Origin: Knoellia sp. Soil729 | GTDB taxonomy: Bacteria > Actinomycetota > Actinomycetes > Actinomycetales > Dermatophilaceae | DNA: 64,000 nt | Direction: 5' to 3' | NCBI RefSeq assembly: GCF_001427985.1 | Contig: NZ_LMSA01000001.1 | Coordinates: forward strand, 625,629-689,628 | Shown: positions 1-64,000 of the stretch, piece after piece | Position numbering within the stretch: position 1 is the first letter of the stretch | Layout: each line of letters begins with the position of its first letter | Translations under genes and position numbers: made by a program | The notes under the pieces: model-generated | Database searches by the model: none | Told to the model about the DNA's origin: nothing | The model's input: the letters and a program-made list of their open reading frames with translations, nothing else

Positions 1-171
1 GGCGCCACGGTCGGCCTCCCCGACTGGCTGGTGAAGGTGTCACCGTTCGCGCACGCGCCCCAGCTGCCGGGAGGCAACTTCTCGCCGACGTCGGCGATCG
101 TGCTCTGCGCGGTCGCTGCGCTGCTCACGGGACTGGCCTTCTCGGCATACCGGCGTCGCGACGCTGCCTGA
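1..171 (+). CDS. ABC-2 type transporter permease, C-terminal fragment
   Basis: Reading frame 1 is open from the window edge to a TGA at 169-171, giving the last 56 residues of a protein that begins upstream. It contains LPDWLVKVSPFAHAPQLPGG, then a hydrophobic helix (SAIVLCAVAALLTGLAFSAY) and the basic tail RRRDAA. This tail resembles the last periplasmic loop and membrane segment of actinobacterial ABC exporters of the 'polyketide antibiotic' permease group, which pump drugs or lipids out of the cell with a separate ATPase. Only the tail is visible, so substrate and partner are unknown and the family call rests on the short motif. Confidence 0.6.
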   Translation, partial: GATVGLPDWLVKVSPFAHAPQLPGGNFSPTSAIVLCAVAALLTGLAFSAYRRRDAA

Positions 172-185
172 GCCCCGCCGCACAC

Positions 186-470
186 TCACGCGACTGGTTG
201 CAGGGGTTTGACCTTGGGGATCCCGCCTGCTCGCTCCGTGGCGAGGTCGTAGGCCGCCTGCATGGCGAGCCAAGCCCGTGCGGTGCCCACTCCAGCCGCT
301 TCGAGGCGAACAGCGAGATTGGAACTGATACGGGCATGACCGTGCAGCACCCGGCTCAACGTCACGCGGGAGATGCCCAGCCGTGCGGCGGCCTCGCTGA
401 CGCTCAGCCCGATCTCTGCGAGCACGTCGTCGCGCAGAATCTCGCCCGGATGGACGGGGTTCTTCATCAT
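186..470 (-). CDS. higA: HigA-type antitoxin (XRE family)
   Basis: A 94-residue protein opening MMKNPVHPGEILRDDVLAE, the typical start of HigA antitoxins, followed by a helix-turn-helix (LSVSEAAARLGISRVTLSRVL, about residues 22-42). It is expected to bind and neutralise the HigB RNase and to repress the shared promoter. It follows the toxin gene with a 17-base gap, so the order is toxin first, as is normal for higBA. A strong Shine-Dalgarno run (GGAAGGAGA) precedes tandem ATG codons, so initiation at the first or second ATG is possible. The likely operator lies upstream of higB at 775-800. Confidence 0.9.
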   Translation of the reverse strand: MMKNPVHPGEILRDDVLAEIGLSVSEAAARLGISRVTLSRVLHGHARISSNLAVRLEAAGVGTARAWLAMQAAYDLATERAGGIPKVKPLQPVA

Positions 471-487
471 GTGGTTCTCCTTCCTGC

Positions 488-766
488 TCAGTGGTAGTCC
501 TGATAGTCGACGAGCTCAACATCCGATTCGATGAAGCGGAAGGTGATCCGCCAGTTGCCGTTCACCCAGATCGAGTAGTACCCGGCCAAGTCACCTTTGA
601 GTCGGTGCGTCCGAAATGATGGGATTGCCAGGTCGTCGGGGGCCTGTGCCACATCCAGCGCCGACAGTATTCGGAGCAGTTTGGGGACGTGGTCCGCTTG
701 CACACCCTTCTTCGTGCCATGGCGATACAGCTTCTCCAGACCCTTGTGGCGGAAGCTCACGATCAC
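488..766 (-). CDS. higB: HigB-type toxin (RelE superfamily mRNA interferase)
   Basis: The 92-residue product starts VIVSFRHKGLEKLY and contains GVQADHVPKLLRILSALD, HRLKGDLAGYYSIWVNGNWR and ITFRFIESD, the standard HigB pattern. HigB toxins cleave mRNA at the ribosome. The frame is open further upstream to 892, but that extension is low-complexity and would cross the operator. I chose GTG at 766 because it lies exactly 6 bases after a TACAGT -10 box (leaderless start); GTG at 769 is an alternative. The gene is followed directly by higA on the same strand. Confidence 0.88.
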   Translation of the reverse strand: MIVSFRHKGLEKLYRHGTKKGVQADHVPKLLRILSALDVAQAPDDLAIPSFRTHRLKGDLAGYYSIWVNGNWRITFRFIESDVELVDYQDYH

Positions 767-774
767 CACACAAC

Positions 775-800
775 TGTATCGCGTATCGATACGCGCTACA
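775..800 (-). promoter_or_regulatory. higBA promoter with embedded palindromic operator
   Basis: A 26-base inverted repeat with 12 of 13 pairs matching; its core CGCGTATCGATACGCG (780-795) is perfect. On the minus strand it fills the spacer of a promoter reading TTGTAG-N17-TACAGT, with the -10 at 773-778 and the start codon 6 bases later. A dimeric HigA bound here would block RNA polymerase. The repeat and promoter spacing are visible; HigA binding is inferred from how higBA loci are regulated. Confidence 0.75.
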
Positions 801-827
801 ACAGCTCCCCAGCTCGTAGTGAGGCAC

Positions 828-1907
828 TCAAGTGAGGTCGGTCCGGCCCAGCTCCTTGAGCAGCGCGACGACCTGCTTGACGTCCTGGGCACGCTCCCGG
901 GTCGTGACGAGCACGGCGTCCCCCGAGTCGATGACGACGACGTCCTCCACCCCCACGACGGCGATGGGTCGACCGCCGCGCGGCGAGACGAGGCCGGTGG
1001 AGTCGACCGAGTGCACGAGCGCCGGGTCCCCGAGGATGCGCGGCCCTTCCTCGGGTTCGGGCAGCAGCGAGGCGAGGCTCGAGAAGTCCCCGATGTCGTC
1101 CCAGGCGAAGTTCCCGGGCACCACGGCTACCACGCCGATGTCGGCGGCGGGCTCGGCGACCGCATGGTCGATGGCGATCTTCTCGAGGGTGGACCAGATC
1201 GCGTCGAGCCGCGACGGGTCCGCGGCGATGGCGCGCACGCCGTCGGCCAGCTCGGGGTGCCAGCGGTGCAGGAGGTCGAGCAGGGTTGCCGCTCGCACGA
1301 CGAACATGCCTGCATTCCAACGGAACTCACCAGTTGCAAGATAGGCAGCGGCACGTCGGCCGTCCGGCTTCTCGACGAACTGACGCACCCGCCGGGCCGT
1401 TGCCACGCCGGGGATCGCCGCTCCCATCTGGATGTAGCCGAAGCCCGTCGACGGATGGGTCGGCTCGATGCCGATGGTCACGACGCGTCCGCCGCGGGCC
1501 ACCTCGACCGCCTCGGTCACGCAGGCGTGGAAGGCCGACGCGTCGGGGATGACGTGGTCGGCCGCGAAGGAACCGAGAATCGCCTCGGGGTCCTGCGCCT
1601 CGACGACGGCTGCTGCCAGCCCGATCGCCGCCATCGACTCGCGGGGGGCCGGCTCGGCGATGACCTGCGCATCGGCGAGCGAGGGCAGCTGCTCCCGCAC
1701 CGCGGCCTCGTGGGCCGCGCCCGTCACGATGACGACCCGGTCGCCGGCCAGCGGCGTCACCCGGTCCACGGTCTCCTGGAGCAGGCTGCGCCCGGAGCCG
1801 GTGAGGTCGTGCAGGAACTTGGGGTGGCCGGCGCGAGACAGCGGCCACAGGCGGGTCCCGGCTCCCCCCGCAGGGATGACGGCCCAGAACCCGGGAATGT
1901 CTGACAT
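828..1907 (-). CDS. manC: Mannose-1-phosphate guanylyltransferase
   Basis: A 359-residue nucleotidyltransferase beginning FWAVIPAGGAGTRLWPLSR, the GDP-mannose pyrophosphorylase signature, with FVEKP and the GEFRWNAGMFVVRA segment characteristic of the family. It makes GDP-mannose from GTP and mannose-1-phosphate, the donor for mannosylated lipids and glycans. The length matches the short form lacking an isomerase domain, and the isomerase is supplied by the divergent neighbour at 1946. The ATG at 1907 lies 6 bases after a TAGCCT box, indicating a leaderless transcript. Confidence 0.93.
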   Translation of the reverse strand: MSDIPGFWAVIPAGGAGTRLWPLSRAGHPKFLHDLTGSGRSLLQETVDRVTPLAGDRVVIVTGAAHEAAVREQLPSLADAQVIAEPAPRESMAAIGLAAAVVEAQDPEAILGSFAADHVIPDASAFHACVTEAVEVARGGRVVTIGIEPTHPSTGFGYIQMGAAIPGVATARRVRQFVEKPDGRRAAAYLATGEFRWNAGMFVVRAATLLDLLHRWHPELADGVRAIAADPSRLDAIWSTLEKIAIDHAVAEPAADIGVVAVVPGNFAWDDIGDFSSLASLLPEPEEGPRILGDPALVHSVDSTGLVSPRGGRPIAVVGVEDVVVIDSGDAVLVTTRERAQDVKQVVALLKELGRTDLT

Positions 1908-1913
1908 GGCGTC

Positions 1914-1939
1914 AGGCTAGCCACCCCGACACCTACGAT
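1914..1939. promoter_or_regulatory. Overlapping divergent leaderless promoters of manC and manA
   Basis: On the minus strand TAGCCT (1914-1919) is followed by 6 bases and the manC ATG. On the plus strand TACGAT (1934-1939) is followed by 6 bases and the manA ATG. Only 38 bases separate the two start codons, so each promoter's -35 region overlaps the other's -10 or coding start. Confidence 0.7.
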
Positions 1940-1945
1940 GGCCCG

Positions 1946-3130
1946 ATGGATCTGCTGGAGCCGGTGCTGTTCACCGACGCCTGGGGCTCCCACGTGTCCA
2001 TCGCCAGCCTCCAGGGCCGCTCCATCCCCAGCGCCGAGCCCGAGTCCGAGCTCTGGATGGGCGCCCACGAGAGCGGCCCCTGCGGCATCACCCGCGACGG
2101 CGTGGCCACGACGCTGGCCGACGTCATCCGGGCCGACCCCGAAGGTGAGATGGGGGCGGAGTGCTGCACGGCATACGAGGGCCGTCTGCCGTTCCTCCTC
2201 AAGGTGCTCGCCCCCGGTCGCGCGATCTCCATCCAGGCCCACCCCACCGCCGAGCAGGCGCGAGAGATCCGCGAGCGCGACCATGCCGCCGGGGACGCCG
2301 ACGCGACCTACGTCGACGACTGGGCCAAGCCCGAGATGCTCGTGGCCATCGCGCCGTTCATGGTCTTCGTCGGCATGCGGCCACCGGACGAGGTCGCCTC
2401 GCTCACCAAGCGACTCGCCATCCCGCGGCTCACCGCCTTGGTCGACGCGGCGAGCACCCAGCCGAACCCCAGCCATGCCCTGCTCGCCGCCATCCTCGCC
2501 ACCCCGGCCGAGGAGCACGCCGGGTTCGCCCGCGAGCTCGTCGCGGCCTGCGTGCGCGTCTCCGCCAGCCGCGACGCCGAGGGTCACCACTGCGCGGCCA
2601 TCGCGCGCGTCGCCGAGGACCACCCGGACGACATCGGGCTCGTGGTGCTCCTGCTCATGTACCACCGGGTCCTCGAGCCCGGCGACTACCTCGACGTGCC
2701 GGCCGGCGTGCTGCACTCCTACGTGCGCGGTCTGGGCATCGAGGTGCTTGCCAACTCCGACAACGTCGTTCGCGCCGGACTCACCGGCAAGGAGATCAAC
2801 ATCCCCGAGCTCCTGCGCATCGTCGACCCCGATGCCGACGGCTGCGTCGGGCACGCCGAGACCGACCCGGAGCTCCCCGCCACCGAGCGCTTCCCCAGTC
2901 GGTCCGACCGCTTCGCCCTGCGCCGGCTACACTCCCCCGACCAGGTCATCCTGCCGGGCGACGGCACTCCCCGCATCGCGTTCTGCCTGCACGGGGACGT
3001 CACCCTCACGACGCCGCAGGCGAGCCTGGCGCTGGGGTCGGTGCAGGCGGCCTACCTGTCGGCCCGTGACCGCGACGTCACCGTGACCGGGAGCGGCGAG
3101 GTCTTCCTCGTCACGCTGCCCACGGTCTGA
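1946..3130 (+). CDS. manA: Mannose-6-phosphate isomerase, class I
   Basis: The 394-residue product shows SELWMGAHESGP near residues 35-45, the zinc-site segment SIQAHPTAEQA (Q97, H99) and DVPAGVLHSYVRGLGIEVLANSDNVVRAGLT, all hallmarks of type I phosphomannose isomerases. It interconverts fructose-6-phosphate and mannose-6-phosphate, feeding GDP-mannose synthesis by the divergent manC. Length is normal for actinobacterial ManA. The start ATG is 6 bases from a TACGAT -10 box, fixing the start and suggesting a leaderless mRNA. Confidence 0.94.
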   Translation: MDLLEPVLFTDAWGSHVSIASLQGRSIPSAEPESELWMGAHESGPCGITRDGVATTLADVIRADPEGEMGAECCTAYEGRLPFLLKVLAPGRAISIQAHPTAEQAREIRERDHAAGDADATYVDDWAKPEMLVAIAPFMVFVGMRPPDEVASLTKRLAIPRLTALVDAASTQPNPSHALLAAILATPAEEHAGFARELVAACVRVSASRDAEGHHCAAIARVAEDHPDDIGLVVLLLMYHRVLEPGDYLDVPAGVLHSYVRGLGIEVLANSDNVVRAGLTGKEINIPELLRIVDPDADGCVGHAETDPELPATERFPSRSDRFALRRLHSPDQVILPGDGTPRIAFCLHGDVTLTTPQASLALGSVQAAYLSARDRDVTVTGSGEVFLVTLPTV

Positions 3131-3203
3131 CGTTCACCCGCTGCTCACCTGACACACCACCGCAGGCCGCTGCCCCACCACCAGGCACCGAGACCGTGGA
3201 CCC

Positions 3204-4379
3204 ATGCGAGTGGCCATGGTGACGGAGTCGTTCCTCCCGACGCTCAACGGCGTGACGACGAGCGTATGCCGGGTGGCACAGTCGCTGCGTGCGCTCGGCC
3301 ACGAGGCCCTCATCATCGCCCCCGGGCCGGCTCCGGCGACGTTCGAGGGGTTCCGGGTGCGCGGCCTGCCCTCGATCCCGGTGCGTCAGTTCCCCGCCGG
3401 CGTGCCGACTCCCGCGCTGCGCCGGGCGCTCGAGGAGTTCGAGGCGGACGTCATCCACGCGGCCTCGCCGTTCGTCCTGGGTGCGCGCGCCCTGCAGCTG
3501 GCCGACCAGACCGGCACCGCCGCCGTCGCGATCTACCAGACCGACATGCCGAGCTACCTCGCCCAGCACGGCCCCGACCGGCTCCGGGCAGGTGCGGCCA
3601 GTGCAGCGTGGCGCTGGATCCGGCGGATGCACGCCCACGCCGACATCACCCTCGCCCCCTCCCGGGCCACCCTGTCTGAGCTGCGCGCCCACGGGGTGCC
3701 GCGCACCGACCTGTGGGCCAGAGGCGTTGACACGAGCCTGTTCTCGCCACGCTGGCGCACCGACCCGCGGACGGCTCAGCTGCGCCGCGCCCTGGCACCG
3801 GGCGGCGAGGTCCTCCTCGGCTACGTCGGGCGGCTCGCCCCCGAGAAGGAGCTGTGGCGCCTGACCGAGGTCGCCCAGATCCCCGGAACCCGGCTGGTCA
3901 TCGTGGGAGACGGCCCCGGCCGCGCGCAGGTCGGAGCGCAGCTCACCGAGGCCGTGGCAACCATGCCCGGGCGCCCCAACCGGTCACCCGTCTTCCTGGG
4001 TCGCCAGAGCGGCGACGAGCTGGCCCGCTCGTATGCCGCGTTCGACGTCTTCGTGCACACCGGCACCCGCGAGACGTTCGGGCAGACACTCCAGGAGGCG
4101 GCCGCGGCCGGCCTGCCCGTGGTTGCTCCGGCGCGTGGTGGCCCCCTCGACCTCGTCGAGCACGGCCGCACGGGCCTGCTCTTCGACCCCGACAGCCCAG
4201 GCTCGCTGCACGACCACGTCGACGCGCTCGTGGGCGACGCCGGCTGGCGCGCCGCCATGGGGGCATGCGCCGAGCAGGCCGTCCGCGGCCACTCGTGGGT
4301 CAGCCTGACCGAGCAGCTCGTGGGCCACTACACCGCAGCAGGCACGGCCCGCGAGGCCCGCGCATTTCACGCCGCCTGA
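3204..4379 (+). CDS. GT4 glycosyltransferase, mannosyltransferase-like
   Basis: A 391-residue GT-B enzyme. The N-terminus MRVAMVTESFLPTLNGVTTS and the C-terminal donor-site segment TRETFGQTLQEAAAAGLPVVAPARGGPLDLVE (EX7E type) resemble actinobacterial PimB'/MgtA alpha-mannosyltransferases, which use GDP-mannose to build phosphatidylinositol mannosides or glycolipids at the inner face of the membrane. The position 73 bases after manA fits a GDP-mannose user. Donor and acceptor are inferred from similarity only. No clear -10 box abuts the ATG, so co-transcription with manA is possible. Confidence 0.8.
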   Translation: MRVAMVTESFLPTLNGVTTSVCRVAQSLRALGHEALIIAPGPAPATFEGFRVRGLPSIPVRQFPAGVPTPALRRALEEFEADVIHAASPFVLGARALQLADQTGTAAVAIYQTDMPSYLAQHGPDRLRAGAASAAWRWIRRMHAHADITLAPSRATLSELRAHGVPRTDLWARGVDTSLFSPRWRTDPRTAQLRRALAPGGEVLLGYVGRLAPEKELWRLTEVAQIPGTRLVIVGDGPGRAQVGAQLTEAVATMPGRPNRSPVFLGRQSGDELARSYAAFDVFVHTGTRETFGQTLQEAAAAGLPVVAPARGGPLDLVEHGRTGLLFDPDSPGSLHDHVDALVGDAGWRAAMGACAEQAVRGHSWVSLTEQLVGHYTAAGTAREARAFHAA

Positions 4380-4393
4380 GGGGCCCGGTCCCG

Positions 4394-4399
4394 TAGGGT
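4394..4399 (+). promoter_or_regulatory. Leaderless -10 box of the carboxypeptidase gene
   Basis: TAGGGT followed by 6 bases and the GTG start at 4406; supports the chosen start. Confidence 0.6.
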
Positions 4400-4405
4400 C
4401 GACAG

Positions 4406-5674
4406 GTGGCCCTCTCCCCCTCGCGCGTCGTCAGAAGGACGGCACTCGTGGTGGCCGCACTGGTCACGACCGCGGTGACGGCCACCGCCTCTCCGGCGCT
4501 GGCAGCACCCACCCCGAAGCCCGCTCCCTCCGCGAGCCCGACCCTGCCGAGGGTCACGGAGTCGCTCGACCCCGCGCGCAGCGTCGGCGGTCCGCGCCTC
4601 GCCGAGATGAACTCGGTCATCGTCGACACGCCTGCGGGCGTACCGGCACCGCCGGCGATCCGTGACGTCGCCTGGCTTCTCGCGGACGCCGACACCGGTG
4701 AGGTGATCGCGGCCAAGAACCCGCACGCCCACCTGCTCCCGGCCAGCACGCTCAAGACGCTCACGGCGATCCACCTGCTGCCGCGGATCCCACCCAAGAC
4801 GATCCTCAAGGCCACGAGCACCGAGGCGAACGCCGAAGGCACTCGTGTCGGCATGGTGGCAGGCGCGACCTACAGCGCCGGGCAGCTCTTCCAAGCGCTC
4901 GTCATGTCGTCCGCCAACGACGCGGCCTACGGACTCGCCACGCTCAACGGTGGCCTCGACAAGACGGTCACCGAGCTCAACGCGCTCGCCGACGAGCTGG
5001 GAGCCCACGACACCGTCGTCGCCGACCCCAGCGGCCTCGACGCGGCGGGCCAGCACAGCAGCGCCTACGACTTGGCGCTCTTCGGCCGTGCGGCCATCGC
5101 CATGCCTGCCTACGTCAAGCTGGCCACGACGAAGTCCGCGAAGTTCCCGGCGGAGGCCGCTCGCGCGTCGCGCAGCCGGTCGTCCTACGCCATCGGCAAC
5201 CACAACCGCCTGCTCTGGAACTACCCCGGCACCATCGGCGTCAAGAACGGCTTCACCAAGGCGGCCCACCGGACGTTCATCGGTGCGGCGACGCGCGGCG
5301 GCAAGACCTACATCGTCACCGAGATGTACGGCACCGAGAGCAGCAGCTGGCGCCCAGCGGCGTCACTGCTCGACTGGGCCTTCGCGCACGGCGACGTCGC
5401 CCGGCCGGTCGGCCGACTCGTGGACCGCGGAGAGAAGGTCAGCGCCGCCTCTGTGCAAGAGGCACCCGCCACAGGCACACCGGCTGCTTCAACCAATGCG
5501 CTCGACGCCGTTCCCGCACCCGAGCCCTCCGGCCCGCCCGCGGTCGCGGCAGCCTCGCTGACGACGCCGACCGGAGCGGTCCCCCCGTCCCTCATCGCGC
5601 TGGCCGCAGGAGCGGCTCTCCTGCTCTGTCTGGCCTGGCTACTGTCCGTGCGGCGTCGAGGCAAGCACCACTGA
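4406..5674 (+). CDS. dacA: D-alanyl-D-alanine carboxypeptidase (S11 family)
   Basis: A 422-residue secreted, membrane-anchored penicillin-binding protein. A signal peptide occupies about residues 1-33 (ending ASPALAA). The catalytic SxxK is S114-T-L-K117, the SxN motif is S169-A-N171, and the third motif is K280-N-G rather than KTG, a variant also met in other actinobacterial members. A proline/alanine-rich linker leads to a single C-terminal membrane helix (about 391-414) and the basic tail RRRGKHH. It trims the terminal D-Ala from peptidoglycan stem peptides outside the membrane. The GTG start is set by a TAGGGT box 6 bases upstream. Confidence 0.92.
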   Translation: MALSPSRVVRRTALVVAALVTTAVTATASPALAAPTPKPAPSASPTLPRVTESLDPARSVGGPRLAEMNSVIVDTPAGVPAPPAIRDVAWLLADADTGEVIAAKNPHAHLLPASTLKTLTAIHLLPRIPPKTILKATSTEANAEGTRVGMVAGATYSAGQLFQALVMSSANDAAYGLATLNGGLDKTVTELNALADELGAHDTVVADPSGLDAAGQHSSAYDLALFGRAAIAMPAYVKLATTKSAKFPAEAARASRSRSSYAIGNHNRLLWNYPGTIGVKNGFTKAAHRTFIGAATRGGKTYIVTEMYGTESSSWRPAASLLDWAFAHGDVARPVGRLVDRGEKVSAASVQEAPATGTPAASTNALDAVPAPEPSGPPAVAAASLTTPTGAVPPSLIALAAGAALLLCLAWLLSVRRRGKHH

Positions 5675-5720
5675 CCTCCCTCGTCCCTGGCCGCAGTTCG
5701 GCAGGCCAGTGCGAGCACGG

Positions 5721-6313
5721 TCAGAGCGTGGCGACGTGGGCCTGCCAGTCGGCATACGTCGGCAGCACAGCAGCGGCACGCGCCTGCGCCAGCGTCGGCG
5801 CGGCCTGGTCCTTGGCCGACAGCGTGACCTCGAGGTCCTCGGGGATCGGCAGTCCGATGTCGGGATCCAGCGGATGTATGCCGTGCTCGCCAGTCGGGTT
5901 GTAGGCGGCGGTGCACAGGTACATGGCGGTGGTGTCGTCCTCGAGGGCGCAGAACGCGTGGCCGAGCCCCTCGGTCAGGTAGACGGCACGGCGGTCGACG
6001 GTGTCGAGGAGAACCTGCTCGACCGTCCCGAAGGTGGGCGAGCCCTCGCGCAGGTCGACGATGAAGTCGAGGAGTTTGCCGCCGAGGGCGGTGATGTACT
6101 TGCCCTGCCCGGGCGGGATGTCGGCGAAGTGGATGCCCCGCACCGTCCCACGCGACGAGACCGACACGTTGGTCTGGACGATGTCGGGCCGGTGCCCCAA
6201 GTGCTCCGCCAGGCGGTCGCCGCGGAACGACTCGAGGAAGACTCCACGGTCGTCGGGGAACTGGCGTGGCGTGACCACGAACGCCCCCTCGATGGACAGG
6301 GGTGCGATGTCCA

Positions 6314-6314
<1 letters not shown>
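5721..6314 (-). CDS. rmlC: dTDP-4-dehydrorhamnose 3,5-epimerase
   Basis: A 197-residue cupin enzyme: FPDDRGVFLESFRGD near residues 19-33, QTNVSVSSRGTVRGIHF around 47-63, and LTEGLGHAFCALEDDT around 113-128 carry the active-site histidine regions of RmlC. It epimerises C3 and C5 of dTDP-4-keto-6-deoxyglucose for dTDP-L-rhamnose. ATG at 6314 overlaps the rmlA stop by one base (TGATG), so the genes are translationally coupled. The frame is open upstream, but that region is inside rmlA and shows no homology. Confidence 0.94.
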
Positions 6315-8266
<1,952 letters not shown>

Positions 8267-8267
<1 letters not shown>

Positions 8268-9121
8268 TGGCCCGCTGGCTCGTCACCGGCGCGGGCGGCA
8301 TGCTCGCCCACGACCTGCTCCCCCGGCTCACCGCTGCCGGCCACGAGGTCACCGCCCTGCGCCGCCCCGATCTTGACGTCACCGATGCAGCCGCCTGCGC
8401 GTCCGCTGTCGACGGGCACGACGTGGTCGCCAACCTCGCCGCGTGGACGGCAGTCGACGACGCTGAGACCCACGAGGCGGACGCCTTCGCCGTCAACGCC
8501 GTCGGCGCCGCCAACCTCGCCTCCGCGTGCGCGCGCACCGGGAGCCGCCTCGTCCACGTCTCGACCGACTACGTCTTCTCCGGAGACGCCACCACGCCGT
8601 ATGCCGTGGACGCGCCGATCGCTCCTCGCTCGGCCTACGGCCGCACCAAGGCGGCAGGTGAGTGGGCCGTGCTCGCCCACTGTCCCTCGGCGCTCGTGGT
8701 GCGCACCGCGTGGCTCTATGGCGCGGGCGGCTCCAACTTCGCCGCGACCATGGCGCGCCTCGCAGGTGAGCGCGAGACCCTGTCGGTCGTCGACGACCAA
8801 CGAGGCCAGCCGACGTGGACCGGCGACCTCGCCGATGCCCTCGTCCGCCTCGTCGATACCGAAGCCGCCGGTGGGCTCTGGCACGGCACCAACGGAGGCG
8901 AGACGACGTGGTTCGGCTTCGCCCGTGCGATCTTCGAGGAGCTCGGCCTGGACCCCGAGCGGGTCACCCCCACGACGACCGATGCCTTCCCGCGTCCGGC
9001 GGCCCGGCCGGCATACAGCGTCCTCGACCATGCACGCTGGGAGGAAGCGGGGCTCGAACCGCTCCCGGACTGGCGCGACGCACTGCGTCGAGCGGCACCG
9101 ACCGTCCTCGGAACGACCTGA
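8267..9121 (+). CDS. rmlD: dTDP-4-dehydrorhamnose reductase
   Basis: The 284-residue product has MARWLVTGAGGMLAHDLLP (NADPH site), STDYVFSGDATTPY and YGRTKAAGEWAVL (YxxxK), typical of RmlD. It performs the last step of dTDP-L-rhamnose synthesis. Its ATG overlaps the rmlB stop by one base (TGATG). With rmlA, rmlB and rmlC the complete pathway is present. The region downstream is convergent with the YihY gene, leaving only 2 bases between stops. Confidence 0.94.
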
Positions 9122-9123
9122 GG

Positions 9124-10227
9124 TCAGCGGCGCGGAGTGATACCGCGCAGGACCCGGCCTGCCAGACCGAGCCCGGCTGCCATTGACGCACCCAGGGCGG
9201 CACCCAGCGCGAGGTTGAGCCGGTCGTCCGACCGTTTGGCGGTGGGCGCCACGACCCGGTCCGTGTGCCGTTCGGCCGGGCTCGAGCCCGATGGCACCGT
9301 GGCCAGCTCGGGGCGCACGGGCCCTTCGAGCAGCTTGGCGCGCTGGCCGTCGGTGAGGTCGGCGACGGCATCAGGCTCGAGGGAGTTCGCCGACCAGGCA
9401 GCCGCCAGGAGAACGACGCGTGACATGAAGTTGAGCCAGGCGAGCAGACCCACGACAAGGCCGATCGAGGTGAAGAGCGGGTTCGACGTCGTCCCGGCGA
9501 TGAGGGTCGTGCCGAGCACCTTGAGCAGGGTGAGGCCGACGCCGCCGACGACCGCGCCACCGAGGAGGCCACGCCACGGGACGTCGACGCCCGACAGCAG
9601 CCGCAGCATCACGAGGACGACGAGGCCGTCGAGCACGGCGCCCACGGCAAAGGCGATGACGCTGAGGAGCCAGCCCTGCCCGCCGAGCCCGATGTGGTCG
9701 GCGATCCATGAGGTGGCCGCACCCGCGATGCCAGTGACGGCAGCGGACACGACGATGGCCAGCCCGAGGATGACGAGGACGCCGAGGTCGCGCAGCTTGG
9801 CCACAAGGAAGTTCCCGGGCGCGCCCTCGGCGCCGAAGATTGCGCGGATGCCGTCACGCAGGGCGCTCAGCCAGCCCAGACCCGCCCAGAGCAGACCTGC
9901 CAGCCCGATGAGTCCCGTCACAGTCAAGGTGTTGCCCGACGGGACCTCGAGCGGGATGAGCCCCCCGTTGTCACCGTCCTTGATAAAGCCCGGGAGCGTG
10001 GAGTTGAGGTAGTCCCTGATCTGCTGGAGCCATTGCGGGTTGTCCTGGAGCAGCACCCCGAACACGGTGAACGCGAGGGCCACCGCCGGGAAGATCGAGA
10101 AGAACGCGAAGTAGGTCACCCCTCCGGCGAGCAGGTTGCCACGGGCGTCGCCGTAGCGCTTCCAGGCGTGCCAGAGGCGAGTGCGCTGTAGCGTGACCCA
10201 CAGCTCCTTGAGGCGGTCCATGGTCAT
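9124..10227 (-). CDS. YihY/BrkB family inner-membrane protein
   Basis: A 367-residue protein with about six membrane helices. The conserved YihY region begins GNLLAGGVTYFAFFSIFPAVALAF (roughly residues 32-55) and continues through GLLWAGLGWLSALRDGIRAIF. The C-terminal 100 residues are hydrophilic, ending in another short hydrophobic stretch. The family was once called ribonuclease BN, but that activity is not attributed to it now; its role is unknown, possibly transport. ATG at 10227 forms a 4-base ATGA overlap with the RNA-ligase-like gene upstream, so I prefer it to the ATG at 10221. Confidence 0.88.
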   Translation of the reverse strand: MTMDRLKELWVTLQRTRLWHAWKRYGDARGNLLAGGVTYFAFFSIFPAVALAFTVFGVLLQDNPQWLQQIRDYLNSTLPGFIKDGDNGGLIPLEVPSGNTLTVTGLIGLAGLLWAGLGWLSALRDGIRAIFGAEGAPGNFLVAKLRDLGVLVILGLAIVVSAAVTGIAGAATSWIADHIGLGGQGWLLSVIAFAVGAVLDGLVVLVMLRLLSGVDVPWRGLLGGAVVGGVGLTLLKVLGTTLIAGTTSNPLFTSIGLVVGLLAWLNFMSRVVLLAAAWSANSLEPDAVADLTDGQRAKLLEGPVRPELATVPSGSSPAERHTDRVVAPTAKRSDDRLNLALGAALGASMAAGLGLAGRVLRGITPRR

Positions 10228-10736
10228 CCCTCCAGGGCGAACGAGGACAGTGGTCCCCACACTCCGTCGTCGGTCTGGTGGAACAGCTCGAATGACGACA
10301 CCTCGAAGGTGCATCGGAAGTCGGCCAGGCCCTCGAAGGCTTCGTCGAGCTGCTCCTCGCTGAGCTTGTGCGCGACGGTGACATGCGGGTGGTAGTTGAA
10401 GTCCAGGCAGCGCTCGACCGGCCCCCGGCGGACGGCCTTCTCGAGGCGCTCGCACTGCGAGATGCCCGATGACACCTGGACGAAGACGACCGGCGACAGC
10501 GGCCGGAAGGTGCCGGTGCCCGCCAAGGTCATCCGGAACGGCGCCTGGCTCCCGGCGACGACGTCGAGGTGCTCCTCGAAGGCCTCGAGCGACGGCGCGT
10601 CGATCTCGGTCGGCGGCAGCAGGGTGACGTGCGGTGGGATGGCGTGGGCCAAGGGATCACCGAAACGTTCGCGGGCCTGCTGCAGCACCGACCCGTGGGG
10701 TTCGGGGACGGTGATGGCGACGCCGTGAGTGGGCAT
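10224..10736 (-). CDS. 2'-5' RNA ligase family protein (2H phosphoesterase)
   Basis: A 170-residue protein carrying the two HxT motifs of the 2H superfamily, HVTL (in AIPPHVTLLPP) and HVTV (in NYHPHVTVAHK). Members hydrolyse or form 2',5' or cyclic phosphodiester bonds in RNA or nucleotides. I chose ATG 10736 (MPTHGVAITVPEP), which leaves a 10-base gap after trpS; an upstream in-frame ATG would overlap trpS. The three minus-strand genes trpS, this gene and the YihY gene look like one operon. The physiological substrate is unknown. Confidence 0.82.
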   Translation of the reverse strand: MPTHGVAITVPEPHGSVLQQARERFGDPLAHAIPPHVTLLPPTEIDAPSLEAFEEHLDVVAGSQAPFRMTLAGTGTFRPLSPVVFVQVSSGISQCERLEKAVRRGPVERCLDFNYHPHVTVAHKLSEEQLDEAFEGLADFRCTFEVSSFELFHQTDDGVWGPLSSFALEG

Positions 10737-10746
10737 GAGCTCGACC

Positions 10747-11781
10747 CTACCGAGAGGAAGCAGGCAGCAGGCCAACGCGGTCACGCACCCGAGCCATCGT
10801 GGCCTCGGCGACGCCCCGGGCGCGCGCGGCGCCCGAGGCCAGGATCCGGTCGAGCTCCGCCGGGTCGTCGAGCAGCTCGCGCATCCGCCCCTGGAACGGC
10901 TCGACGGCCGCCACGACCACGTCGGCGACCTCCTTCTTGAGGTCGCCGTAGCCGCGCCCCATGAAGGAGCGCTCCAGCTGCTCCACCGGCGTGCCGGAGA
11001 GGATGGAGTGGATGACGAGGAGGTTGGACACGCCGGGCTTGGCGTCTACGTCATAGCGGATCTCGGCCTCGGTGTCGGTCACGGCGGACCGGATGTTCTT
11101 CGCGATCTTGGCCGGGTCCTGCATGAGGTCGATGAGGCCCTTGGGCGAGGAGCCGGTCTTGCTCATCTTCGACGTCGGGTCCTGCAGGTCCATGATCTTG
11201 GCGGCACCCTTGACGATGTAGGGCTCGGGCACGACGAGCGCCTCCCCGAAGCGCGTGTTGAAGCGGCCGGCGAGGTCGCGAGTGATCTCGAGGTGCTGGC
11301 GCTGGTCCTCGCCCACCGGCACGTAGGCCGCGTCATACATGAGGATGTCGGCCGCCATGAGCATCGGATAGGTCAGCAGGCCGACGTTCGCGTTCTGGCC
11401 CTTGGCGGTCTTGTCCTTGAACTGCGTCATGCGGCGCGCCTCGCCATCGGCGGTGAGGCAGTTCATGACCCACCCGAGCTCGGCGTGCTCGGTGACGTGG
11501 CTCTGGCAGAACACGGCCGAGCGCTCCGGGTCCACCCCGCCGGCGATGAACTGCGCCGCCGTCGCGCGGGTACGTGCCCGCAGCACCTCGGGTTCGGTCG
11601 GCACCGTCAGCGCGTGAAGGTCGGCGACGAAGTAGTAGGCATCGAACTCGTCCTGCAGCGTGACCCAGTTGACCAGTGCCCCGAGGTAGTTGCCGAGATG
11701 TAGCGAGTCACTGGTGGGCTGCATCCCGGAAAGGATCCGGGGAGCCGCCTGGGGGGTCTCAGGTGCGGACATGCGCGTCAT
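10747..11781 (-). CDS. trpS: Tryptophanyl-tRNA synthetase
   Basis: A 344-residue class I synthetase: [22 protein letters not shown] carries the HIGH-like HLGN motif, SKMSKTGSS is the KMSKS loop, and [17 protein letters not shown] is typical of bacterial TrpRS. It charges tRNA-Trp. Two ATG codons are possible (11781 and 11772, MSAPETP), and I found no decisive ribosome-binding site for either. The gene is divergent from galK across 31 bases. Confidence 0.95.
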
Positions 11782-11800
11782 TGTGTCAGGTGCCCGCGCC

Positions 11801-11806
11801 TAGACT
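11801..11806 (+). promoter_or_regulatory. Leaderless -10 box of galK
   Basis: TAGACT followed by 6 bases and the galK GTG at 11813; supports the GTG start. Confidence 0.6.
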
Positions 11807-11812
11807 CGCAGC

Positions 11813-12967
11813 GTGCCGCGCCTCACGAGGACCTTCACCGACCGCTTCAGCCACTCCCCCGAGGGAGTGTGGTCCGCGCCCGGGCGGGTCAACCTCATCG
11901 GTGAGCACACCGACTACAACGGAGGGCTGGCCCTCCCCATCGCGCTCCCCCACCGCACCCGGTGCGCCGCCTCCGCGCGCGACGATGACACCCTGCGCAT
12001 CCACTCCCTCCAGGAGGACTCGTTGGTGGAGGTGCGCATCGACGACGTGGCCGCCGGGCACCCTGGTGGGTGGGCGGCATACGTTGCGGGAGTTCTGTGG
12101 TCGCTGCGCGAGGCGGGGTATGCCGTGCGCGGACTTGATGTCGTCGTCGACGGCCAGGTGCCCCTCGGGGCGGGCCTGTCCAGCTCCGCAGCCCTGGAGT
12201 GTTCGGTCGCCGCCGCGGCCTCGGACCTCTTCGGGCTCGGGCTGCTGGACACCGCCGAGGGTCGTGAGGTGCTGGCCGCCGCATGCCAGAGGGCCGAGAA
12301 CGACATCGCCGGGGCACCGACCGGCGGCATGGACCAGGCCGCCGCCATGCACTGCACACCAGCGCACGCGCTGCGCCTGGACTGCCTCGACGGCTCCACG
12401 CGCCAGGTGCCCTTCGACCTGTCCGCGCATGACCTGGCCCTGCTCGTGACGGACACGCGGGCCAGCCACGCGCTGGCGGACGGTCAGTACGGCGCGCGCC
12501 GCGACGCCTGCGAGAAGGCTGCTGAGATCCTCGGGGTCGAGTTCCTCCGGGAGGTCGACATGGCGTCGCTGGAGGACTCGCTCGCCCGGCTGCCCGACGA
12601 CGTCCTGCGTCGTCGGACGCGTCACGTCGTCACCGAGATCGCTCGCGTCGACGCCGTGGTCGAGGCGCTGCGCGATGGGGACCTCGCCGAGGTGGGGCGG
12701 CTGTTCGTCGCGTCGCACGAGTCGCTGCGGGACGACTACGAGGTGTCGTGCACCGAGCTCGACCTCGTCGTCGACACGGCGATGGCCCATGGCGCCCTGG
12801 GAGCACGGATGACCGGCGGCGGTTTCGGTGGCTCTGCGATGGCGCTCGTGCCGGTCGCGGAGGTCGAGCGGGTGTCCTCCGCCATCGCAGAAGCCTTCGC
12901 GGATGCCAACCTCACGGCGCCAGTGTCGTTCTCGGTCACCGCTGCCGGCCCCGCGCACCGCGACTAA
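11813..12967 (+). CDS. galK: Galactokinase
   Basis: A 384-residue GHMP kinase. The galactokinase signature GRVNLIGEHTDYNGG lies near residues 25-39, the ATP-binding PLGAGLSSSAALE near 117-129, and MTGGGFGGSAMALV forms the third motif. It phosphorylates galactose to galactose-1-phosphate for the Leloir pathway. galE is present at 31402, but no galT is visible in the window. The GTG start is 6 bases from a TAGACT box. Confidence 0.94.
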   Translation: MPRLTRTFTDRFSHSPEGVWSAPGRVNLIGEHTDYNGGLALPIALPHRTRCAASARDDDTLRIHSLQEDSLVEVRIDDVAAGHPGGWAAYVAGVLWSLREAGYAVRGLDVVVDGQVPLGAGLSSSAALECSVAAAASDLFGLGLLDTAEGREVLAAACQRAENDIAGAPTGGMDQAAAMHCTPAHALRLDCLDGSTRQVPFDLSAHDLALLVTDTRASHALADGQYGARRDACEKAAEILGVEFLREVDMASLEDSLARLPDDVLRRRTRHVVTEIARVDAVVEALRDGDLAEVGRLFVASHESLRDDYEVSCTELDLVVDTAMAHGALGARMTGGGFGGSAMALVPVAEVERVSSAIAEAFADANLTAPVSFSVTAAGPAHRD

Positions 12968-12984
12968 CCGAAGCCGGACCAAAG

Positions 12985-13045
12985 CGACTGATTGCTCGTT
13001 CGGCTGTGCGAGCGCAGCGAGTGCGGCGGAACTCGCAATCAGTCG
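12985..13045. terminator. Inverted repeat between galK and xthA, possible bidirectional terminator
   Basis: Two perfect 11-base arms (CGACTGATTGC at 12985-12995 and its complement at 13035-13045) enclose 39 bases that contain smaller GC-rich complementary stretches. The right arm overlaps the xthA stop codon at 13039-13041. There is no T-run, so the terminator role rests on the structure and its position between convergent genes. Confidence 0.45.
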
Positions 13046-13854
13046 GCCTGCAATGCGAGGTCATAGTCGACCGTGAGGGGCGCGTGGTCACTCCAGCGCT
13101 CGGCATAGGTCGCAGCGCGGCCGACCTCCGCTCGCAGGGCGAGCTTGGCCAAGGATGCACTGGCGAAGCGGTAGTCGATGCGCCAGCCGGCGTCGTTGTC
13201 GAAGGCCTTCCCGCGCCACGACCACCACGTGTACGGACCCGGCCCGGGCCCGTGAAGGTCGCGGTGCACGTCGGCATAGCCGTGCTCCCGGATCCAGCGA
13301 TCGAGGTGGGCCTGCTCCTCCGGGAGGAAGCCGGACTTGCCCACGTTGCCCTTCCAGTTCTTCAGGTCATCCGCCGAGTGGCAGATGTTGAGATCACCAG
13401 TAAGGACGGCATATCCGTCGTTCTCGGCGAGCGAGGCCAGGCGGAGGCCGACGGCGTCCAGGAAGCGGAACTTCTCGTCCTGCTTCGCGGTCTTGGCCTC
13501 GCCCGTGTGGACGTAGGTCGAGATCACGGTCACCGGCCCGTCTGACCCTGCGAGGTCGGCCTCGAGCCAGCGGCCGGCATCGGCGAACTCGACCGGCCCG
13601 ACGCAGCTGCTGACGCGCAGGGGCGGCTGGCGAGTGAGGACGGCGACGCCCGCGTGACCCTTGGTGCGGCCCTCGGCGGAGCTCACGTGCCACTCCCCCA
13701 GACCGCCGTCGGCGAGGACCTCACGGAGCTGCTCGTCGCTGGCCCGGACCTCCTGCAGGGCGATGACATCAGCGTTCTGCTCGCCGAGCCAGCGAAGGCC
13801 CCCACGCCGGGCCGCGGCCCGAATTCCGTTGACGTTGGCCGTGATCAGGCGCAT
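13039..13854 (-). CDS. xthA: Exodeoxyribonuclease III
   Basis: A 271-residue EEP-superfamily nuclease: MRLITANVNGIRAAARRGGL, DVIALQEVRA (metal-binding Glu), the GDLNICH motif and WSDHAPL (catalytic His) at the C-terminus. It acts in base-excision repair as an AP endonuclease and 3'-5' exonuclease. It begins 4 bases after the acetyltransferase-like gene on the same strand, suggesting co-transcription, although the functions are unrelated. Confidence 0.93.
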   Translation of the reverse strand: MRLITANVNGIRAAARRGGLRWLGEQNADVIALQEVRASDEQLREVLADGGLGEWHVSSAEGRTKGHAGVAVLTRQPPLRVSSCVGPVEFADAGRWLEADLAGSDGPVTVISTYVHTGEAKTAKQDEKFRFLDAVGLRLASLAENDGYAVLTGDLNICHSADDLKNWKGNVGKSGFLPEEQAHLDRWIREHGYADVHRDLHGPGPGPYTWWSWRGKAFDNDAGWRIDYRFASASLAKLALRAEVGRAATYAERWSDHAPLTVDYDLALQAD

Positions 13855-13858
13855 GCGT

Positions 13859-14533
13859 TCAGTGCCAAGGGGCGGAGTCGAGCGCGCGAGCAGGCACTCC
13901 GGCTACCACGACCCCCGAGGGCACGTCTCGGGTGACGACCGCCCCCGCGCCCACCGTGCTGTCCGAGCCGACCGTCAGGCCTTGGAGCACCGTGGCGTTC
14001 GCACCGATCTGGGTGCCGGCGCCTATCGTGACGTCCCCCGAGACACACGCCTGCGGGTTGAGGCGCACGAAGTCCTCGAGCACACAGTCATGGCCGACCG
14101 TCGCGTTCTGGTCGATGTGGACGTGACGCCCGAGACTGACGTTGGTGTTCAGCCGCGCCCCGGCACAGATGATGGCGCCCTCGCCGAGGATGACGTCCGG
14201 GCTCACCCAAGAAGTGGGGTGGACAAGCGTCGCGAACGTCGCGCCCGCGTCGTCGAGCCGTTGGGTGATTGCTTTGCGGGCGGCTGCGCCACCGATGCCG
14301 AGTGCCACCTGAGTGCCCCGCGGGTTGCGCATGAGGTCGTCGACCGTGCCGAGCAAGGGGATCCCGAGGCGGTCGAGCCGCTCCCGGTTGGTTGCGGTCG
14401 GCGTGTCGTCGACCACGCCTGCCACATCGAACTCTGAACCGGCTGCGCGCAGCTCGCGGACGAGCGCCACGACCTCACGGCCAAATCCGCCGGCCCCCAC
14501 GACGACAACCCCATCAACCGGCCAGTGCCCCAT
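13859..14533 (-). CDS. NeuD/PglD-type sugar O- or N-acetyltransferase
   Basis: A 224-residue protein with an N-terminal Rossmann-like segment (GVVVVGAGGFGREVVALVREL) and a C-terminal left-handed beta-helix of hexapeptide repeats (GEGAIICAGARLNTNVSLGRHVHIDQNATVGHD). The HIDQNATVGHD loop carries the catalytic His of NeuD/PglD-type acetyltransferases. It is a second member of this family beside the one at 20396, lying just outside the polysaccharide operon; substrate unknown. ATG 14533 (MGHWPVDGVVVV) is 7 bases from a TACGCT box, so upstream in-frame ATGs are rejected. Confidence 0.83.
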   Translation of the reverse strand: MGHWPVDGVVVVGAGGFGREVVALVRELRAAGSEFDVAGVVDDTPTATNRERLDRLGIPLLGTVDDLMRNPRGTQVALGIGGAAARKAITQRLDDAGATFATLVHPTSWVSPDVILGEGAIICAGARLNTNVSLGRHVHIDQNATVGHDCVLEDFVRLNPQACVSGDVTIGAGTQIGANATVLQGLTVGSDSTVGAGAVVTRDVPSGVVVAGVPARALDSAPWH

Positions 14534-14540
14534 GCCCGTC

Positions 14541-14619
14541 AGCGTAGCGGCCAGCGAACAGCCCTGATCACCCGCGAATGTTCGACGCATTCGTGCGGCG
14601 CGCATCTCGCGCATAGAGT
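14541..14619. promoter_or_regulatory. Divergent leaderless promoters: acetyltransferase and phosphatase
   Basis: Minus-strand TACGCT (14541-14546) lies 7 bases before the ATG at 14533, and plus-strand TAGAGT (14614-14619) lies 6 bases before the ATG at 14626. Confidence 0.6.
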
Positions 14620-14625
14620 GCAGAC

Positions 14626-15210
14626 ATGCCTGCGGATGCCGACCCCCACGCCGCTTCTGGCCACGTCTTGGTGGTGTGCACAGGCAACGTCTGTCGCTCC
14701 CCCTACATCGAGCGTGTTCTCGCCCACGAGCTGGCCGGGACCGGCATCACCCTCTCGAGTGCGGGGACAGGTGCCCTGGTCGGATCACCCATCGATGCGC
14801 AGTCGGCCAGCCGCTTGGCGGCCGTCGGGGCGGACGCTGACGGCTTCGCAGCCCGACAGGCAAGTCGTGAGATCGTGGCCGAGGCCAACCTCGTCATCGG
14901 GGCAACTCGTGAGCACCTCGGCCCCGTGGTGCAGCTGTACCCGCGGGCCCTGCGCTACGCCTTCGCCCTGCATGACCTGGCTGACCTGCTGGCAGGGGTA
15001 AGCTCCACGGACATCGCAGCCGCACCAGGCGACAACCGCGTCGCCAAGGTCGCCGCGACTGCCATCGCTCAGCGCGGCATCGTCAACCCGCGCCTCCCCG
15101 AGCAGTCGGGGATCGTCGACCCCTACCGCCAGTCAGCGCAGGTTTTCGACCAGATGGTCGACGAGATCGCAACGTCACTTCCGACCATCGCGACGGCGCT
15201 GCGCGGCTGA
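14626..15210 (+). CDS. Low-molecular-weight protein-tyrosine phosphatase
   Basis: A 194-residue cysteine phosphatase with the CX5R loop VCTGNVCRSP (C18 and R24) and the general-acid Asp in IVDPYRQS (D165). Such enzymes (Wzb, CpsB-like) dephosphorylate the tyrosine cluster of the polysaccharide co-polymerase kinase. Its stop lies 20 bases from the convergent Wzc-like kinase gene, a classic pairing. It is somewhat longer than Wzb (about 150 residues) because of an Ala-rich insert before the DPY segment. ATG is fixed by a TAGAGT box 6 bases upstream. Confidence 0.88.
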   Translation: MPADADPHAASGHVLVVCTGNVCRSPYIERVLAHELAGTGITLSSAGTGALVGSPIDAQSASRLAAVGADADGFAARQASREIVAEANLVIGATREHLGPVVQLYPRALRYAFALHDLADLLAGVSSTDIAAAPGDNRVAKVAATAIAQRGIVNPRLPEQSGIVDPYRQSAQVFDQMVDEIATSLPTIATALRG

Positions 15211-15230
15211 CCGACCCCCAGTCGATCGAG

Positions 15231-16709
15231 TCAACTACCGACGAGGTCCTTGCGGAGGGGGGTCGTGTCCTCTTCGCCGCGCCCACGACGCCGTCGACGG
15301 CCATCGGAGGGCTTGCTCGCGGCCTCGGGACGGTATTCGTAGCGGTAGTCGTAGTAGCCACCACGAGCTTGCCGTGGGACCCGGTTGAGGACGATGCCGA
15401 GCACGGTTCCGTTGACGGTCTCGAACGTCTCGAGGGCGTGGTCGAACTGGTCCTTGCTGACGATCCCACTACCAGCGACGATGATTGCCCCGTCAGCGAG
15501 TCGGGTGAGTACCGTCGAGTCGGTGACCGGCAGTACGGGCGCTCCGTCGATGAGCACGTAGTCGAAGCGGTGGCGCAGCTCGTCGAGGACGTTGCGCATC
15601 GACGTCGAGCCCAGGAGCTCGCTCGGATTCGGCGGGGTCGCACCGGCGCCCAGGACGGTCAGCGAGTGTGCACCGAAGGGCTGGAGCACGTCGTCGAGCT
15701 CGTAGCGGCCGATGAGGACGTCCGTGAGTCCGACCGAACCCTCGAGACCGAGGTAGGTCAGCAGTCGGGGGCGGCGGAGGTCACCCTCAACGACGCACAC
15801 GCTCGCGCCGGACTCGGCCATGGCAAGCGCGAGGTTGGCGGTGGTTGTCGACTTACCCTCGCCGGCGATCGACGACGTCACCACGATCACACGAGGATGG
15901 TTCGTGGCATCGACGAACTGCAGGTTCGTCCTCAGCGCACGGAACGACTCGGCCCGACCGGCATGCGGGTCTGCTTGGATGATCAAGGGGTGCTTTTCAG
16001 CGTCCCCATCAAAGGGGATCCCTCCGAGGACGACTGCTTCCGTCAGGGCCTCCACGTCCTCCTTGGTGCGCAGCTTGGTGTCGAGGAGCTGTTTGAGCAC
16101 GGCCGCGCCAAAGCCGAGCAGGAGGCCGAGCACCAACCCCAGAGCGAGGTTGCGGGCGGGGCGAGGACTCACGGGCGAGCCGGCCACGGTCGGCTCTCGA
16201 AGCAAGGTGACCTTGACCGGGCTGTCTGCTTTCGGGCTGATCCGCTCGAGGTCGGCGACAGTCGTGGGAAAGACCTCAGCGATCGCTTGCGCGATGTCGC
16301 GTGCCTTCGTGGGGCTCGGATCCGTGACGGTGACATCAATGAGCACAGTGTCCGGCGGGGTTGTCGCCGACACCTTGCCGGCCAGCGCCCCCGGCGTGTC
16401 AGTCACACCCGCTTTGGCAATGACTGGCTCGAGCAGTTTCGGGGCCTTGAGAAGCAGGCTGTAGGACTTCACGCGCTGCTGGGTGAACGTACTGCCTTGG
16501 GCCAGTTGGCTGCTGTTGGCGGAGTCCGCGGTCGACACGAAGAATTGTGTGCTCGACGTGTACTGGGGGGTCGCCAATAGCGTGAAGACGGCCGACAGCG
16601 CGACAACGCCCAAGGTCACGCCCATAAAGATCCGCCAGCGGCGTCTCAGGATCTGCACATAGGCCATGAGGTCCAAGCGAGCGTTCCTAACATCAAGGGG
16701 GCCGGGCAT
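15231..16709 (-). CDS. Polysaccharide co-polymerase / BY-type tyrosine kinase (Wzc-like fusion)
   Basis: A 492-residue inner-membrane protein. Residues 1-205 form a Wzz domain with helices near 27-47 and 188-204. Residues from about 250 form the kinase: Walker A SSIAGEGKSTTT (279-290), Walker A' VCVVEGDLRRPR (E308, D310) and Walker B YVLIDGAP (D388). The tail holds the tyrosine cluster GGYYDYRYEYR (450-460), the autophosphorylation region, followed by a basic stretch. It sets polymer chain length with the Wzy polymerase. Single-chain fusion is the Wzc arrangement; an E replaces the first D of the usual A' motif. A TAGGGT box lies 12 bases before the ATG. Confidence 0.9.
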   Translation of the reverse strand: MPGPLDVRNARLDLMAYVQILRRRWRIFMGVTLGVVALSAVFTLLATPQYTSSTQFFVSTADSANSSQLAQGSTFTQQRVKSYSLLLKAPKLLEPVIAKAGVTDTPGALAGKVSATTPPDTVLIDVTVTDPSPTKARDIAQAIAEVFPTTVADLERISPKADSPVKVTLLREPTVAGSPVSPRPARNLALGLVLGLLLGFGAAVLKQLLDTKLRTKEDVEALTEAVVLGGIPFDGDAEKHPLIIQADPHAGRAESFRALRTNLQFVDATNHPRVIVVTSSIAGEGKSTTTANLALAMAESGASVCVVEGDLRRPRLLTYLGLEGSVGLTDVLIGRYELDDVLQPFGAHSLTVLGAGATPPNPSELLGSTSMRNVLDELRHRFDYVLIDGAPVLPVTDSTVLTRLADGAIIVAGSGIVSKDQFDHALETFETVNGTVLGIVLNRVPRQARGGYYDYRYEYRPEAASKPSDGRRRRRGRGEEDTTPLRKDLVGS

Positions 16710-16721
16710 CGGGACCCATTA

Positions 16722-16749
16722 ACCCTAGCGGGCCCAGATGAACTAGTCT
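16722..16749. promoter_or_regulatory. Divergent promoters of the Wzc-like gene and the polysaccharide operon
   Basis: Minus-strand TAGGGT (16722-16727) precedes the kinase gene by 12 bases, and plus-strand TAGTCT (16744-16749) precedes the GTG at 16757 by 7 bases. One 47-base gap thus drives both arms of the locus. Confidence 0.6.
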
Positions 16750-16756
16750 CTTCGGC

Positions 16757-18646
16757 GTGCCGGGGGAGCCAGCTCGAGGCCCATTCTCGCGCGCCTCCCC
16801 CATATCGACTCCTGAGAAGGCGATCCTGATCTCCGTGCCGTCCGTCGTCAAGCCGCGTGAATTGGCGGTTCAAGCAGGCTGGGCCCTCGTGGACGCGATC
16901 ATCGTCTTCGGGGCGGCCCTTGCAGCCGCTTGGCTGCGCTTCGACCTCGACGCCATCCAAGCGACCAGCACGAGCATCATCGCCTTCGCCGCCGTTGCGT
17001 CCGTCACGCAGCTCGTCGTGAGCCTCGGGCTCGACGTGCTCTGGCTCGATCACCGCCGTGGTTCGTTCGAGGAGACCGCTCAGGTGGCCCGTGGTGCACT
17101 CATCGTCGGGGTCTTCCTAGCGGCGATGAGGTTCTTCACAGACTGGTTCCCGGTCCCACGCAGCCTTCCTCTCGTCGTGCCACTCGTAGCCCTTGTGGGC
17201 ATGTTCGCCCTGAGGTTCATCGTCCGCTCCTACCGCTGGGGGCGACCGAGCGTCGGCGACAAGGACATCCCAGTCATCGTCTACGGCGCCGGTGAGGGCG
17301 GGCGCCAGCTGCTGCGCGCCCTGGCGCGGGACACCTCCTCCGATGGCCGGTTCATCGCTGTGGCCGTCATCGACGACGACGCCCGCAAGCGGCGCATGCC
17401 GGTCGAGGGGCTCCGGGTGAACGGTGGAAGCAGCCGCCTACCCGACGTCCTCAACCGGACGGGCGCGACGACGCTCGTCGTGGCCATGCCGTCGATCTCC
17501 GCCGATCGGCTTCGTGACATCCGCGGCCTTGCCCGTCAGCACAACCTGCAGCTCTTGGTGCTTCCTCCGGTCGGTCGCCTCCTCGGGCCGCCGAGCGGTG
17601 CTGACCTGCGTCAGCTCAACCTTGAGGATCTCCTCGGTCGCCAGCAAATCACCATGGACGCTGCCTCAATCTCAACCTCCATCACCGGCAAGAGGGTCCT
17701 CGTCACTGGGGCCGGCGGTTCGATCGGCTCTGAACTCGCGCGTCAGATCGCGAAGTTCAGCCCTGCGAAGCTCGTGCTGCTCGATCGCGACGAATCCGCA
17801 CTGCACGGGACCCAAATGAGCCTGACCGGCCGTGCGCTCCTGGACGACGGAACCCTTGCGCTTTGCGACATCCGCGACGTCGACGCGCTGCACCGCCTCT
17901 TCCAGAGGGAGCTGCCCGACGTCGTCTTCCATGCTGCCGCTCTCAAGCACCTCACCTTGCTCGAGCAGTATCCGATGGAGGCTTGGCAGACGAACGTGCT
18001 GGGGACAGCGAACGTTCTCGAGGCTGCGCGATCCGCAGGGTGCCAGATCTTCGTCAACATCTCTACCGATAAAGCTGCCAGCCCCACGTGCGTCCTCGGT
18101 TACAGCAAGCGCCTCGCCGAGCGGCTGACTGCCGAGTACGCCGGCCGCGGTGACGGCACCTACGTCAGCGTTCGATTCGGCAACGTCTTGGGCTCCCGGG
18201 GATCGGTCATCACCGCGTTCACCGCCCAGATCGAGCAGGGGGGACCGGTGACCATCACCCACCCTGACGTCGAACGGTTCTTCATGCTCATCCCCGAAGC
18301 GAGCCAGTTGGTGCTCCAAGCGGCGGCGATCGGCGCGAACGGCGATGTCATGGTCCTCGAGATGGGTCAGCCGGTGAAGATCCTTGACGTCGCACACACA
18401 CTCATCGACCTGTCGGGCAAGTCGGACGTCGACATCGTCTTCACCGGTCTGCGGCAGGGCGAGAAGATGTCCGAGGAGCTCTTCGCCGACGGCGAGACCA
18501 TCCAATCCGCCGGGCACCCCCTGATCAACAAGGTCGAGGTTCCACCAATGACGACAGACGAAGTCTCTCGCGCGCGCCTGACCGAGCCCGAGGATGCGCG
18601 CCGCTTCATGCAAGCCGAGTCGACCGAATCGGCGATGCTTCCGTGA
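16757..18646 (+). CDS. FlaA1/PglF-type UDP-GlcNAc 4,6-dehydratase, membrane-bound
   Basis: A 629-residue protein with about four N-terminal membrane helices (40-160), a first nucleotide-binding fold (VIVYGAGEGGRQ, 174-184) and an SDR dehydratase domain (VLVTGAGGSIGSELARQ, 314-330; NISTDKAASPT, 434-443). The position of the usual catalytic Tyr in YxxxK is Leu447 (LGYSK); membrane-type dehydratases of this class commonly have a non-Tyr residue there. PglF, CapD and WbpM remove water from UDP-GlcNAc to give the 4-keto-6-deoxy sugar. The GTG start is supported by a TAGTCT box 7 bases upstream. The next gene overlaps by 4 bases. Substrate is inferred from family and neighbours. Confidence 0.88.
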   Translation: MPGEPARGPFSRASPISTPEKAILISVPSVVKPRELAVQAGWALVDAIIVFGAALAAAWLRFDLDAIQATSTSIIAFAAVASVTQLVVSLGLDVLWLDHRRGSFEETAQVARGALIVGVFLAAMRFFTDWFPVPRSLPLVVPLVALVGMFALRFIVRSYRWGRPSVGDKDIPVIVYGAGEGGRQLLRALARDTSSDGRFIAVAVIDDDARKRRMPVEGLRVNGGSSRLPDVLNRTGATTLVVAMPSISADRLRDIRGLARQHNLQLLVLPPVGRLLGPPSGADLRQLNLEDLLGRQQITMDAASISTSITGKRVLVTGAGGSIGSELARQIAKFSPAKLVLLDRDESALHGTQMSLTGRALLDDGTLALCDIRDVDALHRLFQRELPDVVFHAAALKHLTLLEQYPMEAWQTNVLGTANVLEAARSAGCQIFVNISTDKAASPTCVLGYSKRLAERLTAEYAGRGDGTYVSVRFGNVLGSRGSVITAFTAQIEQGGPVTITHPDVERFFMLIPEASQLVLQAAAIGANGDVMVLEMGQPVKILDVAHTLIDLSGKSDVDIVFTGLRQGEKMSEELFADGETIQSAGHPLINKVEVPPMTTDEVSRARLTEPEDARRFMQAESTESAMLP

Positions 18647-19785
18647 AGGAGCGCATCCACCTCTCGAGGGCGCACGTCACGGACGTTGAGGAGAAGTACG
18701 TCCTCGAGGCCCTGCGCTCCGGCTGGGTTGCCCCGCTCGGACCGATGGTCGACCGCTTCGAGCATGAGGTCGCCCAGCGCAGCGGTGTCGCCGGCGCCCT
18801 CGCGCTCGCCTCCGGCACCGCTGCCCTGCACTTGGCGCTGCTCGAGCTCGGCGCCTGCCCCGGCACCGTCGTCGTCCTGCCGTCGATGACCTTCGCCGCC
18901 TCGGCCAATGCGGTGGCCTACACCGGTGCCGAGCCGGTGTTCGTCGACTCCACCGAGGACGCCAACGTCGACGTCGACCTCCTGGTCGAGACGGTCGAGA
19001 CGCTCCTCGCCGAGGGACGCACGGTCGCCGCCGTGATGACTGTCGATCTGTTCGGTCGCTGCTGCGACTACACCGCGCTCGGCGACCGTCTCGAACGCCT
19101 CGGGGTGCCGCTCGTCGAGGACGCTGCCGAAGCCCTCGGCGCGAGCCACGGCAACCGGCCTGCCGGCTCGTTTGGCCGGGCCGCGGCGCTGTCCTTCAAC
19201 GGCAACAAGATCATGACGACCTCGGGCGGTGGCATGCTCCTCAGCAACGACTCGGACCTGCTGGACCGGGCACGCTACCTCTCGACGCAGGCACGCCAGC
19301 CCGCGCCGTGGTACGAACACACGGAGATCGGCTACAACTACCGGATGTCCAACATCCTCGCGGCCCTGGGCATCGGTCAGCTCGAGCGGCTTGACTCGAT
19401 GATCACGCGCCGCCGCGAGATCCGAGACTTGTATGCCGCGGCGCTGGCCGACATCGAAGGTGTCACCTTCCTTGGTCGGGACCAGGGTGGCGACGCCGAG
19501 GACAACCACTGGCTCACCTGCATCATGCTCGACCCGGGATCGGTTGCGGCCGACCCCACCAGGGTCATGCAGGAGCTCGATGCCGCCGGCATCGAGGCCC
19601 GCCACCTCTGGAAGCCCATGCATCTGCAACCGATCCACGCATCAGCCCGCGCCGCCATCACCGGCAGGGCCGAGGCACTGTTCCGGACCGGCGTCACCCT
19701 GCCCTCCGGCTCCGAGCTCACCGACAGCGACATCGACCGGGTCCTGGGCGTGCTCACTCCCCTGCTTCAGGGCCAGCCCGCGTGA
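18643..19785 (+). CDS. PglE-type sugar aminotransferase (DegT/DnrJ/EryC1)
   Basis: A 380-residue PLP enzyme: ASGTAALHLALLELG (residues 56-70), VPLVEDAAEALGA with the PLP-pairing Asp160, and SFNGNKIMTTSGGG with the Schiff-base Lys189. It resembles PglE-like enzymes that aminate the 4-keto sugar made by the preceding dehydratase. Start GTG overlaps the previous stop in a GTGA tetranucleotide, so translation is coupled. It could equally be a PseC-like or other UDP-4-amino-sugar enzyme; the adjoining PglC- and PglD-type genes favour bacillosamine. Confidence 0.88.
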   Translation: MKERIHLSRAHVTDVEEKYVLEALRSGWVAPLGPMVDRFEHEVAQRSGVAGALALASGTAALHLALLELGACPGTVVVLPSMTFAASANAVAYTGAEPVFVDSTEDANVDVDLLVETVETLLAEGRTVAAVMTVDLFGRCCDYTALGDRLERLGVPLVEDAAEALGASHGNRPAGSFGRAAALSFNGNKIMTTSGGGMLLSNDSDLLDRARYLSTQARQPAPWYEHTEIGYNYRMSNILAALGIGQLERLDSMITRRREIRDLYAAALADIEGVTFLGRDQGGDAEDNHWLTCIMLDPGSVAADPTRVMQELDAAGIEARHLWKPMHLQPIHASARAAITGRAEALFRTGVTLPSGSELTDSDIDRVLGVLTPLLQGQPA

Positions 19786-20399
19786 CCGACGGCAAGCGGC
19801 TGATCGACCTCGTCGTCTCCGTCCCTGCACTGGTGCTGTCGCTGCCGGTGCAAGCCGCCGTCGCCGTCGCCGTGCGCAGGAAGCTCGGCTCACCCGTCCT
19901 CTTCAGCCAGGAGCGCCCCGGTCTGGGGGGTCGCATGTTCGTCATGCGCAAGTTCCGCACCATGATGGCGACGGACCCGCGCAAGGGCCTCGTGACCGAC
20001 GCCGACCGGCTCACTCCGTTCGGCATCTTCTTGCGCTCGACGAGCCTCGACGAGCTACCGACCCTGTGGAACATCGTTCGCGGTGACATGTCTCTCGTCG
20101 GCCCCCGCCCGCTCCTCGTGCAGTACCTCGGCCGCTACTCCCCCGAGCAGGCACGCCGCCACCAGGTCCGACCCGGCCTCACCGGGCTGGCCCAGGTGAG
20201 TGGGCGCAACGCGGTCGGCTGGGAGCAGCGGCTCGCGCTGGACGTCGAGTACGTCGACAACCACACCATGCGCGGCGACCTCGCCATCATCGGCCGGACG
20301 GTGGCGGCGGTGTTGCGTCGCGACGGGATTGCTGCCGAGGGTGACGTGACCATGCCTGAGTTCATGGGCGCCCCCGACGCCACGGAGGTCCGACCATGA
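19782..20399 (+). CDS. PglC-type phosphoglycosyl transferase
   Basis: A 205-residue monotopic sugar transferase. It has one N-terminal hydrophobic re-entrant segment (residues 8-30), SQERPGLGGRMFVMRKFRTM (42-61), the catalytic Asp90-Glu91 in STSLDELPTLWNI, and DMSLVGPRP. It moves a sugar-1-phosphate from the UDP-sugar to undecaprenyl phosphate, starting the lipid-linked repeat unit. The length matches the minimal PglC form rather than the long WbaP form. It overlaps its neighbours by GTGA and ATGA. Confidence 0.92.
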   Translation: MTDGKRLIDLVVSVPALVLSLPVQAAVAVAVRRKLGSPVLFSQERPGLGGRMFVMRKFRTMMATDPRKGLVTDADRLTPFGIFLRSTSLDELPTLWNIVRGDMSLVGPRPLLVQYLGRYSPEQARRHQVRPGLTGLAQVSGRNAVGWEQRLALDVEYVDNHTMRGDLAIIGRTVAAVLRRDGIAAEGDVTMPEFMGAPDATEVRP

Positions 20400-21079
20400 G
20401 CCTGCCCCGCCTTGTCATCATCGGCGCTGGCGGCTTCGCCCGCGAGACGGCCGAGATCGCCCGAAGCGCCCGCCCCGAGCTGGCCCTGGCCTTCGTCGAC
20501 GACGCTCCGACCGAAGACGCCCTCCGCCTCATGGCCCTCCACGACGCCGCGTACCTCGGTGCGGTGAACTCTTGGCAGCCCAGTCCCGGCGACACCTGCG
20601 TCATAGCCATCGGCGACCCTGGCGCCCGAGCGACGATCGCGGCGCGCCTGACCGAGCAAGCCGTCACGTTCGCGGTGCTCGTGCACGCGGATGCGACGGT
20701 CACCCCCTCGGCGGTGCTTGAGCCCGGCGTCATCGTCGCCCCGGGCGCGCGCGTCAGCGCCGACGTCGTCTTCGGGGGCCATGTCCACGTCGACCAGAAC
20801 GCGACAATCGGTCATGACACGAGGGTCAGGGCCCACGCCCGCCTCAACCCTGCGGCGTGCGTCTCGGGCACCGTGACCATCGGCGAGCGCGCCTACATCA
20901 GCGCGGGTGCTGTCGTGCTGCAGGGGCTCACGCTCGGTCGCGGCTCCGTCGTTGGCGCGGGCGCCGTAGTGACGCGCGATGTCCCGGAAGGCTCAACGGT
21001 CGTCGGCGTCCCTGCCCGGCGGTCACATCCAGTGGGGTGCACCTCTGACGGCCTCGCACGACCGCAGGATCCGACGTGA
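20396..21079 (+). CDS. PglD/NeuD-type amino-sugar acetyltransferase
   Basis: A 227-residue hexapeptide-repeat acetyltransferase: N-terminal LVIIGAGGFARETAEIARSA (UDP-sugar site), then beta-helix repeats with HVHVDQNATIGHDTRV carrying the catalytic His, and GSVVGAGAVVTRDVPEGSTVVGVPAR. It would acetylate the C4 amine made by the preceding aminotransferase, giving a diacetyl-bacillosamine-like UDP sugar. The ATG overlaps the upstream stop by 4 bases. The C-terminal tail after VPAR (about 20 residues) is unusual and low-complexity, possibly read-through created by the GTGA overlap with the next gene. Confidence 0.87.
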   Translation: MSLPRLVIIGAGGFARETAEIARSARPELALAFVDDAPTEDALRLMALHDAAYLGAVNSWQPSPGDTCVIAIGDPGARATIAARLTEQAVTFAVLVHADATVTPSAVLEPGVIVAPGARVSADVVFGGHVHVDQNATIGHDTRVRAHARLNPAACVSGTVTIGERAYISAGAVVLQGLTLGRGSVVGAGAVVTRDVPEGSTVVGVPARRSHPVGCTSDGLARPQDPT

Positions 21080-22272
21080 CCACGATCTGGCTTGTCAACC
21101 AGTACGCCCTTCCCGCCGAAGGTTCAGGAGGCACCCGCCACCACGCGTTGGCCTCGGCGTGGTCGGAAGCGGGCCACTCCACGGTCATCTGGGCCGCGCC
21201 ACACAGCTATGCAACCGGCGACTCGAGGAACCTCGACGGAGCGCAGGTCGCCGGTCGCGGGGTGGTCTTTCACTGGGTCCCAACAAGCCCGCACATCGGC
21301 AACGGCGTACAGCGGATCTTAGGGATGGTGGGTTTCGCCGTACGGGTCGCCGCGAGGGGGATGCGGCGAGTGAGCGATACACCCCAGGTCGTCATTGGCT
21401 CCTCCCCCAACCTCTTCGCCGCCTTGGCTGCCTATGCCATGGCACGACGGCAGGGCGCCCTGTTCATCCTCGAAGTGCGCGACATCTGGCCCAGCTCGGT
21501 CATCGAACTCATGGGAGTGAAGGGCTGGCATCCGTTCGTCCTCCTGCTGTCGTCCATGGAGCGGTTCCTCTACCGGCGGGCCGACCAGATCGTGGGTCTG
21601 ATGGACGGCCTCGAGTCGCATGTCGAGAGCGTCATCGGTCCGTCCCACCCGCCCGTCGCCTGGATCCCCAACGGTGTCGACCTTCGTCGTTTTGCCATCG
21701 TGGCGGCGTCTGCGGCCGACACCGACCAGCCGTTCACCTTGGTGTACGCAGGAGCCCACGGCGTGCCCAACAGTCTCGACACGGCCATCGAGGCGATGCG
21801 CGAGCTATCGGGTGAGCCGATCCAGCTGCACCTCTACGGCAGCGGCGTCTCAAAGGAATACCTCCAGCGGCAGGCGGCGGACCTTCCCGCCGTCGTCTTC
21901 CATGACGCCGTTCCCAAGACGGAGATTCCCCACATCCTGCACGCGGCTTCTGCGCTGCTCATCTGTTGGCGCGACTCGCCTTTATACTCGCGGGGCGTCA
22001 GCGCCAACAAGCTGTTCGACTACCTCGCCAGCGGACGTCCGATCGCCCAGTCCTACTCCGGTGCGAACGACATCGTCGAGGCGTCGGGAGCCGGGGTTAC
22101 CGTGCCGGCCGAGGATCCGCGGTCTCTGGCCCGCGCGATCCTGCGGCTCTCCCGGATGCCCTCCCCCGAGCTGGACGACATGGGAGAGCGAGGTAAGAGC
22201 TGGGTGCGGGACCACCGATCCATCGACGTGCTGGCCGAGCGCTTCCGCAGCCTCTTCAGCAGCAGCGTGTGA
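21076..22272 (+). CDS. GT4 glycosyltransferase of the repeat unit
   Basis: A 398-residue GT-B enzyme of the WbuB/CapM type: MTTIWLVNQYALPAEGSGGTRHHALA, LEVRDIWPSSVIELMG, WIPNGVDLRRF and the donor-binding SANKLFDYLASGRPIAQ. It probably adds the second sugar to the undecaprenyl-linked primer on the cytoplasmic face. GTG overlaps the preceding stop by 4 bases, the fourth such junction in a row. It is the only obvious glycosyltransferase inside the operon, so either the repeat is short or further enzymes lie elsewhere. Confidence 0.86.
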   Translation: MTTIWLVNQYALPAEGSGGTRHHALASAWSEAGHSTVIWAAPHSYATGDSRNLDGAQVAGRGVVFHWVPTSPHIGNGVQRILGMVGFAVRVAARGMRRVSDTPQVVIGSSPNLFAALAAYAMARRQGALFILEVRDIWPSSVIELMGVKGWHPFVLLLSSMERFLYRRADQIVGLMDGLESHVESVIGPSHPPVAWIPNGVDLRRFAIVAASAADTDQPFTLVYAGAHGVPNSLDTAIEAMRELSGEPIQLHLYGSGVSKEYLQRQAADLPAVVFHDAVPKTEIPHILHAASALLICWRDSPLYSRGVSANKLFDYLASGRPIAQSYSGANDIVEASGAGVTVPAEDPRSLARAILRLSRMPSPELDDMGERGKSWVRDHRSIDVLAERFRSLFSSSV

Positions 22273-22279
22273 TGGGGCC

Positions 22280-23506
22280 GTGTCACCCACCACTCTCTCG
22301 CGCCGAGGCCAAGCGGTGAGAGTCGGTGGTGCTCTACGGGGTCTGCGGAGCCGACTGGCCGGAGCTGGCGCCTCGTCGACCGCCGCCATGGCTGCCGCCG
22401 CGGTGGCCTTCGTGGTCAACATCCTTATGGCACGCCTCTTGGGACCAGCCGCGCGCGGTGAGGTGGCCTGGATTCTGCAGGGCGCCTACGTCGTTGCCCC
22501 CCTTCTCGCCCTCGGCGTCGATCGAGAATCCCTTCGTGGCCTCACTAGCCACAGCGCCGTGTCTCAGCTTCACGTCTGGGTGGTCGTTCCGCCCGTCGCG
22601 ATCGCCGGTTTCCTCCTCGGGGGGTGGCGCATCGCGGCTCTCGTGGTGCTGGCGGGAATCGGTGCTTCGCTCGGGATTGAGCGCGGCCATGCGATGGCGA
22701 GCGGTCGCTTCCAGCGCTACATGGGCTTGCAGCTCAGCGTCCAGGCGTGGACGCTGACCGGGGCGGTCATCCTCTACGTCACCGAGGTCTCGAGCGTCGA
22801 CGCTTGGCTGCTCATCTACCTCACGCCGGCCCCCTTGCTGTTCGGCCTGTGGCTCGTTTCGATCTGGCGCGGCCGCCCAGTGGCGAGTCCGGCGCGCCCG
22901 AGTCGCATCGCCATCTCCACTGCATCGCTGTCGCACGTGCCAGGGACATTGGGCGCGATCATCGCGTCACGCGGAGAGCGACTGCTGCTACCAGTCCTGG
23001 CCTCGAACTCCGCCCTAGGGCTCTACGTCGTGGTGGCGACGGCCAGTGAGTCCCTCATCTGGTTCACCCAAGGCATCAGCGACTCCCGCGTGGCCGGCCT
23101 CGTCTCCACGCGTCCCACACGTCGTCAGATCGCGAAGTCCGCGGCCCGCGATTTCGTCGTCTTTGTCTGCCTCTCGCTGGTCTTGGCCCTGCTGATCGCC
23201 CTGCTCCTGGTCCCCGCCCTTGGACCCGGCTTCACCCAGGCGCGGCACCTTGTCATCCCCGTGTGCATCTCCGCTGCGCTCTGGGCGACGTACCGCCAGG
23301 TCATCGCCACTTGGATCGCGCGCCAAAGCGCGGCTAGCACCTCAAGGCTGGAGATCGTCGGTGCCGTCCTGGTGCTGCTGGCCTCAGCCCTCTTGATTCC
23401 CGCATGGGGCGCCCTCGGCGCGGCCTTCGCATGCATCACCGCTTACGGTCTCATGATCGTCATCGCCATCCTCACGATGAGAGTCTCGGAGACCGACCAT
23501 GTCTGA
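22280..23506 (+). CDS. Wzx-like oligosaccharide flippase
   Basis: A 408-residue polytopic protein with about 12 hydrophobic segments. The early stretch AAAVAFVVNILMARLLGPAARGEVAW matches the N-terminal helix and RLLGP loop of the polysaccharide transport (MOP) superfamily. It would flip the lipid-linked repeat across the membrane. GTG 22280 follows the glycosyltransferase stop by 7 bases; GTG 22316 is an alternative with a GAGG upstream. The same frame is open back to 21620 but is a shadow of the glycosyltransferase there. Confidence 0.8.
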   Translation: MSPTTLSRRGQAVRVGGALRGLRSRLAGAGASSTAAMAAAAVAFVVNILMARLLGPAARGEVAWILQGAYVVAPLLALGVDRESLRGLTSHSAVSQLHVWVVVPPVAIAGFLLGGWRIAALVVLAGIGASLGIERGHAMASGRFQRYMGLQLSVQAWTLTGAVILYVTEVSSVDAWLLIYLTPAPLLFGLWLVSIWRGRPVASPARPSRIAISTASLSHVPGTLGAIIASRGERLLLPVLASNSALGLYVVVATASESLIWFTQGISDSRVAGLVSTRPTRRQIAKSAARDFVVFVCLSLVLALLIALLLVPALGPGFTQARHLVIPVCISAALWATYRQVIATWIARQSAASTSRLEIVGAVLVLLASALLIPAWGALGAAFACITAYGLMIVIAILTMRVSETDHV

Positions 23507-24794
23507 CAGCCCGCCGGGGAGCGTGCACCGCTCCAACGCCGGAGCACTCCTGACTCTTCTACTATTCGTCGCCCTGCTCGCCGGTCAGTTCGACTTCGCA
23601 CGGGTGGGGATGGACAACCCGCTGCTCATCCCGGAGCGTCTCTTCGCAGCGCTCGCGCTCACCTGGCTCGCACTGACCATGGCGAGCAGGCGGGGACCGC
23701 GATCGACCCCCGTATGGCCCAGCCACCTGCTCATGGCCCTGGCGCCGCTGATCGTCTTTGTCACCTCTAGCGCGTGGTCACCGCCCGGCGCCGAGCTCGG
23801 CCCTGTCTGGGTCGACCTCACATGCATGGTGCTGTACTCGGTGACGTTCGTGGTGCTGCTGGCCTGGGACATGGACGCAGTCATCACCACTCTCATGTGG
23901 TGCCTGTGGGTCACGGGTGGGCTCTTCGCCGTCGCCGGACTGGCAGCGTCAGGTGCCGGTGCCCGAGCCACCGCGTTCGGGGGTGGACCCAACGTCTATA
24001 GCCGGGTCACCGACCTCGGCCTAGTCGGCCTCGCATGGCTGATCTCCACCGGCCGCATTCCCACCTGGACCTTGGTCACAGCCCCAGTCCTTCTGGCGGC
24101 GACAGTGGCCTCCGGATCCCGAGGCGGGATGCTGGCTGGGATCCTCTGCCTCTTGGTGCTCTCACCACTCGTGACCCAGCTGTCGCCCGGAAAACTCATC
24201 ATGTCCTCCATCGTGGCCATGGCTGGCAGCGTGGCCGTGTTTCGCAGGTTCGGCGACGTCGTCACCGAGACCGTGCAGGGCCGCGTCGTGGAGCTCACGC
24301 TTCAGCAGGGGTACTCGTCCGGCCGTGACGACCTGCTAGTCGTGGCTGGGCGCATGTTCGAGGAGCGCCCCCTGAGCGGCTATGGACTACGCAGCTTCGC
24401 CACGACGTACGGAAACGGCTTTACCTACCCCCACAACCTCTTGGCCGAGGTGGCCGCCGAAGCGGGACTGCTGGGCCTTTTGCCCCTCCTGATCTTTCTC
24501 GGGATGGTCGTTGGCGTCGGCTGGCGCAACTCCGGGTCGATCCACGTACGGTGCCTCAGCGCAGCGACCTCGGTGATCCTGACCTCGTCGATGTTCTCGG
24601 GTGACTACTTCGACGCGCGGTTCCTGTGGGTCTTCGGCCTGGGCGTTCTGGCCGCGGGCTGGGCCGAACGTCACCCTGCTGCGCAGCGGTCGACGGGTGC
24701 TAGTCGTCGGCCATCCAGGCCGACGACGAGGGCGGCTGGGTTCCACTCCCTCAACAGTGCGGTTCAGTCGCGGCCGAAGAGGTCGCGGGTGTAG
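23499..24794 (+). CDS. Wzy/WaaL-type O-antigen polymerase
   Basis: A 431-residue integral membrane protein with about 10-11 helices, a long external loop and the family motif [22 protein letters not shown] after residue 310. Such proteins polymerise lipid-linked repeats or ligate O-antigen; beside a flippase and a Wzc-like protein, polymerase is the better call. The ATG overlaps the flippase stop by 8 bases. The last ~40 residues are hydrophilic and low-complexity, and the final 31 bases run antisense into the 3' end of the dehydrogenase gene. Confidence 0.8.
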
Positions 24795-25930
24795 ACCTTG
24801 TCGGCCGCGTCGTCCAGATCCTCGCTCAGCCGGTTGGCAACGATGACATCGGCACGAGCCTTGAACTCGTCGAGGTCGCGGATCACCTGGGAGTTGTAGA
24901 ACCGCTCCTCTCCCAGCGACGGTTCGTAGAGCACGACCTCCACCCCCTTGGCCTTGATCCGCTTCATGATCCCTTGGATGCTCGACACCCGGAAGTTGTC
25001 CGAGCCCGCCTTCATGATGAGCCGATACATCCCGACGACCTTGGGTTTGCGTCGCAGGACGTCGGTGGCGATGAAGTCTTTGCGCGTCGTGTTGGAGTCG
25101 ACGATCGCGCGGATGAGGTTCTGCGGCACGCGGTCATAGTTGGCGAGCAGCTGTTTGGTGTCCTTGGGCAGGCAGTAGCCGCCGTAGCCGAAGGACGGGT
25201 TGTTGTAGTGCGAGCCGATCCGGGGGTCCAACCCAACCCCATCGATGATCGAGCGGGTGTCGAGACCATGCGACACGGCATACGTGTCCAACTCGTTGAA
25301 GTAGGCCACCCGCATCGCCAGGAAGGTGTTGGCGAAGAGCTTGATCGCCTCGGCCTCGGTCGGGTCGGTGTGCAGCAAGGGCACGTCGTCGTCCAAGGCA
25401 CCTTCGACGAGCAGCTCGCCGAACCGGTGCGCCGCGTCGCTGTGGCCGCCCACCACGACCCGACTCGGGTGGAGGTTGTCATAGAGCGCACGCCCCTCAC
25501 GCAGGAACTCGGGCGAGAAGACGACGTCGAGCTCGGGGTGCATCGCCCGCAAGCGCTCGGTGAAGCCGACGGGCACGGTGGACTTCACGACCACCGTCGC
25601 CGCAGGTGCCAGCGCAGCCACGGACTCGACAACGGACTCCACCGACGACGTGTCGAAGAAGTTGCGCACCGGGTCGTAGTCCGTCGGCGTCGCGACGATG
25701 ACGAAGTCTGACCCCGGCAGCGCTTGCTCAGCATCGGTGGTCGCCGTCAGTGACAGCTCGTGGTGAGCGAGGTAGTCCTCGAGCTCCGGATCCTCCAGAG
25801 GGGACTCGCCCCGGTTGACCTGGTCGACGCGCGCGGCGTTGAGGTCGACGGCCACCACCTCGTGACGCTGCGCCAGGACGACGGCGTTCGACAGCCCGAC
25901 GTACCCCAGCCCCACCACAGAGATCTTCAC
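24764..25930 (-). CDS. UDP-glucose/GDP-mannose dehydrogenase family protein
   Basis: A 388-residue enzyme: [21 protein letters not shown] (NAD site), [26 protein letters not shown], and [15 protein letters not shown] with the catalytic Cys. It performs the four-electron oxidation of UDP-glucose to UDP-glucuronate, or an analogous UDP-hexose, and likely supplies an acidic sugar to the polysaccharide. GTG 25930 lies 7 bases after a TAGCGT box; an in-frame ATG at 26002 is rejected. Its 3' end overlaps the convergent polymerase gene by 31 bases. The [12 protein letters not shown] segment resembles the short UDP-glucose dehydrogenase group. Confidence 0.88.
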
Positions 25931-25937
25931 GCCGCTC

Positions 25938-25943
25938 ACGCTA
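25938..25943 (-). promoter_or_regulatory. Leaderless -10 box of the sugar dehydrogenase gene
   Basis: Minus-strand TAGCGT followed by 7 bases and the GTG at 25930. Confidence 0.6.
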
Positions 25944-25991
25944 CCGGTCGACAGTGTCGCGTCACGCGCCACGCCATACCCGTGGGCCACA

Positions 25992-26825
25992 ATGGGCGAC
26001 ATGCGGATCCCTCAGATGTCCAAGCGCCTCATTGCCGAGTTCGTCGGCACGTTCTGGTTGGTCTTCGGAGGGTGCGGGGCGGCGATCTTCGCCGCCGGTT
26101 TCCTGTCCACCCCGACGCTGGGTTCCGGGTCACCGGTGCACCTCGGCATCGGCTTCCTCGGCGTGGCCCTCGCCTTCGGCCTGACGGTCGTGACCATGGC
26201 GTATGCCGTGGGGCACGTCTCCGGAGCCCACTTCAACCCCGCGGTGACGGTGGGCGTCGCCATCGCGAAGCGCTTCGAGTGGAAGGACGTGCCCGGCTAC
26301 GTCATTGCGCAGGTCCTCGGTGGCTTGGCGGCCGGCACCGCGCTGTGGGCCATCGCCAGCGGGCGTGACCTCTTCGACGCCACCGGCAACATGGCGGCCA
26401 ACGGCTACGGCGAGCACTCCCCCGGCGGTTACTCGCTCATGGCCGTGCTGTGCGCGGAGATCCTGCTGACGATGTTCTTTGTCTACGTCTTCCTTGGCGT
26501 GACGCACGACAACGCCCCCACTGGCTTTGCGCCGCTGGCCATCGGGCTGTGCCTGACCCTCATCCACCTCATCTCCATCCCGATCTCCAACACGTCGGTC
26601 AACCCGGCACGGTCCACGGCGGTCGCCTTCTTCAACGGCGACGGTGCACCGGGCCAGCTGTGGCTGTTCTGGCTGGCACCGTTCGTTGGCGGAGCCATCG
26701 CCGGCGCGACCTTCCACCTCATCACCGGTGTCGACCGGCGCGACCGCGACATCACCGGCGAGGTCGACCTCGAGGACGTCATGGTCGCCCCGGGCGTCGA
26801 CCCGGACGCTCCCCGAGTCCTCTGA
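25992..26825 (+). CDS. aqpZ: Aquaporin Z-like water channel
   Basis: A 277-residue membrane protein with both NPA boxes, HFNPAVTVG and [13 protein letters not shown], six hydrophobic helices, and Arg directly after the second [20 protein letters not shown] matches AqpZ and places a His in the selectivity filter, favouring water over glycerol. A hydrophilic C-terminal tail of about 35 residues is longer than in E. coli AqpZ. ATG 26001 (MRIPQMSK) is an equally good start, lying 7 bases after CACAAT. Confidence 0.93.
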
Positions 26826-26882
26826 ACGACCAGCCACAGGGGCCGGTGCGTGGGCGGCATACCGGCTTGTCGTGGTGTTCGA

Positions 26883-29105
<2,223 letters not shown>

Positions 29106-29119
29106 CCACGCGACCGCGC

Positions 29120-30901
29120 GTGGCCTCACTATCACGCACACCACGCACCGCCGCTCTCCGTGACTCCACGAGGGCGGCGGTGCCGTGGATTGGCCCTGCC
29201 GTCGCTGCCACGGCATCACTCGCCATCCTGCTGTGGTCGCTACCGCGGGGCCTCGACCTCACGGACGAGGGTTACTACCTCACCGAGATTGCCCATCCCG
29301 GGGACTCGACGGCCACGGCCCTGCTCTTCGGGTGGGTCTGGCACCCCGTGTACGCCGTCCTCGGTGGGTCAGTGGTCGGCCTGCGGCTCGTGTCGTCCGG
29401 GCTCGTCGCCCTCCTCACGGCCAGTCTGACCCTCGCAGTCCTGCGACTGGCCCCTTCGCGGACCCGCCCCGGCCGATTCGCGGTGGCCTGCGTCTGCGCG
29501 GTGGCAGTGGCGCTCGCCTTCCTCCCCATGTCGACCCTTCCGGCGACCCCGTCCTACAACACCCTCACGTGGCTGGCCATGGCTGCCGCAGCACTTGGGT
29601 GCGTGTGGGCTTGGAGCGGGCGGCGGCCCATGCTTGGGGGCGCCCTCGTCGGCGCTGCCGGAGCGGCCGCCGTGATGGGCAAGCCCACTACGGCGCTGGT
29701 CCTCGGCGCGGCGGTCCTGTTCACCACGCCGTGGCGGCGTACGGGGCCCCGGCCGGTCCTCGCGGCACTCGCCGTCCTCGTCACCTGCCTCGCCGCCCTT
29801 GTCATGGTCACGCCTGGCCACCTCGCCGGTCTCGTCGAGGTGGTGCAGCGGGGAGTGGAGGCGACCGTCGGGCACGCTCGCCTCGTCCGACGGGATCCAT
29901 TCCTCCGTTCGGCACAAGTGTTCCTCGGCCTCGGGGCCGCCGCGCTGGGTGGAGCCGCGGCCGGATTGCTCGGTCGACACCGTCCTGTCGTGGGGCTCGT
30001 CCTCGGATCGGTGTCCGTCGCCGTAGCTGTGGCAAGCCTCTGGAGGTGGCGGGACGTCGGGATGATCGCGTCGATCGACCTGCTGCTGCCGACCGCGGCT
30101 CTGACCCTTTTCGGGCTCCTCGGTGCGGTCGCCGTCGTCCTCGTCATGCGGGGAGGCGACGGCATGCCTGGCCCTGAGACGGTCCGGATTCGCCTGGTGG
30201 TCCTCCTCGTGCTCCTTCCCTTGGCGTACGCCTTCGGGACGAACAACAACCTCTGGCACTGGTCGGGCCAGTGCGTCGTCTTCTGGTTCCTCGCGGTCCT
30301 CCTGCTCGTCGGCACGACCGGTGCCGCTGCGGCAGCGGCAGGCGGGCTCGCGGCATACACGGCTCTCGTCTCGGCAGTCATCACACCACTGGACCCCTAC
30401 CGCAGCACTTCCCTCACAAAGACCGTCGACGCCCGGGTCTCGCACGACGGGACCATGATGCGGCTACCTCCGCAGGAGGCTGGGCTCGTCACTCAGATGC
30501 TCGATGTCGGCGACCGTCTCGGCGTGACCCGCTCCACGAAGGTTCTCGACCTCACCGGCGCCTCCCCCGGCGTCGTCTGGGCGTGGGGCGCGCGACCGCT
30601 GGCGTCCGGATGGGTCATCGGCGGTTACCCCGAGAGCCTCCATGCGGCGCGCACGAGCATCGCCCCTGCCCGCTGCGACCTCGATCGGGCACTCGTCCTC
30701 TGGGCGCCGGAACAGCCCCGGGCCATCCCGGACGAGGTGCTCGAGCCGTTCGGCGTCGAGCTACCCGGCGACTACCGGGTGGTCGCGACGTTCCCCGGGC
30801 CCCGTCCGGCGCCGACCGCAGGTGATCCGGCACCTCATGTCCCTGTGGTCTCGGTGCTTGAGCCAGTCAGCGTGTCCCCAACGGCGTGTGCCGGACCGTG
30901 A
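29120..30901 (+). CDS. Polytopic membrane protein, GT-C glycosyltransferase-like
   Basis: A 593-residue protein with about 11 hydrophobic helices in the first 430 residues and a soluble C-terminal domain of about 160 residues. After the first helix it has LTDEGYYLTEIAHPG, the acidic first-loop motif expected of GT-C lipid-phosphosugar transferases (PMT/ArnT class). No close family is recognised. It begins with GTG 14 bases after icd and may share its transcript. GT-C function is an inference from topology and the DE motif; a plain membrane protein of unknown role is the alternative. Confidence 0.6.
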   Translation: MASLSRTPRTAALRDSTRAAVPWIGPAVAATASLAILLWSLPRGLDLTDEGYYLTEIAHPGDSTATALLFGWVWHPVYAVLGGSVVGLRLVSSGLVALLTASLTLAVLRLAPSRTRPGRFAVACVCAVAVALAFLPMSTLPATPSYNTLTWLAMAAAALGCVWAWSGRRPMLGGALVGAAGAAAVMGKPTTALVLGAAVLFTTPWRRTGPRPVLAALAVLVTCLAALVMVTPGHLAGLVEVVQRGVEATVGHARLVRRDPFLRSAQVFLGLGAAALGGAAAGLLGRHRPVVGLVLGSVSVAVAVASLWRWRDVGMIASIDLLLPTAALTLFGLLGAVAVVLVMRGGDGMPGPETVRIRLVVLLVLLPLAYAFGTNNNLWHWSGQCVVFWFLAVLLLVGTTGAAAAAAGGLAAYTALVSAVITPLDPYRSTSLTKTVDARVSHDGTMMRLPPQEAGLVTQMLDVGDRLGVTRSTKVLDLTGASPGVVWAWGARPLASGWVIGGYPESLHAARTSIAPARCDLDRALVLWAPEQPRAIPDEVLEPFGVELPGDYRVVATFPGPRPAPTAGDPAPHVPVVSVLEPVSVSPTACAGP

Positions 30902-30946
30902 CGCCGCCCAGCACACGGCCGTCGTCGCTGCTTTCACGGCGCGTTG

Positions 30947-31405
30947 TCAGAGCGAGAGCTTCATGCCGACGTGGCTCGCGACGAAGCCGAGCCGCTCGTA
31001 GAAGCGGTGGGCGTCCGCGCGGCTGGCGTCGGTCGTGAGCTGCACGATCACGGCTCCCCGACGGCGCGACTCCTCGACCGCCCAAGTGACGAGCTGCTCA
31101 CCGAGGCCGTGACCGCGCCGGCTCGACGCCACGCGCACCGCCTCGACCTGGGCCCGCAGTGCGCCGCCACGGGACAGGCCGGGCAGCAGCGTGAGCTGCA
31201 ACGTCCCGACCACCTCACCGCCGTCATCGAGGACGACGAGCTCGTGCGCCGGATCGGAGTCGATCGCCTCAAAGGCTCTCAGGTAGGCCGTGGGCTCGCC
31301 CTGCGTCTCCCGGGTCGCCCCGAGCGGGTCGTCGACGAGGAGCGCGACGATCGCGGGCACGTCCTCACGCGTCGCGCGCCGGACCGCCACCGTCCCACGG
31401 CTCAC
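30947..31405 (-). CDS. GNAT family N-acetyltransferase
   Basis: A 152-residue acetyltransferase: VRRATREDVPAIVALL at the start, then LRAQVEAVRVASSRRGHGLGEQLV with the acetyl-CoA P-loop (RRGHGLG) and FYERLGFVASHVGMKL at the end. The acceptor is unknown. The GTG start overlaps the galE stop as GTGA, so it is coupled to galE, but no functional link is evident. The pattern resembles aminoglycoside-like or small-metabolite GNATs; assignment stops at family level. Confidence 0.85.
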   Translation of the reverse strand: MSRGTVAVRRATREDVPAIVALLVDDPLGATRETQGEPTAYLRAFEAIDSDPAHELVVLDDGGEVVGTLQLTLLPGLSRGGALRAQVEAVRVASSRRGHGLGEQLVTWAVEESRRRGAVIVQLTTDASRADAHRFYERLGFVASHVGMKLSL

Positions 31406-32415
31406 GGGTAGCCGTCGGGGTTGGCGCTCTGCCACCGCCACGTGTCGACACACATGTCGTCGACGGTGCGGGTGGCCCGCCAGCCGAGCTCGGCCTGCGC
31501 CTTGGTGGGGTCGGCGTACGACTCGGCGATGTCGCCGGGGCGCCGGTCCACGACCTCGTGGGCGAGCTCGTGGCCGACCGCCCGCTCGAAGGCGTGCAGC
31601 ATCTCCAGGACCGAGGTGCCGTGCCCCGTGCCGAGGTTCCAGGTGTTGACGGAGGTGTCGGTCTGACCGAGGCGGTGCAGGGCCGCGACGTGTCCGGCCG
31701 CAAGGTCCTCGACATGGATGTAGTCGCGCACCCCGGTGCCGTCGGGCGTCGGGTAGTCACCGCCATAGATCGACAGCTTCTCGCGGCGGCCCACCGCCAC
31801 CTGCGCGATGAAGGGCATGAGGTTGTTGGGGATGTCGCTCGGGTCCTCGCCGATGGTGCCGCTCGGGTGCGCCCCCACGGGGTTGAAGTAGCGCAGCAGC
31901 GCGATGCGCCACGACGGGTCAGCCTCGGCCACGTCGCGCAGGACCTGCTCGATCATCACCTTGGTCCACCCGTAGGGGTTGGTCGCGCTCGTGGGCGCGT
32001 CCTCCTGCATGGGGACCTGCGCGTTGTCGCCGTAGACCGTGGCCGAGCTGGAGAAGACGAGCTTGCGCACGTCGTGCCGCCGCATCGCCCGTACGAGCGA
32101 GAAGGTCGAGACGAGGTTGTTCTCGTAGTACTCCAGCGGCTTCTCCACGCTCTCCCCCACCGCCTTGAAGCCCGCGAAGTGGATGACCGCGTCGATCTGC
32201 TCGTCGGCGAACAGGTGCTCGGTCTTGTCATGGTCGGTGAGGTCGAAGGACCGCACGTCCAACGGCATACCGGTCAGTGCCTCCAAGCGGCCCACCACGG
32301 ACGGCTTGGCGTTCGCGAACGAGTCGACGACGATCACGTCGTGCCCGGCGGCGATGAGCTGGATGACGGTGTGCGAACCGATGTAGCCGGCACCACCCGA
32401 GACGAGAACGCGCAT
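31402..32415 (-). CDS. galE: UDP-glucose 4-epimerase
   Basis: A 337-residue extended [56 protein letters not shown] (catalytic YxxxK) and [11 protein letters not shown]. It interconverts UDP-glucose and UDP-galactose, serving the Leloir pathway with galK and supplying UDP-Gal for surface glycans. ATG 32415 is chosen because a TAGGCT box lies 7 bases upstream and the fold starts here, although the frame is open to 32532. Confidence 0.95.
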
Positions 32416-32422
32416 GCGGCTC

Positions 32423-32471
32423 AGCCTAGGGCCGGACTCGGTGACGCCACCTCTGCGTGCGCTGATAGCGT
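32423..32471. promoter_or_regulatory. galE leaderless promoter and mdh -10 box
   Basis: Minus-strand TAGGCT (32423-32428) lies 7 bases before the galE ATG. Plus-strand TAGCGT (32466-32471) would give an mdh transcript with a leader of about 35 bases carrying the ribosome-binding site AGAAGAGG at 32497-32504. Confidence 0.55.
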
Positions 32472-32512
32472 CACGAGCGACCAACATCTGCCCCGTAGAA
32501 GAGGTGTCCATC

Positions 32513-33502
<990 letters not shown>

Positions 33503-33542
33503 CCAAACCGGCACACCGGTGCGTTGACAGCGCACCGCACGC

Positions 33543-33580
33543 ACGCGGCATACCTCCAAAGACTCGGAGGTATGCCGCGT
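33543..33580 (+). terminator. Hairpin terminator after mdh
   Basis: Perfect 15-base arms (33543-33557 and 33566-33580) around an 8-base loop, 40 bases after the mdh stop. No long T-run follows, only TCTTG. The two arms carry inverted copies of the CGGCATAC octamer. Confidence 0.7.
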
Positions 33581-33612
33581 TCTTGCGTCCCGTGGTCAGG
33601 TAGACAGGGGAC

Positions 33613-34434
33613 ATGCCTGAGGAAAACCTGCCCGAAGCCTTCACGCTGTCCGGCGACTGGAGCGGACAGCACGTGGCCACGGCCATCCACACGGGCCATG
33701 ACCTGCGTCCCGAGGTGGCCGAGCTGATGTCCCTCGACGAGGAGACGCGGCTGCGCGAGGAGGACCCGTTCACCGACGCGATCGGGGCCCGCTGCCCGGC
33801 GCGCGTCGTCGTGAACCGCTCGCGCTTCGAGGTCGACCTCAACCGCGCGCGGGACGAGGCGGTCTACCGTCGTCCCGAGGACGCTTGGGACCTCGAGGTC
33901 TGGCGCGAGTCACCCCTGCCCGAGGACGTCACCGAGCGAAGCCGCGACCTCCACGACGCCTTCTATGCGCAGCTGGGCGAACGGTTGGACGAGGTCGCCG
34001 CGCGAGGGCCGTTCGTGCTCTATGACATCCACTCCTACAACCACCGCCGCGACGGTGCGGACCGGCCGGAGGCGCCGTTCGAGGGCAACCCGGAGGTCAA
34101 CGTCGGCACGGGCTCGCTCGACCGCGGGCGCTGGGGCGCCGTCGTCGACGCCTTCATGGAGTCGGTCGCCAGTGAGCAGACCCCCGGTGGGCGGATCGAC
34201 GTGCGCGAGAACGTGCGCTTCAAGGGTGCTGAGCTGTGCCGGTGGGTGCACGAGCGCTACCCGGACCGGGGCGTGGCGCTGGCGCTGGAGTTCAAGAAGA
34301 CCTACATGGACGAGTGGAGCGGCGAGCCCGACCGCGAGCGCATCGACGCGCTGGCCGAGGCCGTCGCGCAGAGCGTGGAGCCGGTCCTGGCGGCGCTGGC
34401 CACCGTGTCCTCGGCGAGGGAGGGCTCGGCTTGA
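33613..34434 (+). CDS. N-formylglutamate amidohydrolase family protein
   Basis: A 273-residue zinc-dependent hydrolase of the HutG/N-formylglutamate amidohydrolase family. AIHTGHDLRPEVAEL (zinc His near the N-terminus), VNRSRFEVDLNRARDEAVY and FVLYDIHSYNHRRDG are recognisable family segments. Classical members release formate from N-formylglutamate. No histidine-degradation genes are nearby; instead it heads a three-gene operon with a DUF1704 metallopeptidase and an ATP-grasp ligase, so the true substrate may be a peptide or amide product of those proteins. TAGACA lies 6 bases before the ATG, a weak leaderless box. The next gene overlaps by 3-4 bases. Confidence 0.82.
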   Translation: MPEENLPEAFTLSGDWSGQHVATAIHTGHDLRPEVAELMSLDEETRLREEDPFTDAIGARCPARVVVNRSRFEVDLNRARDEAVYRRPEDAWDLEVWRESPLPEDVTERSRDLHDAFYAQLGERLDEVAARGPFVLYDIHSYNHRRDGADRPEAPFEGNPEVNVGTGSLDRGRWGAVVDAFMESVASEQTPGGRIDVRENVRFKGAELCRWVHERYPDRGVALALEFKKTYMDEWSGEPDRERIDALAEAVAQSVEPVLAALATVSSAREGSA

Positions 34435-35606
34435 GTGCAGGCACCAGCGAGCTCTCCGTCGCCGACCTCGCGATCGACCACGCCCTGGCCCAGACCGCCG
34501 GTGGCATGCAGTTCCTCCTCGACGTCACCCCGGTCAACGCGGACGCAGTCAAGGCGGACTTCCTCGAGGGGCGCATCGCCCCGCCGGAGTTCACCTACCG
34601 CGAGCTCGAGGTCGACCCGGACGTGCTGTCCAAGGCGTTGTCGAACATCGACGTCTCCACGGTCGAGGACACGACGCTCGGTCACCTCCTGCGCGCGAAG
34701 CACCGTGAGCTCGCGCTGCAGTTCGACATGCTCAAGGCCCGCAACACCTCGGACTTCAGCGCCCTGAGCATCGAGCTCTATGGCGGCACCTCGCTCGAGC
34801 TGCGGACCCAAGCGCAGAACATCCTCGACCGCGTGGAGCGCACGGAGGGCAAGGGCGAGCGGGTGAGCGCGCCGGAGTTCCTCGAGCTGGCCCAGGCCGA
34901 GATCGACCACTACCGCGAGGTCGACCCCGAGATCGACATCCACGCCGAGATGCGGGACGACGTCAACGGGATCATGGTCACCGGCAACACGCTGCTCATC
35001 GACCGCAACTCCGTCGTCCAGCGCGCCCGCGCCAACGCCCTGCTCCAGCACGAGGTGGGCACCCATCTCGTCACCCAGGTCAACGGCGCGGCCCAGCCGA
35101 TCCAGGTGCTCGGCGCTGGCCTGGCCGGCTACGACGAGACCCAGGAGGGCTTGGCCGTGCTCGCCGAGATCGGGTGCGGCCAGCTGACCCCGTTCCGGCT
35201 GCGGCAGCTCGCGGCCCGCGTGCTCACCGTGAACCGCCTGCACGACGGCGCCTCGTTCGTCGACGCCTGGCGCGCGCTCGTCGACGACGGCTTCCCCGAG
35301 AGCAGCGCGTTCACCACGACCATGCGCGCCTACCGCTCCGGGGGCCTGAGCAAGGACGCCATCTACCTGCGCGGGCTCGTGGACCTCCTCGTCCACCTGC
35401 GCGGAGGCGGCGAGCTGGGCCTGCTGTGGCTCGGGAAGTTCTCGCTGCAGGACCTGCCGCTCATCAGTGAGCTCGCCGACCGCGAGGTCCTTCGCGGCCC
35501 GCGTCTCCTCCCCCGTTATCTCCAGGACCCTGCCTCGACAGATCGACTCACCACCGCGGCCGACCGGGCCGACGACGTGGCACGCCTCATCGAAGGAGCA
35601 GCATGA
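34431..35606 (+). CDS. QEGLA-motif (DUF1704/MATCAP-like) metallopeptidase
   Basis: A 391-residue protein with the zinc motif H207-E-V-G-T-H212 in LLQHEVGTHLV and the name-giving Q238-E-G-L-A (third ligand probably in the following GLAVLAE). The family is annotated as 'flavohemoglobin expression-modulating QEGLA motif protein'; eukaryotic relatives are tubulin tyrosine carboxypeptidases. The likely start is TTG 34431, overlapping the preceding stop as TTGA, since no ATG or GTG lies in frame nearby. The next gene overlaps as ATGA. A carboxypeptidase acting on a product of the ATP-grasp partner is an inference. Confidence 0.82.
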   Translation: MSAGTSELSVADLAIDHALAQTAGGMQFLLDVTPVNADAVKADFLEGRIAPPEFTYRELEVDPDVLSKALSNIDVSTVEDTTLGHLLRAKHRELALQFDMLKARNTSDFSALSIELYGGTSLELRTQAQNILDRVERTEGKGERVSAPEFLELAQAEIDHYREVDPEIDIHAEMRDDVNGIMVTGNTLLIDRNSVVQRARANALLQHEVGTHLVTQVNGAAQPIQVLGAGLAGYDETQEGLAVLAEIGCGQLTPFRLRQLAARVLTVNRLHDGASFVDAWRALVDDGFPESSAFTTTMRAYRSGGLSKDAIYLRGLVDLLVHLRGGGELGLLWLGKFSLQDLPLISELADREVLRGPRLLPRYLQDPASTDRLTTAADRADDVARLIEGAA

Positions 35607-36646
35607 AGATCGGATTCGTCGTCAACGACGTCATGAGCGAGAAGCCCGTGTACACGACCACCCGACTGGCCATGGCGGCGAGGCAGATGGGGCACGAGGC
35701 CTTCCTCATGGGCATCGGTGACTTCGCCTACGAGCCGGACGGGTCGCTCACCGCTCGCGCTCGCGGCGGAAAGGCGAAGAACTACCGGTCGCTCGAGCGC
35801 TTCCTCGACGACGTGCAGAAGCCCGACGTCGAGCAGCAGCTCCCGCTCGGCGAGTTCGACGTCGTCATGCTGCGCAACGACCCCGCCGAGGACGCCGAGG
35901 ACCGCCCGTGGGCCAACACCGCGGCGGTCGCGTTCGGCGAGCTGTTCGCGAGTTCGGGGGTGCTCGTCGTCAACGACCCCACCAACCTCGCCCAGGCGCT
36001 GTCCAAGGCCTACTTCCAGCACTTCCCCGAGGCGGTGCGACCCCAGACGCTCATCACGCGCGACGAGGATCGGATCTCGGGATTCATCGCCGACCTCGGG
36101 GGACGGGCCGTGCTCAAGCCGCTGCAGGGCTCGGGTGGCAGCGGGGTCTTCCTCGTCAACAGCGAGGAGTCGCCCAACCTCAGCCAGATCATCGAGGCGA
36201 TCGCCCGCGACGGCTACGTCGTGGCGCAGGAGTACCTGCCCGCCGCCAGCGACGGCGACGTGCGCATGTTCGTCATGAACGGGCGCCCGCTCGAGATCGA
36301 CGGCCAGATCGCCGCCTTCCGTCGCAAGAGCAACAGCGATGACCTGCGCAGCAACATGTCGGCCGGCGGCAAGGCGAGCAAGGTTGCGGTCACCGACGAG
36401 ATGCTCGCCCTCGTCGAGGCCGTGCGCCCCAAGCTCGTTGCCGACGGCATGTTCCTCGTGGGCCTCGACATCGTGGGCGACAAGCTCATGGAGGTCAACG
36501 TCTTCAGCCCGGGCGGTCTGGGCTCCTGCGAGAACCTCTACGGCCACGACTACGCGCCGCCGATCATCGCGGACCTCGAGCGCAAGGTCGGGATCAAGCG
36601 CCACTACCCCAACGAGCTGACCAACCTCCGGCTCGCGACCCTCTGA
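35603..36646 (+). CDS. Glutathione synthase-like ATP-grasp ligase
   Basis: A 347-residue GshB-like protein: MKIGFVVNDVMSEKPVYTTTRLA, LRNDPAEDAEDRPWA, ATP-grasp core RAVLKPLQGSGGSGVFLV, QEYLPAASDGDVRMFVMNG and metal-binding LMEVNVFSPGG. Actinobacteria generally use mycothiol rather than glutathione, and no gamma-glutamylcysteine ligase is here, so glutathione synthesis is unlikely. It probably links an amino acid or amine to a carboxylate. It ends the operon with the metallopeptidase and the amidohydrolase-family gene. ATG overlaps the preceding stop by 4 bases. Confidence 0.8.
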   Translation: MKIGFVVNDVMSEKPVYTTTRLAMAARQMGHEAFLMGIGDFAYEPDGSLTARARGGKAKNYRSLERFLDDVQKPDVEQQLPLGEFDVVMLRNDPAEDAEDRPWANTAAVAFGELFASSGVLVVNDPTNLAQALSKAYFQHFPEAVRPQTLITRDEDRISGFIADLGGRAVLKPLQGSGGSGVFLVNSEESPNLSQIIEAIARDGYVVAQEYLPAASDGDVRMFVMNGRPLEIDGQIAAFRRKSNSDDLRSNMSAGGKASKVAVTDEMLALVEAVRPKLVADGMFLVGLDIVGDKLMEVNVFSPGGLGSCENLYGHDYAPPIIADLERKVGIKRHYPNELTNLRLATL

Positions 36647-36701
36647 GGTGAGCCGCCGGCGGGCGGCGAGCGGACGGCATACGCGGCAAGGACCACCTGA
36701 C

Positions 36702-36754
36702 CCCTTGCGTCTGCGGATGTGGCTGCTCCAGCGACCTCTTCCGCGCACGCACCG
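36702..36754. repeat. Dispersed palindromic element, copy A
   Basis: About 53 bases forming an imperfect hairpin (arms TGCGTCTGCGGATGTGG and its near-complement CCTCTTCCGCGCACGCA). About 46 of 52 positions match, in reverse orientation, the element at 38972-39024. It lies between the convergent ATP-grasp and folD genes, so it may act as a bidirectional terminator. A CGGCATAC octamer sits just upstream at 36675-36682. Confidence 0.7.
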
Positions 36755-36776
36755 GTGACGGGCAACGGTCGTGCGG

Positions 36777-37649
36777 TCAGCGAAGGGCAGCCTGCTTCTC
36801 GGCGATCTCGACGACGTTGGTGAGCAGCATGGCCCGGGTCATCGGCCCGACGCCGCCGGGGTTGGGGCTGACCCAGCCGGCGACCTCGGCCACGTCGGCG
36901 GCGACGTCACCGGCGATGACCGACTTGCCGTCCTCGACGACCCGGCTCACGCCGACGTCGAGGACGGCGGCTCCCGGCTTGACCATGTTGCCGGTGATGA
37001 GGCCGGGGACTCCGGCCGCGGCGATGACGATGTCGGCGCGGCGGACCTCGGCGGCGAGGTCGACGGTGCCCGTGTGGCACTGCACGACGGTGGCGTTCTC
37101 GGAGCGGCGCGTGAGGATGAGCGAGAGGGGCCGGCCGACGGTGATGCCACGGCCCACGACGACCACCCGGGCCCCCGCGATCGGCACGTCGTAGCGGCGC
37201 AGCAGCTCCACCACGCCGACGGGGGTGCACGGCAGGGGCGCCTCCTGGCCCAGGACGAGCCAGCCCAGGTTGGTCGGGTGCAGGCCGTCGACGTCCTTGG
37301 CCGGGTCCACCTCGGCGAGGATGCGGTTCTCGTCGAGGCCAGTGGGCTGCTGCACGAGGAAGCCGGTGCAGTCCGGGTCGGCGTTGAGCTCACGCACCAC
37401 GGTGAGGACGTCGTCGAGGCTCGAGTCAGCCGGGAGGTCGCGGCGGATGCTCGACAGGCCGATCTCGGCGCAGTCCTTGTGCTTGGCGTTGACGTACCAC
37501 CTGCTGCCGGGGTCCTCGCCGACGAGCACGGTGCCCAGCCCGGGAGTGATGCCCTGCTCGGCAAGCCGGGCGACCCGGCCGCGAAGCTCCTCCTTGATCG
37601 TCGCGAGGATTGCCTTGCCATCCAGAGTCGTCGCAGTCACGCTGGTCAT
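36777..37649 (-). CDS. folD: Methylenetetrahydrofolate dehydrogenase/cyclohydrolase
   Basis: A 290-residue bifunctional enzyme: [22 protein letters not shown] (catalytic Lys in YxxxK), [45 protein letters not shown] (NADP site) and [19 protein letters not shown]. It interconverts methylene- and formyl-tetrahydrofolate for purine and formylmethionine synthesis. The start at 37649 gives a full-length product; no TANNNT box was found at the usual spacing. Confidence 0.95.
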
Positions 37650-37704
37650 CCTGTCACGCCGGCCAGCGACGTCCTCGCCCCTCGCTGCCGGGGGGGGTAC
37701 AGCG

Positions 37705-38925
37705 TCATTCTCGTCGGGGCGCCCCCTCCTCGACCGCGACGGATCCCTGCCACTGAGGTGTCTCCCCGGCCTCGTCGAAGGCGCGCGCCACCACGACGTC
37801 GGTCGAAGAGTGCAGGATGATCGAGATCACCACGGTGAGGGCGACGAGGTGGAAGATGAGGTCACTGTCGGGTATGCCGGAGTCCACGACGAGCAGCCCG
37901 TAGACGACCGAGGCAAAGCCCTTGGGTCCGAACCACATCGCCGCCGCCTGCTCTCGCATGCTCAGGTGACTGCCGAGGAACGAGAGCCACAGCGCGACCG
38001 GACGGGCCACGACGATGGCCAGCACGGCGAGCAGCCACCCCCACACGTCGATCTCGTCGACGAACATCGGCGTGATGAGCGCCCCGAAGACCAGGAGTGC
38101 CCCAAGCTTGAGCAGCTCGGAGATGAGCTCCCCGAACTCGGTGAACCGCTCGGCCTGGTGCGGCCCGACACTGGCCAAGGTGATTCCGGCCGCGAACGAG
38201 GCAATGAAGAGATTGGCGTGGGTGAGGCTGGCGGCAGCGAACACGAGGAGCCCCACGGCCAGCGCGCTCAGCGGCTCGTAGGCGTGCGAGGCGCGGAAGA
38301 ACGAGGTGTTCTCCAGCGAGATGGCGACCCAGGGCAGCACCACGCCGATGGCCAGACCGAGAGCGAGCTCACCGGCCAGAGGCCCCAGCTCGAGATCCTT
38401 GCTGCCCTGGGACAGCGCCAGGAAGATGACGACGAAGGGCAGCGCCAGGCCGTCGTTGACCCCGGACTCGACGTTGAGCAGGTGCCGGAGCCGACCGGGC
38501 ACCCGCGCGTTGCCGACGAGAGCGGACGCGAAGACAGGGTCGGTGGGTGACAGAATCGCGCCGATGAGCAGCGCCTGGGGCCAGCCCAGACCCACGAGGT
38601 AGTGCGCGAGCACGGCGGTGATGGCCAGCGTGAGCGGCAGACCCAGCAACAGCGCCCGCCCCGGCAACCGCCAGGCTGCTCTCAGGTCAGACCAGCCAGC
38701 CCGCATCCCGTCAGTGAAGAGCACGGCAAACAGGGCGATCTCGGCGATGACGGAGACCGTCTCATCCTCTGCGTCAAAGCTGATCGCGCCGATGAGGCCG
38801 TCGCCCAGGACGATTCCTGCGACAAGGAAGAGCACCGCGGTGGACAGGATGGTCCGGTTGGCGCGGTGGGAGAGCAACACCGCAACGAACAGTGTTCCGG
38901 CGAAGGCAAGGAGCAGCACGAGCAC
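37705..38925 (-). CDS. Na+/H+ antiporter, CPA1/NhaP type
   Basis: A 406-residue membrane protein with 12-13 helices, including [15 protein letters not shown] and [18 protein letters not shown], whose conserved Asp-Asn/Asp residues form the ion site. It exchanges external protons for internal Na+ or K+. Minus-strand TAGCGT (38928-38933) lies 2 bases before GTG 38925 and 8 bases before the next in-frame GTG at 38919, so a leaderless start two codons later is likely. The hydrophilic C-terminal tail is short, with no RCK/TrkA domain. Confidence 0.88.
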
Positions 38926-38971
38926 TCACGCTAATGCCTGTCAGGCGTCGGTCGCTGTGAGGCAGTGCCCA

Positions 38972-39024
38972 CCGTGCGTCTGCGGAAGTGGTCGCCAGGG
39001 CAGCCACATCCGCAGACGCAAGGG
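38972..39024. repeat. Dispersed palindromic element, copy B
   Basis: A hairpin with 17-base arms differing at one position (TGCGTCTGCGGAAGTGG against the complement of CCACATCCGCAGACGCA). It is the inverted partner of copy A at 36702-36754, so the two copies flank folD and the antiporter gene. It sits just downstream of the DUF1116 gene's stop. Confidence 0.7.
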
Positions 39025-39033
39025 AATCGCGGG

Positions 39034-40446
39034 TCAGGTGCGGGTGGCCAACGCTGCCAGCGCAGCCGGGAAGCACTCGGCCGGTGGGGTCACGAGCCCG
39101 GCTCCGACCTGCCCAGTGCCGGCCACCCGCCCCGCCATGCCGGTGTTGATCTGCGGCAGGATCCCGGTCCGCACGACCGACACCACGTCGATGCCCGTCG
39201 GGGTGCCGCGGAAGTCGAGGATCGGCACCTGGAACATCGGGTGCTCCCCCAGCGTGATCTCGTACATCGTCTGCGTCGCCCGCAGCGCGAACGCCACGTC
39301 GCCGCCGACGAACTTGACGATCGCGGGTGCCGCAGCCATCGCGAAGCCACCGATGCCGCCCGTCTCGGTGATGGCCGAGTCGCCGATGTCGGGGTTGGCG
39401 TCATCGGGACCGTAGTCGCCGAGAAAGAGCCCCTCGGGAGTGTTGGCCGGGCCGGTGAACCACTCGTCGCCAGTGCCGGAGACCCGGATCCCGAAGTCGG
39501 TCCCGTTGCGCGCCATGGTCGTCACGAGCGACGAACCGGGTATGCCGTGTGCCGCCATCGTCGCGAGCTTGCAGGCCGGCATACCGAGGTTGAGGAAGAA
39601 GTGCTCGTTGGCGCCGGAGAAGCGCACCGCCTCGGCGATGTCGGTCGAGCTCGCGTCGGCGGTGATCATGCCGGGCAGGAGCTCACGCAGCAGCATGAGC
39701 GAGCCGGCACGGTTGCGGTTGTGGCCCTCGTCGCCCATCTGGAGCATCTGGGCGAGGATCGACTTGATGTCGAACGGACCGGTGCTGCGCACCGACTGCT
39801 GGAGGATCGGGCCGAGCACGTCCGTCATCCAGTGCAGACGGTCCACGACCTCGGGCCCGTAGGCGCCGTAGCGCAGGACCTTGCCCAAACCCTCGTTGAG
39901 CGAGCACCAGGACCACGCGTCGTGGACCTCGTCGCGCAGGCCGTACATCCACATCGACGGCGACACGACGCCCGCCATGGGACCCACTGCGTCGCGGTGG
40001 TGGCATGGCTCGAAGGTGAACGTGCCTGCGGCGAGCGCCTTCTCGGCCTCCTCCGCGTTGTCGGCCAGTCCCTCGAAGAGCACCGCACCGATGAACGCAC
40101 CGCGCAGCGGACCGGAGGCGCGCTCCCAGTCGATGGGCGGACCGGCGTGCAGGAAGGTGCCACGCTCGAGACCGAGGGCGTCCTTGGCCTGCTTGACGTC
40201 GCAGAGCTCGGCGGTCGACGCGGTCATGCGTGCGTATGCCGTGGCGTTGGCTTCGGCGCGGCGCGCGTCGGCCATGACCTTGGCCAGGTCGGCCTCGGTG
40301 CCCTCCATCGGCGGCTGCCAGTCACTCTCGGTGACAGAGACGGCCTGGCCCCGAAGGGCGTCAGCAAAGAGCTGGACTCCCGACGTGGCCACGGACGGCG
40401 ACTCGGCGGACAGCAGGCCGTGCAGTGGCTGCGCAGTTTCGGTCAT
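39034..40446 (-). CDS. allG: DUF1116 protein, AllG-like oxamate carbamoyltransferase subunit
   Basis: A 470-residue YlbE/AllG-family protein (PCHHRDAVGPMAGVVSPSMWMY, GDEGHNRNRAGSLMLLREL, SGANEHFFLNLGMPACK). In E. coli the FdrA-YlbE-YlbF set (AllF, AllG, AllH) was assigned as oxamate carbamoyltransferase, which turns oxalurate plus phosphate into oxamate and carbamoyl phosphate. Here all three genes are adjacent and overlapping (ATGA with fdrA), supporting one complex. The carbamoyl donor could differ in this organism (see findings). It is the last gene of the minus-strand operon. Confidence 0.85.
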   Translation of the reverse strand: MTETAQPLHGLLSAESPSVATSGVQLFADALRGQAVSVTESDWQPPMEGTEADLAKVMADARRAEANATAYARMTASTAELCDVKQAKDALGLERGTFLHAGPPIDWERASGPLRGAFIGAVLFEGLADNAEEAEKALAAGTFTFEPCHHRDAVGPMAGVVSPSMWMYGLRDEVHDAWSWCSLNEGLGKVLRYGAYGPEVVDRLHWMTDVLGPILQQSVRSTGPFDIKSILAQMLQMGDEGHNRNRAGSLMLLRELLPGMITADASSTDIAEAVRFSGANEHFFLNLGMPACKLATMAAHGIPGSSLVTTMARNGTDFGIRVSGTGDEWFTGPANTPEGLFLGDYGPDDANPDIGDSAITETGGIGGFAMAAAPAIVKFVGGDVAFALRATQTMYEITLGEHPMFQVPILDFRGTPTGIDVVSVVRTGILPQINTGMAGRVAGTGQVGAGLVTPPAECFPAALAALATRT

Positions 40447-41921
40447 GACGCGCTCCCGAGGAAGGTGAGGGCGTGCCGGGTGGCATCGCGGTTGGACAGG
40501 AAGACGGACGCGCCCGCCGCGGCGAGCGTCTCGGCAGTGCGGGTCAGGCCCTGGGGGTCGCCCTCGGTGCCGGTGACGGACACGACGACCGGCAGCTCGC
40601 GGCCCTGCTTGGCGTCGCGGATGGCCTCGGCGAGCTCGCCAGCCGGGTCCTGGTGCGCGCCGTAGCCCAGGACGAGGTCGAGCAGGAGAACGCCACAGCT
40701 GGGGTCGGCGGCCTCGGCGGCGATGCGCTCCATGCGCAGGGTCGGGTCGATCATCGGGTGCGCACGGCCCTGGGTCAGGCCGTCGTCACCGAAGTCGATG
40801 ACCACGTGGCCATCGTGCTTGAGGTCGGAGCCGAGGGCGAGGTCGTCACGCAGCGGGATGTTGGAGCGGATGTCGCCCAGGCTCTCGGCAGCCAGGAGCA
40901 TCGCGTCGTCGGCCAGCGTGCCGCCGCAGAAGAGGCCGCGCAGGCTGCCCGTCACCGAGCCCGGCGCGGGATCACCGTCCGCCACCCACTTCGGCCACTC
41001 GGGCACGTCGTGACCCTCGGCCTCGAGCACTGCCTCGAGCGCGGTGGTGAGATCAGGCCGGCCCGCGCCGAGCGTGGCCCAGCGAACCGGCAGACCCAGC
41101 CCTGCGGCATACGACTCGAGGTCCGCGAGGACCTCCTCGTCCGGCGGCTTCGAGACGACGACGATCGAGGTCGTCGCGGGGTCGGCTGCCAGAGCGGCGA
41201 GCGCCTGGCGGGTGGAGCGCCCGCCGACAGCCGTCTTGAGGTCGCGGCCACCGACACCGAGGCAGTGCGAGATCCCGAGCCCGGCGGCGTCGAGGAGGCA
41301 CATGAGCTGCTGGGCGCCGGTCCCGGAGGCGGCGACCATGCCGATCGGGCCCGAGCTGACGACGTTGGCGAAGCCCAAGGCCACTCCCCCGACGCTGGCG
41401 GTGCCGCAGTCGGGGCCCATGACGAGGACGTCGGCCCGCGCGGCGGCGTCCTTGAGCATGACTTCGTCCTCGACGGACACGTTGTCCGAGAACAACATCA
41501 CCGAGGCGCCGGCACCGATGGCGTCGAGCGCCTCGGTGGTGGCATAGCGCCCGGGGACGGAGATGAGGGCGATCTCGGCGCCGCCTGCACGGATCGCTGC
41601 CGCGGTGGTGCGTGGTGCCGGCGCGTCACCGAAGCCACCGCTCGGTGCGGACTTCGCGGACAGGGCGGCCTCGGCAGCAGCAACTCCCGCAGCCACCGCG
41701 TCCTCGTCGGCGGCGCGCACGGCGACGACGAGGTCGTTGGGGCCGGCGCCCTCGGGGACGTCGAAGCCCATCCCGGTGAGCACCTCGACGTTGAGCTCGG
41801 TCGCCATGGCGACCTGGGCGGCCTCGACGCCATCGACGTCAGCGACGGTGCGCGAGACCTGCAGCAGCGTCACGGAGTCGTGGTAGGCGCCTCGGCGCAG
41901 GTCGACGTGGGTGGTACTCAC
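40443..41921 (-). CDS. allF: FdrA/AllF-like subunit (acyl-CoA synthetase fold)
   Basis: A 492-residue protein of the FdrA family, related to succinyl-CoA synthetase but without a classical CoA-ligase context. The N-terminal DLRRGAYHDSVTLLQVSRTVADVDGV is diagnostic, as are MGPDCGTASVGGVALGFANVV, GMVAASGTGAQQLMCLLDAAGLGIS and LRGLFCGGTLADDAM. It is thought to be the phosphate-handling subunit of oxamate carbamoyltransferase. Its ATG overlaps the allH-like stop as ATGA, as does its own stop with the DUF1116 gene. Confidence 0.87.
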   Translation of the reverse strand: MSTTHVDLRRGAYHDSVTLLQVSRTVADVDGVEAAQVAMATELNVEVLTGMGFDVPEGAGPNDLVVAVRAADEDAVAAGVAAAEAALSAKSAPSGGFGDAPAPRTTAAAIRAGGAEIALISVPGRYATTEALDAIGAGASVMLFSDNVSVEDEVMLKDAAARADVLVMGPDCGTASVGGVALGFANVVSSGPIGMVAASGTGAQQLMCLLDAAGLGISHCLGVGGRDLKTAVGGRSTRQALAALAADPATTSIVVVSKPPDEEVLADLESYAAGLGLPVRWATLGAGRPDLTTALEAVLEAEGHDVPEWPKWVADGDPAPGSVTGSLRGLFCGGTLADDAMLLAAESLGDIRSNIPLRDDLALGSDLKHDGHVVIDFGDDGLTQGRAHPMIDPTLRMERIAAEAADPSCGVLLLDLVLGYGAHQDPAGELAEAIRDAKQGRELPVVVSVTGTEGDPQGLTRTAETLAAAGASVFLSNRDATRHALTFLGSAS

Positions 41922-42613
41922 GACGGGATTCCTTCCGGCAGAGGGCAGTGGGAGGTGTTGCGGACAAGATCGATGCCTTCGAGCAGGCCTGCTCCCGAGG
42001 TGTGCCCGATGGCGAGCACGGCCTCGCGAGTCGACGTGGTGTCGGCGGACCCGGCCACGACGGCGGTGACGTGGTCGATGACGGCCGGCACGGCATACCC
42101 GGCATGAGCGGCCTCGAGAAGTGAAGCCGACAGGCTCGTCGTGCGCTCCACGGGCAAGGTCGCCGGCAACGACACGCCCAGGGCGCGGGCGGCCAGCAGG
42201 GCTCCGCAGAGGACGTCATCGGCACGCGGGGTGAGCCCTTCGCCGCGTCCGACCTGGGCCAGCAGCGAGGTCCAGTCGACCGTGACGGCGCTGGGGCTTC
42301 CGATGGTCACCCGTCGTGGTCGCCACGAACGGACGACCCGTATGCCGTGTCCGGGCAGGGCGACGAGCCCGCCTCCCAGCGTGACGACGTCTCCAGCGTC
42401 GACGCCCCAGTCGTGGGGACCGGGCTCGGCCAGCCGGAGTGCCGTCGGGAGGATGAGCGCGTCGCGGGTGACGACCGGCAGCACCTTGGCGTGCTCGGGC
42501 CGCCCGAGGTAGAGCGCCGTGGGGAAGGCCGCGAGGACGACCGCCTGCTGCGACGGGCCCGCGACGAGGTCCAGCGTGAGCGGAGAGGCCGCTGCCGGAA
42601 TTGTGGGATGCAC
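41918..42613 (-). CDS. allH: DUF2877 protein, AllH-like subunit
   Basis: A 231-residue DUF2877/YlbF-type protein: VVTRDALILPTALRLAEPGP, LPGHGIRVVRSWRPRR, and GRGEGLTPRADDVLCGALLAARALG, the conserved 'GxGxGLTPxxDD' region. It is the third component of the AllFGH set and first in the operon. The frame is open upstream to 43276, inside pucR on the other strand, but GTG 42613 has a TAGCGT box 7 bases upstream, giving a leaderless start. It is divergent from pucR across 36 bases. Confidence 0.82.
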   Translation of the reverse strand: MHPTIPAAASPLTLDLVAGPSQQAVVLAAFPTALYLGRPEHAKVLPVVTRDALILPTALRLAEPGPHDWGVDAGDVVTLGGGLVALPGHGIRVVRSWRPRRVTIGSPSAVTVDWTSLLAQVGRGEGLTPRADDVLCGALLAARALGVSLPATLPVERTTSLSASLLEAAHAGYAVPAVIDHVTAVVAGSADTTSTREAVLAIGHTSGAGLLEGIDLVRNTSHCPLPEGIPS

Positions 42614-42620
42614 CCCTCGA

Positions 42621-42643
42621 ACGCTAGCCAGCCTGACTACAGT
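42621..42643. promoter_or_regulatory. Overlapping divergent leaderless promoters of allHFG and pucR
   Basis: Minus-strand TAGCGT (42621-42626) is 7 bases from the allH-like GTG. Plus-strand TACAGT (42638-42643) is 6 bases from the pucR ATG. The start codons are only 36 bases apart, so PucR bound here could control both. Confidence 0.65.
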
Positions 42644-42649
42644 GGCCGG

Positions 42650-44020
42650 ATGGTAAATGTTGCCAACGATCTCGCCCTTCAGGGCCACACCTTGCCATCG
42701 CCTCATGAGGAGGCCGCCGGGGGCGACGCCACGGTGGAGTCCCTGCGTCGCCTTGTCGACCACCAGGCCGAGCTGTTGCGCCGTGAGGACGAGGTCAACC
42801 AGATCCTCGTCCAGACCGTGCTGCGCGGGGGCACGCTCGTCGACCTCTGCGAGGCGCTGGTCGGCCTCTTCACCGGCGTCGCCATGGTGGCGACGACGGA
42901 CGGGCGGATCATCACGACTGCTGGAGCCGACGAGGACCTCGCCGGCGTCCTGGCCCTGGACTGCTTCGACCGCACCGGCCGGCTCATCGTCGAGGACGAA
43001 CCCGTGGGGGTGCGCGAGAGCGGAGCCGTGAAGTCGGAGCGGACGATGGTGCGCATCGTCGCCGGCACCTCCGACCACGGGCTGCTGGCCGTGTTCACCC
43101 CCGGGCGGGTGCTGACGACGACGGACGTGCACGGACTCGAGCGCGCAGCCACCGTGGCCGCCCTGGCGATCACCAAGGAGCAGGCCGTCTCGACGGTGCA
43201 GAGCAAGTACCGCGCCGAGTTCCTGCGCGACACCCTGGTCGGCCGCGGCGGTGGTCCCGCCGAGGCCGTCGCCCACGCCGCCTCACTGGGCTGGGACCTC
43301 GACCGGCGCATGGTCGTCGTCGTCGCGGAGACGGACGAGGACGACGACCAGACCACCCGTGACAGCGACGAGCTGCGTTCTCTCCAGGAGCGATTCGTGC
43401 GGGCGTGGGTCCAGGCGGTGCGCACCCGGGAGCCCAAGGCACCGGTGGCCGGCTTCTCGCAGGAGGTCGTCGCCCTGCTGCCGGCCCCCTCCGAGGGAGA
43501 GGGTGCTCACGAGACCGTCATGCGCAACGTCGGCGAGGTCGTCAAGATCGTGCGCGGAGACGGCGGCGGTGGACGGCGCTCCTTCTCGACCGGGGTCTCA
43601 CGCCCGGTGGACTCCGTCGCCGACATCCCGCGCGCTTATGCCGAGGCGCTGCGCGCGGTGGCCGTCGGGCGCCAGATGCAGGGCGAGTCCGCGGTCATGC
43701 ACTTCGACGGCCTCGGCATCTATCGGCTGCTGTCTCTCATCCCCGACACGGCCGACCTGAGGGCGTTCGTCGACGAGGCGCTGGGCGAGCTCGCGACCGA
43801 CGACCAGTCGTCCTATGCCGACCTGCGCCAGACGCTGCAGGTGCTCATCGACACCAACCTCAACGTCGCCGAGACCGCCCGCATCCTGTTCTTCCACTAC
43901 AACACGCTGCGCTACCGGATCGCCAAGCTCGAGCAGATGCTCGGGCCGTTCACGAGCGACCCGCAGCTGCGGCTGACGCTCGCGCTGGCCCTGCGCATCC
44001 GCCAGATGCGCGGCGTCTGA
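42650..44020 (+). CDS. PucR family transcriptional regulator
   Basis: A 456-residue regulator. The N-terminal half carries a GAF-like or PucR sensor region, and the C-terminus has the PucR helix-turn-helix: YADLRQTLQVLIDTNLNVAETARILFFHYNTLRYRIAKLEQ contains it around residues 395-435. PucR proteins control purine or allantoin catabolism genes in response to pathway metabolites. It divides the AllFGH operon from the permease/hydroxylase operon and is the obvious local regulator of both. ATG 42650 is fixed by a TACAGT box; the longer upstream frame overlaps allH. Confidence 0.86.
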   Translation: MVNVANDLALQGHTLPSPHEEAAGGDATVESLRRLVDHQAELLRREDEVNQILVQTVLRGGTLVDLCEALVGLFTGVAMVATTDGRIITTAGADEDLAGVLALDCFDRTGRLIVEDEPVGVRESGAVKSERTMVRIVAGTSDHGLLAVFTPGRVLTTTDVHGLERAATVAALAITKEQAVSTVQSKYRAEFLRDTLVGRGGGPAEAVAHAASLGWDLDRRMVVVVAETDEDDDQTTRDSDELRSLQERFVRAWVQAVRTREPKAPVAGFSQEVVALLPAPSEGEGAHETVMRNVGEVVKIVRGDGGGGRRSFSTGVSRPVDSVADIPRAYAEALRAVAVGRQMQGESAVMHFDGLGIYRLLSLIPDTADLRAFVDEALGELATDDQSSYADLRQTLQVLIDTNLNVAETARILFFHYNTLRYRIAKLEQMLGPFTSDPQLRLTLALALRIRQMRGV

Positions 44021-44190
44021 CCCGCTTCCTCCTCGCGCTCCGGCGAGTTGCTCCAGACCTGGTCCGCGGGGCTGGCGACCGTGCCACGATGACGCTTACG
44101 ACGCCCGGTGACCGCGGCCACACCGAGTTGCCAACGGTCCGTGCGGGCGACTGTCACAGATTGACGAATGCCCGACGAGGACGGCCCGGT

Positions 44191-44196
44191 TAGCGT
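44191..44196 (+). promoter_or_regulatory. -10 box of the permease operon
   Basis: TAGCGT would start a transcript with a leader of about 60 bases containing GAGGAAGG at 44242-44249, 11 bases before ATG 44261. Nothing else is evident in the 240-base gap after pucR. Confidence 0.45.
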
Positions 44197-44260
44197 CCTC
44201 TCTATCCACGACGGCGTGGCTCCCTGGCTGCCCGTCCACCTGAGGAAGGTCGCACACGAC

Positions 44261-45781
44261 ATGGCTCTCGGACTTGGTTGGAAGCTCAAGGAAGGCGCGC
44301 TCGGGCCCGACGACGTCGTCGCCCCTGACGAGCGGCTGGACTGGGGCCGCACCGTCGGCCTCGGTGCGCAGCACGTCGTCGCGATGTTCGGTGCGACATT
44401 CGTCTTCCCCCTGGTCATGGGGCTCAACCCGCAGCTCGCCATCATGATGAGCGGCATCGCGACGATCGCGTTCCTCCTCATCGTGCAGGGACGGGTGCCG
44501 AGCTACCTCGGCACCTCCGCCGCGTTCGTCGGCGGCGTCGCAGCCATCCGTGCCCAGGGCGGCGACTCCTCCGAGGTCACGGGCGCGATCCTCATCTCCG
44601 GCATCGTCCTCGCCCTCATCGGCCTCGCGATCCACTTCCTCGGGTCGGGCATCCTGCACAAGGTGTTGCCTCCCGTGGTGACCGGCGCCGTCGTCATGCT
44701 CATCGGCTTCAACCTCGCACCGGTGGTCGCCAACATCTACTGGCCCCAGGACCAGTGGGTGGCGCTGCTGACCATGCTCTTCACCATCGTCTGCGCGGTC
44801 GCGTTCAAGGGCTTCATCAGCCGCATCGCGATCTTCCTCGCCCTCATCTTCGGCACCGTGCTGTCGTGGCTCCTCGACAAGGTCGCCGGCCCCATCACCT
44901 CCGTCCTCGGCGGTGCCACCGAGGCCACCGAGCACGTCCGCTGGAACACCTCCGGCATCGGTGACGCCTCGTGGTTCGGCTTCCCGGCCAAGACGATCTT
45001 CAAGGCCGACGGCAGCGAGGTGGCCGGCTGGCACACCCCGAGCTTCTCGACGACCGCGATCCTGCTCGTCCTGCCCGCCGTCATCGCGCTCATCGCCGAG
45101 AACACCGGACACGTCAAGGCCGTTGCCGAGATGACCGGCCACAACCTCGACAAGGACATGGGCCGCGCCATCGCCGCTGACGGTGTCGGCACCATCCTCG
45201 CGTCGTCCGTCGGTGGCTCCCCCACGACGACCTACGCCGAGAACATCGGTGTCATGGCCGCGACCCGCGTCTACTCCACGGCCGCCTACTACGTCGCCGC
45301 CGTCGTCGCGATCCTCTTCGGTCTCTCGCCCAAGTTCGGTGCGCTCGTCGCCTCCGTCCCCGGTGGCGTCCTCGGCGGCATCACCGTCGTCCTCTACGGG
45401 ATGATCGGCCTGCTCGGCGCCAAGATCTGGAAGGAGAACGGGGTCGACTTCGCCAACCCGATCAACCTCGTTCCCGTCGCGGCCGGCATCGTGATCGGCA
45501 TCGGTGACGTCAAGATGAAGTTCAGCGAGGACTTCACCCTCAGCGGCATCGCCCTTGGCACCATTGTCGCCATCGGCGCCTTCCACCTGGCCCGCTCGAT
45601 CGCCCCGGAGGACCTGCGCAACCGCGCTGACGGTCCCGGCGGCCTCGGCGGCCGCGGGGGCACCGCGATCGCCACCGGTGACCGCGTCTACGGTGACGAA
45701 GATGGCATCGACGACCTCTACCAGACCGGCTACCCGGGCGAGCCGGGGACGCGCGACCCCGACCGCGACCGCCGCCTCTGA
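44261..45781 (+). CDS. NCS2-family uracil/xanthine permease
   Basis: A 506-residue transporter with about 12-14 helices: GAQHVVAMFGATFVFPLVMGL, RVPSYLGTSAAFVGGVAA, and GGSPTTTYAENIGVMAATRVYS, the NCS2 signature close to UraA. It imports a nucleobase by proton symport. Which one (uracil, xanthine or uric acid) cannot be told from sequence alone, but it leads an operon of base-degrading enzymes. ATG 44261 (MALGLGWKLKEG) has a ribosome-binding site; ATG 44168 would add 31 atypical residues. Confidence 0.9.
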   Translation: MALGLGWKLKEGALGPDDVVAPDERLDWGRTVGLGAQHVVAMFGATFVFPLVMGLNPQLAIMMSGIATIAFLLIVQGRVPSYLGTSAAFVGGVAAIRAQGGDSSEVTGAILISGIVLALIGLAIHFLGSGILHKVLPPVVTGAVVMLIGFNLAPVVANIYWPQDQWVALLTMLFTIVCAVAFKGFISRIAIFLALIFGTVLSWLLDKVAGPITSVLGGATEATEHVRWNTSGIGDASWFGFPAKTIFKADGSEVAGWHTPSFSTTAILLVLPAVIALIAENTGHVKAVAEMTGHNLDKDMGRAIAADGVGTILASSVGGSPTTTYAENIGVMAATRVYSTAAYYVAAVVAILFGLSPKFGALVASVPGGVLGGITVVLYGMIGLLGAKIWKENGVDFANPINLVPVAAGIVIGIGDVKMKFSEDFTLSGIALGTIVAIGAFHLARSIAPEDLRNRADGPGGLGGRGGTAIATGDRVYGDEDGIDDLYQTGYPGEPGTRDPDRDRRL

Positions 45782-45789
45782 GATTCTCC

Positions 45790-45827
45790 CGCCGCCCCGC
45801 CCGGGGACGACTCCGGGCGGGGCGGCG
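45790..45827 (+). terminator. GC-rich hairpin after the permease gene
   Basis: Perfect 15-base arms (45790-45804 and 45813-45827) with an 8-base loop, starting 8 bases after the permease stop. A strong hairpin without a T-run; it may attenuate rather than end transcription into the hydroxylase genes. Confidence 0.65.
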
Positions 45828-45877
45828 CCATTCCCCCAGAACCTCCCCCAGAACTTCCAGCAGGCAGGAGCACCCAG

Positions 45878-46738
45878 GTGAAACCCGCACCGTTCGTGCA
45901 CCACTCCCCGCACACCCTCGACGAAGCCGTCGAGACTCTCCGCGAGGTGGGGCACGACGGCAAGGTCCTCGCCGGGGGGCAGAGCCTGATCCCCGTCCTC
46001 AACATGCGCCTGGCCCAGCCGGCGCACCTCGTCGACATCAACCGGGTCGCCGGGCTGGACACCATCACGGTCACGGATCACTTCGTGCGCGTCGGTGCGA
46101 CCGTGCGCCACGCCGCCCTCCAACGACACGACGACGCGTATGCCGTCCTCCCGGTTCTCCGTCAGGCGCTCAACAACGTGGCCCACCCGGCCATCCGCAA
46201 CCGCGGCACCACCGTGGGCTCCATCGCCCACGCCGACGCCGCCGGCGAGATGCCCTCGATCGCTGTCCTCACCAACGCCGTGATGGAGGTGATCGGGCCC
46301 AAAGGCCGACGTGAGGTCGCTGCCGGCGACTTCTTCGAGGGCCCGCTCCAGACCGTGCTCGAGGCCGACGAGCTCCTCGAGGCGGTGCGCTTCGCCCGCT
46401 TCGGACCGTCGACCCGCACGGCCTTCCTCGAGTCCGCCCGACGCCATGGCGACTACGCCCTCGCCGGCGTGGGGGTGGCCGTGGACGTCGAGGGTGAGGG
46501 CAGTGACGCGGTCGTGCGAGGGGCGCGGGCGGCATACGTCTCCGTCACCGACATCCCCGTCGTCATCGACCTCACCGAAGTCGTTGCCGGACAGCGGATC
46601 TCGTCGAGCTGGGACGGCGTGGACGAGCTCGTCCAGGCCGGTATCGCTCCGGAGGCCGACATCCACGCCAGCAGTGACTACCGCCGAGTCCTCGCCGCAG
46701 AGCTCACCCGCCGAGCCCTCACAGGAGCCGTTTCATGA
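45878..46738 (+). CDS. Molybdenum hydroxylase, FAD subunit (CoxM/XdhB-like)
   Basis: A 286-residue protein of the FAD-binding CoxM family: PHTLDEAVETLREVGHDGKVLAGGQSLIPVLNMRL (FAD motif AGGQSLIP), AHPAIRNRGTTVGS around residues 105-120 and a C-terminal CO dehydrogenase flavoprotein domain. It takes electrons from the iron-sulfur subunit to FAD. GTG 45878 is preceded by GCAGGAG. The next two subunit genes overlap by 4 bases each, indicating stoichiometric synthesis of one complex. Confidence 0.92.
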   Translation: MKPAPFVHHSPHTLDEAVETLREVGHDGKVLAGGQSLIPVLNMRLAQPAHLVDINRVAGLDTITVTDHFVRVGATVRHAALQRHDDAYAVLPVLRQALNNVAHPAIRNRGTTVGSIAHADAAGEMPSIAVLTNAVMEVIGPKGRREVAAGDFFEGPLQTVLEADELLEAVRFARFGPSTRTAFLESARRHGDYALAGVGVAVDVEGEGSDAVVRGARAAYVSVTDIPVVIDLTEVVAGQRISSSWDGVDELVQAGIAPEADIHASSDYRRVLAAELTRRALTGAVS

Positions 46739-47250
46739 CCACCGAAACCAGCAACACCACCGTCGAGGTGACCCTGAACGTCAACGGGGTCGCCCACACC
46801 CGCGAGGTGGAACCCCGCCGGCTGCTGTCGGACTTCCTGCGGCACGACCTGCGCCTGACCGGCACCCACGTCGGCTGCGAGCACGGCGTGTGCGGTACCT
46901 GCACCGTGCTCGTCGACGGCGACCCGATGCGCTCGTGCCTAATGTTCGCCGTGTCAGCCCAGGACGCCCGGATCACCACCGTCGAGGGCCTCGGCACGCA
47001 GGACGACATGGGTCCCGTGCAGCAGGCGTTCGTCGAGTGCCACGGCCTCCAGTGCGGTTTCTGCACACCGGGGTTCGTCACGACGATCACCGCCTTCATC
47101 GAGGAGAACCCCGACCCCACCAGCGAGGAGGCGCGCGAGGCGATCTCGGGCAACCTCTGCCGCTGCACCGGCTACCAGAACATCTGCAAGGCCGTGCTCC
47201 GAGCCGCCGAGATCAAGCGTGAAGGGGCGAACGGGGGCGACGGCGCATGA
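46735..47250 (+). CDS. Molybdenum hydroxylase, 2Fe-2S subunit (CoxS/XdhC-like)
   Basis: A 171-residue protein with both cluster motifs: plant-type ferredoxin GCEHGVCGTCTVLVDG followed by MRSC, and the helical-domain motifs CGFCTPGF and GNLCRCTGYQNI. It relays electrons from the molybdenum centre to FAD. ATGA overlaps join it to both neighbours. The length is typical of CoxS-type subunits. Confidence 0.95.
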   Translation: MTTETSNTTVEVTLNVNGVAHTREVEPRRLLSDFLRHDLRLTGTHVGCEHGVCGTCTVLVDGDPMRSCLMFAVSAQDARITTVEGLGTQDDMGPVQQAFVECHGLQCGFCTPGFVTTITAFIEENPDPTSEEAREAISGNLCRCTGYQNICKAVLRAAEIKREGANGGDGA

Positions 47251-49658
47251 GCACCCGCCAGTTCGGCCAACCCGTCCAGCGCAAGGAGGACCCGCGCCTC
47301 GTCACCGGCAACGGGCGCTACCTCGACGACCTCGGGCAGGACGCCTACGAGGTGGCCTTCGTCCGCAGCCCGCACGCCCACGCGCGCATCACCGACATCG
47401 ACGTCGACGAGGCAGTCGAGATCGACGGCGTCGTCGCGGTCTTCACGCATGAGGACCTCGACGGCCCGGCCGCCGACCGCCTGCCCCTGCTCATCCCCCA
47501 CCCGAGCATCGAGGCCGGTCGCACCGGTTACCCGCTGGCCAAGGACGAGATCAACCACGTCGGTGAGGCCATCGTCATGGTGGTCGCCCGTGACCGCTAC
47601 CTCGCCGAGGACGCGGCGCAGCGCATCGTCGTGACCTACGAGCTGCTGCCGCCCGTCGTCGGGATCGCGAAGTCGCGCGACGGCGAGCTCCTCGTGCACG
47701 ACGACGCCCCCGGCAACGTCGCCGCCCATCTCCTCCAGGAGGTCGGCAACGTCGAGCCTGCCATGGCCGCGGCCCCGCACACCCTGACCCTCGACCTCGA
47801 GATCGAGCGCAGTGCGTGCATGCCGATGGAGGGCAAGGGCGTCCTCGCGCACTGGGACTCCGACGAGCAGCGCATGCGCATCCACTCGTCGACGCAGACC
47901 ACGACCGGTGTGCGCGCTGCTGTCGCCGCCAAGCTCGCCCTGCCTCTGGCGCAGGTCGAGTGCATCGCCCCCGACGTGGGTGGTGGCTTCGGGGTCAAGA
48001 TCATGCACCCGTGGCCCGAGGAGGTCCTCATCCCCTGGGCCTCGCGCAGGCTCAACCACGACGTGAAGTGGACCGAGGACCGGCGGGAGCACTTCACCTC
48101 GAGCGCGCACGAGCGCGGCCAGCTGCAGACCGTCACCGTCGGCTTCGACGACGACGGGCGGCTGCTCGCCCTCGACGTGAAGTTCTGGCACGACAACGGC
48201 GCCTACCTGCCCTACGGCGTCATCGTCCCGATCATCACCGCCACCCAGCTGCTCGGCCCCTACAAGCCGCAGAACTACCGCGTCGAGTTCTGGTCCATGT
48301 ACACCAACACCGTTCTCGTGACGCCCTACCGGGGCGCCGGACGTCCGCAGGGGTGCTACGCCATGGAGCGCACGATGGACGCCATCGCGGCCGAGCTCGG
48401 CCTCGACCGCACCGAGGTCCGCTCCCGCAACTTCATCCAGCCCGAGGAGATGCCCTACGACCAGGGCCTGCTCTTCCAGGACGGGCGCCCGCTAAAGTAC
48501 GACTCCGGTGACTTCCCCGCCTCCCTCGCCAAGCTCAAGGCGCTCGTGGGCTGGGACGACTTCCCGGCATACAAGAAGGAAGCCGAGGCACAGGGACGCA
48601 AGGTCGGACTCGGCATCGGTTGCTACGTCGAGGGCACCGGCGTCGGCCCCTATGAGGGCGGGCACGTGCACGTCGAGACCAGTGGTCGCGTCAACGTCGC
48701 CACGGGCCTCACGACCCAGGGCCAGGGCCACCAGACGATCCTCGCCCAGATCGTCGCCGACGAGCTCGGCGTCTCCATCGACGACGTCCACGTCACCACC
48801 GGTGACACCCGGCGCATGCCGTATGCCGTGGGGACCTTCGCCTCCCGCGGTGCGGTGATGTCGGGCAACGCCGTGGCCCTCGCGGCGCGCGCCGTGCGTG
48901 CCAAGGCCCTGCGGATCGCTGCCGACGCCCTCGAGGTGTCCGAGGACGACCTGCAGATCGAGGACGGGACGATCAGCGTCAAGGGCGCACCCCACGCGTC
49001 GATCGCCCTCTCGACCGTTGCCGTCATGTCCAACCCCCTGCGCTACGCCTTCGACGAGTCCGCCAAGGCCGCCACGCAGTTCGCCGGCACCTACGACCCC
49101 GACAAGCCGCCCATCGCCGACGACGACGAGCCGGGCCTGGAGGGCAAGGACTTCTACTCCCCCACACAGGCGACGTTCGCCAACGGCATGCACGCGGCCA
49201 TCGTCGAGACCGACCCCGTCACCGCCGAGATCAAGATCCTGCGCTACTGCGTCGTCCACGACTGCGGCACCGTGGTCAACCCGATGATCGTCGAGGGGCA
49301 GGTCCACGGCGGCGTGGCCCAGGGCGTCGGAGGCGCGCTCTACGAGCGCATGGCCTACGACGAGAGCGGGCAGCTGCTCAACGCCTCGTTCATGGACTTC
49401 CTCATCCCCTACGCCTCCGAGGTTCCGCACATCGAGACCGACCACCTCGAGACGCCGTCCCCGCTGAACCCCCTGGGGATCAAGGGTGCCGGCGAGGCGG
49501 GCACGATCCCCGTGACCGCCACCATCGCCTCCGCGATCTCGGACGCCGAAGGCTTCGCGATCCGCTCGATGCCCATCAGTCCAGACGAGCTGTGGGACCT
49601 GCGCCGCCAGCGCGCCCTGGCCGCCACCTCCAGCAGCACTCCCGAGGAGCCCGCATGA
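47247..49658 (+). CDS. Molybdenum hydroxylase, molybdopterin subunit (CoxL/XdhA-like)
   Basis: An 803-residue catalytic subunit: FGQPVQRKEDPRLVTGNGRYLDDL, the molybdenum-site segments VGGGFGVKIM and TPYRGAGRPQG, and GIKGAGEAGTIP near the C-terminus with the catalytic Glu. The AYxCSFR loop that marks true CO dehydrogenase is replaced by YRGAGR, so this hydroxylates a carbon, probably a heterocycle, rather than oxidising CO. In this locus xanthine (to urate) or uracil (to barbiturate) are the leading substrates. Confidence 0.92.
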   Translation: MSTRQFGQPVQRKEDPRLVTGNGRYLDDLGQDAYEVAFVRSPHAHARITDIDVDEAVEIDGVVAVFTHEDLDGPAADRLPLLIPHPSIEAGRTGYPLAKDEINHVGEAIVMVVARDRYLAEDAAQRIVVTYELLPPVVGIAKSRDGELLVHDDAPGNVAAHLLQEVGNVEPAMAAAPHTLTLDLEIERSACMPMEGKGVLAHWDSDEQRMRIHSSTQTTTGVRAAVAAKLALPLAQVECIAPDVGGGFGVKIMHPWPEEVLIPWASRRLNHDVKWTEDRREHFTSSAHERGQLQTVTVGFDDDGRLLALDVKFWHDNGAYLPYGVIVPIITATQLLGPYKPQNYRVEFWSMYTNTVLVTPYRGAGRPQGCYAMERTMDAIAAELGLDRTEVRSRNFIQPEEMPYDQGLLFQDGRPLKYDSGDFPASLAKLKALVGWDDFPAYKKEAEAQGRKVGLGIGCYVEGTGVGPYEGGHVHVETSGRVNVATGLTTQGQGHQTILAQIVADELGVSIDDVHVTTGDTRRMPYAVGTFASRGAVMSGNAVALAARAVRAKALRIAADALEVSEDDLQIEDGTISVKGAPHASIALSTVAVMSNPLRYAFDESAKAATQFAGTYDPDKPPIADDDEPGLEGKDFYSPTQATFANGMHAAIVETDPVTAEIKILRYCVVHDCGTVVNPMIVEGQVHGGVAQGVGGALYERMAYDESGQLLNASFMDFLIPYASEVPHIETDHLETPSPLNPLGIKGAGEAGTIPVTATIASAISDAEGFAIRSMPISPDELWDLRRQRALAATSSSTPEEPA

Positions 49659-50317
49659 ACATCTCCGGCACCGCCACCATGGCTGCCTCCCCCGACCAGG
49701 TGTGGGCAGCCGTCCACGACCCAGCCGTTCTGGCCCGGTGCATCCCCGGGTGCCAGTCGCTACGGGAGCTCTCCCCCGGCAGCTACGCCATGACCGTCAT
49801 GGCCGGAGTGGCAGCCATCAAGGGCTCCTACGACGGCCAGGTGGCGATCTCGGACGTCACCGAGCCCAGCGCGTTCGTCATGAAGGCCGAGGGCGCTGGC
49901 GCACCGGGCACCATCGCCACGACGGTCGACGTGAACCTCACTCCTGCTGATGGCGGCGGGACGTCGATCACCTATGAGGCGGACGCCCAGGTCGGCGGCC
50001 CCATCGGCGGTGTCGGTCAGCGCATGCTCGCCGGGGTCGCCCGCAAGATGGCCGGCCAGATGTTCACGTCCCTCGACGCCGACATCGCCGGGAAGCGCCC
50101 TGCCGCGCCCGAACCGGCAGCTGCCGGCGTGTCGCGTCCTGGAGAAGGGGAATCGGCGAGGTCGGGACAGCTGGCGGGCGGAGGGCAGACCGCTTCGTAT
50201 GCTGGTGGGGCGCCCTCGTCCGCATGCGGACCGGGTCTCGTGCCCAGCGCCCTCCTCGGTGCCGGGATCGCTCTGGCCGGCGTGCTCGTCGGCTGGCTGA
50301 TTGGAGGTCGTCGCTGA
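49655..50317 (+). CDS. CoxG-like SRPBCC protein, membrane-anchored
   Basis: A 220-residue protein: residues 1-150 form the CoxG/SRPBCC domain (MNISGTATMAASPDQVWAAV, CIPGCQSLRELSPGSYAMTV, DAQVGGPIGGVGQRML). A variable linker and a C-terminal helix (about 196-215) with RR end follow. CoxG proteins tether molybdenum hydroxylases to the membrane or help their maturation. ATG 49655 overlaps the large-subunit stop by 4 bases. The linker is low-complexity. Confidence 0.86.
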   Translation: MNISGTATMAASPDQVWAAVHDPAVLARCIPGCQSLRELSPGSYAMTVMAGVAAIKGSYDGQVAISDVTEPSAFVMKAEGAGAPGTIATTVDVNLTPADGGGTSITYEADAQVGGPIGGVGQRMLAGVARKMAGQMFTSLDADIAGKRPAAPEPAAAGVSRPGEGESARSGQLAGGGQTASYAGGAPSSACGPGLVPSALLGAGIALAGVLVGWLIGGRR

Positions 50318-51249
50318 TGCGTGCTCTCACTGCTGCTGCCATCCAGGTCGCACCGATCCGGGGTCCGCTGAGCCCCGAGGTCGTGCAGGCCAACATCGAG
50401 CGGTGCATCGACTTCGTGCGCCGCTGCGTGGTGGAGACCGACGCCGAGCTCGTCGTGCTGCCGGAGTCGGCGACGACCGGCTTCACGCCCGACTGCTCCG
50501 TCGAGGAGCTGTGGGACCTCGTCAGCGAGCTCCCCGGTGCCATGACCGAGCCCTTCCAAGAGGTGGCACGTGAGCTCGGAGTCGTCCTGTGCGTGGGGAC
50601 CTACGAGCGCGGACCCCAGCGAGGAGTCGTCTACAACGCCTCGGTGCTCATCGACAGCGACGGTGCCCTGCTCGGCGTCTATCGCAAGACCCACCCGTTC
50701 TGCACCGAGGCCGTCGATGGTGGCGGCTGGGTGACCCCGGGCGACACGGTGACGGTGTGCGACACCGCGATCGGGCGCATCGGCATGATCATCTGCTTCG
50801 ACGGCGACTACCCGGAGCTCTCCCGCATCCAGGCCGTGCAGGGCGCCGAGATCATCTGCCGCCCCTCTGCGCTGCTGCGCTCGGCCGACATCTGGGAGCT
50901 CACGTCCCGGGCGCGTGCCTATGACAACCACGTGTTCGTCATCGGCGCCAACGCGACCGGCATCGACCCCGCCGGGGTCATCTACTTCGGCAACAGCCAC
51001 ATCGTCACGCCCAACGCGACGATCATCGCCAAGGCCGCCTCGCACGAGGGCTGGGTGTCGGCACGGCTGGACCCCGAGACGGCACTGTCCTCGCTCACGC
51101 CCGGGTCCAACATCTCGCAGGGTTTCGACCACCTGCGCGACCGCAACCTCGACCTCATCCGCAACCACCGCGAGGAGCTCGAGTCGCCGGCGAAGACCTC
51201 CTTCGCGCACGGAGGCCCGCGCCGCGACCACAAGCCCGAAGGCAACTAG
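50317..51249 (+). CDS. Carbon-nitrogen hydrolase (nitrilase superfamily)
   Basis: A 310-residue amidase with the triad Glu50 (VVLPESAT), Lys124 (YRKTHPF) and Cys160 (MIICFDGDYPE). Members include N-carbamoyl-amino-acid hydrolases, ureidopropionase and omega-amidase. Coupled to the CoxG-like gene by a TGATG overlap, it should act on an amide or ureide intermediate; malonamate, oxamate or an N-carbamoyl compound are candidates. The substrate is an inference from context. Confidence 0.85.
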   Translation: MRALTAAAIQVAPIRGPLSPEVVQANIERCIDFVRRCVVETDAELVVLPESATTGFTPDCSVEELWDLVSELPGAMTEPFQEVARELGVVLCVGTYERGPQRGVVYNASVLIDSDGALLGVYRKTHPFCTEAVDGGGWVTPGDTVTVCDTAIGRIGMIICFDGDYPELSRIQAVQGAEIICRPSALLRSADIWELTSRARAYDNHVFVIGANATGIDPAGVIYFGNSHIVTPNATIIAKAASHEGWVSARLDPETALSSLTPGSNISQGFDHLRDRNLDLIRNHREELESPAKTSFAHGGPRRDHKPEGN

Positions 51250-51254
51250 CAGCC

Positions 51255-51315
51255 GTCGAGAGTAGACAAAGTCCCGCCTCGAAGGGTCCGAGGCGGGACT
51301 TTGTCTACTCTCGAC
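51255..51315 (+). terminator. Long perfect hairpin, bidirectional terminator
   Basis: Two perfect 27-base arms (51255-51281, 51289-51315) with a 7-base loop, 5 bases after the hydrolase stop. The arms contain CAAAGTCCCGCC and its complement, giving an A-run/T-run around the GC stem, suitable for termination in both directions. It ends the permease-hydroxylase operon before the toxin-antitoxin pair. Confidence 0.8.
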
Positions 51316-51331
51316 AGCTGCTCCACTGGGT

Positions 51332-51362
51332 TGGCTAAGTCTGGCTAAGGCCGCGCTAGAAT
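51332..51362 (+). promoter_or_regulatory. Phd/PIN promoter with direct-repeat operator
   Basis: TGGCTAAG occurs twice (51332-51339 and 51342-51349), spaced exactly one helical turn apart. TAGAAT (51357-51362) is the -10 box, 6 bases before ATG 51369. The repeat is a good candidate for autoregulatory binding by the antitoxin. Confidence 0.6.
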
Positions 51363-51368
51363 CGGTGC

Positions 51369-51617
51369 ATGCCCACTCAGGTCAACGTCCACGAGGCGAA
51401 GTCACAGCTGTCCAAGCTCATCGAGAAGGTCCTTGCCGGTGAGCAGGTGACGATCGCCCGCGCCGGCAAGCCCGTGGTCGACCTCGTCGTGCACGAGGAG
51501 CCCAAGATCGTCTTCGGGGTCGAGGGCTGGATCGGAGTCGAGTACGACGACGACGTTGTGGAAGGAATCGACCCAGACATCCAAGAGATGTTCTATGGCA
51601 AGGACTGGGACAAGTGA
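51369..51617 (+). CDS. Phd/YefM-family antitoxin
   Basis: An 82-residue protein opening MPTQVNVHEAKSQLSKLIEKVLAGEQVTIARAGKPVVDLV, the standard Phd/YefM N-terminal DNA-binding fold. The acidic C-terminus (EYDDDVVEGIDPDIQEMFYGKDWDK) should wrap the toxin. It is coupled to the PIN toxin by a GTGA overlap. The start is fixed by a leaderless TAGAAT box. Confidence 0.92.
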   Translation: MPTQVNVHEAKSQLSKLIEKVLAGEQVTIARAGKPVVDLVVHEEPKIVFGVEGWIGVEYDDDVVEGIDPDIQEMFYGKDWDK

Positions 51618-52000
51618 TTCTGCTCGACTCCAATGCCCTGCTCTGGCTCATCACCCGTGACGGCCGGCTCGGGTCAGCCGCTCAGGGCATGCTCGCTGCC
51701 GCCGCAACGCCGGCCTTCTTCTCACCCATCAGCGTCGTGGAGCTCACCATCAAGCAGATGCTGAGCAAGCTCCAGCTCATGGGGCCACTCAGCGACGCCT
51801 CTTTCGCGGCAGGCCTGCGCGAGTTGCCTCTCACCGCGCCGCACGCAGAGGGCATCGCGGGCTTTCCAATGTTGGTTCGACACGACCCTTTCGATCGGAT
51901 GCTGCTGGCTCAGGCACAGGTCGAGGGCATGCGCCTCCTGACGTCCGATCGAACGCTGCTCGCCGCTGCGCCGGACCTGACGATCGACGCACGCGCCTGA
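51614..52000 (+). CDS. PIN-domain toxin (VapC-like RNase)
   Basis: A 128-residue PIN nuclease with acidic metal ligands D5 (MILLDSNALLWL), E43 (SVVELTIKQ), D91/D94 (RHDPFDRMLLAQ) and D112 (LTSDRTL). VapC-like toxins cut specific tRNA or rRNA. Pairing with a Phd rather than a VapB antitoxin is a common combination. The DPFDRMLLAQA segment is highly typical of this PIN subfamily. Confidence 0.92.
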   Translation: MILLDSNALLWLITRDGRLGSAAQGMLAAAATPAFFSPISVVELTIKQMLSKLQLMGPLSDASFAAGLRELPLTAPHAEGIAGFPMLVRHDPFDRMLLAQAQVEGMRLLTSDRTLLAAAPDLTIDARA

Positions 52001-52107
52001 GCCCCCGTCGCCGGCCCGGCCCTTGGCGGGTTCTGAGGCGATATCCCCGATCCGTTGGCAGGGATTGACAAGGCGAGCAACCGGCATACCGGGCTTGAAT
52101 CTCTCCC

Positions 52108-54216
52108 ATGGCGCAACGACGGATCAGAATCGGCATCGACACGGGCGGGACGTTCACGGACGTCGTGGCTTTCGACGAGGACTCGGGTGAGCTCGTCACC
52201 ACGAAGACCCCGAGCACCCCCAGCAACCCCGCGGATGGCTTCATCAACGGCATCGACAAAGTGCTTGGACTCATGGGGGCGGCCGGTGACGACATCACCG
52301 CGGTCTGCCATGGCACGACCGTCGCGACCAACAAGCTCCTCGAGGGCAAGGTCGAGCAGCTCGGGTTCATCACGACCGAGGGCTACGAGTTCATGCTCGA
52401 GATCGCCCGCCAGGCGGTGCCCGACGGTTACGGCAACTCCTACTTCTGGGTCAAGCCGCCGCGCATCGTCGCCGCCGACCACGTGCGCACGGTCGGTGGG
52501 CGGATGGACTTCGAGGGCAACGAGATCCGCCCCTTCGACGAGGAGAGCGCTGTCGCGGCGGCCCGCTGGTTCAAGGAGCGCGGCATCACGACGATCGGCG
52601 TCTGCTTCCTGCACTCGTATGCCGCGGACGACCACGAGCTGCGGATGCGCGAGATCCTGCGCGCCGAGCACCCCGAGGCCATCGTGTCGATCTCGAGCGA
52701 GGTGCTGCGCGAGTACCGCGAGTACGAGCGCTCCATGACGACGCTGGTCGACGCCGCGGTCAAGCCCAACGTCAGCCGCTACGTCAGCAACATCCACAGC
52801 CGCCTCGAGGGCTTCACCGGCGGCTCGGGACGCGAGATCCCCTTCTACATCATGAAGTCCAACGGTGGCGTGCTCTCCGCCGACGAGGTCGTGCACCAGC
52901 CGATCACCACCGTCCTGTCGGGTCCGGCTGCCGGCGCCCTCGGTGCCGCGCTCATCGCCCAGAAGGCCGGCTTCGACAAGGTCCTCACCTGCGACGGCGG
53001 CGGGACCTCCACCGACGTCTCGGTCGTCCTCGGCGGCGAGCCGACCCTGACCACCGAGGGCACCGTGGGTGCCTACCCGAGCAAGATCCCGATGATCGAC
53101 GTCGTGACCGTCGGCGCCGGCGGGGGCTCCATCGCGTGGGTCTCGCCCGAGGGTGCGCTCAAGGTCGGTCCGCACTCGGCCGGTGCCGACCCGGGCCCGC
53201 TCTGCTACGGCAAGGGTGGCGCGAACCCGACGATCACCGACGCCCACGTGACGCTCGGCCGCATCCCCGCGCACCTCCTCGGCGGCGAGATCCCGCTCGA
53301 CGTGGACGCCGCGCGGACCGGGATCGAGTCACTGGCCGGCAAGCTCGGCCTCGACTTCGAACGCTGCGCCACCGGAATCCTCGAGATCTCCGCCTGGAAC
53401 CAGGCCAACGCCCTGCGCCAGGTCTCGGTCAAGCGCGGGCTCGACGTGCGTGACTTCATGCTCACGACGTTCGGTGGCTCGGGCTCGCTCCTCGCGTGCC
53501 TGCTCGTCGACATCCTCGACCTCGCCGGCGTCGTCGTCCCGCAGAACCCGGGCAACGTCAGCGCCTTCGGCCTGCTCACCGTGGACGTCAAGAACGACTA
53601 CGTGCAGACCCAGGTGGCCAAGCAGTCCGCCCTCGACTTCGCCGCCATCGAGAAGACCTTCACGTCGCTCACCGAGCGCGCGGCGGCCGCCCTCGCCAAG
53701 GAGGGCTTCGCGGCCGAGGATCACCAGTTCACCCGCACGGTCGACCTGCGCTACTTCGGGCAGGCCTACGAGGTGCGGGTCACCGCGCCGACCGATGTCG
53801 CCGTGGACGAGTCGTATGCCGACGCCGTCGCCCAGGCGTTCCACGACGCCCACCACCAGCTGTACGGCTACGACTTCCGGACCGACCCCACCCAGCAGGT
53901 CGAGTGGGTCAACCTGCGCGTCACGGGAGTGGGACCCATCACCCGCCCCGAGCTGCGCGAGATCGACGCGGCCGACGCCGGCGACGGTGGATCGGTCGAG
54001 GAGCGAGCACAGCGCTCGACCCGCCAGGTCTGCTTCGACGCCGACCACGGCTACGTCGAAACGGGCGTCTGGTGGCGACCTGACCTGCGGGCCGGCGACA
54101 CCATCACCGGTCCGGCCGTCATCGAGGAGTTCGGCTCGACCGTCCCCGTCCACCCCGGCTTCACCGTCACGGTCGACGCCTTCGGCAACCTCGTCATCAC
54201 CAAGGAGGACAAGTGA
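52108..54216 (+). CDS. hyuA: HyuA-type hydantoinase/oxoprolinase, ATP-dependent subunit
   Basis: A 702-residue ASKHA-fold protein: RIGIDTGGTFTDVVAFDEDSG (phosphate-1), CHGTTVATNKLLEGK, TVLSGPAAGALGA and CDGGGTSTDVSVVLGGEP. HyuA/HyuB enzymes hydrolyse cyclic imides or hydantoins with ATP; relatives are 5-oxoprolinase and acetone carboxylase subunits. It is coupled to hyuB by GTGA. TTGAAT lies 7 bases before the ATG, a poor -10. In this locus it may open a ring or activate an amide; the substrate is unknown. Confidence 0.9.
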   Translation: MAQRRIRIGIDTGGTFTDVVAFDEDSGELVTTKTPSTPSNPADGFINGIDKVLGLMGAAGDDITAVCHGTTVATNKLLEGKVEQLGFITTEGYEFMLEIARQAVPDGYGNSYFWVKPPRIVAADHVRTVGGRMDFEGNEIRPFDEESAVAAARWFKERGITTIGVCFLHSYAADDHELRMREILRAEHPEAIVSISSEVLREYREYERSMTTLVDAAVKPNVSRYVSNIHSRLEGFTGGSGREIPFYIMKSNGGVLSADEVVHQPITTVLSGPAAGALGAALIAQKAGFDKVLTCDGGGTSTDVSVVLGGEPTLTTEGTVGAYPSKIPMIDVVTVGAGGGSIAWVSPEGALKVGPHSAGADPGPLCYGKGGANPTITDAHVTLGRIPAHLLGGEIPLDVDAARTGIESLAGKLGLDFERCATGILEISAWNQANALRQVSVKRGLDVRDFMLTTFGGSGSLLACLLVDILDLAGVVVPQNPGNVSAFGLLTVDVKNDYVQTQVAKQSALDFAAIEKTFTSLTERAAAALAKEGFAAEDHQFTRTVDLRYFGQAYEVRVTAPTDVAVDESYADAVAQAFHDAHHQLYGYDFRTDPTQQVEWVNLRVTGVGPITRPELREIDAADAGDGGSVEERAQRSTRQVCFDADHGYVETGVWWRPDLRAGDTITGPAVIEEFGSTVPVHPGFTVTVDAFGNLVITKEDK

Positions 54217-56183
54217 GCACCACGACTGTGGAGCCCCAGGCAGCACCGGTGAACCCCGCGGGCCTGCCCACGGCATACGAGCACGGAAAGCGCCTCACCG
54301 CGCCCGGCAGCACCGTCGACCCGATCCTCGTCGAGATCGTCCAGGGAACCCTGGCGAGCGTCGAGATGGAGGTCGAGACCGCGATCGCGCGCACCAGCCG
54401 CTCCCCCATGATCCGCGACGCGCACGACTTCCGCGCCGGCATCCACGACCGCCAGCTGCGCAAGCTCACCGGGCGCTCCTACTCGGCCCTCGTGCACCCC
54501 ATCGTGCGCGACTTCCCGCTGGAGGAGATGCACGAGGGTGACGTCTTCTTCCACAACGACGTCTACGAGTCCGAGGGTGGCATCGGCCACCTGCCCGACC
54601 TCTGCGTCACCGTGCCCGTCTTCCACGACGGTGCCGTCGTCGCGTTCGTCCAGGCCTTCGGTCACCACGACGACATCGGCGGCGCGGTGCCCGGGTCGAT
54701 GCCGAGCCACGCGACCAGCGTCCACGAGGAGGGCCTGTCCGTCCCGCCGATCAAGCTGTGGGACGCCGGCGTCCCCAACAAGGCCGCGCTGCGGATCATG
54801 ACGCGCAACTCGCGCATGCCCGACAGCCTCGCCGCCGACCTCGACGCCGAGTGCTCGGCCTGCCTCATGGGCGCACGACGGCTCTCCGACCTCTTCGCGC
54901 GCTACGGCCGCGACGAGATCGAGACCGCGTTCGACGCGATCCTCGACAGCACCCAGGAGACCTACCGCCGCGAGATCCTCAGCAAGATCCCCGAGGGCAC
55001 GTATGTCTGGGAGGACTACGCCGAGCACGACGGCGTCGACGAGCCGATGCTGCACACCCAGCGCATCACGCTGACCAAGGTCGACGACGCACCGGCCGAC
55101 CCGGAGACCAACTTCGCCGGCGGTGCCCGCCTCATCGTGGACTTCACCGGCACCGCGCCCCAGGCCAAGGGCCCGATCAACCACTGCGGCGACTACGTCG
55201 GTGGCAACTTCCTCAAGAAGTGGCTCGCGCCCATCCTGCGCAACCTTGCCGACACCCCCGAGCGGATGGCCGAGCTCGACGTCAACGAGGGCATCGTGCC
55301 CCTCATCGAGATGCGCTTCCCGGAGAAGGGCACCTTGCTCACGCCGATCTACCCGGCGCCGACCAACGCCCGCACCTTCGTCATCCTGCGACTGCTCGGC
55401 GTCCTGTCCGGCGTGGTCGCCAAGGCGGTCGACGGCCAGATGCCTGCCGACCAGGAGACGATCCGCTACACCGGCGTCTACGGCAAGGACCGCGACGGCA
55501 ACGACTACCTCATGCGTGAGGTGCTCGGCGGCGGCTCCGGCGGTCGCTACTACGCCGACGGCGAGGACACCATCCACGTCGTGCCCGACTCCCGCAACCT
55601 GCCGAGCGAGTTCACCGAGTCACGCTTCCCGTTCCTCGTCGAGCGCCTCGGGCTCGCGGTGGACTCCGGTGGTGCGGGCCGCTATCGGGGTGGACTGGGC
55701 TACGAGAAGCACATTCGCATGCTCCAGGACGCGAACTTCATGTCGATCGCCGACCGCTCGATCCTCGCCTGCTGGGGAGTCAAGGGCGGCAAGGCCGGTA
55801 TGCCGTTCCACGTCACCATCGACGTGGGCGGGCCCGACGAACGGGTCGTCGACGCCCTCGCCGACGCCGAGCCGGTCAAGGCGGGACAGCTCATCCGGAT
55901 CCGCACCACCGGTGGCGGTGGCTGGGGCGATCCTCTCGAGCGCCCGCTGGACGAGGTCGAACGCGACCTGCGCTGGGGCAAGGTGTCCCTCGAAGGTGCG
56001 CGGACGGCATACGGCGTCGTCGCCTCGGGCGGCAAGGACGACGTGAGCATCGACGTCGACGCGAGCGAGGCGCTGCGGGCGCAGCTGCGCGAGGAGCGCG
56101 GCGAGGAGCCGTTCTTCGACCGCGGCCCCGGCTACGCCCGGCTCGCGGACGGCGCTCTCGCCAGCGAGTACGACTGGATGTGA
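54213..56183 (+). CDS. hyuB: HyuB-type hydantoinase/oxoprolinase subunit
   Basis: A 656-residue HyuB protein: PILVEIVQGTLASVEMEVETAIARTSRSPMI, DVFFHNDVYESEGGIGHLPDL, FGHHDDIGGAVPGSM with probable metal His residues, and the C-terminal GGGGWGDPLERPLDEVERDL. It forms the second subunit with HyuA. The N-terminal ~30 residues are extra and proline/alanine-rich compared with the family core. GTG overlaps the hyuA stop by 4 bases. Confidence 0.9.
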   Translation: MSTTTVEPQAAPVNPAGLPTAYEHGKRLTAPGSTVDPILVEIVQGTLASVEMEVETAIARTSRSPMIRDAHDFRAGIHDRQLRKLTGRSYSALVHPIVRDFPLEEMHEGDVFFHNDVYESEGGIGHLPDLCVTVPVFHDGAVVAFVQAFGHHDDIGGAVPGSMPSHATSVHEEGLSVPPIKLWDAGVPNKAALRIMTRNSRMPDSLAADLDAECSACLMGARRLSDLFARYGRDEIETAFDAILDSTQETYRREILSKIPEGTYVWEDYAEHDGVDEPMLHTQRITLTKVDDAPADPETNFAGGARLIVDFTGTAPQAKGPINHCGDYVGGNFLKKWLAPILRNLADTPERMAELDVNEGIVPLIEMRFPEKGTLLTPIYPAPTNARTFVILRLLGVLSGVVAKAVDGQMPADQETIRYTGVYGKDRDGNDYLMREVLGGGSGGRYYADGEDTIHVVPDSRNLPSEFTESRFPFLVERLGLAVDSGGAGRYRGGLGYEKHIRMLQDANFMSIADRSILACWGVKGGKAGMPFHVTIDVGGPDERVVDALADAEPVKAGQLIRIRTTGGGGWGDPLERPLDEVERDLRWGKVSLEGARTAYGVVASGGKDDVSIDVDASEALRAQLREERGEEPFFDRGPGYARLADGALASEYDWM

Positions 56184-56184
56184 G

Positions 56185-57042
56185 ATGGACCTGACCGAGG
56201 TGCTCGTCATCGGCGCGGCCGGCAAGACCGGCCGTGCCGTGTCGAGAGCCCTGGTCGGGCGCGGAGTGACCGTCCGAGCTGCGGTGCGTCCGGGGTCGAC
56301 AAGCCCCGTGTATGCCGCGGGGCAGGTTCGCGCTGTCCCGCTCGACCTGGTCACCGGGGAGGGACTGGGAGCGGCCATGACGGGAGTCGCGGGCGTCTAC
56401 CACCTCGCACCCAACGTCCACCCGGACGAGGTGGCGATGGCCGAGCGTGTGGCCGAGGCTGCTGCCACAGAGGGGGTTTCGCGGTTCGTCTTCCACTCCG
56501 TGCTGCACCCGGACGATACCTCGATGCCGCATCACGTCCGCAAGGGGAAGGCGGAGCGGGCGATCCGTGCGCGTCTGGAGACCGCCACGATCCTGCGCCC
56601 GGCGGCATACGCGCAGAACCTCGAGTCAGCCGCGCGAGCCGGACGGATGGGGGTGCCCTACTCGGTGGACACCCCGTTCACGAACGTCGACCTCGAGGAC
56701 GTGGCCGAGGTTGCGGCCCGCATCCTGACCGAGGAGGGTCACGCAGGTGAGGCCTACGACCTCGCCGGACCCGAGCGGCTCAGTGTGCGTCAGCTGGCGC
56801 AGGTGGCCTCCGAGGTCTTGGGACATCCGGTGGTTGCGGTGACCCAGTCACGCGAGGACTGGGTGGCCGGGCCCGGGGCCGGACTGCCGGCGCAGGCACG
56901 CGACGACCTGGTGGCGATGTTCCGGACCTACGACCGCGAGGGTTCGTCGGAGACCCCGCGACCCTGGGCTCGCTGCTGGAGCGCGAGCCCAGGACCTGGC
57001 GGGAAACCCTCAGTAGCTGAGCTCGTCAGTTCGGGACGATGA
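56185..57042 (+). CDS. NmrA-like NAD(P)-binding protein, C-terminus frameshifted
   Basis: A protein of 285 residues as read, starting 1 base after the hyuB stop. VLVIGAAGKTGRAVSRALVGRG is an NAD(P) site of atypical SDR/NmrA type, with LRPAAYAQNLES and EEGHAGEAYDLAGPERLS further on. From about codon 253 the frame degenerates. The alternative frame from 56943 reads FVGDPATLGSLLER and then EPRTWRE, the canonical NmrA tail, and stops at 57018-57020. A single missing G near 56940 would restore it and also remove the 17-base overlap with the next gene. Role unknown; possibly a redox sensor or reductase. Confidence 0.72.
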   Translation: MDLTEVLVIGAAGKTGRAVSRALVGRGVTVRAAVRPGSTSPVYAAGQVRAVPLDLVTGEGLGAAMTGVAGVYHLAPNVHPDEVAMAERVAEAAATEGVSRFVFHSVLHPDDTSMPHHVRKGKAERAIRARLETATILRPAAYAQNLESAARAGRMGVPYSVDTPFTNVDLEDVAEVAARILTEEGHAGEAYDLAGPERLSVRQLAQVASEVLGHPVVAVTQSREDWVAGPGAGLPAQARDDLVAMFRTYDREGSSETPRPWARCWSASPGPGGKPSVAELVSSGR

Positions 57043-57661
57043 CGCCGCACAGCGCGGGGTCGGTGGCCTCGGTCGGCAGCGACGGGTCAAGGTCGCTCGC
57101 GGTGGCGCCGTCGTAGGCACCGTTGTGGTTGTGGTCGACACCGTGGATCACGATGACGGCCTCACCACGGGTGACCGCCTTCGCGACGTCCTGCGAGACC
57201 TTGATCTGGCCGCGCTCGTAGGTCAGGTTGCCCTGGGGCGCGGTGTCGAACCGGTCGATGGCCAAGGCGCTCGCCGGGCTGGTGTCGCCCGTCTTGGTCA
57301 ACGACACGCGGACGGGACCGTAGGCGGGCGCGCCCTCGGAGGTGTTGAGGGTGTTGCTTGCGTCGAGGTCGTCCGAGGCGGCCGGGCACTCGTGCCGGGC
57401 GTCCGCACCGAAGTGGATGTGCGCTGCGTGCGGTGCGTCCGCGAGCAGCCCCGATGCGGCCATGGCGATGTCGATGCGCGTGCCGCGCACGGTGACCAGA
57501 GCAGTGCCGCTTCCGTCGACACCGTTGAGCGCGACCGGCTGGAGGGAGGCGGTGAGGTCGCCACTGTTCGCCGTGGCGGTGGTCGCGGCGACGACGGTGA
57601 GCGAGGACGCGAGGATGCCGGCGGCCAGGACGGCCTTGGTGGTGCGGGAGATGGTGCGCAT
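57026..57661 (-). CDS. Secreted CHRD-domain-like protein
   Basis: A 211-residue protein with a signal peptide (MRTISRTTKAVLAAGILASSLTVVAATTATA is split here as residues 1-32) and then a CHRD-like beta-sandwich: GVDGSGTALVTVRGTRID, PHAAHIHFGADARHECP and HGVDHNHNGAYDG near the end. Histidine-rich AHIHFG resembles CHRD and Cu/Zn-SOD-like folds. The function is unknown, likely outside the cell. ATG 57661 has CTGGAGCAG upstream; the earlier in-frame ATG at 57694 is less likely. Confidence 0.72.
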   Translation of the reverse strand: MRTISRTTKAVLAAGILASSLTVVAATTATANSGDLTASLQPVALNGVDGSGTALVTVRGTRIDIAMAASGLLADAPHAAHIHFGADARHECPAASDDLDASNTLNTSEGAPAYGPVRVSLTKTGDTSPASALAIDRFDTAPQGNLTYERGQIKVSQDVAKAVTRGEAVIVIHGVDHNHNGAYDGATASDLDPSLPTEATDPALCGVIVPN

Positions 57662-57780
57662 GACTGCTCCAGGGGGGAGGTGCCGCGAGCTCATCGTCGG
57701 GCTCGCTGTGCATCTGCTCTTCGGAGCCGACGATGCAGGTGGATTGCCTGCCTCGAGGCCGCCGGTGGCACCATGAGCCG

Positions 57781-58257
57781 GTGACCAACCACCAGAGCTT
57801 CCTCGACCGTGCGGTCGACCTCGCGATCACCAACGTCGCCGGCGGCGGTGGACCGTTCGGAGCGGTCGTCGTGAGGGACGGCGTCGTCCTCGGCGAGGGC
57901 GCCAACAGCGTGACCACCACGCTCGACCCGACCGCGCACGCCGAGGTCGTCGCGATCCGTGCCGCCTGCCGGGAGGTCGGGGACTTCGCGCTCGTCGGGG
58001 CGACGATCTATGCCTCGTGCGAGCCCTGCCCGCTCTGCCTCTCTGCCGCGCTGTGGTCCAGAGTCGACGCCGTCGTCCACGCGGCCGACCAGCACGCCGC
58101 AGCGGAAGCCGGCTTCGACGACGCCGTCTTCCACGGACTCCTCGACCCGTCGTCGGACCTCGCTGCCTGGCCGCTGCGACGCCTCCACGTCCCCACCCCA
58201 CGCTCGCACGAGCCCTTCGACGCCTGGGCCGGGAGGGCTGACCGCACGGCCTACTGA
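57781..58257 (+). CDS. guaD: Guanine deaminase (GuaD-like, CDA fold)
   Basis: A 158-residue zinc deaminase: VTNHQSFLDRAVDLAITNV, GGPFGAVVVRDG, TAHAEVVAIRAAC (zinc His and catalytic Glu) and SCEPCPLCLSAALW (zinc Cys pair). HAAAEAGFDDAVFH and the C-terminal HEPFDAWAGRADRTAY match Bacillus-type GuaD, where the C-terminal segment completes the active site. It converts guanine to xanthine, a substrate for a xanthine dehydrogenase-like complex upstream. GTG 57781 is preferred to an earlier ATG that lacks homology. Confidence 0.85.
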   Translation: MTNHQSFLDRAVDLAITNVAGGGGPFGAVVVRDGVVLGEGANSVTTTLDPTAHAEVVAIRAACREVGDFALVGATIYASCEPCPLCLSAALWSRVDAVVHAADQHAAAEAGFDDAVFHGLLDPSSDLAAWPLRRLHVPTPRSHEPFDAWAGRADRTAY

Positions 58258-58404
58258 CACCTCTCGTATGCCGGCCGCCCACCTGTCGTCCCCGCATCAC
58301 ACCTGGTCGCACACACGGCATACGGCATGGGTTTGGCAGAAGGTGACACCGTGGGCCGCTCGACTTGCCATGACCTGACCGATCCCCTGACCCGTCCCGC
58401 TCCC

Positions 58405-58410
58405 TAGGCT
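58405..58410 (+). promoter_or_regulatory. Leaderless -10 box of the CoA-transferase operon
   Basis: TAGGCT followed by 6 bases and ATG 58417. The 159-base gap after guaD also contains two CGGCATAC octamers in opposite orientations (58266-58273 and 58316-58323). Confidence 0.6.
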
Positions 58411-58416
58411 CGACGC

Positions 58417-59592
58417 ATGACCGGCCCCCTCCAGGACATCACCGTCGTTGACCTCTCCCGAGCCCTCGCTGGCCCACACGCCGCGATGATGCTGGGAGAC
58501 ATGGGCGCTCGCGTCATCAAGGTCGAGAGCCCGGGCAAGGGTGACGACACCCGCGGCTGGGGGCCTCCGTTCGTCGGGCCAGAGGACGACCCCATCTCGA
58601 CCTACTTCCTCAGCGCCAACCGCAACAAGGAGTCGATCACCCTCGACCTCAAGGCCGACGACGGCCGGGACGTCCTCACCAGGCTCGTGCAGCGCGCCGA
58701 CGTCCTCATCGAGAACTTCCGGCCCGGCGTCATGGACCGACTGGGCTTCTCCAACGATGCCCTCCACGAGCTCAACCCGCGCCTCGTCATCCTCTCGATC
58801 AGCGGTTTCGGCCACGACGGACCGCAGGGCGGCCGCGCCGGCTACGACCAGATCGCGCAGGGCGAGGCGGGACTCATGTCGGTCACGGGTCCTGGTCCGG
58901 ACAACCCGCAGCGCGTGGGGGTGCCCATCGGCGACCTCCTCGCGGGCATGTACGGCGCCTATGGCGTCGTCGCCGCCCTGCACGAGCGCAACACCACCGG
59001 CACGGGCCGGGTCGTGCGGACCTCGCTGCTGGCCGCGGTCGTCGGGTCGCACGCCATGCACGGCACGGCTTACACCGTTGCCGGCCACGTCGGGCACGCG
59101 CAGGGCAACCAGCACCCGAGCATCTCCCCCTACGGCCTCTTCCACTGTGCCGACGGGGACGTGCAGGTCGCCTGCGGCTCGGAGTCCCTCTGGGTCAAGC
59201 TCGCCGAGGGCTTCGGCATCAACCCAGCAGCCGAGGGCATGGCCACCAACCGCGAACGCATTGCCAACCGCGAGCGGGTTGCCGAGACGGTCAACGAGGC
59301 CTTCAGCCAGTGGCGCCTCGACGACCTGCTCCCACGCCTCGCCGAGCTCGGCGTCCCGTCGGGCGAGGTGCGCACCATCGACCGCGTCTATGACTGGGAC
59401 CAGACCCGCTCCCAGGGGCTCGTCCTCGACGTCGACCACCCGGTGCTCGGCTCGATCGAGATCCCCGGTCCGCCGATCCGCTTCGACGACAATGCTTTTG
59501 CCGGCGGTCGTGAGACCCACCTGGCGCCCCCGCTGCTCGGGCAGCACAACGACAGCGTCCGCGCCTGGCTCGCCGAGGAGGACCCGAAGTGA
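58417..59592 (+). CDS. Class III CoA-transferase (CaiB/BaiF family)
   Basis: A 391-residue protein: ITVVDLSRALAGPHAAMMLGDMGARVIKVE, FRPGVMDRLGF, and VPIGDLLAGMYGAYGV with the acyl-accepting Asp173. These enzymes move CoA between carboxylates such as formate/oxalate or carnitine derivatives. GTGA overlap with the following AccDA fusion implies that they act in sequence: CoA activation, then (de)carboxylation. Malonate or oxalate as substrate is an inference from the locus. Confidence 0.88.
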   Translation: MTGPLQDITVVDLSRALAGPHAAMMLGDMGARVIKVESPGKGDDTRGWGPPFVGPEDDPISTYFLSANRNKESITLDLKADDGRDVLTRLVQRADVLIENFRPGVMDRLGFSNDALHELNPRLVILSISGFGHDGPQGGRAGYDQIAQGEAGLMSVTGPGPDNPQRVGVPIGDLLAGMYGAYGVVAALHERNTTGTGRVVRTSLLAAVVGSHAMHGTAYTVAGHVGHAQGNQHPSISPYGLFHCADGDVQVACGSESLWVKLAEGFGINPAAEGMATNRERIANRERVAETVNEAFSQWRLDDLLPRLAELGVPSGEVRTIDRVYDWDQTRSQGLVLDVDHPVLGSIEIPGPPIRFDDNAFAGGRETHLAPPLLGQHNDSVRAWLAEEDPK

Positions 59593-61103
59593 GTCCGAAG
59601 CCGGTCCGCCTGACGTCGAGCCAGCTCATCTCCGCGGTCCTCGACGACGACACCTGGCAGAGCTGGGACGAGACCCCTCTCACCGTGGCCGAGGAGGGCA
59701 GCACCTATGCCGCCGAGCTGGCCGCCGCCGCCGAGAAGTCGGGGGTCGACGAGTCAATCGTCACGGGCGAGGGCCGCATCGGTGGTCACCGGGTCGCGGT
59801 CATCGCCGGGGAGTTCACCTTCCTCGCAGGGAGCATCGGTGTCGCCGCCGCCGAGCGCATCGTCCTCGCCTTCGAACGCGCCACTCGCGAGCGCCTGCCG
59901 CTGTTCGCGGCCCCGGCATCGGGTGGCACGCGCATGCAGGAGGGCACGCCGGCCTTCGTGACGATGGTCAAGATCTCCGCCGCCGTCGCGGCCTACAAGC
60001 AGGAGCACCTGCCCTACATCACCTACCTGCGCCACCCGACCACCGGCGGGGTCTTCGCCTCGTGGGGCTCGCTCGGCCACGTCACCGTCGGCGAACCGGG
60101 CGCGACCATCGGCTTCCTCGGGGCCCGGGTCTTCGAGGCCCTCTATGGGCAGCCGTTCCCGGAGGACGTCCAGACCGCCGAGAACCTCTTTGCCCACGGC
60201 CTGCTCGATGCGGTCCTCCCGGTCGAGCTCCTCACCGCGACGGCGGTGCGCTTCCTCGACCTCGTGCTCGCTCCTCACGACTCCAGCCCCGCACCCGAGG
60301 TCCCGCGCGAGCCCCTGCCCGACATCCCCGCCTGGGACTCGATCACCCGCTCACGCAACCCCGACAGGCCGGGAGTGCGCGCCCTCCTCAAGCTCGGCGC
60401 CACCGACGTCCTGCCCCTGTTCGGCACTGGTGCCGGCGAGTGGGACCGCTCCCTCTTCCTCGCGCTGGCCCGGTTCGAGGGCACGCCGTGCGTCGTGCTC
60501 GGCCAGGACCGTCGTGGCGAGCAGACCGAGGCGCCGCTCGGACCCTCCGGGCTGCGGGTCGCCCGCCGCGGGATGAAGCTCGCGACCGAGCTCAACCTGC
60601 CCCTCGTGAGCATCATCGACACGGCCGGTGCAGCGCTGTCCAAGGAGGCCGAGGAGGGCGGCATGGCCGGCGAGATCGCCCGCTGCCTGTCCGAGCTCGT
60701 CGTCCTCGAGGTGCCCACCGTGTGCGTCCTGCTCGGCCAGGGCACCGGCGGCGGCGCCCTCGCCCTCATGCCCGCCGACCGGGTCATCAGCGCGCAGCAC
60801 TCGTGGCTCTCTCCGCTGCCACCCGAAGGCGCGTCAGCGATCCTGTACCGCACTCCCGACCGGGCGCCCGAGCTCGCCGAGCGCCAGCGCGTCCGCTCCC
60901 TCGACCTGCTCCGGGACGGGATCATCGACCGCATCGTGGCCGAGCACCCCGACGCAGCCCAGGAGCCGGAGGCGTTCTGCCAGCGCATGGGCCAGGCGAT
61001 CCGGCACGAGCTCGCGGACCTCGGCGACCAGGATCGGGTGCAGCGGCTCGGAGACCGACACGCGCGCTACCGCCGTCTCGGGACCGAGCCGGTGCGTCAC
61101 TGA
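59589..61103 (+). CDS. AccD-AccA fused carboxyltransferase-like protein
   Basis: A 504-residue crotonase-fold protein. The N-terminal half resembles AccD/MdcD (FAAPASGGTRMQEGTPAFVTM, TTGGVFASWGSLGHVTVGEPGATIGFLGARV), and the C-terminal half AccA/MdcE (LVSIIDTAGAALSKEAEEGGMAGEIA, GQGTGGGALALMPADRV). There is no zinc-finger and no biotin carrier or carboxylase gene nearby. It could be a carboxyltransferase using a distant biotin subunit, or act as a malonyl-CoA decarboxylase-like partner of the CoA-transferase. GTG overlaps the previous stop. Confidence 0.78.
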   Translation: MSPKPVRLTSSQLISAVLDDDTWQSWDETPLTVAEEGSTYAAELAAAAEKSGVDESIVTGEGRIGGHRVAVIAGEFTFLAGSIGVAAAERIVLAFERATRERLPLFAAPASGGTRMQEGTPAFVTMVKISAAVAAYKQEHLPYITYLRHPTTGGVFASWGSLGHVTVGEPGATIGFLGARVFEALYGQPFPEDVQTAENLFAHGLLDAVLPVELLTATAVRFLDLVLAPHDSSPAPEVPREPLPDIPAWDSITRSRNPDRPGVRALLKLGATDVLPLFGTGAGEWDRSLFLALARFEGTPCVVLGQDRRGEQTEAPLGPSGLRVARRGMKLATELNLPLVSIIDTAGAALSKEAEEGGMAGEIARCLSELVVLEVPTVCVLLGQGTGGGALALMPADRVISAQHSWLSPLPPEGASAILYRTPDRAPELAERQRVRSLDLLRDGIIDRIVAEHPDAAQEPEAFCQRMGQAIRHELADLGDQDRVQRLGDRHARYRRLGTEPVRH

Positions 61104-61122
61104 GTCCGGCAAGGCGTCACAA

Positions 61123-61151
61123 CTGACAAAGGCAGGCGTGTTGCCTGTCAG
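61123..61151 (+). terminator. Imperfect hairpin after the AccDA gene
   Basis: CTGACA-AA-GGCA pairs with TGCC-TGTCAG around a 7-base loop, with a 2-base bulge, 20 bases after the stop. It is a weak terminator candidate. Confidence 0.4.
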
Positions 61152-61183
61152 GTGATGCCAACGCCGGGCCCCAGCGCTCTCCA

Positions 61184-61235
61184 TAGGCTCGCCGCAACGG
61201 CATACAACGAAGGTGTGCCGACCCGACCAGGAGGG
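61184..61235 (+). promoter_or_regulatory. -10 box and ribosome-binding site of the carbamate kinase gene
   Basis: TAGGCT (61184-61189) would begin a leader of about 45 bases that ends in AGGAGGG (61229-61235), 6 bases before GTG 61242. One CGGCATAC octamer (61198-61205) falls at the transcript start. Confidence 0.55.
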
Positions 61236-61241
61236 AAGCGC

Positions 61242-62183
61242 GTGCGAGTTCTCGTTGCACTCGGAGGGAACGCCATGACCTCGTCGGAGGGGTCGGCGCA
61301 CCCGGCCGACCAGGTGCGCGCGATCACCGAGGCCATGGAGCACGTGGCCGAGCTTGTCGCCGCAGGGCACGACGTCGTCCTCACCCACGGCAACGGTCCG
61401 CAGGTGGGCAACCTGCTCGTCAAGAACGAGCTCGCGGCGCTGGTCGTGCCGCCCGTACCGCTCGACTGGTGCGGCGCCCAGACCCAGGGGACGATCGGCT
61501 TCACGATGCTCGACGCCCTCGAGCCGGCACTGGCCCGGCGCAGCGTGCAGCGTCCCGTGGCCGCGCTGGTGACCCGCACGCTCGTCGACGCCGACGACCC
61601 GCACTTCCGGAAGCCGACGAAGCCGATCGGGCGCTACCTCAGCGCCGACGAGGCGCAGCCGATGATCGACCACGGCCAGACCTGGGAGGACCGCGGCGAC
61701 AAGGGATGGCGCCGCGTCGTGGCCTCGCCCGAGCCCAAGGAGATCCTCGACCTCCCGGCCATCCGGGCCCTGGTCGAGACCGGCCACGTCGTTGTCGCCG
61801 CCGGCGGTGGCGGCATCCCGGTCGTGCGGAAGGCCGACGGCAGCCTGCACGGCGTCGAGGCCGTCATCGACAAGGACCTCTCGGCCGCGCTGCTCGCGCA
61901 GGAGCTCGGGTGCGACATCCTCATCATCGCGACCGACGTCGACGCGGCCATGGTCGACTACGGCACTGCGCAGCAGCGCCCGCTCGGCGTCACCTCGCTC
62001 GCCGAGATGCAGGAGCACGCCGCCGAGGGCCAGTTCGCGTCGGGGTCCATGGGCCCCAAGGTCAACGCCGCGATGGCCTTCGCCGAGTCGGGTGGCCGCA
62101 GCATCATCACCTCGCTCGCCCACATCACCGACGCCGTCGAGCGCGAGTTCGGCACCGTCATCGACCCCAGCCCCATGAACTAA
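61242..62183 (+). CDS. arcC: Carbamate kinase
   Basis: A 313-residue amino acid kinase: VRVLVALGGNAMTSSEGSA, VLTHGNGPQVGNLLVKNE, VVAAGGGGIPVV, GVEAVIDKDLSAALLA and GSMGPKVNAAMAF. It makes ATP from ADP and carbamoyl phosphate, releasing ammonia and CO2. No arginine deiminase or ornithine carbamoyltransferase is nearby, so carbamoyl phosphate should come from the AllFGH-like complex about 20 kb away. GTG 61242 is preceded by AGGAGGG; the earlier ATG at 61152 is rejected. Confidence 0.94.
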   Translation: MRVLVALGGNAMTSSEGSAHPADQVRAITEAMEHVAELVAAGHDVVLTHGNGPQVGNLLVKNELAALVVPPVPLDWCGAQTQGTIGFTMLDALEPALARRSVQRPVAALVTRTLVDADDPHFRKPTKPIGRYLSADEAQPMIDHGQTWEDRGDKGWRRVVASPEPKEILDLPAIRALVETGHVVVAAGGGGIPVVRKADGSLHGVEAVIDKDLSAALLAQELGCDILIIATDVDAAMVDYGTAQQRPLGVTSLAEMQEHAAEGQFASGSMGPKVNAAMAFAESGGRSIITSLAHITDAVEREFGTVIDPSPMN

Positions 62184-62236
62184 CACAACCTGATCCCACC
62201 GCCTGACAACGAAGTCCCACACTGAAAGGTCCAGCC

Positions 62237-63385
62237 GTGCCAGAAGCCATTGAGGTCCGCAAGGTCCCGCTCCACAGCGTCTCCGACGCCTCCGAGCTGG
62301 GAAAGCTCATCGACGACGGGGTCATGGAGGCCAGCCGCGTCATCGCCATCATCGGCAAGACCGAGGGCAACGGTGGCGTCAACGACTACACCCGCATCAT
62401 CGCCGACCGGGCCTTCCGTGAGGTGCTCATCGAGAAGGGCGCACCCGCGGACCAGGTCAAGCAGGTCCCGATCGTCTGGTCGGGCGGCACGGACGGCATC
62501 ATCAGCCCCCACGCCACCATCTTCGCGACCGTGCCGGCCGAGAAGGCCGAGCAGACCGACGAGCCGCGGCTCACTGTCGGTTTCGCCATGAGCGAGGCGA
62601 TCCTGCCCGAGGAGATCGGCTACGTCGGGATGATCACCAAGGTCGCCGACGCAGTGAAGGTCGCCATGGAGCGGGCCGGCATCACCGACCCCAAGGACGT
62701 GCACTACGTCCAGACCAAGACCCCGCTGCTGACGATCCACACGATCCGCGACGCCGAGTCGCGCGGCAAGAAGGTCTGGACCCACCACACCCACGAGTCG
62801 ATGGACCTCTCCAACGGCACCACCGGCCTCGGCATCGCCGTCGCCCTCGGCGAGATCGAGATGCCGACCGACGCGGACGTCATGGAGAACCGCGACCTGT
62901 ACTCGTCGGTGGCCTCCTGCTCCTCGGGCGTCGAGCTCGACCAGGCGCAGGTCGTCGTCGTCGGCAACGCGAAGGGTGTCGGCGGTCGCTACCGCATCGG
63001 CCACTCGGTCATGCGCGACGCCCTCGACGCGGACGGTATCTGGTCGGCGATCAAGGACGCCGGGCTGGAGCTGCCCGAGCGCCCGCACACGAGCGACATC
63101 AAGGGCCGGCTCGTCAACGTCTTCCTCAAGTGCGAGGTCAGCCAGGACGGCGAGGTCCGCGGTCGCCGCAACGCGATGCTCGACGACTCCGACGTGCACT
63201 GGCACCGCCAGATCAAGTCGGCTGTCGGTGGCGTCACGGCCTCGGTGACGGGTGACCCGGCCGTGTTCGTGTCGGTCTCGGCCGCCCACCAGGGCCCCGA
63301 CGGTGGTGGCCCCGTGGCCGCGATCGTCGACCTCGGCGAGGGCGAGCCCACGGGTTACGCCGCTCCGGGAGCCCCGTCGGCCTGA
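62237..63385 (+). CDS. Barbiturase/cyanuric acid hydrolase family amidohydrolase
   Basis: A 382-residue protein of the AtzD/barbiturase family, built of three repeats. The paired Lys and Ser residues are visible: K41 (IIGKTEGNG), K161 (VQTKTPLL), K298 (VFLKCEVS), and S82 (WSGGTDG), S229/S230 (SCSSGVE), S348 (VSAAHQGP). Barbiturase opens barbiturate to ureidomalonate; cyanuric acid hydrolase opens cyanurate. No other s-triazine gene is present, so barbiturase fits better. GTG 62237 is preceded by GAAAGG. It follows carbamate kinase by 53 bases. Confidence 0.88.
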
Positions 63386-63404
63386 CCCAGCTTGTGCTCC
63401 CCAT

Positions 63405-63461
63405 GAGGGAACGTCGAGGGCCCGGATGGTTTCTTTCCATCCGGGCCCTCGACGTTCCCTC
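63405..63461. terminator. Long perfect hairpin, bidirectional terminator
   Basis: Perfect 25-base arms (63405-63429, 63437-63461) enclose the 7-base loop TTTCTTT, between the convergent barbiturase-family and purH genes. Its design is the same as the 51255-51315 hairpin, with a different sequence. Confidence 0.78.
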
Positions 63462-63503
63462 CGGTCAACCGACTGGGTATGCCGTCCGCTGACGTTCGTC
63501 GGT

Positions 63504-64000
63504 TCAGTGGGCGAAGTGGCGGGTACCGGTGAAGTACATCGTCACCCCGGCAGCCTGCGCCGCCTCGATGACCTCACCGTCACGCATCGACCCGCCGGGC
63601 GCCACCACGGCGCGCACGCCGGCGTCGAGCAGGACCTGCAGCCCGTCCGCGAACGGGAAGAAGGCGTCCGAGGCCGCCACCGCCCCACGCGCCCGCTCCG
63701 AGCCACCCTCGCCAGCGCCCGAGTTGGCGCGCGACACCGCGAGGTGGCAGGAGTCGACCCGGTTGACCTGACCCATGCCGATGCCCACCGAGGCGCCGCC
63801 CGACGCGAGCAGGATGGCGTTGGACTTCACCGCACGCACCGAGCGCCAGGCGAACTGCAGGTCGGCCAGCGTCGCCTCGTCCGCCGCCTCGCCTGACACG
63901 AGCCGCCAGTTGGCCGCGTCGTCCCCGCCCGTGACCGCGCCCGACTCGTCGGTCACCACGGCGTCGACGGTGTCGCGCTGCTGCATGAGCAGTCCACCGC
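63504..64000 (-). CDS. purH: Bifunctional AICAR transformylase/IMP cyclohydrolase, C-terminal part
   Basis: The frame is open to the window edge, giving the last ~164 residues: [66 protein letters not shown] and the terminal [14 protein letters not shown], all diagnostic of PurH. The enzyme adds a formyl group to AICAR and closes the IMP ring in purine synthesis. The N-terminal half lies beyond the window. An ATG at 63986 is internal, not the true start. Confidence 0.96.

What the first reader, a model, noticed from the sequence alone, without database searches (positions are those of the whole stretch)
39034..63385. Possible energy-conserving oxidative pyrimidine pathway: barbiturase coupled to an AllFGH-type carbamoyltransferase and carbamate kinase
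Seen: one 24-kb locus has a uracil/xanthine-type permease, a molybdenum hydroxylase, a barbiturase-family enzyme, the FdrA/DUF1116/DUF2877 trio, carbamate kinase, a C-N hydrolase, a class III CoA-transferase and an AccD-AccA fusion under PucR. Known: barbiturase gives ureidomalonate, normally hydrolysed to urea and malonate; AllFGH splits oxalurate into oxamate and carbamoyl phosphate. Ureidomalonate is the one-carbon-longer analogue of oxalurate. Inference: uracil to barbiturate (Mo hydroxylase) to ureidomalonate (barbiturase) to malonamate plus carbamoyl phosphate (AllFGH-like); ATP from carbamate kinase; malonamate to malonate (C-N hydrolase); malonyl-CoA to acetyl-CoA (CoA-transferase, AccDA). 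This would replace urea loss with ATP gain. I know of no description of it.
Basis: partly seen in the sequence, partly recalled or inferred. Interest (0 to 1): 0.85.

Follow-up and report, generated by a model that had tools for sequence, protein, structure and literature searches.

The report
Likely ATP-yielding barbiturate breakdown cluster
A soil bacterium carries a gene set that probably breaks down the RNA base uracil through barbiturate and, instead of discarding part of it as urea, turns that part into carbamoyl phosphate and then ATP; the same gene partnership recurs in many related bacteria, but no enzyme has been assayed.

Summary
The 39-63 kb locus encodes an AllF/AllG/AllH trio, PucR, an NCS2 permease, a molybdenum hydroxylase, a C-N hydrolase, a class III CoA-transferase, an AccD-AccA fusion, carbamate kinase (CK) and a barbiturase (83% identical to the R. 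erythropolis enzyme, with its specificity residues). The barbiturase-trio link is not chance: AllG is in 19 of 19 signature-bearing genomes of a phylum sample, 49 of 49 named relatives searched and 73 of 76 (by identity) of an order sample, usually within 60 kb, sometimes in one compact operon. AllG of barbiturase genomes is one clade, apart from both E. coli paralogues. Three barbiturase genomes lacking AllG also lack CK. The window genome lacks uricase, a curated-cut-off allantoinase and urease. Separately, cyanuric acid hydrolases on proteobacterial plasmids sit with the same trio and CK; their product, 1-carboxybiuret, is the aza-analogue of ureidomalonate. Best reading: the trio phosphorolyses ureidomalonate to malonamate and carbamoyl phosphate, and CK makes ATP. 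No biochemistry was done; amidases in many loci leave a hydrolytic rival open; the CoA-transferase/AccDA tail is accessory, urease is mixed, HyuAB unexplained. The searched papers do not describe it.

The parts
39034..40446 (-). AllG-like subunit (DUF1116) of the predicted carbamoyltransferase
   Evidence: PF06545 317.8 bits; barbiturase-linked AllG clade; 47% id to E. coli YlbE/AllG, 45% to YahG; structure relative 3clq
40443..41921 (-). AllF/FdrA-like subunit
   Evidence: Ligase_CoA; E. coli FdrA 3dmy 228 bits
41918..42622 (-). AllH-like subunit (DUF2877); start codon uncertain
   Evidence: PF11392 59 bits
42650..44020 (+). PucR-family regulator, divergent; start uncertain
   Evidence: HTH_30 and GGDEF_2
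44168..45781 (+). NCS2 nucleobase permease, closest to RutG/uracil type
   Evidence: TIGR03616 RutG 359 bits, below its cut-off of 758.65
45878..46738 (+). Mo hydroxylase FAD subunit
   Evidence: FAD_binding_5
46735..47250 (+). Mo hydroxylase 2Fe-2S subunit
   Evidence: Fer2_2
47247..49658 (+). Mo hydroxylase large subunit; proposed uracil-to-barbiturate enzyme
   Evidence: NF040766 1524.5 bits; PYRGAGR motif in its translation, no CODH cysteine motif
49655..50317 (+). CoxG-like maturation protein
   Evidence: PF06240
50317..51249 (+). C-N hydrolase; proposed malonamate amidase
   Evidence: PF00795 163.6 bits; best PDB relatives include Nit-type hydrolases
52108..54216 (+). HyuA-like subunit (ATP-dependent class by recall), role unknown
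   Evidence: Hydantoinase_A; PDB N-methylhydantoinase 7hk5 492 bits
54213..56183 (+). HyuB-like subunit, role unknown
   Evidence: Hydantoinase_B 448 bits
57733..58257 (+). cytidine-deaminase-fold protein, possibly feeding cytosine
   Evidence: PF00383 78 bits
58417..59592 (+). class III CoA-transferase; proposed malonate activation (accessory)
   Evidence: PF02515 390 bits; PDB relatives include succinate-hydroxymethylglutarate CoA-transferase
59589..61103 (+). AccD-AccA fusion; the AccD part aligns only from model position 55; proposed malonyl-CoA decarboxylation (accessory)
   Evidence: TIGR00515, NF041504; PDB relatives are mostly ACC-type carboxyltransferases
61239..62183 (+). carbamate kinase; start uncertain
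   Evidence: TIGR00746 348 bits, just below its cut-off of 358.25; NF009007 314 bits, above its cut-off of 266 (ORF from 61152)
62237..63385 (+). barbiturase
   Evidence: 83.4% id to 5hwe; signature NHKVS

Best explanation
The locus encodes an oxidative pyrimidine catabolic pathway with a phosphorolytic branch. Uracil enters through the NCS2 permease and is hydroxylated to barbiturate by the Mo enzyme (inferred from context). Barbiturase opens the ring to ureidomalonate (orthology to a characterised enzyme). The AllF/G/H-type complex moves the terminal carbamoyl group of this acylurea onto phosphate, giving malonamate and carbamoyl phosphate (inferred: AllFGH of E. coli is assigned this reaction with oxalurate). 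Carbamate kinase makes ATP, NH3 and CO2 (orthology). Malonamate is deamidated to malonate by the C-N hydrolase, or by an AS-family amidase in other lineages (inferred). Malonate is optionally activated and decarboxylated to acetyl-CoA by the CoA-transferase and AccDA (weak inference).
For: Barbiturase identity and specificity residues. Co-occurrence: 19 of 19 signature genomes of the phylum sample have AllG; 49 of 49 named relatives searched; 73 of 76 of an order sample, classed by identity. On the same contig, 14 of 14 (phylum) and 56 of 60 (order) pairs lie within 60 kb (5 of 19 and 13 of 73 pairs are on different contigs and not counted). Compact operons such as BAR-NCS2-CK-AllH-AllF-AllG-MoMSL (G009) and BAR-AllH-AllF-AllG-MoMSL (G304). 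CK about 1 kb upstream of BAR in 78 of 80 named loci, read from the listing. AllG of barbiturase genomes is one clade, support 99/97. CK in 36 of 37 barbiturase+AllG+ genomes versus 0 of 3 AllG- ones. No uricase, curated-cut-off allantoinase or urease alpha match in the window genome. Parallel cyanuric-acid-hydrolase modules with the same trio and CK, probably assembled separately by AllG tree.
Against: No assay of ureidomalonate with any AllFGH complex was found. AS-family amidases sit in 18 of 80 named loci and elsewhere and might be the ureidomalonase known from R. erythropolis; that organism's own locus was not reached (best match 88%). 31 of 50 other AllG-positive genomes have a urease alpha match, in G472, G564, G663, G670 and G686 only 11-15 kb from barbiturase, so urea may also be formed. 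HyuAB has no place in the scheme, and three genomes have Mo enzyme + HyuAB + AllF/AllG without barbiturase. G279 has trio and barbiturase but no CK. Three genomes have barbiturase without AllG.
Confidence: 0.72

Rival explanations
1. Ureidomalonate is hydrolysed by a conventional ureidomalonase (the C-N hydrolase here, an AS-family amidase elsewhere), giving malonate and urea or malonamate with NH3 and CO2; the trio and CK serve another ureide such as oxalurate.
For: Ureidomalonase activity is on record (PMC3758960 passages citing Soong 2001). Amidases lie in many barbiturase loci, including the three without AllG. The C-N hydrolase's best NCBIfam match is N-carbamoylputrescine amidase (110 bits, cut-off 410), a ureido-group hydrolase.
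Against: Does not explain why the trio and CK follow barbiturase so closely (19 of 19, 49 of 49, 73 of 76) and are missing together. 7 of 19 phylum genomes lack both a uricase match and a curated allantoinase, leaving no evident purine source of oxalurate. No amidase match in the window.
Confidence: 0.14
2. The same logic serves another cyclic ureide: HyuAB (not barbiturase) opens the main ring, for example hydantoin oxidised by the Mo enzyme to parabanate and opened to oxalurate, which the trio splits as in E. coli.
For: HyuA in 51 and HyuB in 59 of 80 named loci; HyuA is closest to N-methylhydantoinase. Three genomes have Mo enzyme, HyuAB and AllF/AllG without PF09663, and their AllG lies in the sister clade.
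Against: No HyuAB was detected in the compact operon of G304 (20 kb of a 25.8-kb contig read). Barbiturase sits next to CK and, in many genomes, to AllHFG. The AllG of barbiturase genomes is its own clade.
Confidence: 0.1
3. The genes are unrelated neighbours brought together by chance.
For: The window cluster is spread over 24 kb with unrelated genes (PIN, NmrA) between.
Against: Co-occurrence p about 3e-15 (not corrected for relatedness), operons conserved across several families, and recurrence in Proteobacteria with cyanuric acid hydrolase.
Confidence: 0.01

Closest known systems
E. coli oxamic transcarbamylase AllFGH with carbamate kinase AllK (PMC11326118, passages read)
   Same: Three homologous subunits plus a carbamate kinase; acylurea substrate with a carboxyl group; carbamoyl phosphate product
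   Different: Separate AllG clade at 47% identity; coupled to barbiturase and a Mo hydroxylase, not to allantoin genes; predicted substrate one CH2 longer. The E. coli activity was measured in reverse, from oxamate and carbamoyl phosphate
Oxidative pyrimidine pathway with barbiturase and ureidomalonase: pyrimidine to barbiturate, then malonate + urea (PMC3758960, passages read)
   Same: Barbiturase at 83% identity to the R. erythropolis structure entry; uracil/barbiturate logic
   Different: Described end is hydrolytic, releasing urea; here a phosphorolytic carbamoyltransferase and CK are predicted instead
Cyanuric acid pathway (AtzD/TrzD, then AtzE or BiuH, then AtzF; partly recalled)
   Same: Homologous ring-opening enzyme; ring-opened product is an acylurea
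   Different: Barbiturase residues NHKVS, not RTRGG. Plasmid modules pairing AtzD/TrzD with AllF/AllG/AllH and CK may be the cyanuric acid counterpart of what is proposed here
allFGHK beside triuret/biuret genes in nitrifiers (PMC12625717, passages read)
   Same: Trio and CK beside acylurea genes
   Different: Authors propose oxalurate as the substrate and report no cyanuric acid hydrolase in their MAGs. Their comammox contigs lack trtB (carboxybiuret decarboxylase), which would fit carboxybiuret as the trio's substrate (my inference)

Membership tests
Barbiturase (EC 3.5.2.1) | Barbiturase-type specificity residues N/H/K/V/S(A) instead of R/T/R/G/G | tested here: met
   Window NHKVS; 5hwe NHKVS; cyanuric acid hydrolases 5t13 and 6dhj RTRGG
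Barbiturase (EC 3.5.2.1) | Conserved Ser-Lys catalytic dyad | tested here: met
   Lys161 and the SSVASCSSG region align with 5hwe and the cyanuric acid hydrolases
Barbiturase (EC 3.5.2.1) | Hydrolyses barbiturate | not testable with these tools
   Inferred from 83.4% identity to 5hwe
AllFGH oxamic transcarbamylase | AllF, AllG and AllH encoded together with a carbamate kinase | tested here: met
   in the window CK is 19 kb from the trio, in other genomes in the same operon
AllFGH oxamic transcarbamylase | Phylogenetic membership with E. coli AllG | tested here: not met
   AllG of barbiturase genomes is a separate clade, support 99/97; E. coli AllG itself is a long branch
AllFGH oxamic transcarbamylase | Allantoin degradation genes present to supply oxalurate | tested here: not met
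   No uricase match and no allantoinase over the cut-off in the window genome; other allantoin genes were not tested
AllFGH oxamic transcarbamylase | Acts on oxalurate | not testable with these tools
   Needs purified complex
Catabolic carbamate kinase | Curated ArcC model scores | tested here: inconclusive
   TIGR00746 348 of 358.25 bits (below); NF009007 314 of 266 (above)
Aerobic Mo/Cu CO dehydrogenase | Cysteine-bearing (A/S)YRCS(F/L)R active-site motif (as given in PMC13240472) | tested here: not met
   Window has PYRGAGR; of 42 large-subunit matches in relatives (second Mo enzymes included) 37 PYRGAGR, 4 AYRGAGR, 1 without the motif, although NF040766 calls the family CODH
Biotin-independent malonate decarboxylase (MdcDE) | AccDA closest to MdcD/MdcE | tested here: not met
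   Scores far higher with ACC carboxyltransferase models (accD 175, MdcD 40 bits)

The most novel reading that the evidence does not exclude
AllF/AllG/AllH complexes are a general family of acylurea phosphorolases, HOOC-X-CO-NH-CO-NH2 + Pi to HOOC-X-CO-NH2 + carbamoyl phosphate, with X absent (oxalurate, allantoin branch), CH2 (ureidomalonate, barbiturase branch, this window) or NH (1-carboxybiuret giving allophanate, cyanuric acid hydrolase branch on plasmids and perhaps in nitrifiers). They have been recruited several times beside ring-opening enzymes so that nitrogen heterocycles yield ATP instead of urea or biuret.
Probability: 0.5. Interest if true: 0.88.

Novelty: new variant of a known kind. 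Interest (0 to 1): 0.78.

Why it matters
The oxidative pyrimidine pathway has been described as ending in urea and malonate. If right, a widespread actinobacterial form conserves energy (one ATP per ring, before any cost of HyuAB) and recovers the carbamoyl nitrogen without urease. It would give the AllFGH family a second substrate, supply candidate genes for the uracil-oxidising Mo enzyme (now named CO dehydrogenase by NCBI's model) and for malonamate deamidation, and explain why some cyanuric acid hydrolases on plasmids travel with carbamate kinase. All of it is testable with purified proteins.

Tried and rejected
Rejected: that the AtzD-family protein is a cyanuric acid hydrolase (signature and identity). 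That the trio belongs to a purine/allantoin pathway in this genome. That AS amidases specifically replace the trio: they are in the three AllG-less genomes, but related ones also occur in 18 of 80 named loci that carry barbiturase, so they are not a clean replacement. That urease absence explains the trio in general: 31 of 50 other AllG-positive genomes have a urease alpha match, a few of them weak. RutA: 0 of 19 genomes over the cut-off, so no Rut pathway was found; the reductive pathway was not tested. That the large Mo subunit is a CO dehydrogenase.

Led nowhere: R. erythropolis itself was not in the sample. Two chromosome-sized records in the plasmid collection carry no gene table there and were read with my own gene calls. 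In one, Nonomuraea, 41 kb around barbiturase show no AllG or CK; AllG is there 42 kb away, while the best 15 rows of a CK search did not list it, so its CK is unsettled. A literature search joining form II CoxL with uracil/barbiturate listed only crystal-chemistry papers.

Limits: Genomes in the samples overlap (G050 and G415 look identical; G522 and L136 too) and relatives are not independent, so p values overstate. One search covered 49 of the 80 named loci (50 asked, one not held; 30 not asked). One search covered 80 of the 104 genomes (fragmentary matches, G392 and the tail of the list left out). In 'true CK' means over 290 bits (all others were under 48); only 8 of 57 genomes pass the model's own cut-off, and G750 (CK present, AllG not searched) was left out of the count. 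Counts are lower bounds because flanks were 10 kb or less. '31 of 50' is my count after setting aside G576, G619 and G621.


Full report
WHAT IS THERE. The window lies at G000:C1:625629-689628 of a 3.6-Mb genome; by barbiturase its closest named relatives are Knoellia, Janibacter and other Dermatophilaceae/Intrasporangiaceae. The cluster also holds HyuA/HyuB, an NmrA-like protein, a PIN ORF and a deaminase, and lies between what read as folD and purH (names recalled from the translations).

THE RING OPENER IS A BARBITURASE. It is 83.4% identical over 368 columns to the structure entry named barbiturase (5hwe; the R. erythropolis source is recalled) and 46-47% to cyanuric acid hydrolases 5t13 and 6dhj. 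PMC3758960 (passages read) lists five residues that differ between the two activities: R/T/R/G/G in AtzD, N/H/K/V/S(A) in barbiturase. The window has NHKVS. Of the 184 rows aligned (180 locus matches, some duplicates, plus the window and three structures), 171 carry NHK with V or I, then S, A or G; 7 carry RTRGG; and 6, from G181, G192 and G297, carry neither (the exact letters there depend on the alignment; compare).

BARBITURASE PREDICTS THE TRIO. Phylum sample of 346 genomes: PF09663 in 24, PF06545 in 43, both in 19. All 19 with the barbiturase signature have AllG; the five others (two RTRGG, three with neither signature) have none. Of 49 named genomes with a close barbiturase that could be searched, 49 have AllG. 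In an order sample of 397 genomes, 104 matched the 5hwe sequence; of 80 of these searched for AllG, 74 have it. Setting aside four matches at 37-40% identity (one of which, G628, has a distant AllG), that is 73 of 76. Two more barbiturase records, Embleya and Nonomuraea, also hold AllG. Where both genes lie on one contig, 14 of 14 (phylum) and 56 of 60 (order) pairs are within 60 kb, median about 8 kb; 5 of 19 and 13 of 73 pairs are on different contigs. Several genomes show a compact operon: barbiturase, NCS2, CK, AllH, AllF, AllG, Mo hydroxylase, CoxG (G009), or barbiturase, AllH, AllF, AllG, Mo hydroxylase (G304). CK lies about 1 kb upstream of barbiturase in 78 of 80 named loci (listing).

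A DEDICATED CLADE. In a maximum-likelihood tree of 60 AllG proteins the 48 rows from barbiturase genomes (one genome, G279, twice) form one group (99/97; one change against a shuffled mean of 11.2). Window AllG is 47% and 45% identical to the E. coli paralogues YlbE/AllG and YahG. 75 positions are conserved across the barbiturase rows (98% or more) and both E. coli proteins, and 14 are conserved in the barbiturase clade but different in both E. coli proteins. An active enzyme with shifted specificity would look like this, but it is not proof.

NATURAL ABSENCES. Three barbiturase genomes lack AllG: G576, G619, G621. All three also lack a true carbamate kinase, whereas 36 of 37 barbiturase+AllG+ genomes tested have one (the exception, G279, has an asparaginase-family gene in the operon). 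In the same call CK is in 7 of 7 AllG+ genomes without barbiturase and in 3 of 9 genomes with another AtzD-family protein. Fisher p for the barbiturase genomes is 4e-4, but G576 and G619 look like close relatives, so this is perhaps two events. The three carry AS-family amidases in the locus. Related amidases occur in 18 of 80 named loci, mostly Nocardioides, 17 of them with CK in the flank, mostly in the place where the window has its C-N hydrolase. Of 28 complete MoL-HyuA intervals, 19 hold an amidase, 2 the C-N hydrolase, 7 neither and none both. The simplest reading is that amidase and C-N hydrolase do the same job, malonamate deamidation, but a ureidomalonase role is not excluded.

NOT AN ALLANTOIN LOCUS. 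The window genome has no uricase match, no allantoinase over the curated cut-off (best 240.8 of 357.85, on another contig) and no urease alpha match. Of the 19 phylum genomes, 7 lack both uricase and a curated allantoinase; in the 12 where an allantoinase over the cut-off exists it lies on another contig or at least 178 kb from barbiturase. Against a simple story, urease alpha is matched in 5 of the 19 (one weakly) and in 31 of 50 other AllG-positive genomes.

THE PARALLEL CASE. Searching plasmids with AllG led to an operon AtzD-like, NCS2, DUF2877, FdrA, DUF1116, CK on K. aerogenes and C. freundii plasmids. 47 of 49 matching records hold at least 80% of it; all 49 match at 95% identity or more, so this is one lineage. 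A second type has FdrA, DUF1116, a protein 100% identical over the aligned part to the cyanuric acid hydrolase structure 5t13, and CK, in K. quasipneumoniae and the atrazine degrader Aminobacter sp. SR38; PMC8407692 (passages) places trzD on that SR38 contig. In SR38 a DUF2877 gene lies 6 kb downstream of CK. The ring openers of both types carry RTRGG. Allophanate hydrolase atzF lies beside the module in K. quasipneumoniae and about 6 kb away in K. aerogenes; it was not seen in the SR38 stretch read. The AllG proteins of the two plasmid types fall in different places and outside the barbiturase clade, so the pairing of AtzD-family enzyme, trio and CK probably arose at least three times. Chemically (my reasoning), ureidomalonate, 1-carboxybiuret and oxalurate are all carboxylated acylureas; 1-carboxybiuret is ureidomalonate with CH2 replaced by NH. 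This convergence is the strongest argument that the trio acts on the ring-opened product.

WHAT IS SHOWN AND WHAT IS INFERRED. Shown by sequence: gene identities, barbiturase signature, co-occurrence, linkage, clade, co-absence, parallel modules. Inferred: uracil as substrate, ureidomalonate as the trio's substrate, malonamate as product, the C-N hydrolase's substrate, and the malonate-to-acetyl-CoA tail. The CoA-transferase resembles dicarboxylate CoA-transferases among others, and AccDA resembles ACC carboxyltransferase, but near barbiturase they are in 46 and 20 of 80 named loci.

LITERATURE. Searches for barbiturase + FdrA and ureidomalonate + carbamoyl phosphate found 0 papers each. Broader searches (the last listing 15 of 19 papers) listed no paper whose title or abstract start joins barbiturase or cyanuric acid hydrolase to this trio; beyond the listings I read only passages, of PMC3758960, PMC4051656, PMC7662398, PMC11326118, PMC12625717, PMC3961730, PMC8407692 and PMC13240472, in an open-licence library. 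PMC12625717 reports allFGHK beside triuret/biuret genes in nitrifiers and reads it as oxalurate degradation.

Noticed in passing
47247-49658: NCBIfam NF040766 names this large subunit 'aerobic carbon-monoxide dehydrogenase' (1524 bits), yet it has PYRGAGR and lacks the cysteine motif, and the same family sits in other barbiturase loci. It is a candidate uracil hydroxylase; PMC13240472 (passages) says form II activity is unresolved.
   Followed up: partly
52108-56183: HyuA/HyuB accompany many barbiturase loci (51 and 59 of 80) with no role in the proposed pathway; in G157, G135 and G032 they occur with the Mo enzyme and AllF/AllG but without any PF09663 match, so they may open a ring themselves.
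   Followed up: partly
36777-63986: The cluster lies between folD and purH; the PurH C-terminal part is within 10 kb of barbiturase in 36 of 80 named loci.
   Followed up: partly
L065:3251-11748: G304 has the shortest operon, barbiturase-AllH-AllF-AllG-Mo hydroxylase, and its Mo large subunit is of another, xanthine-dehydrogenase-like family.
   Followed up: partly
L255:6731-14372: A cyanuric acid hydrolase-NCS2-AllH-AllF-AllG-CK operon, with IS26 elements nearby in the records read, is spread nearly identically over 47 plasmid records of several genera.
   Followed up: partly
L063:9042-10016: G279, the one barbiturase+AllG genome tested without carbamate kinase, has an asparaginase-family gene in the operon.
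   Followed up: no
L084:7028-12027: G181 has a NF040766-type Mo enzyme beside an AtzD-family protein with neither known specificity signature and an amidase; G192 and G297 have the same kind of AtzD-family protein beside an amidase. Substrate unknown.
   Followed up: no
G472, G564, G663, G670, G686: Urease alpha genes lie 11-15 kb from barbiturase in five genomes that also carry the trio.
   Followed up: no
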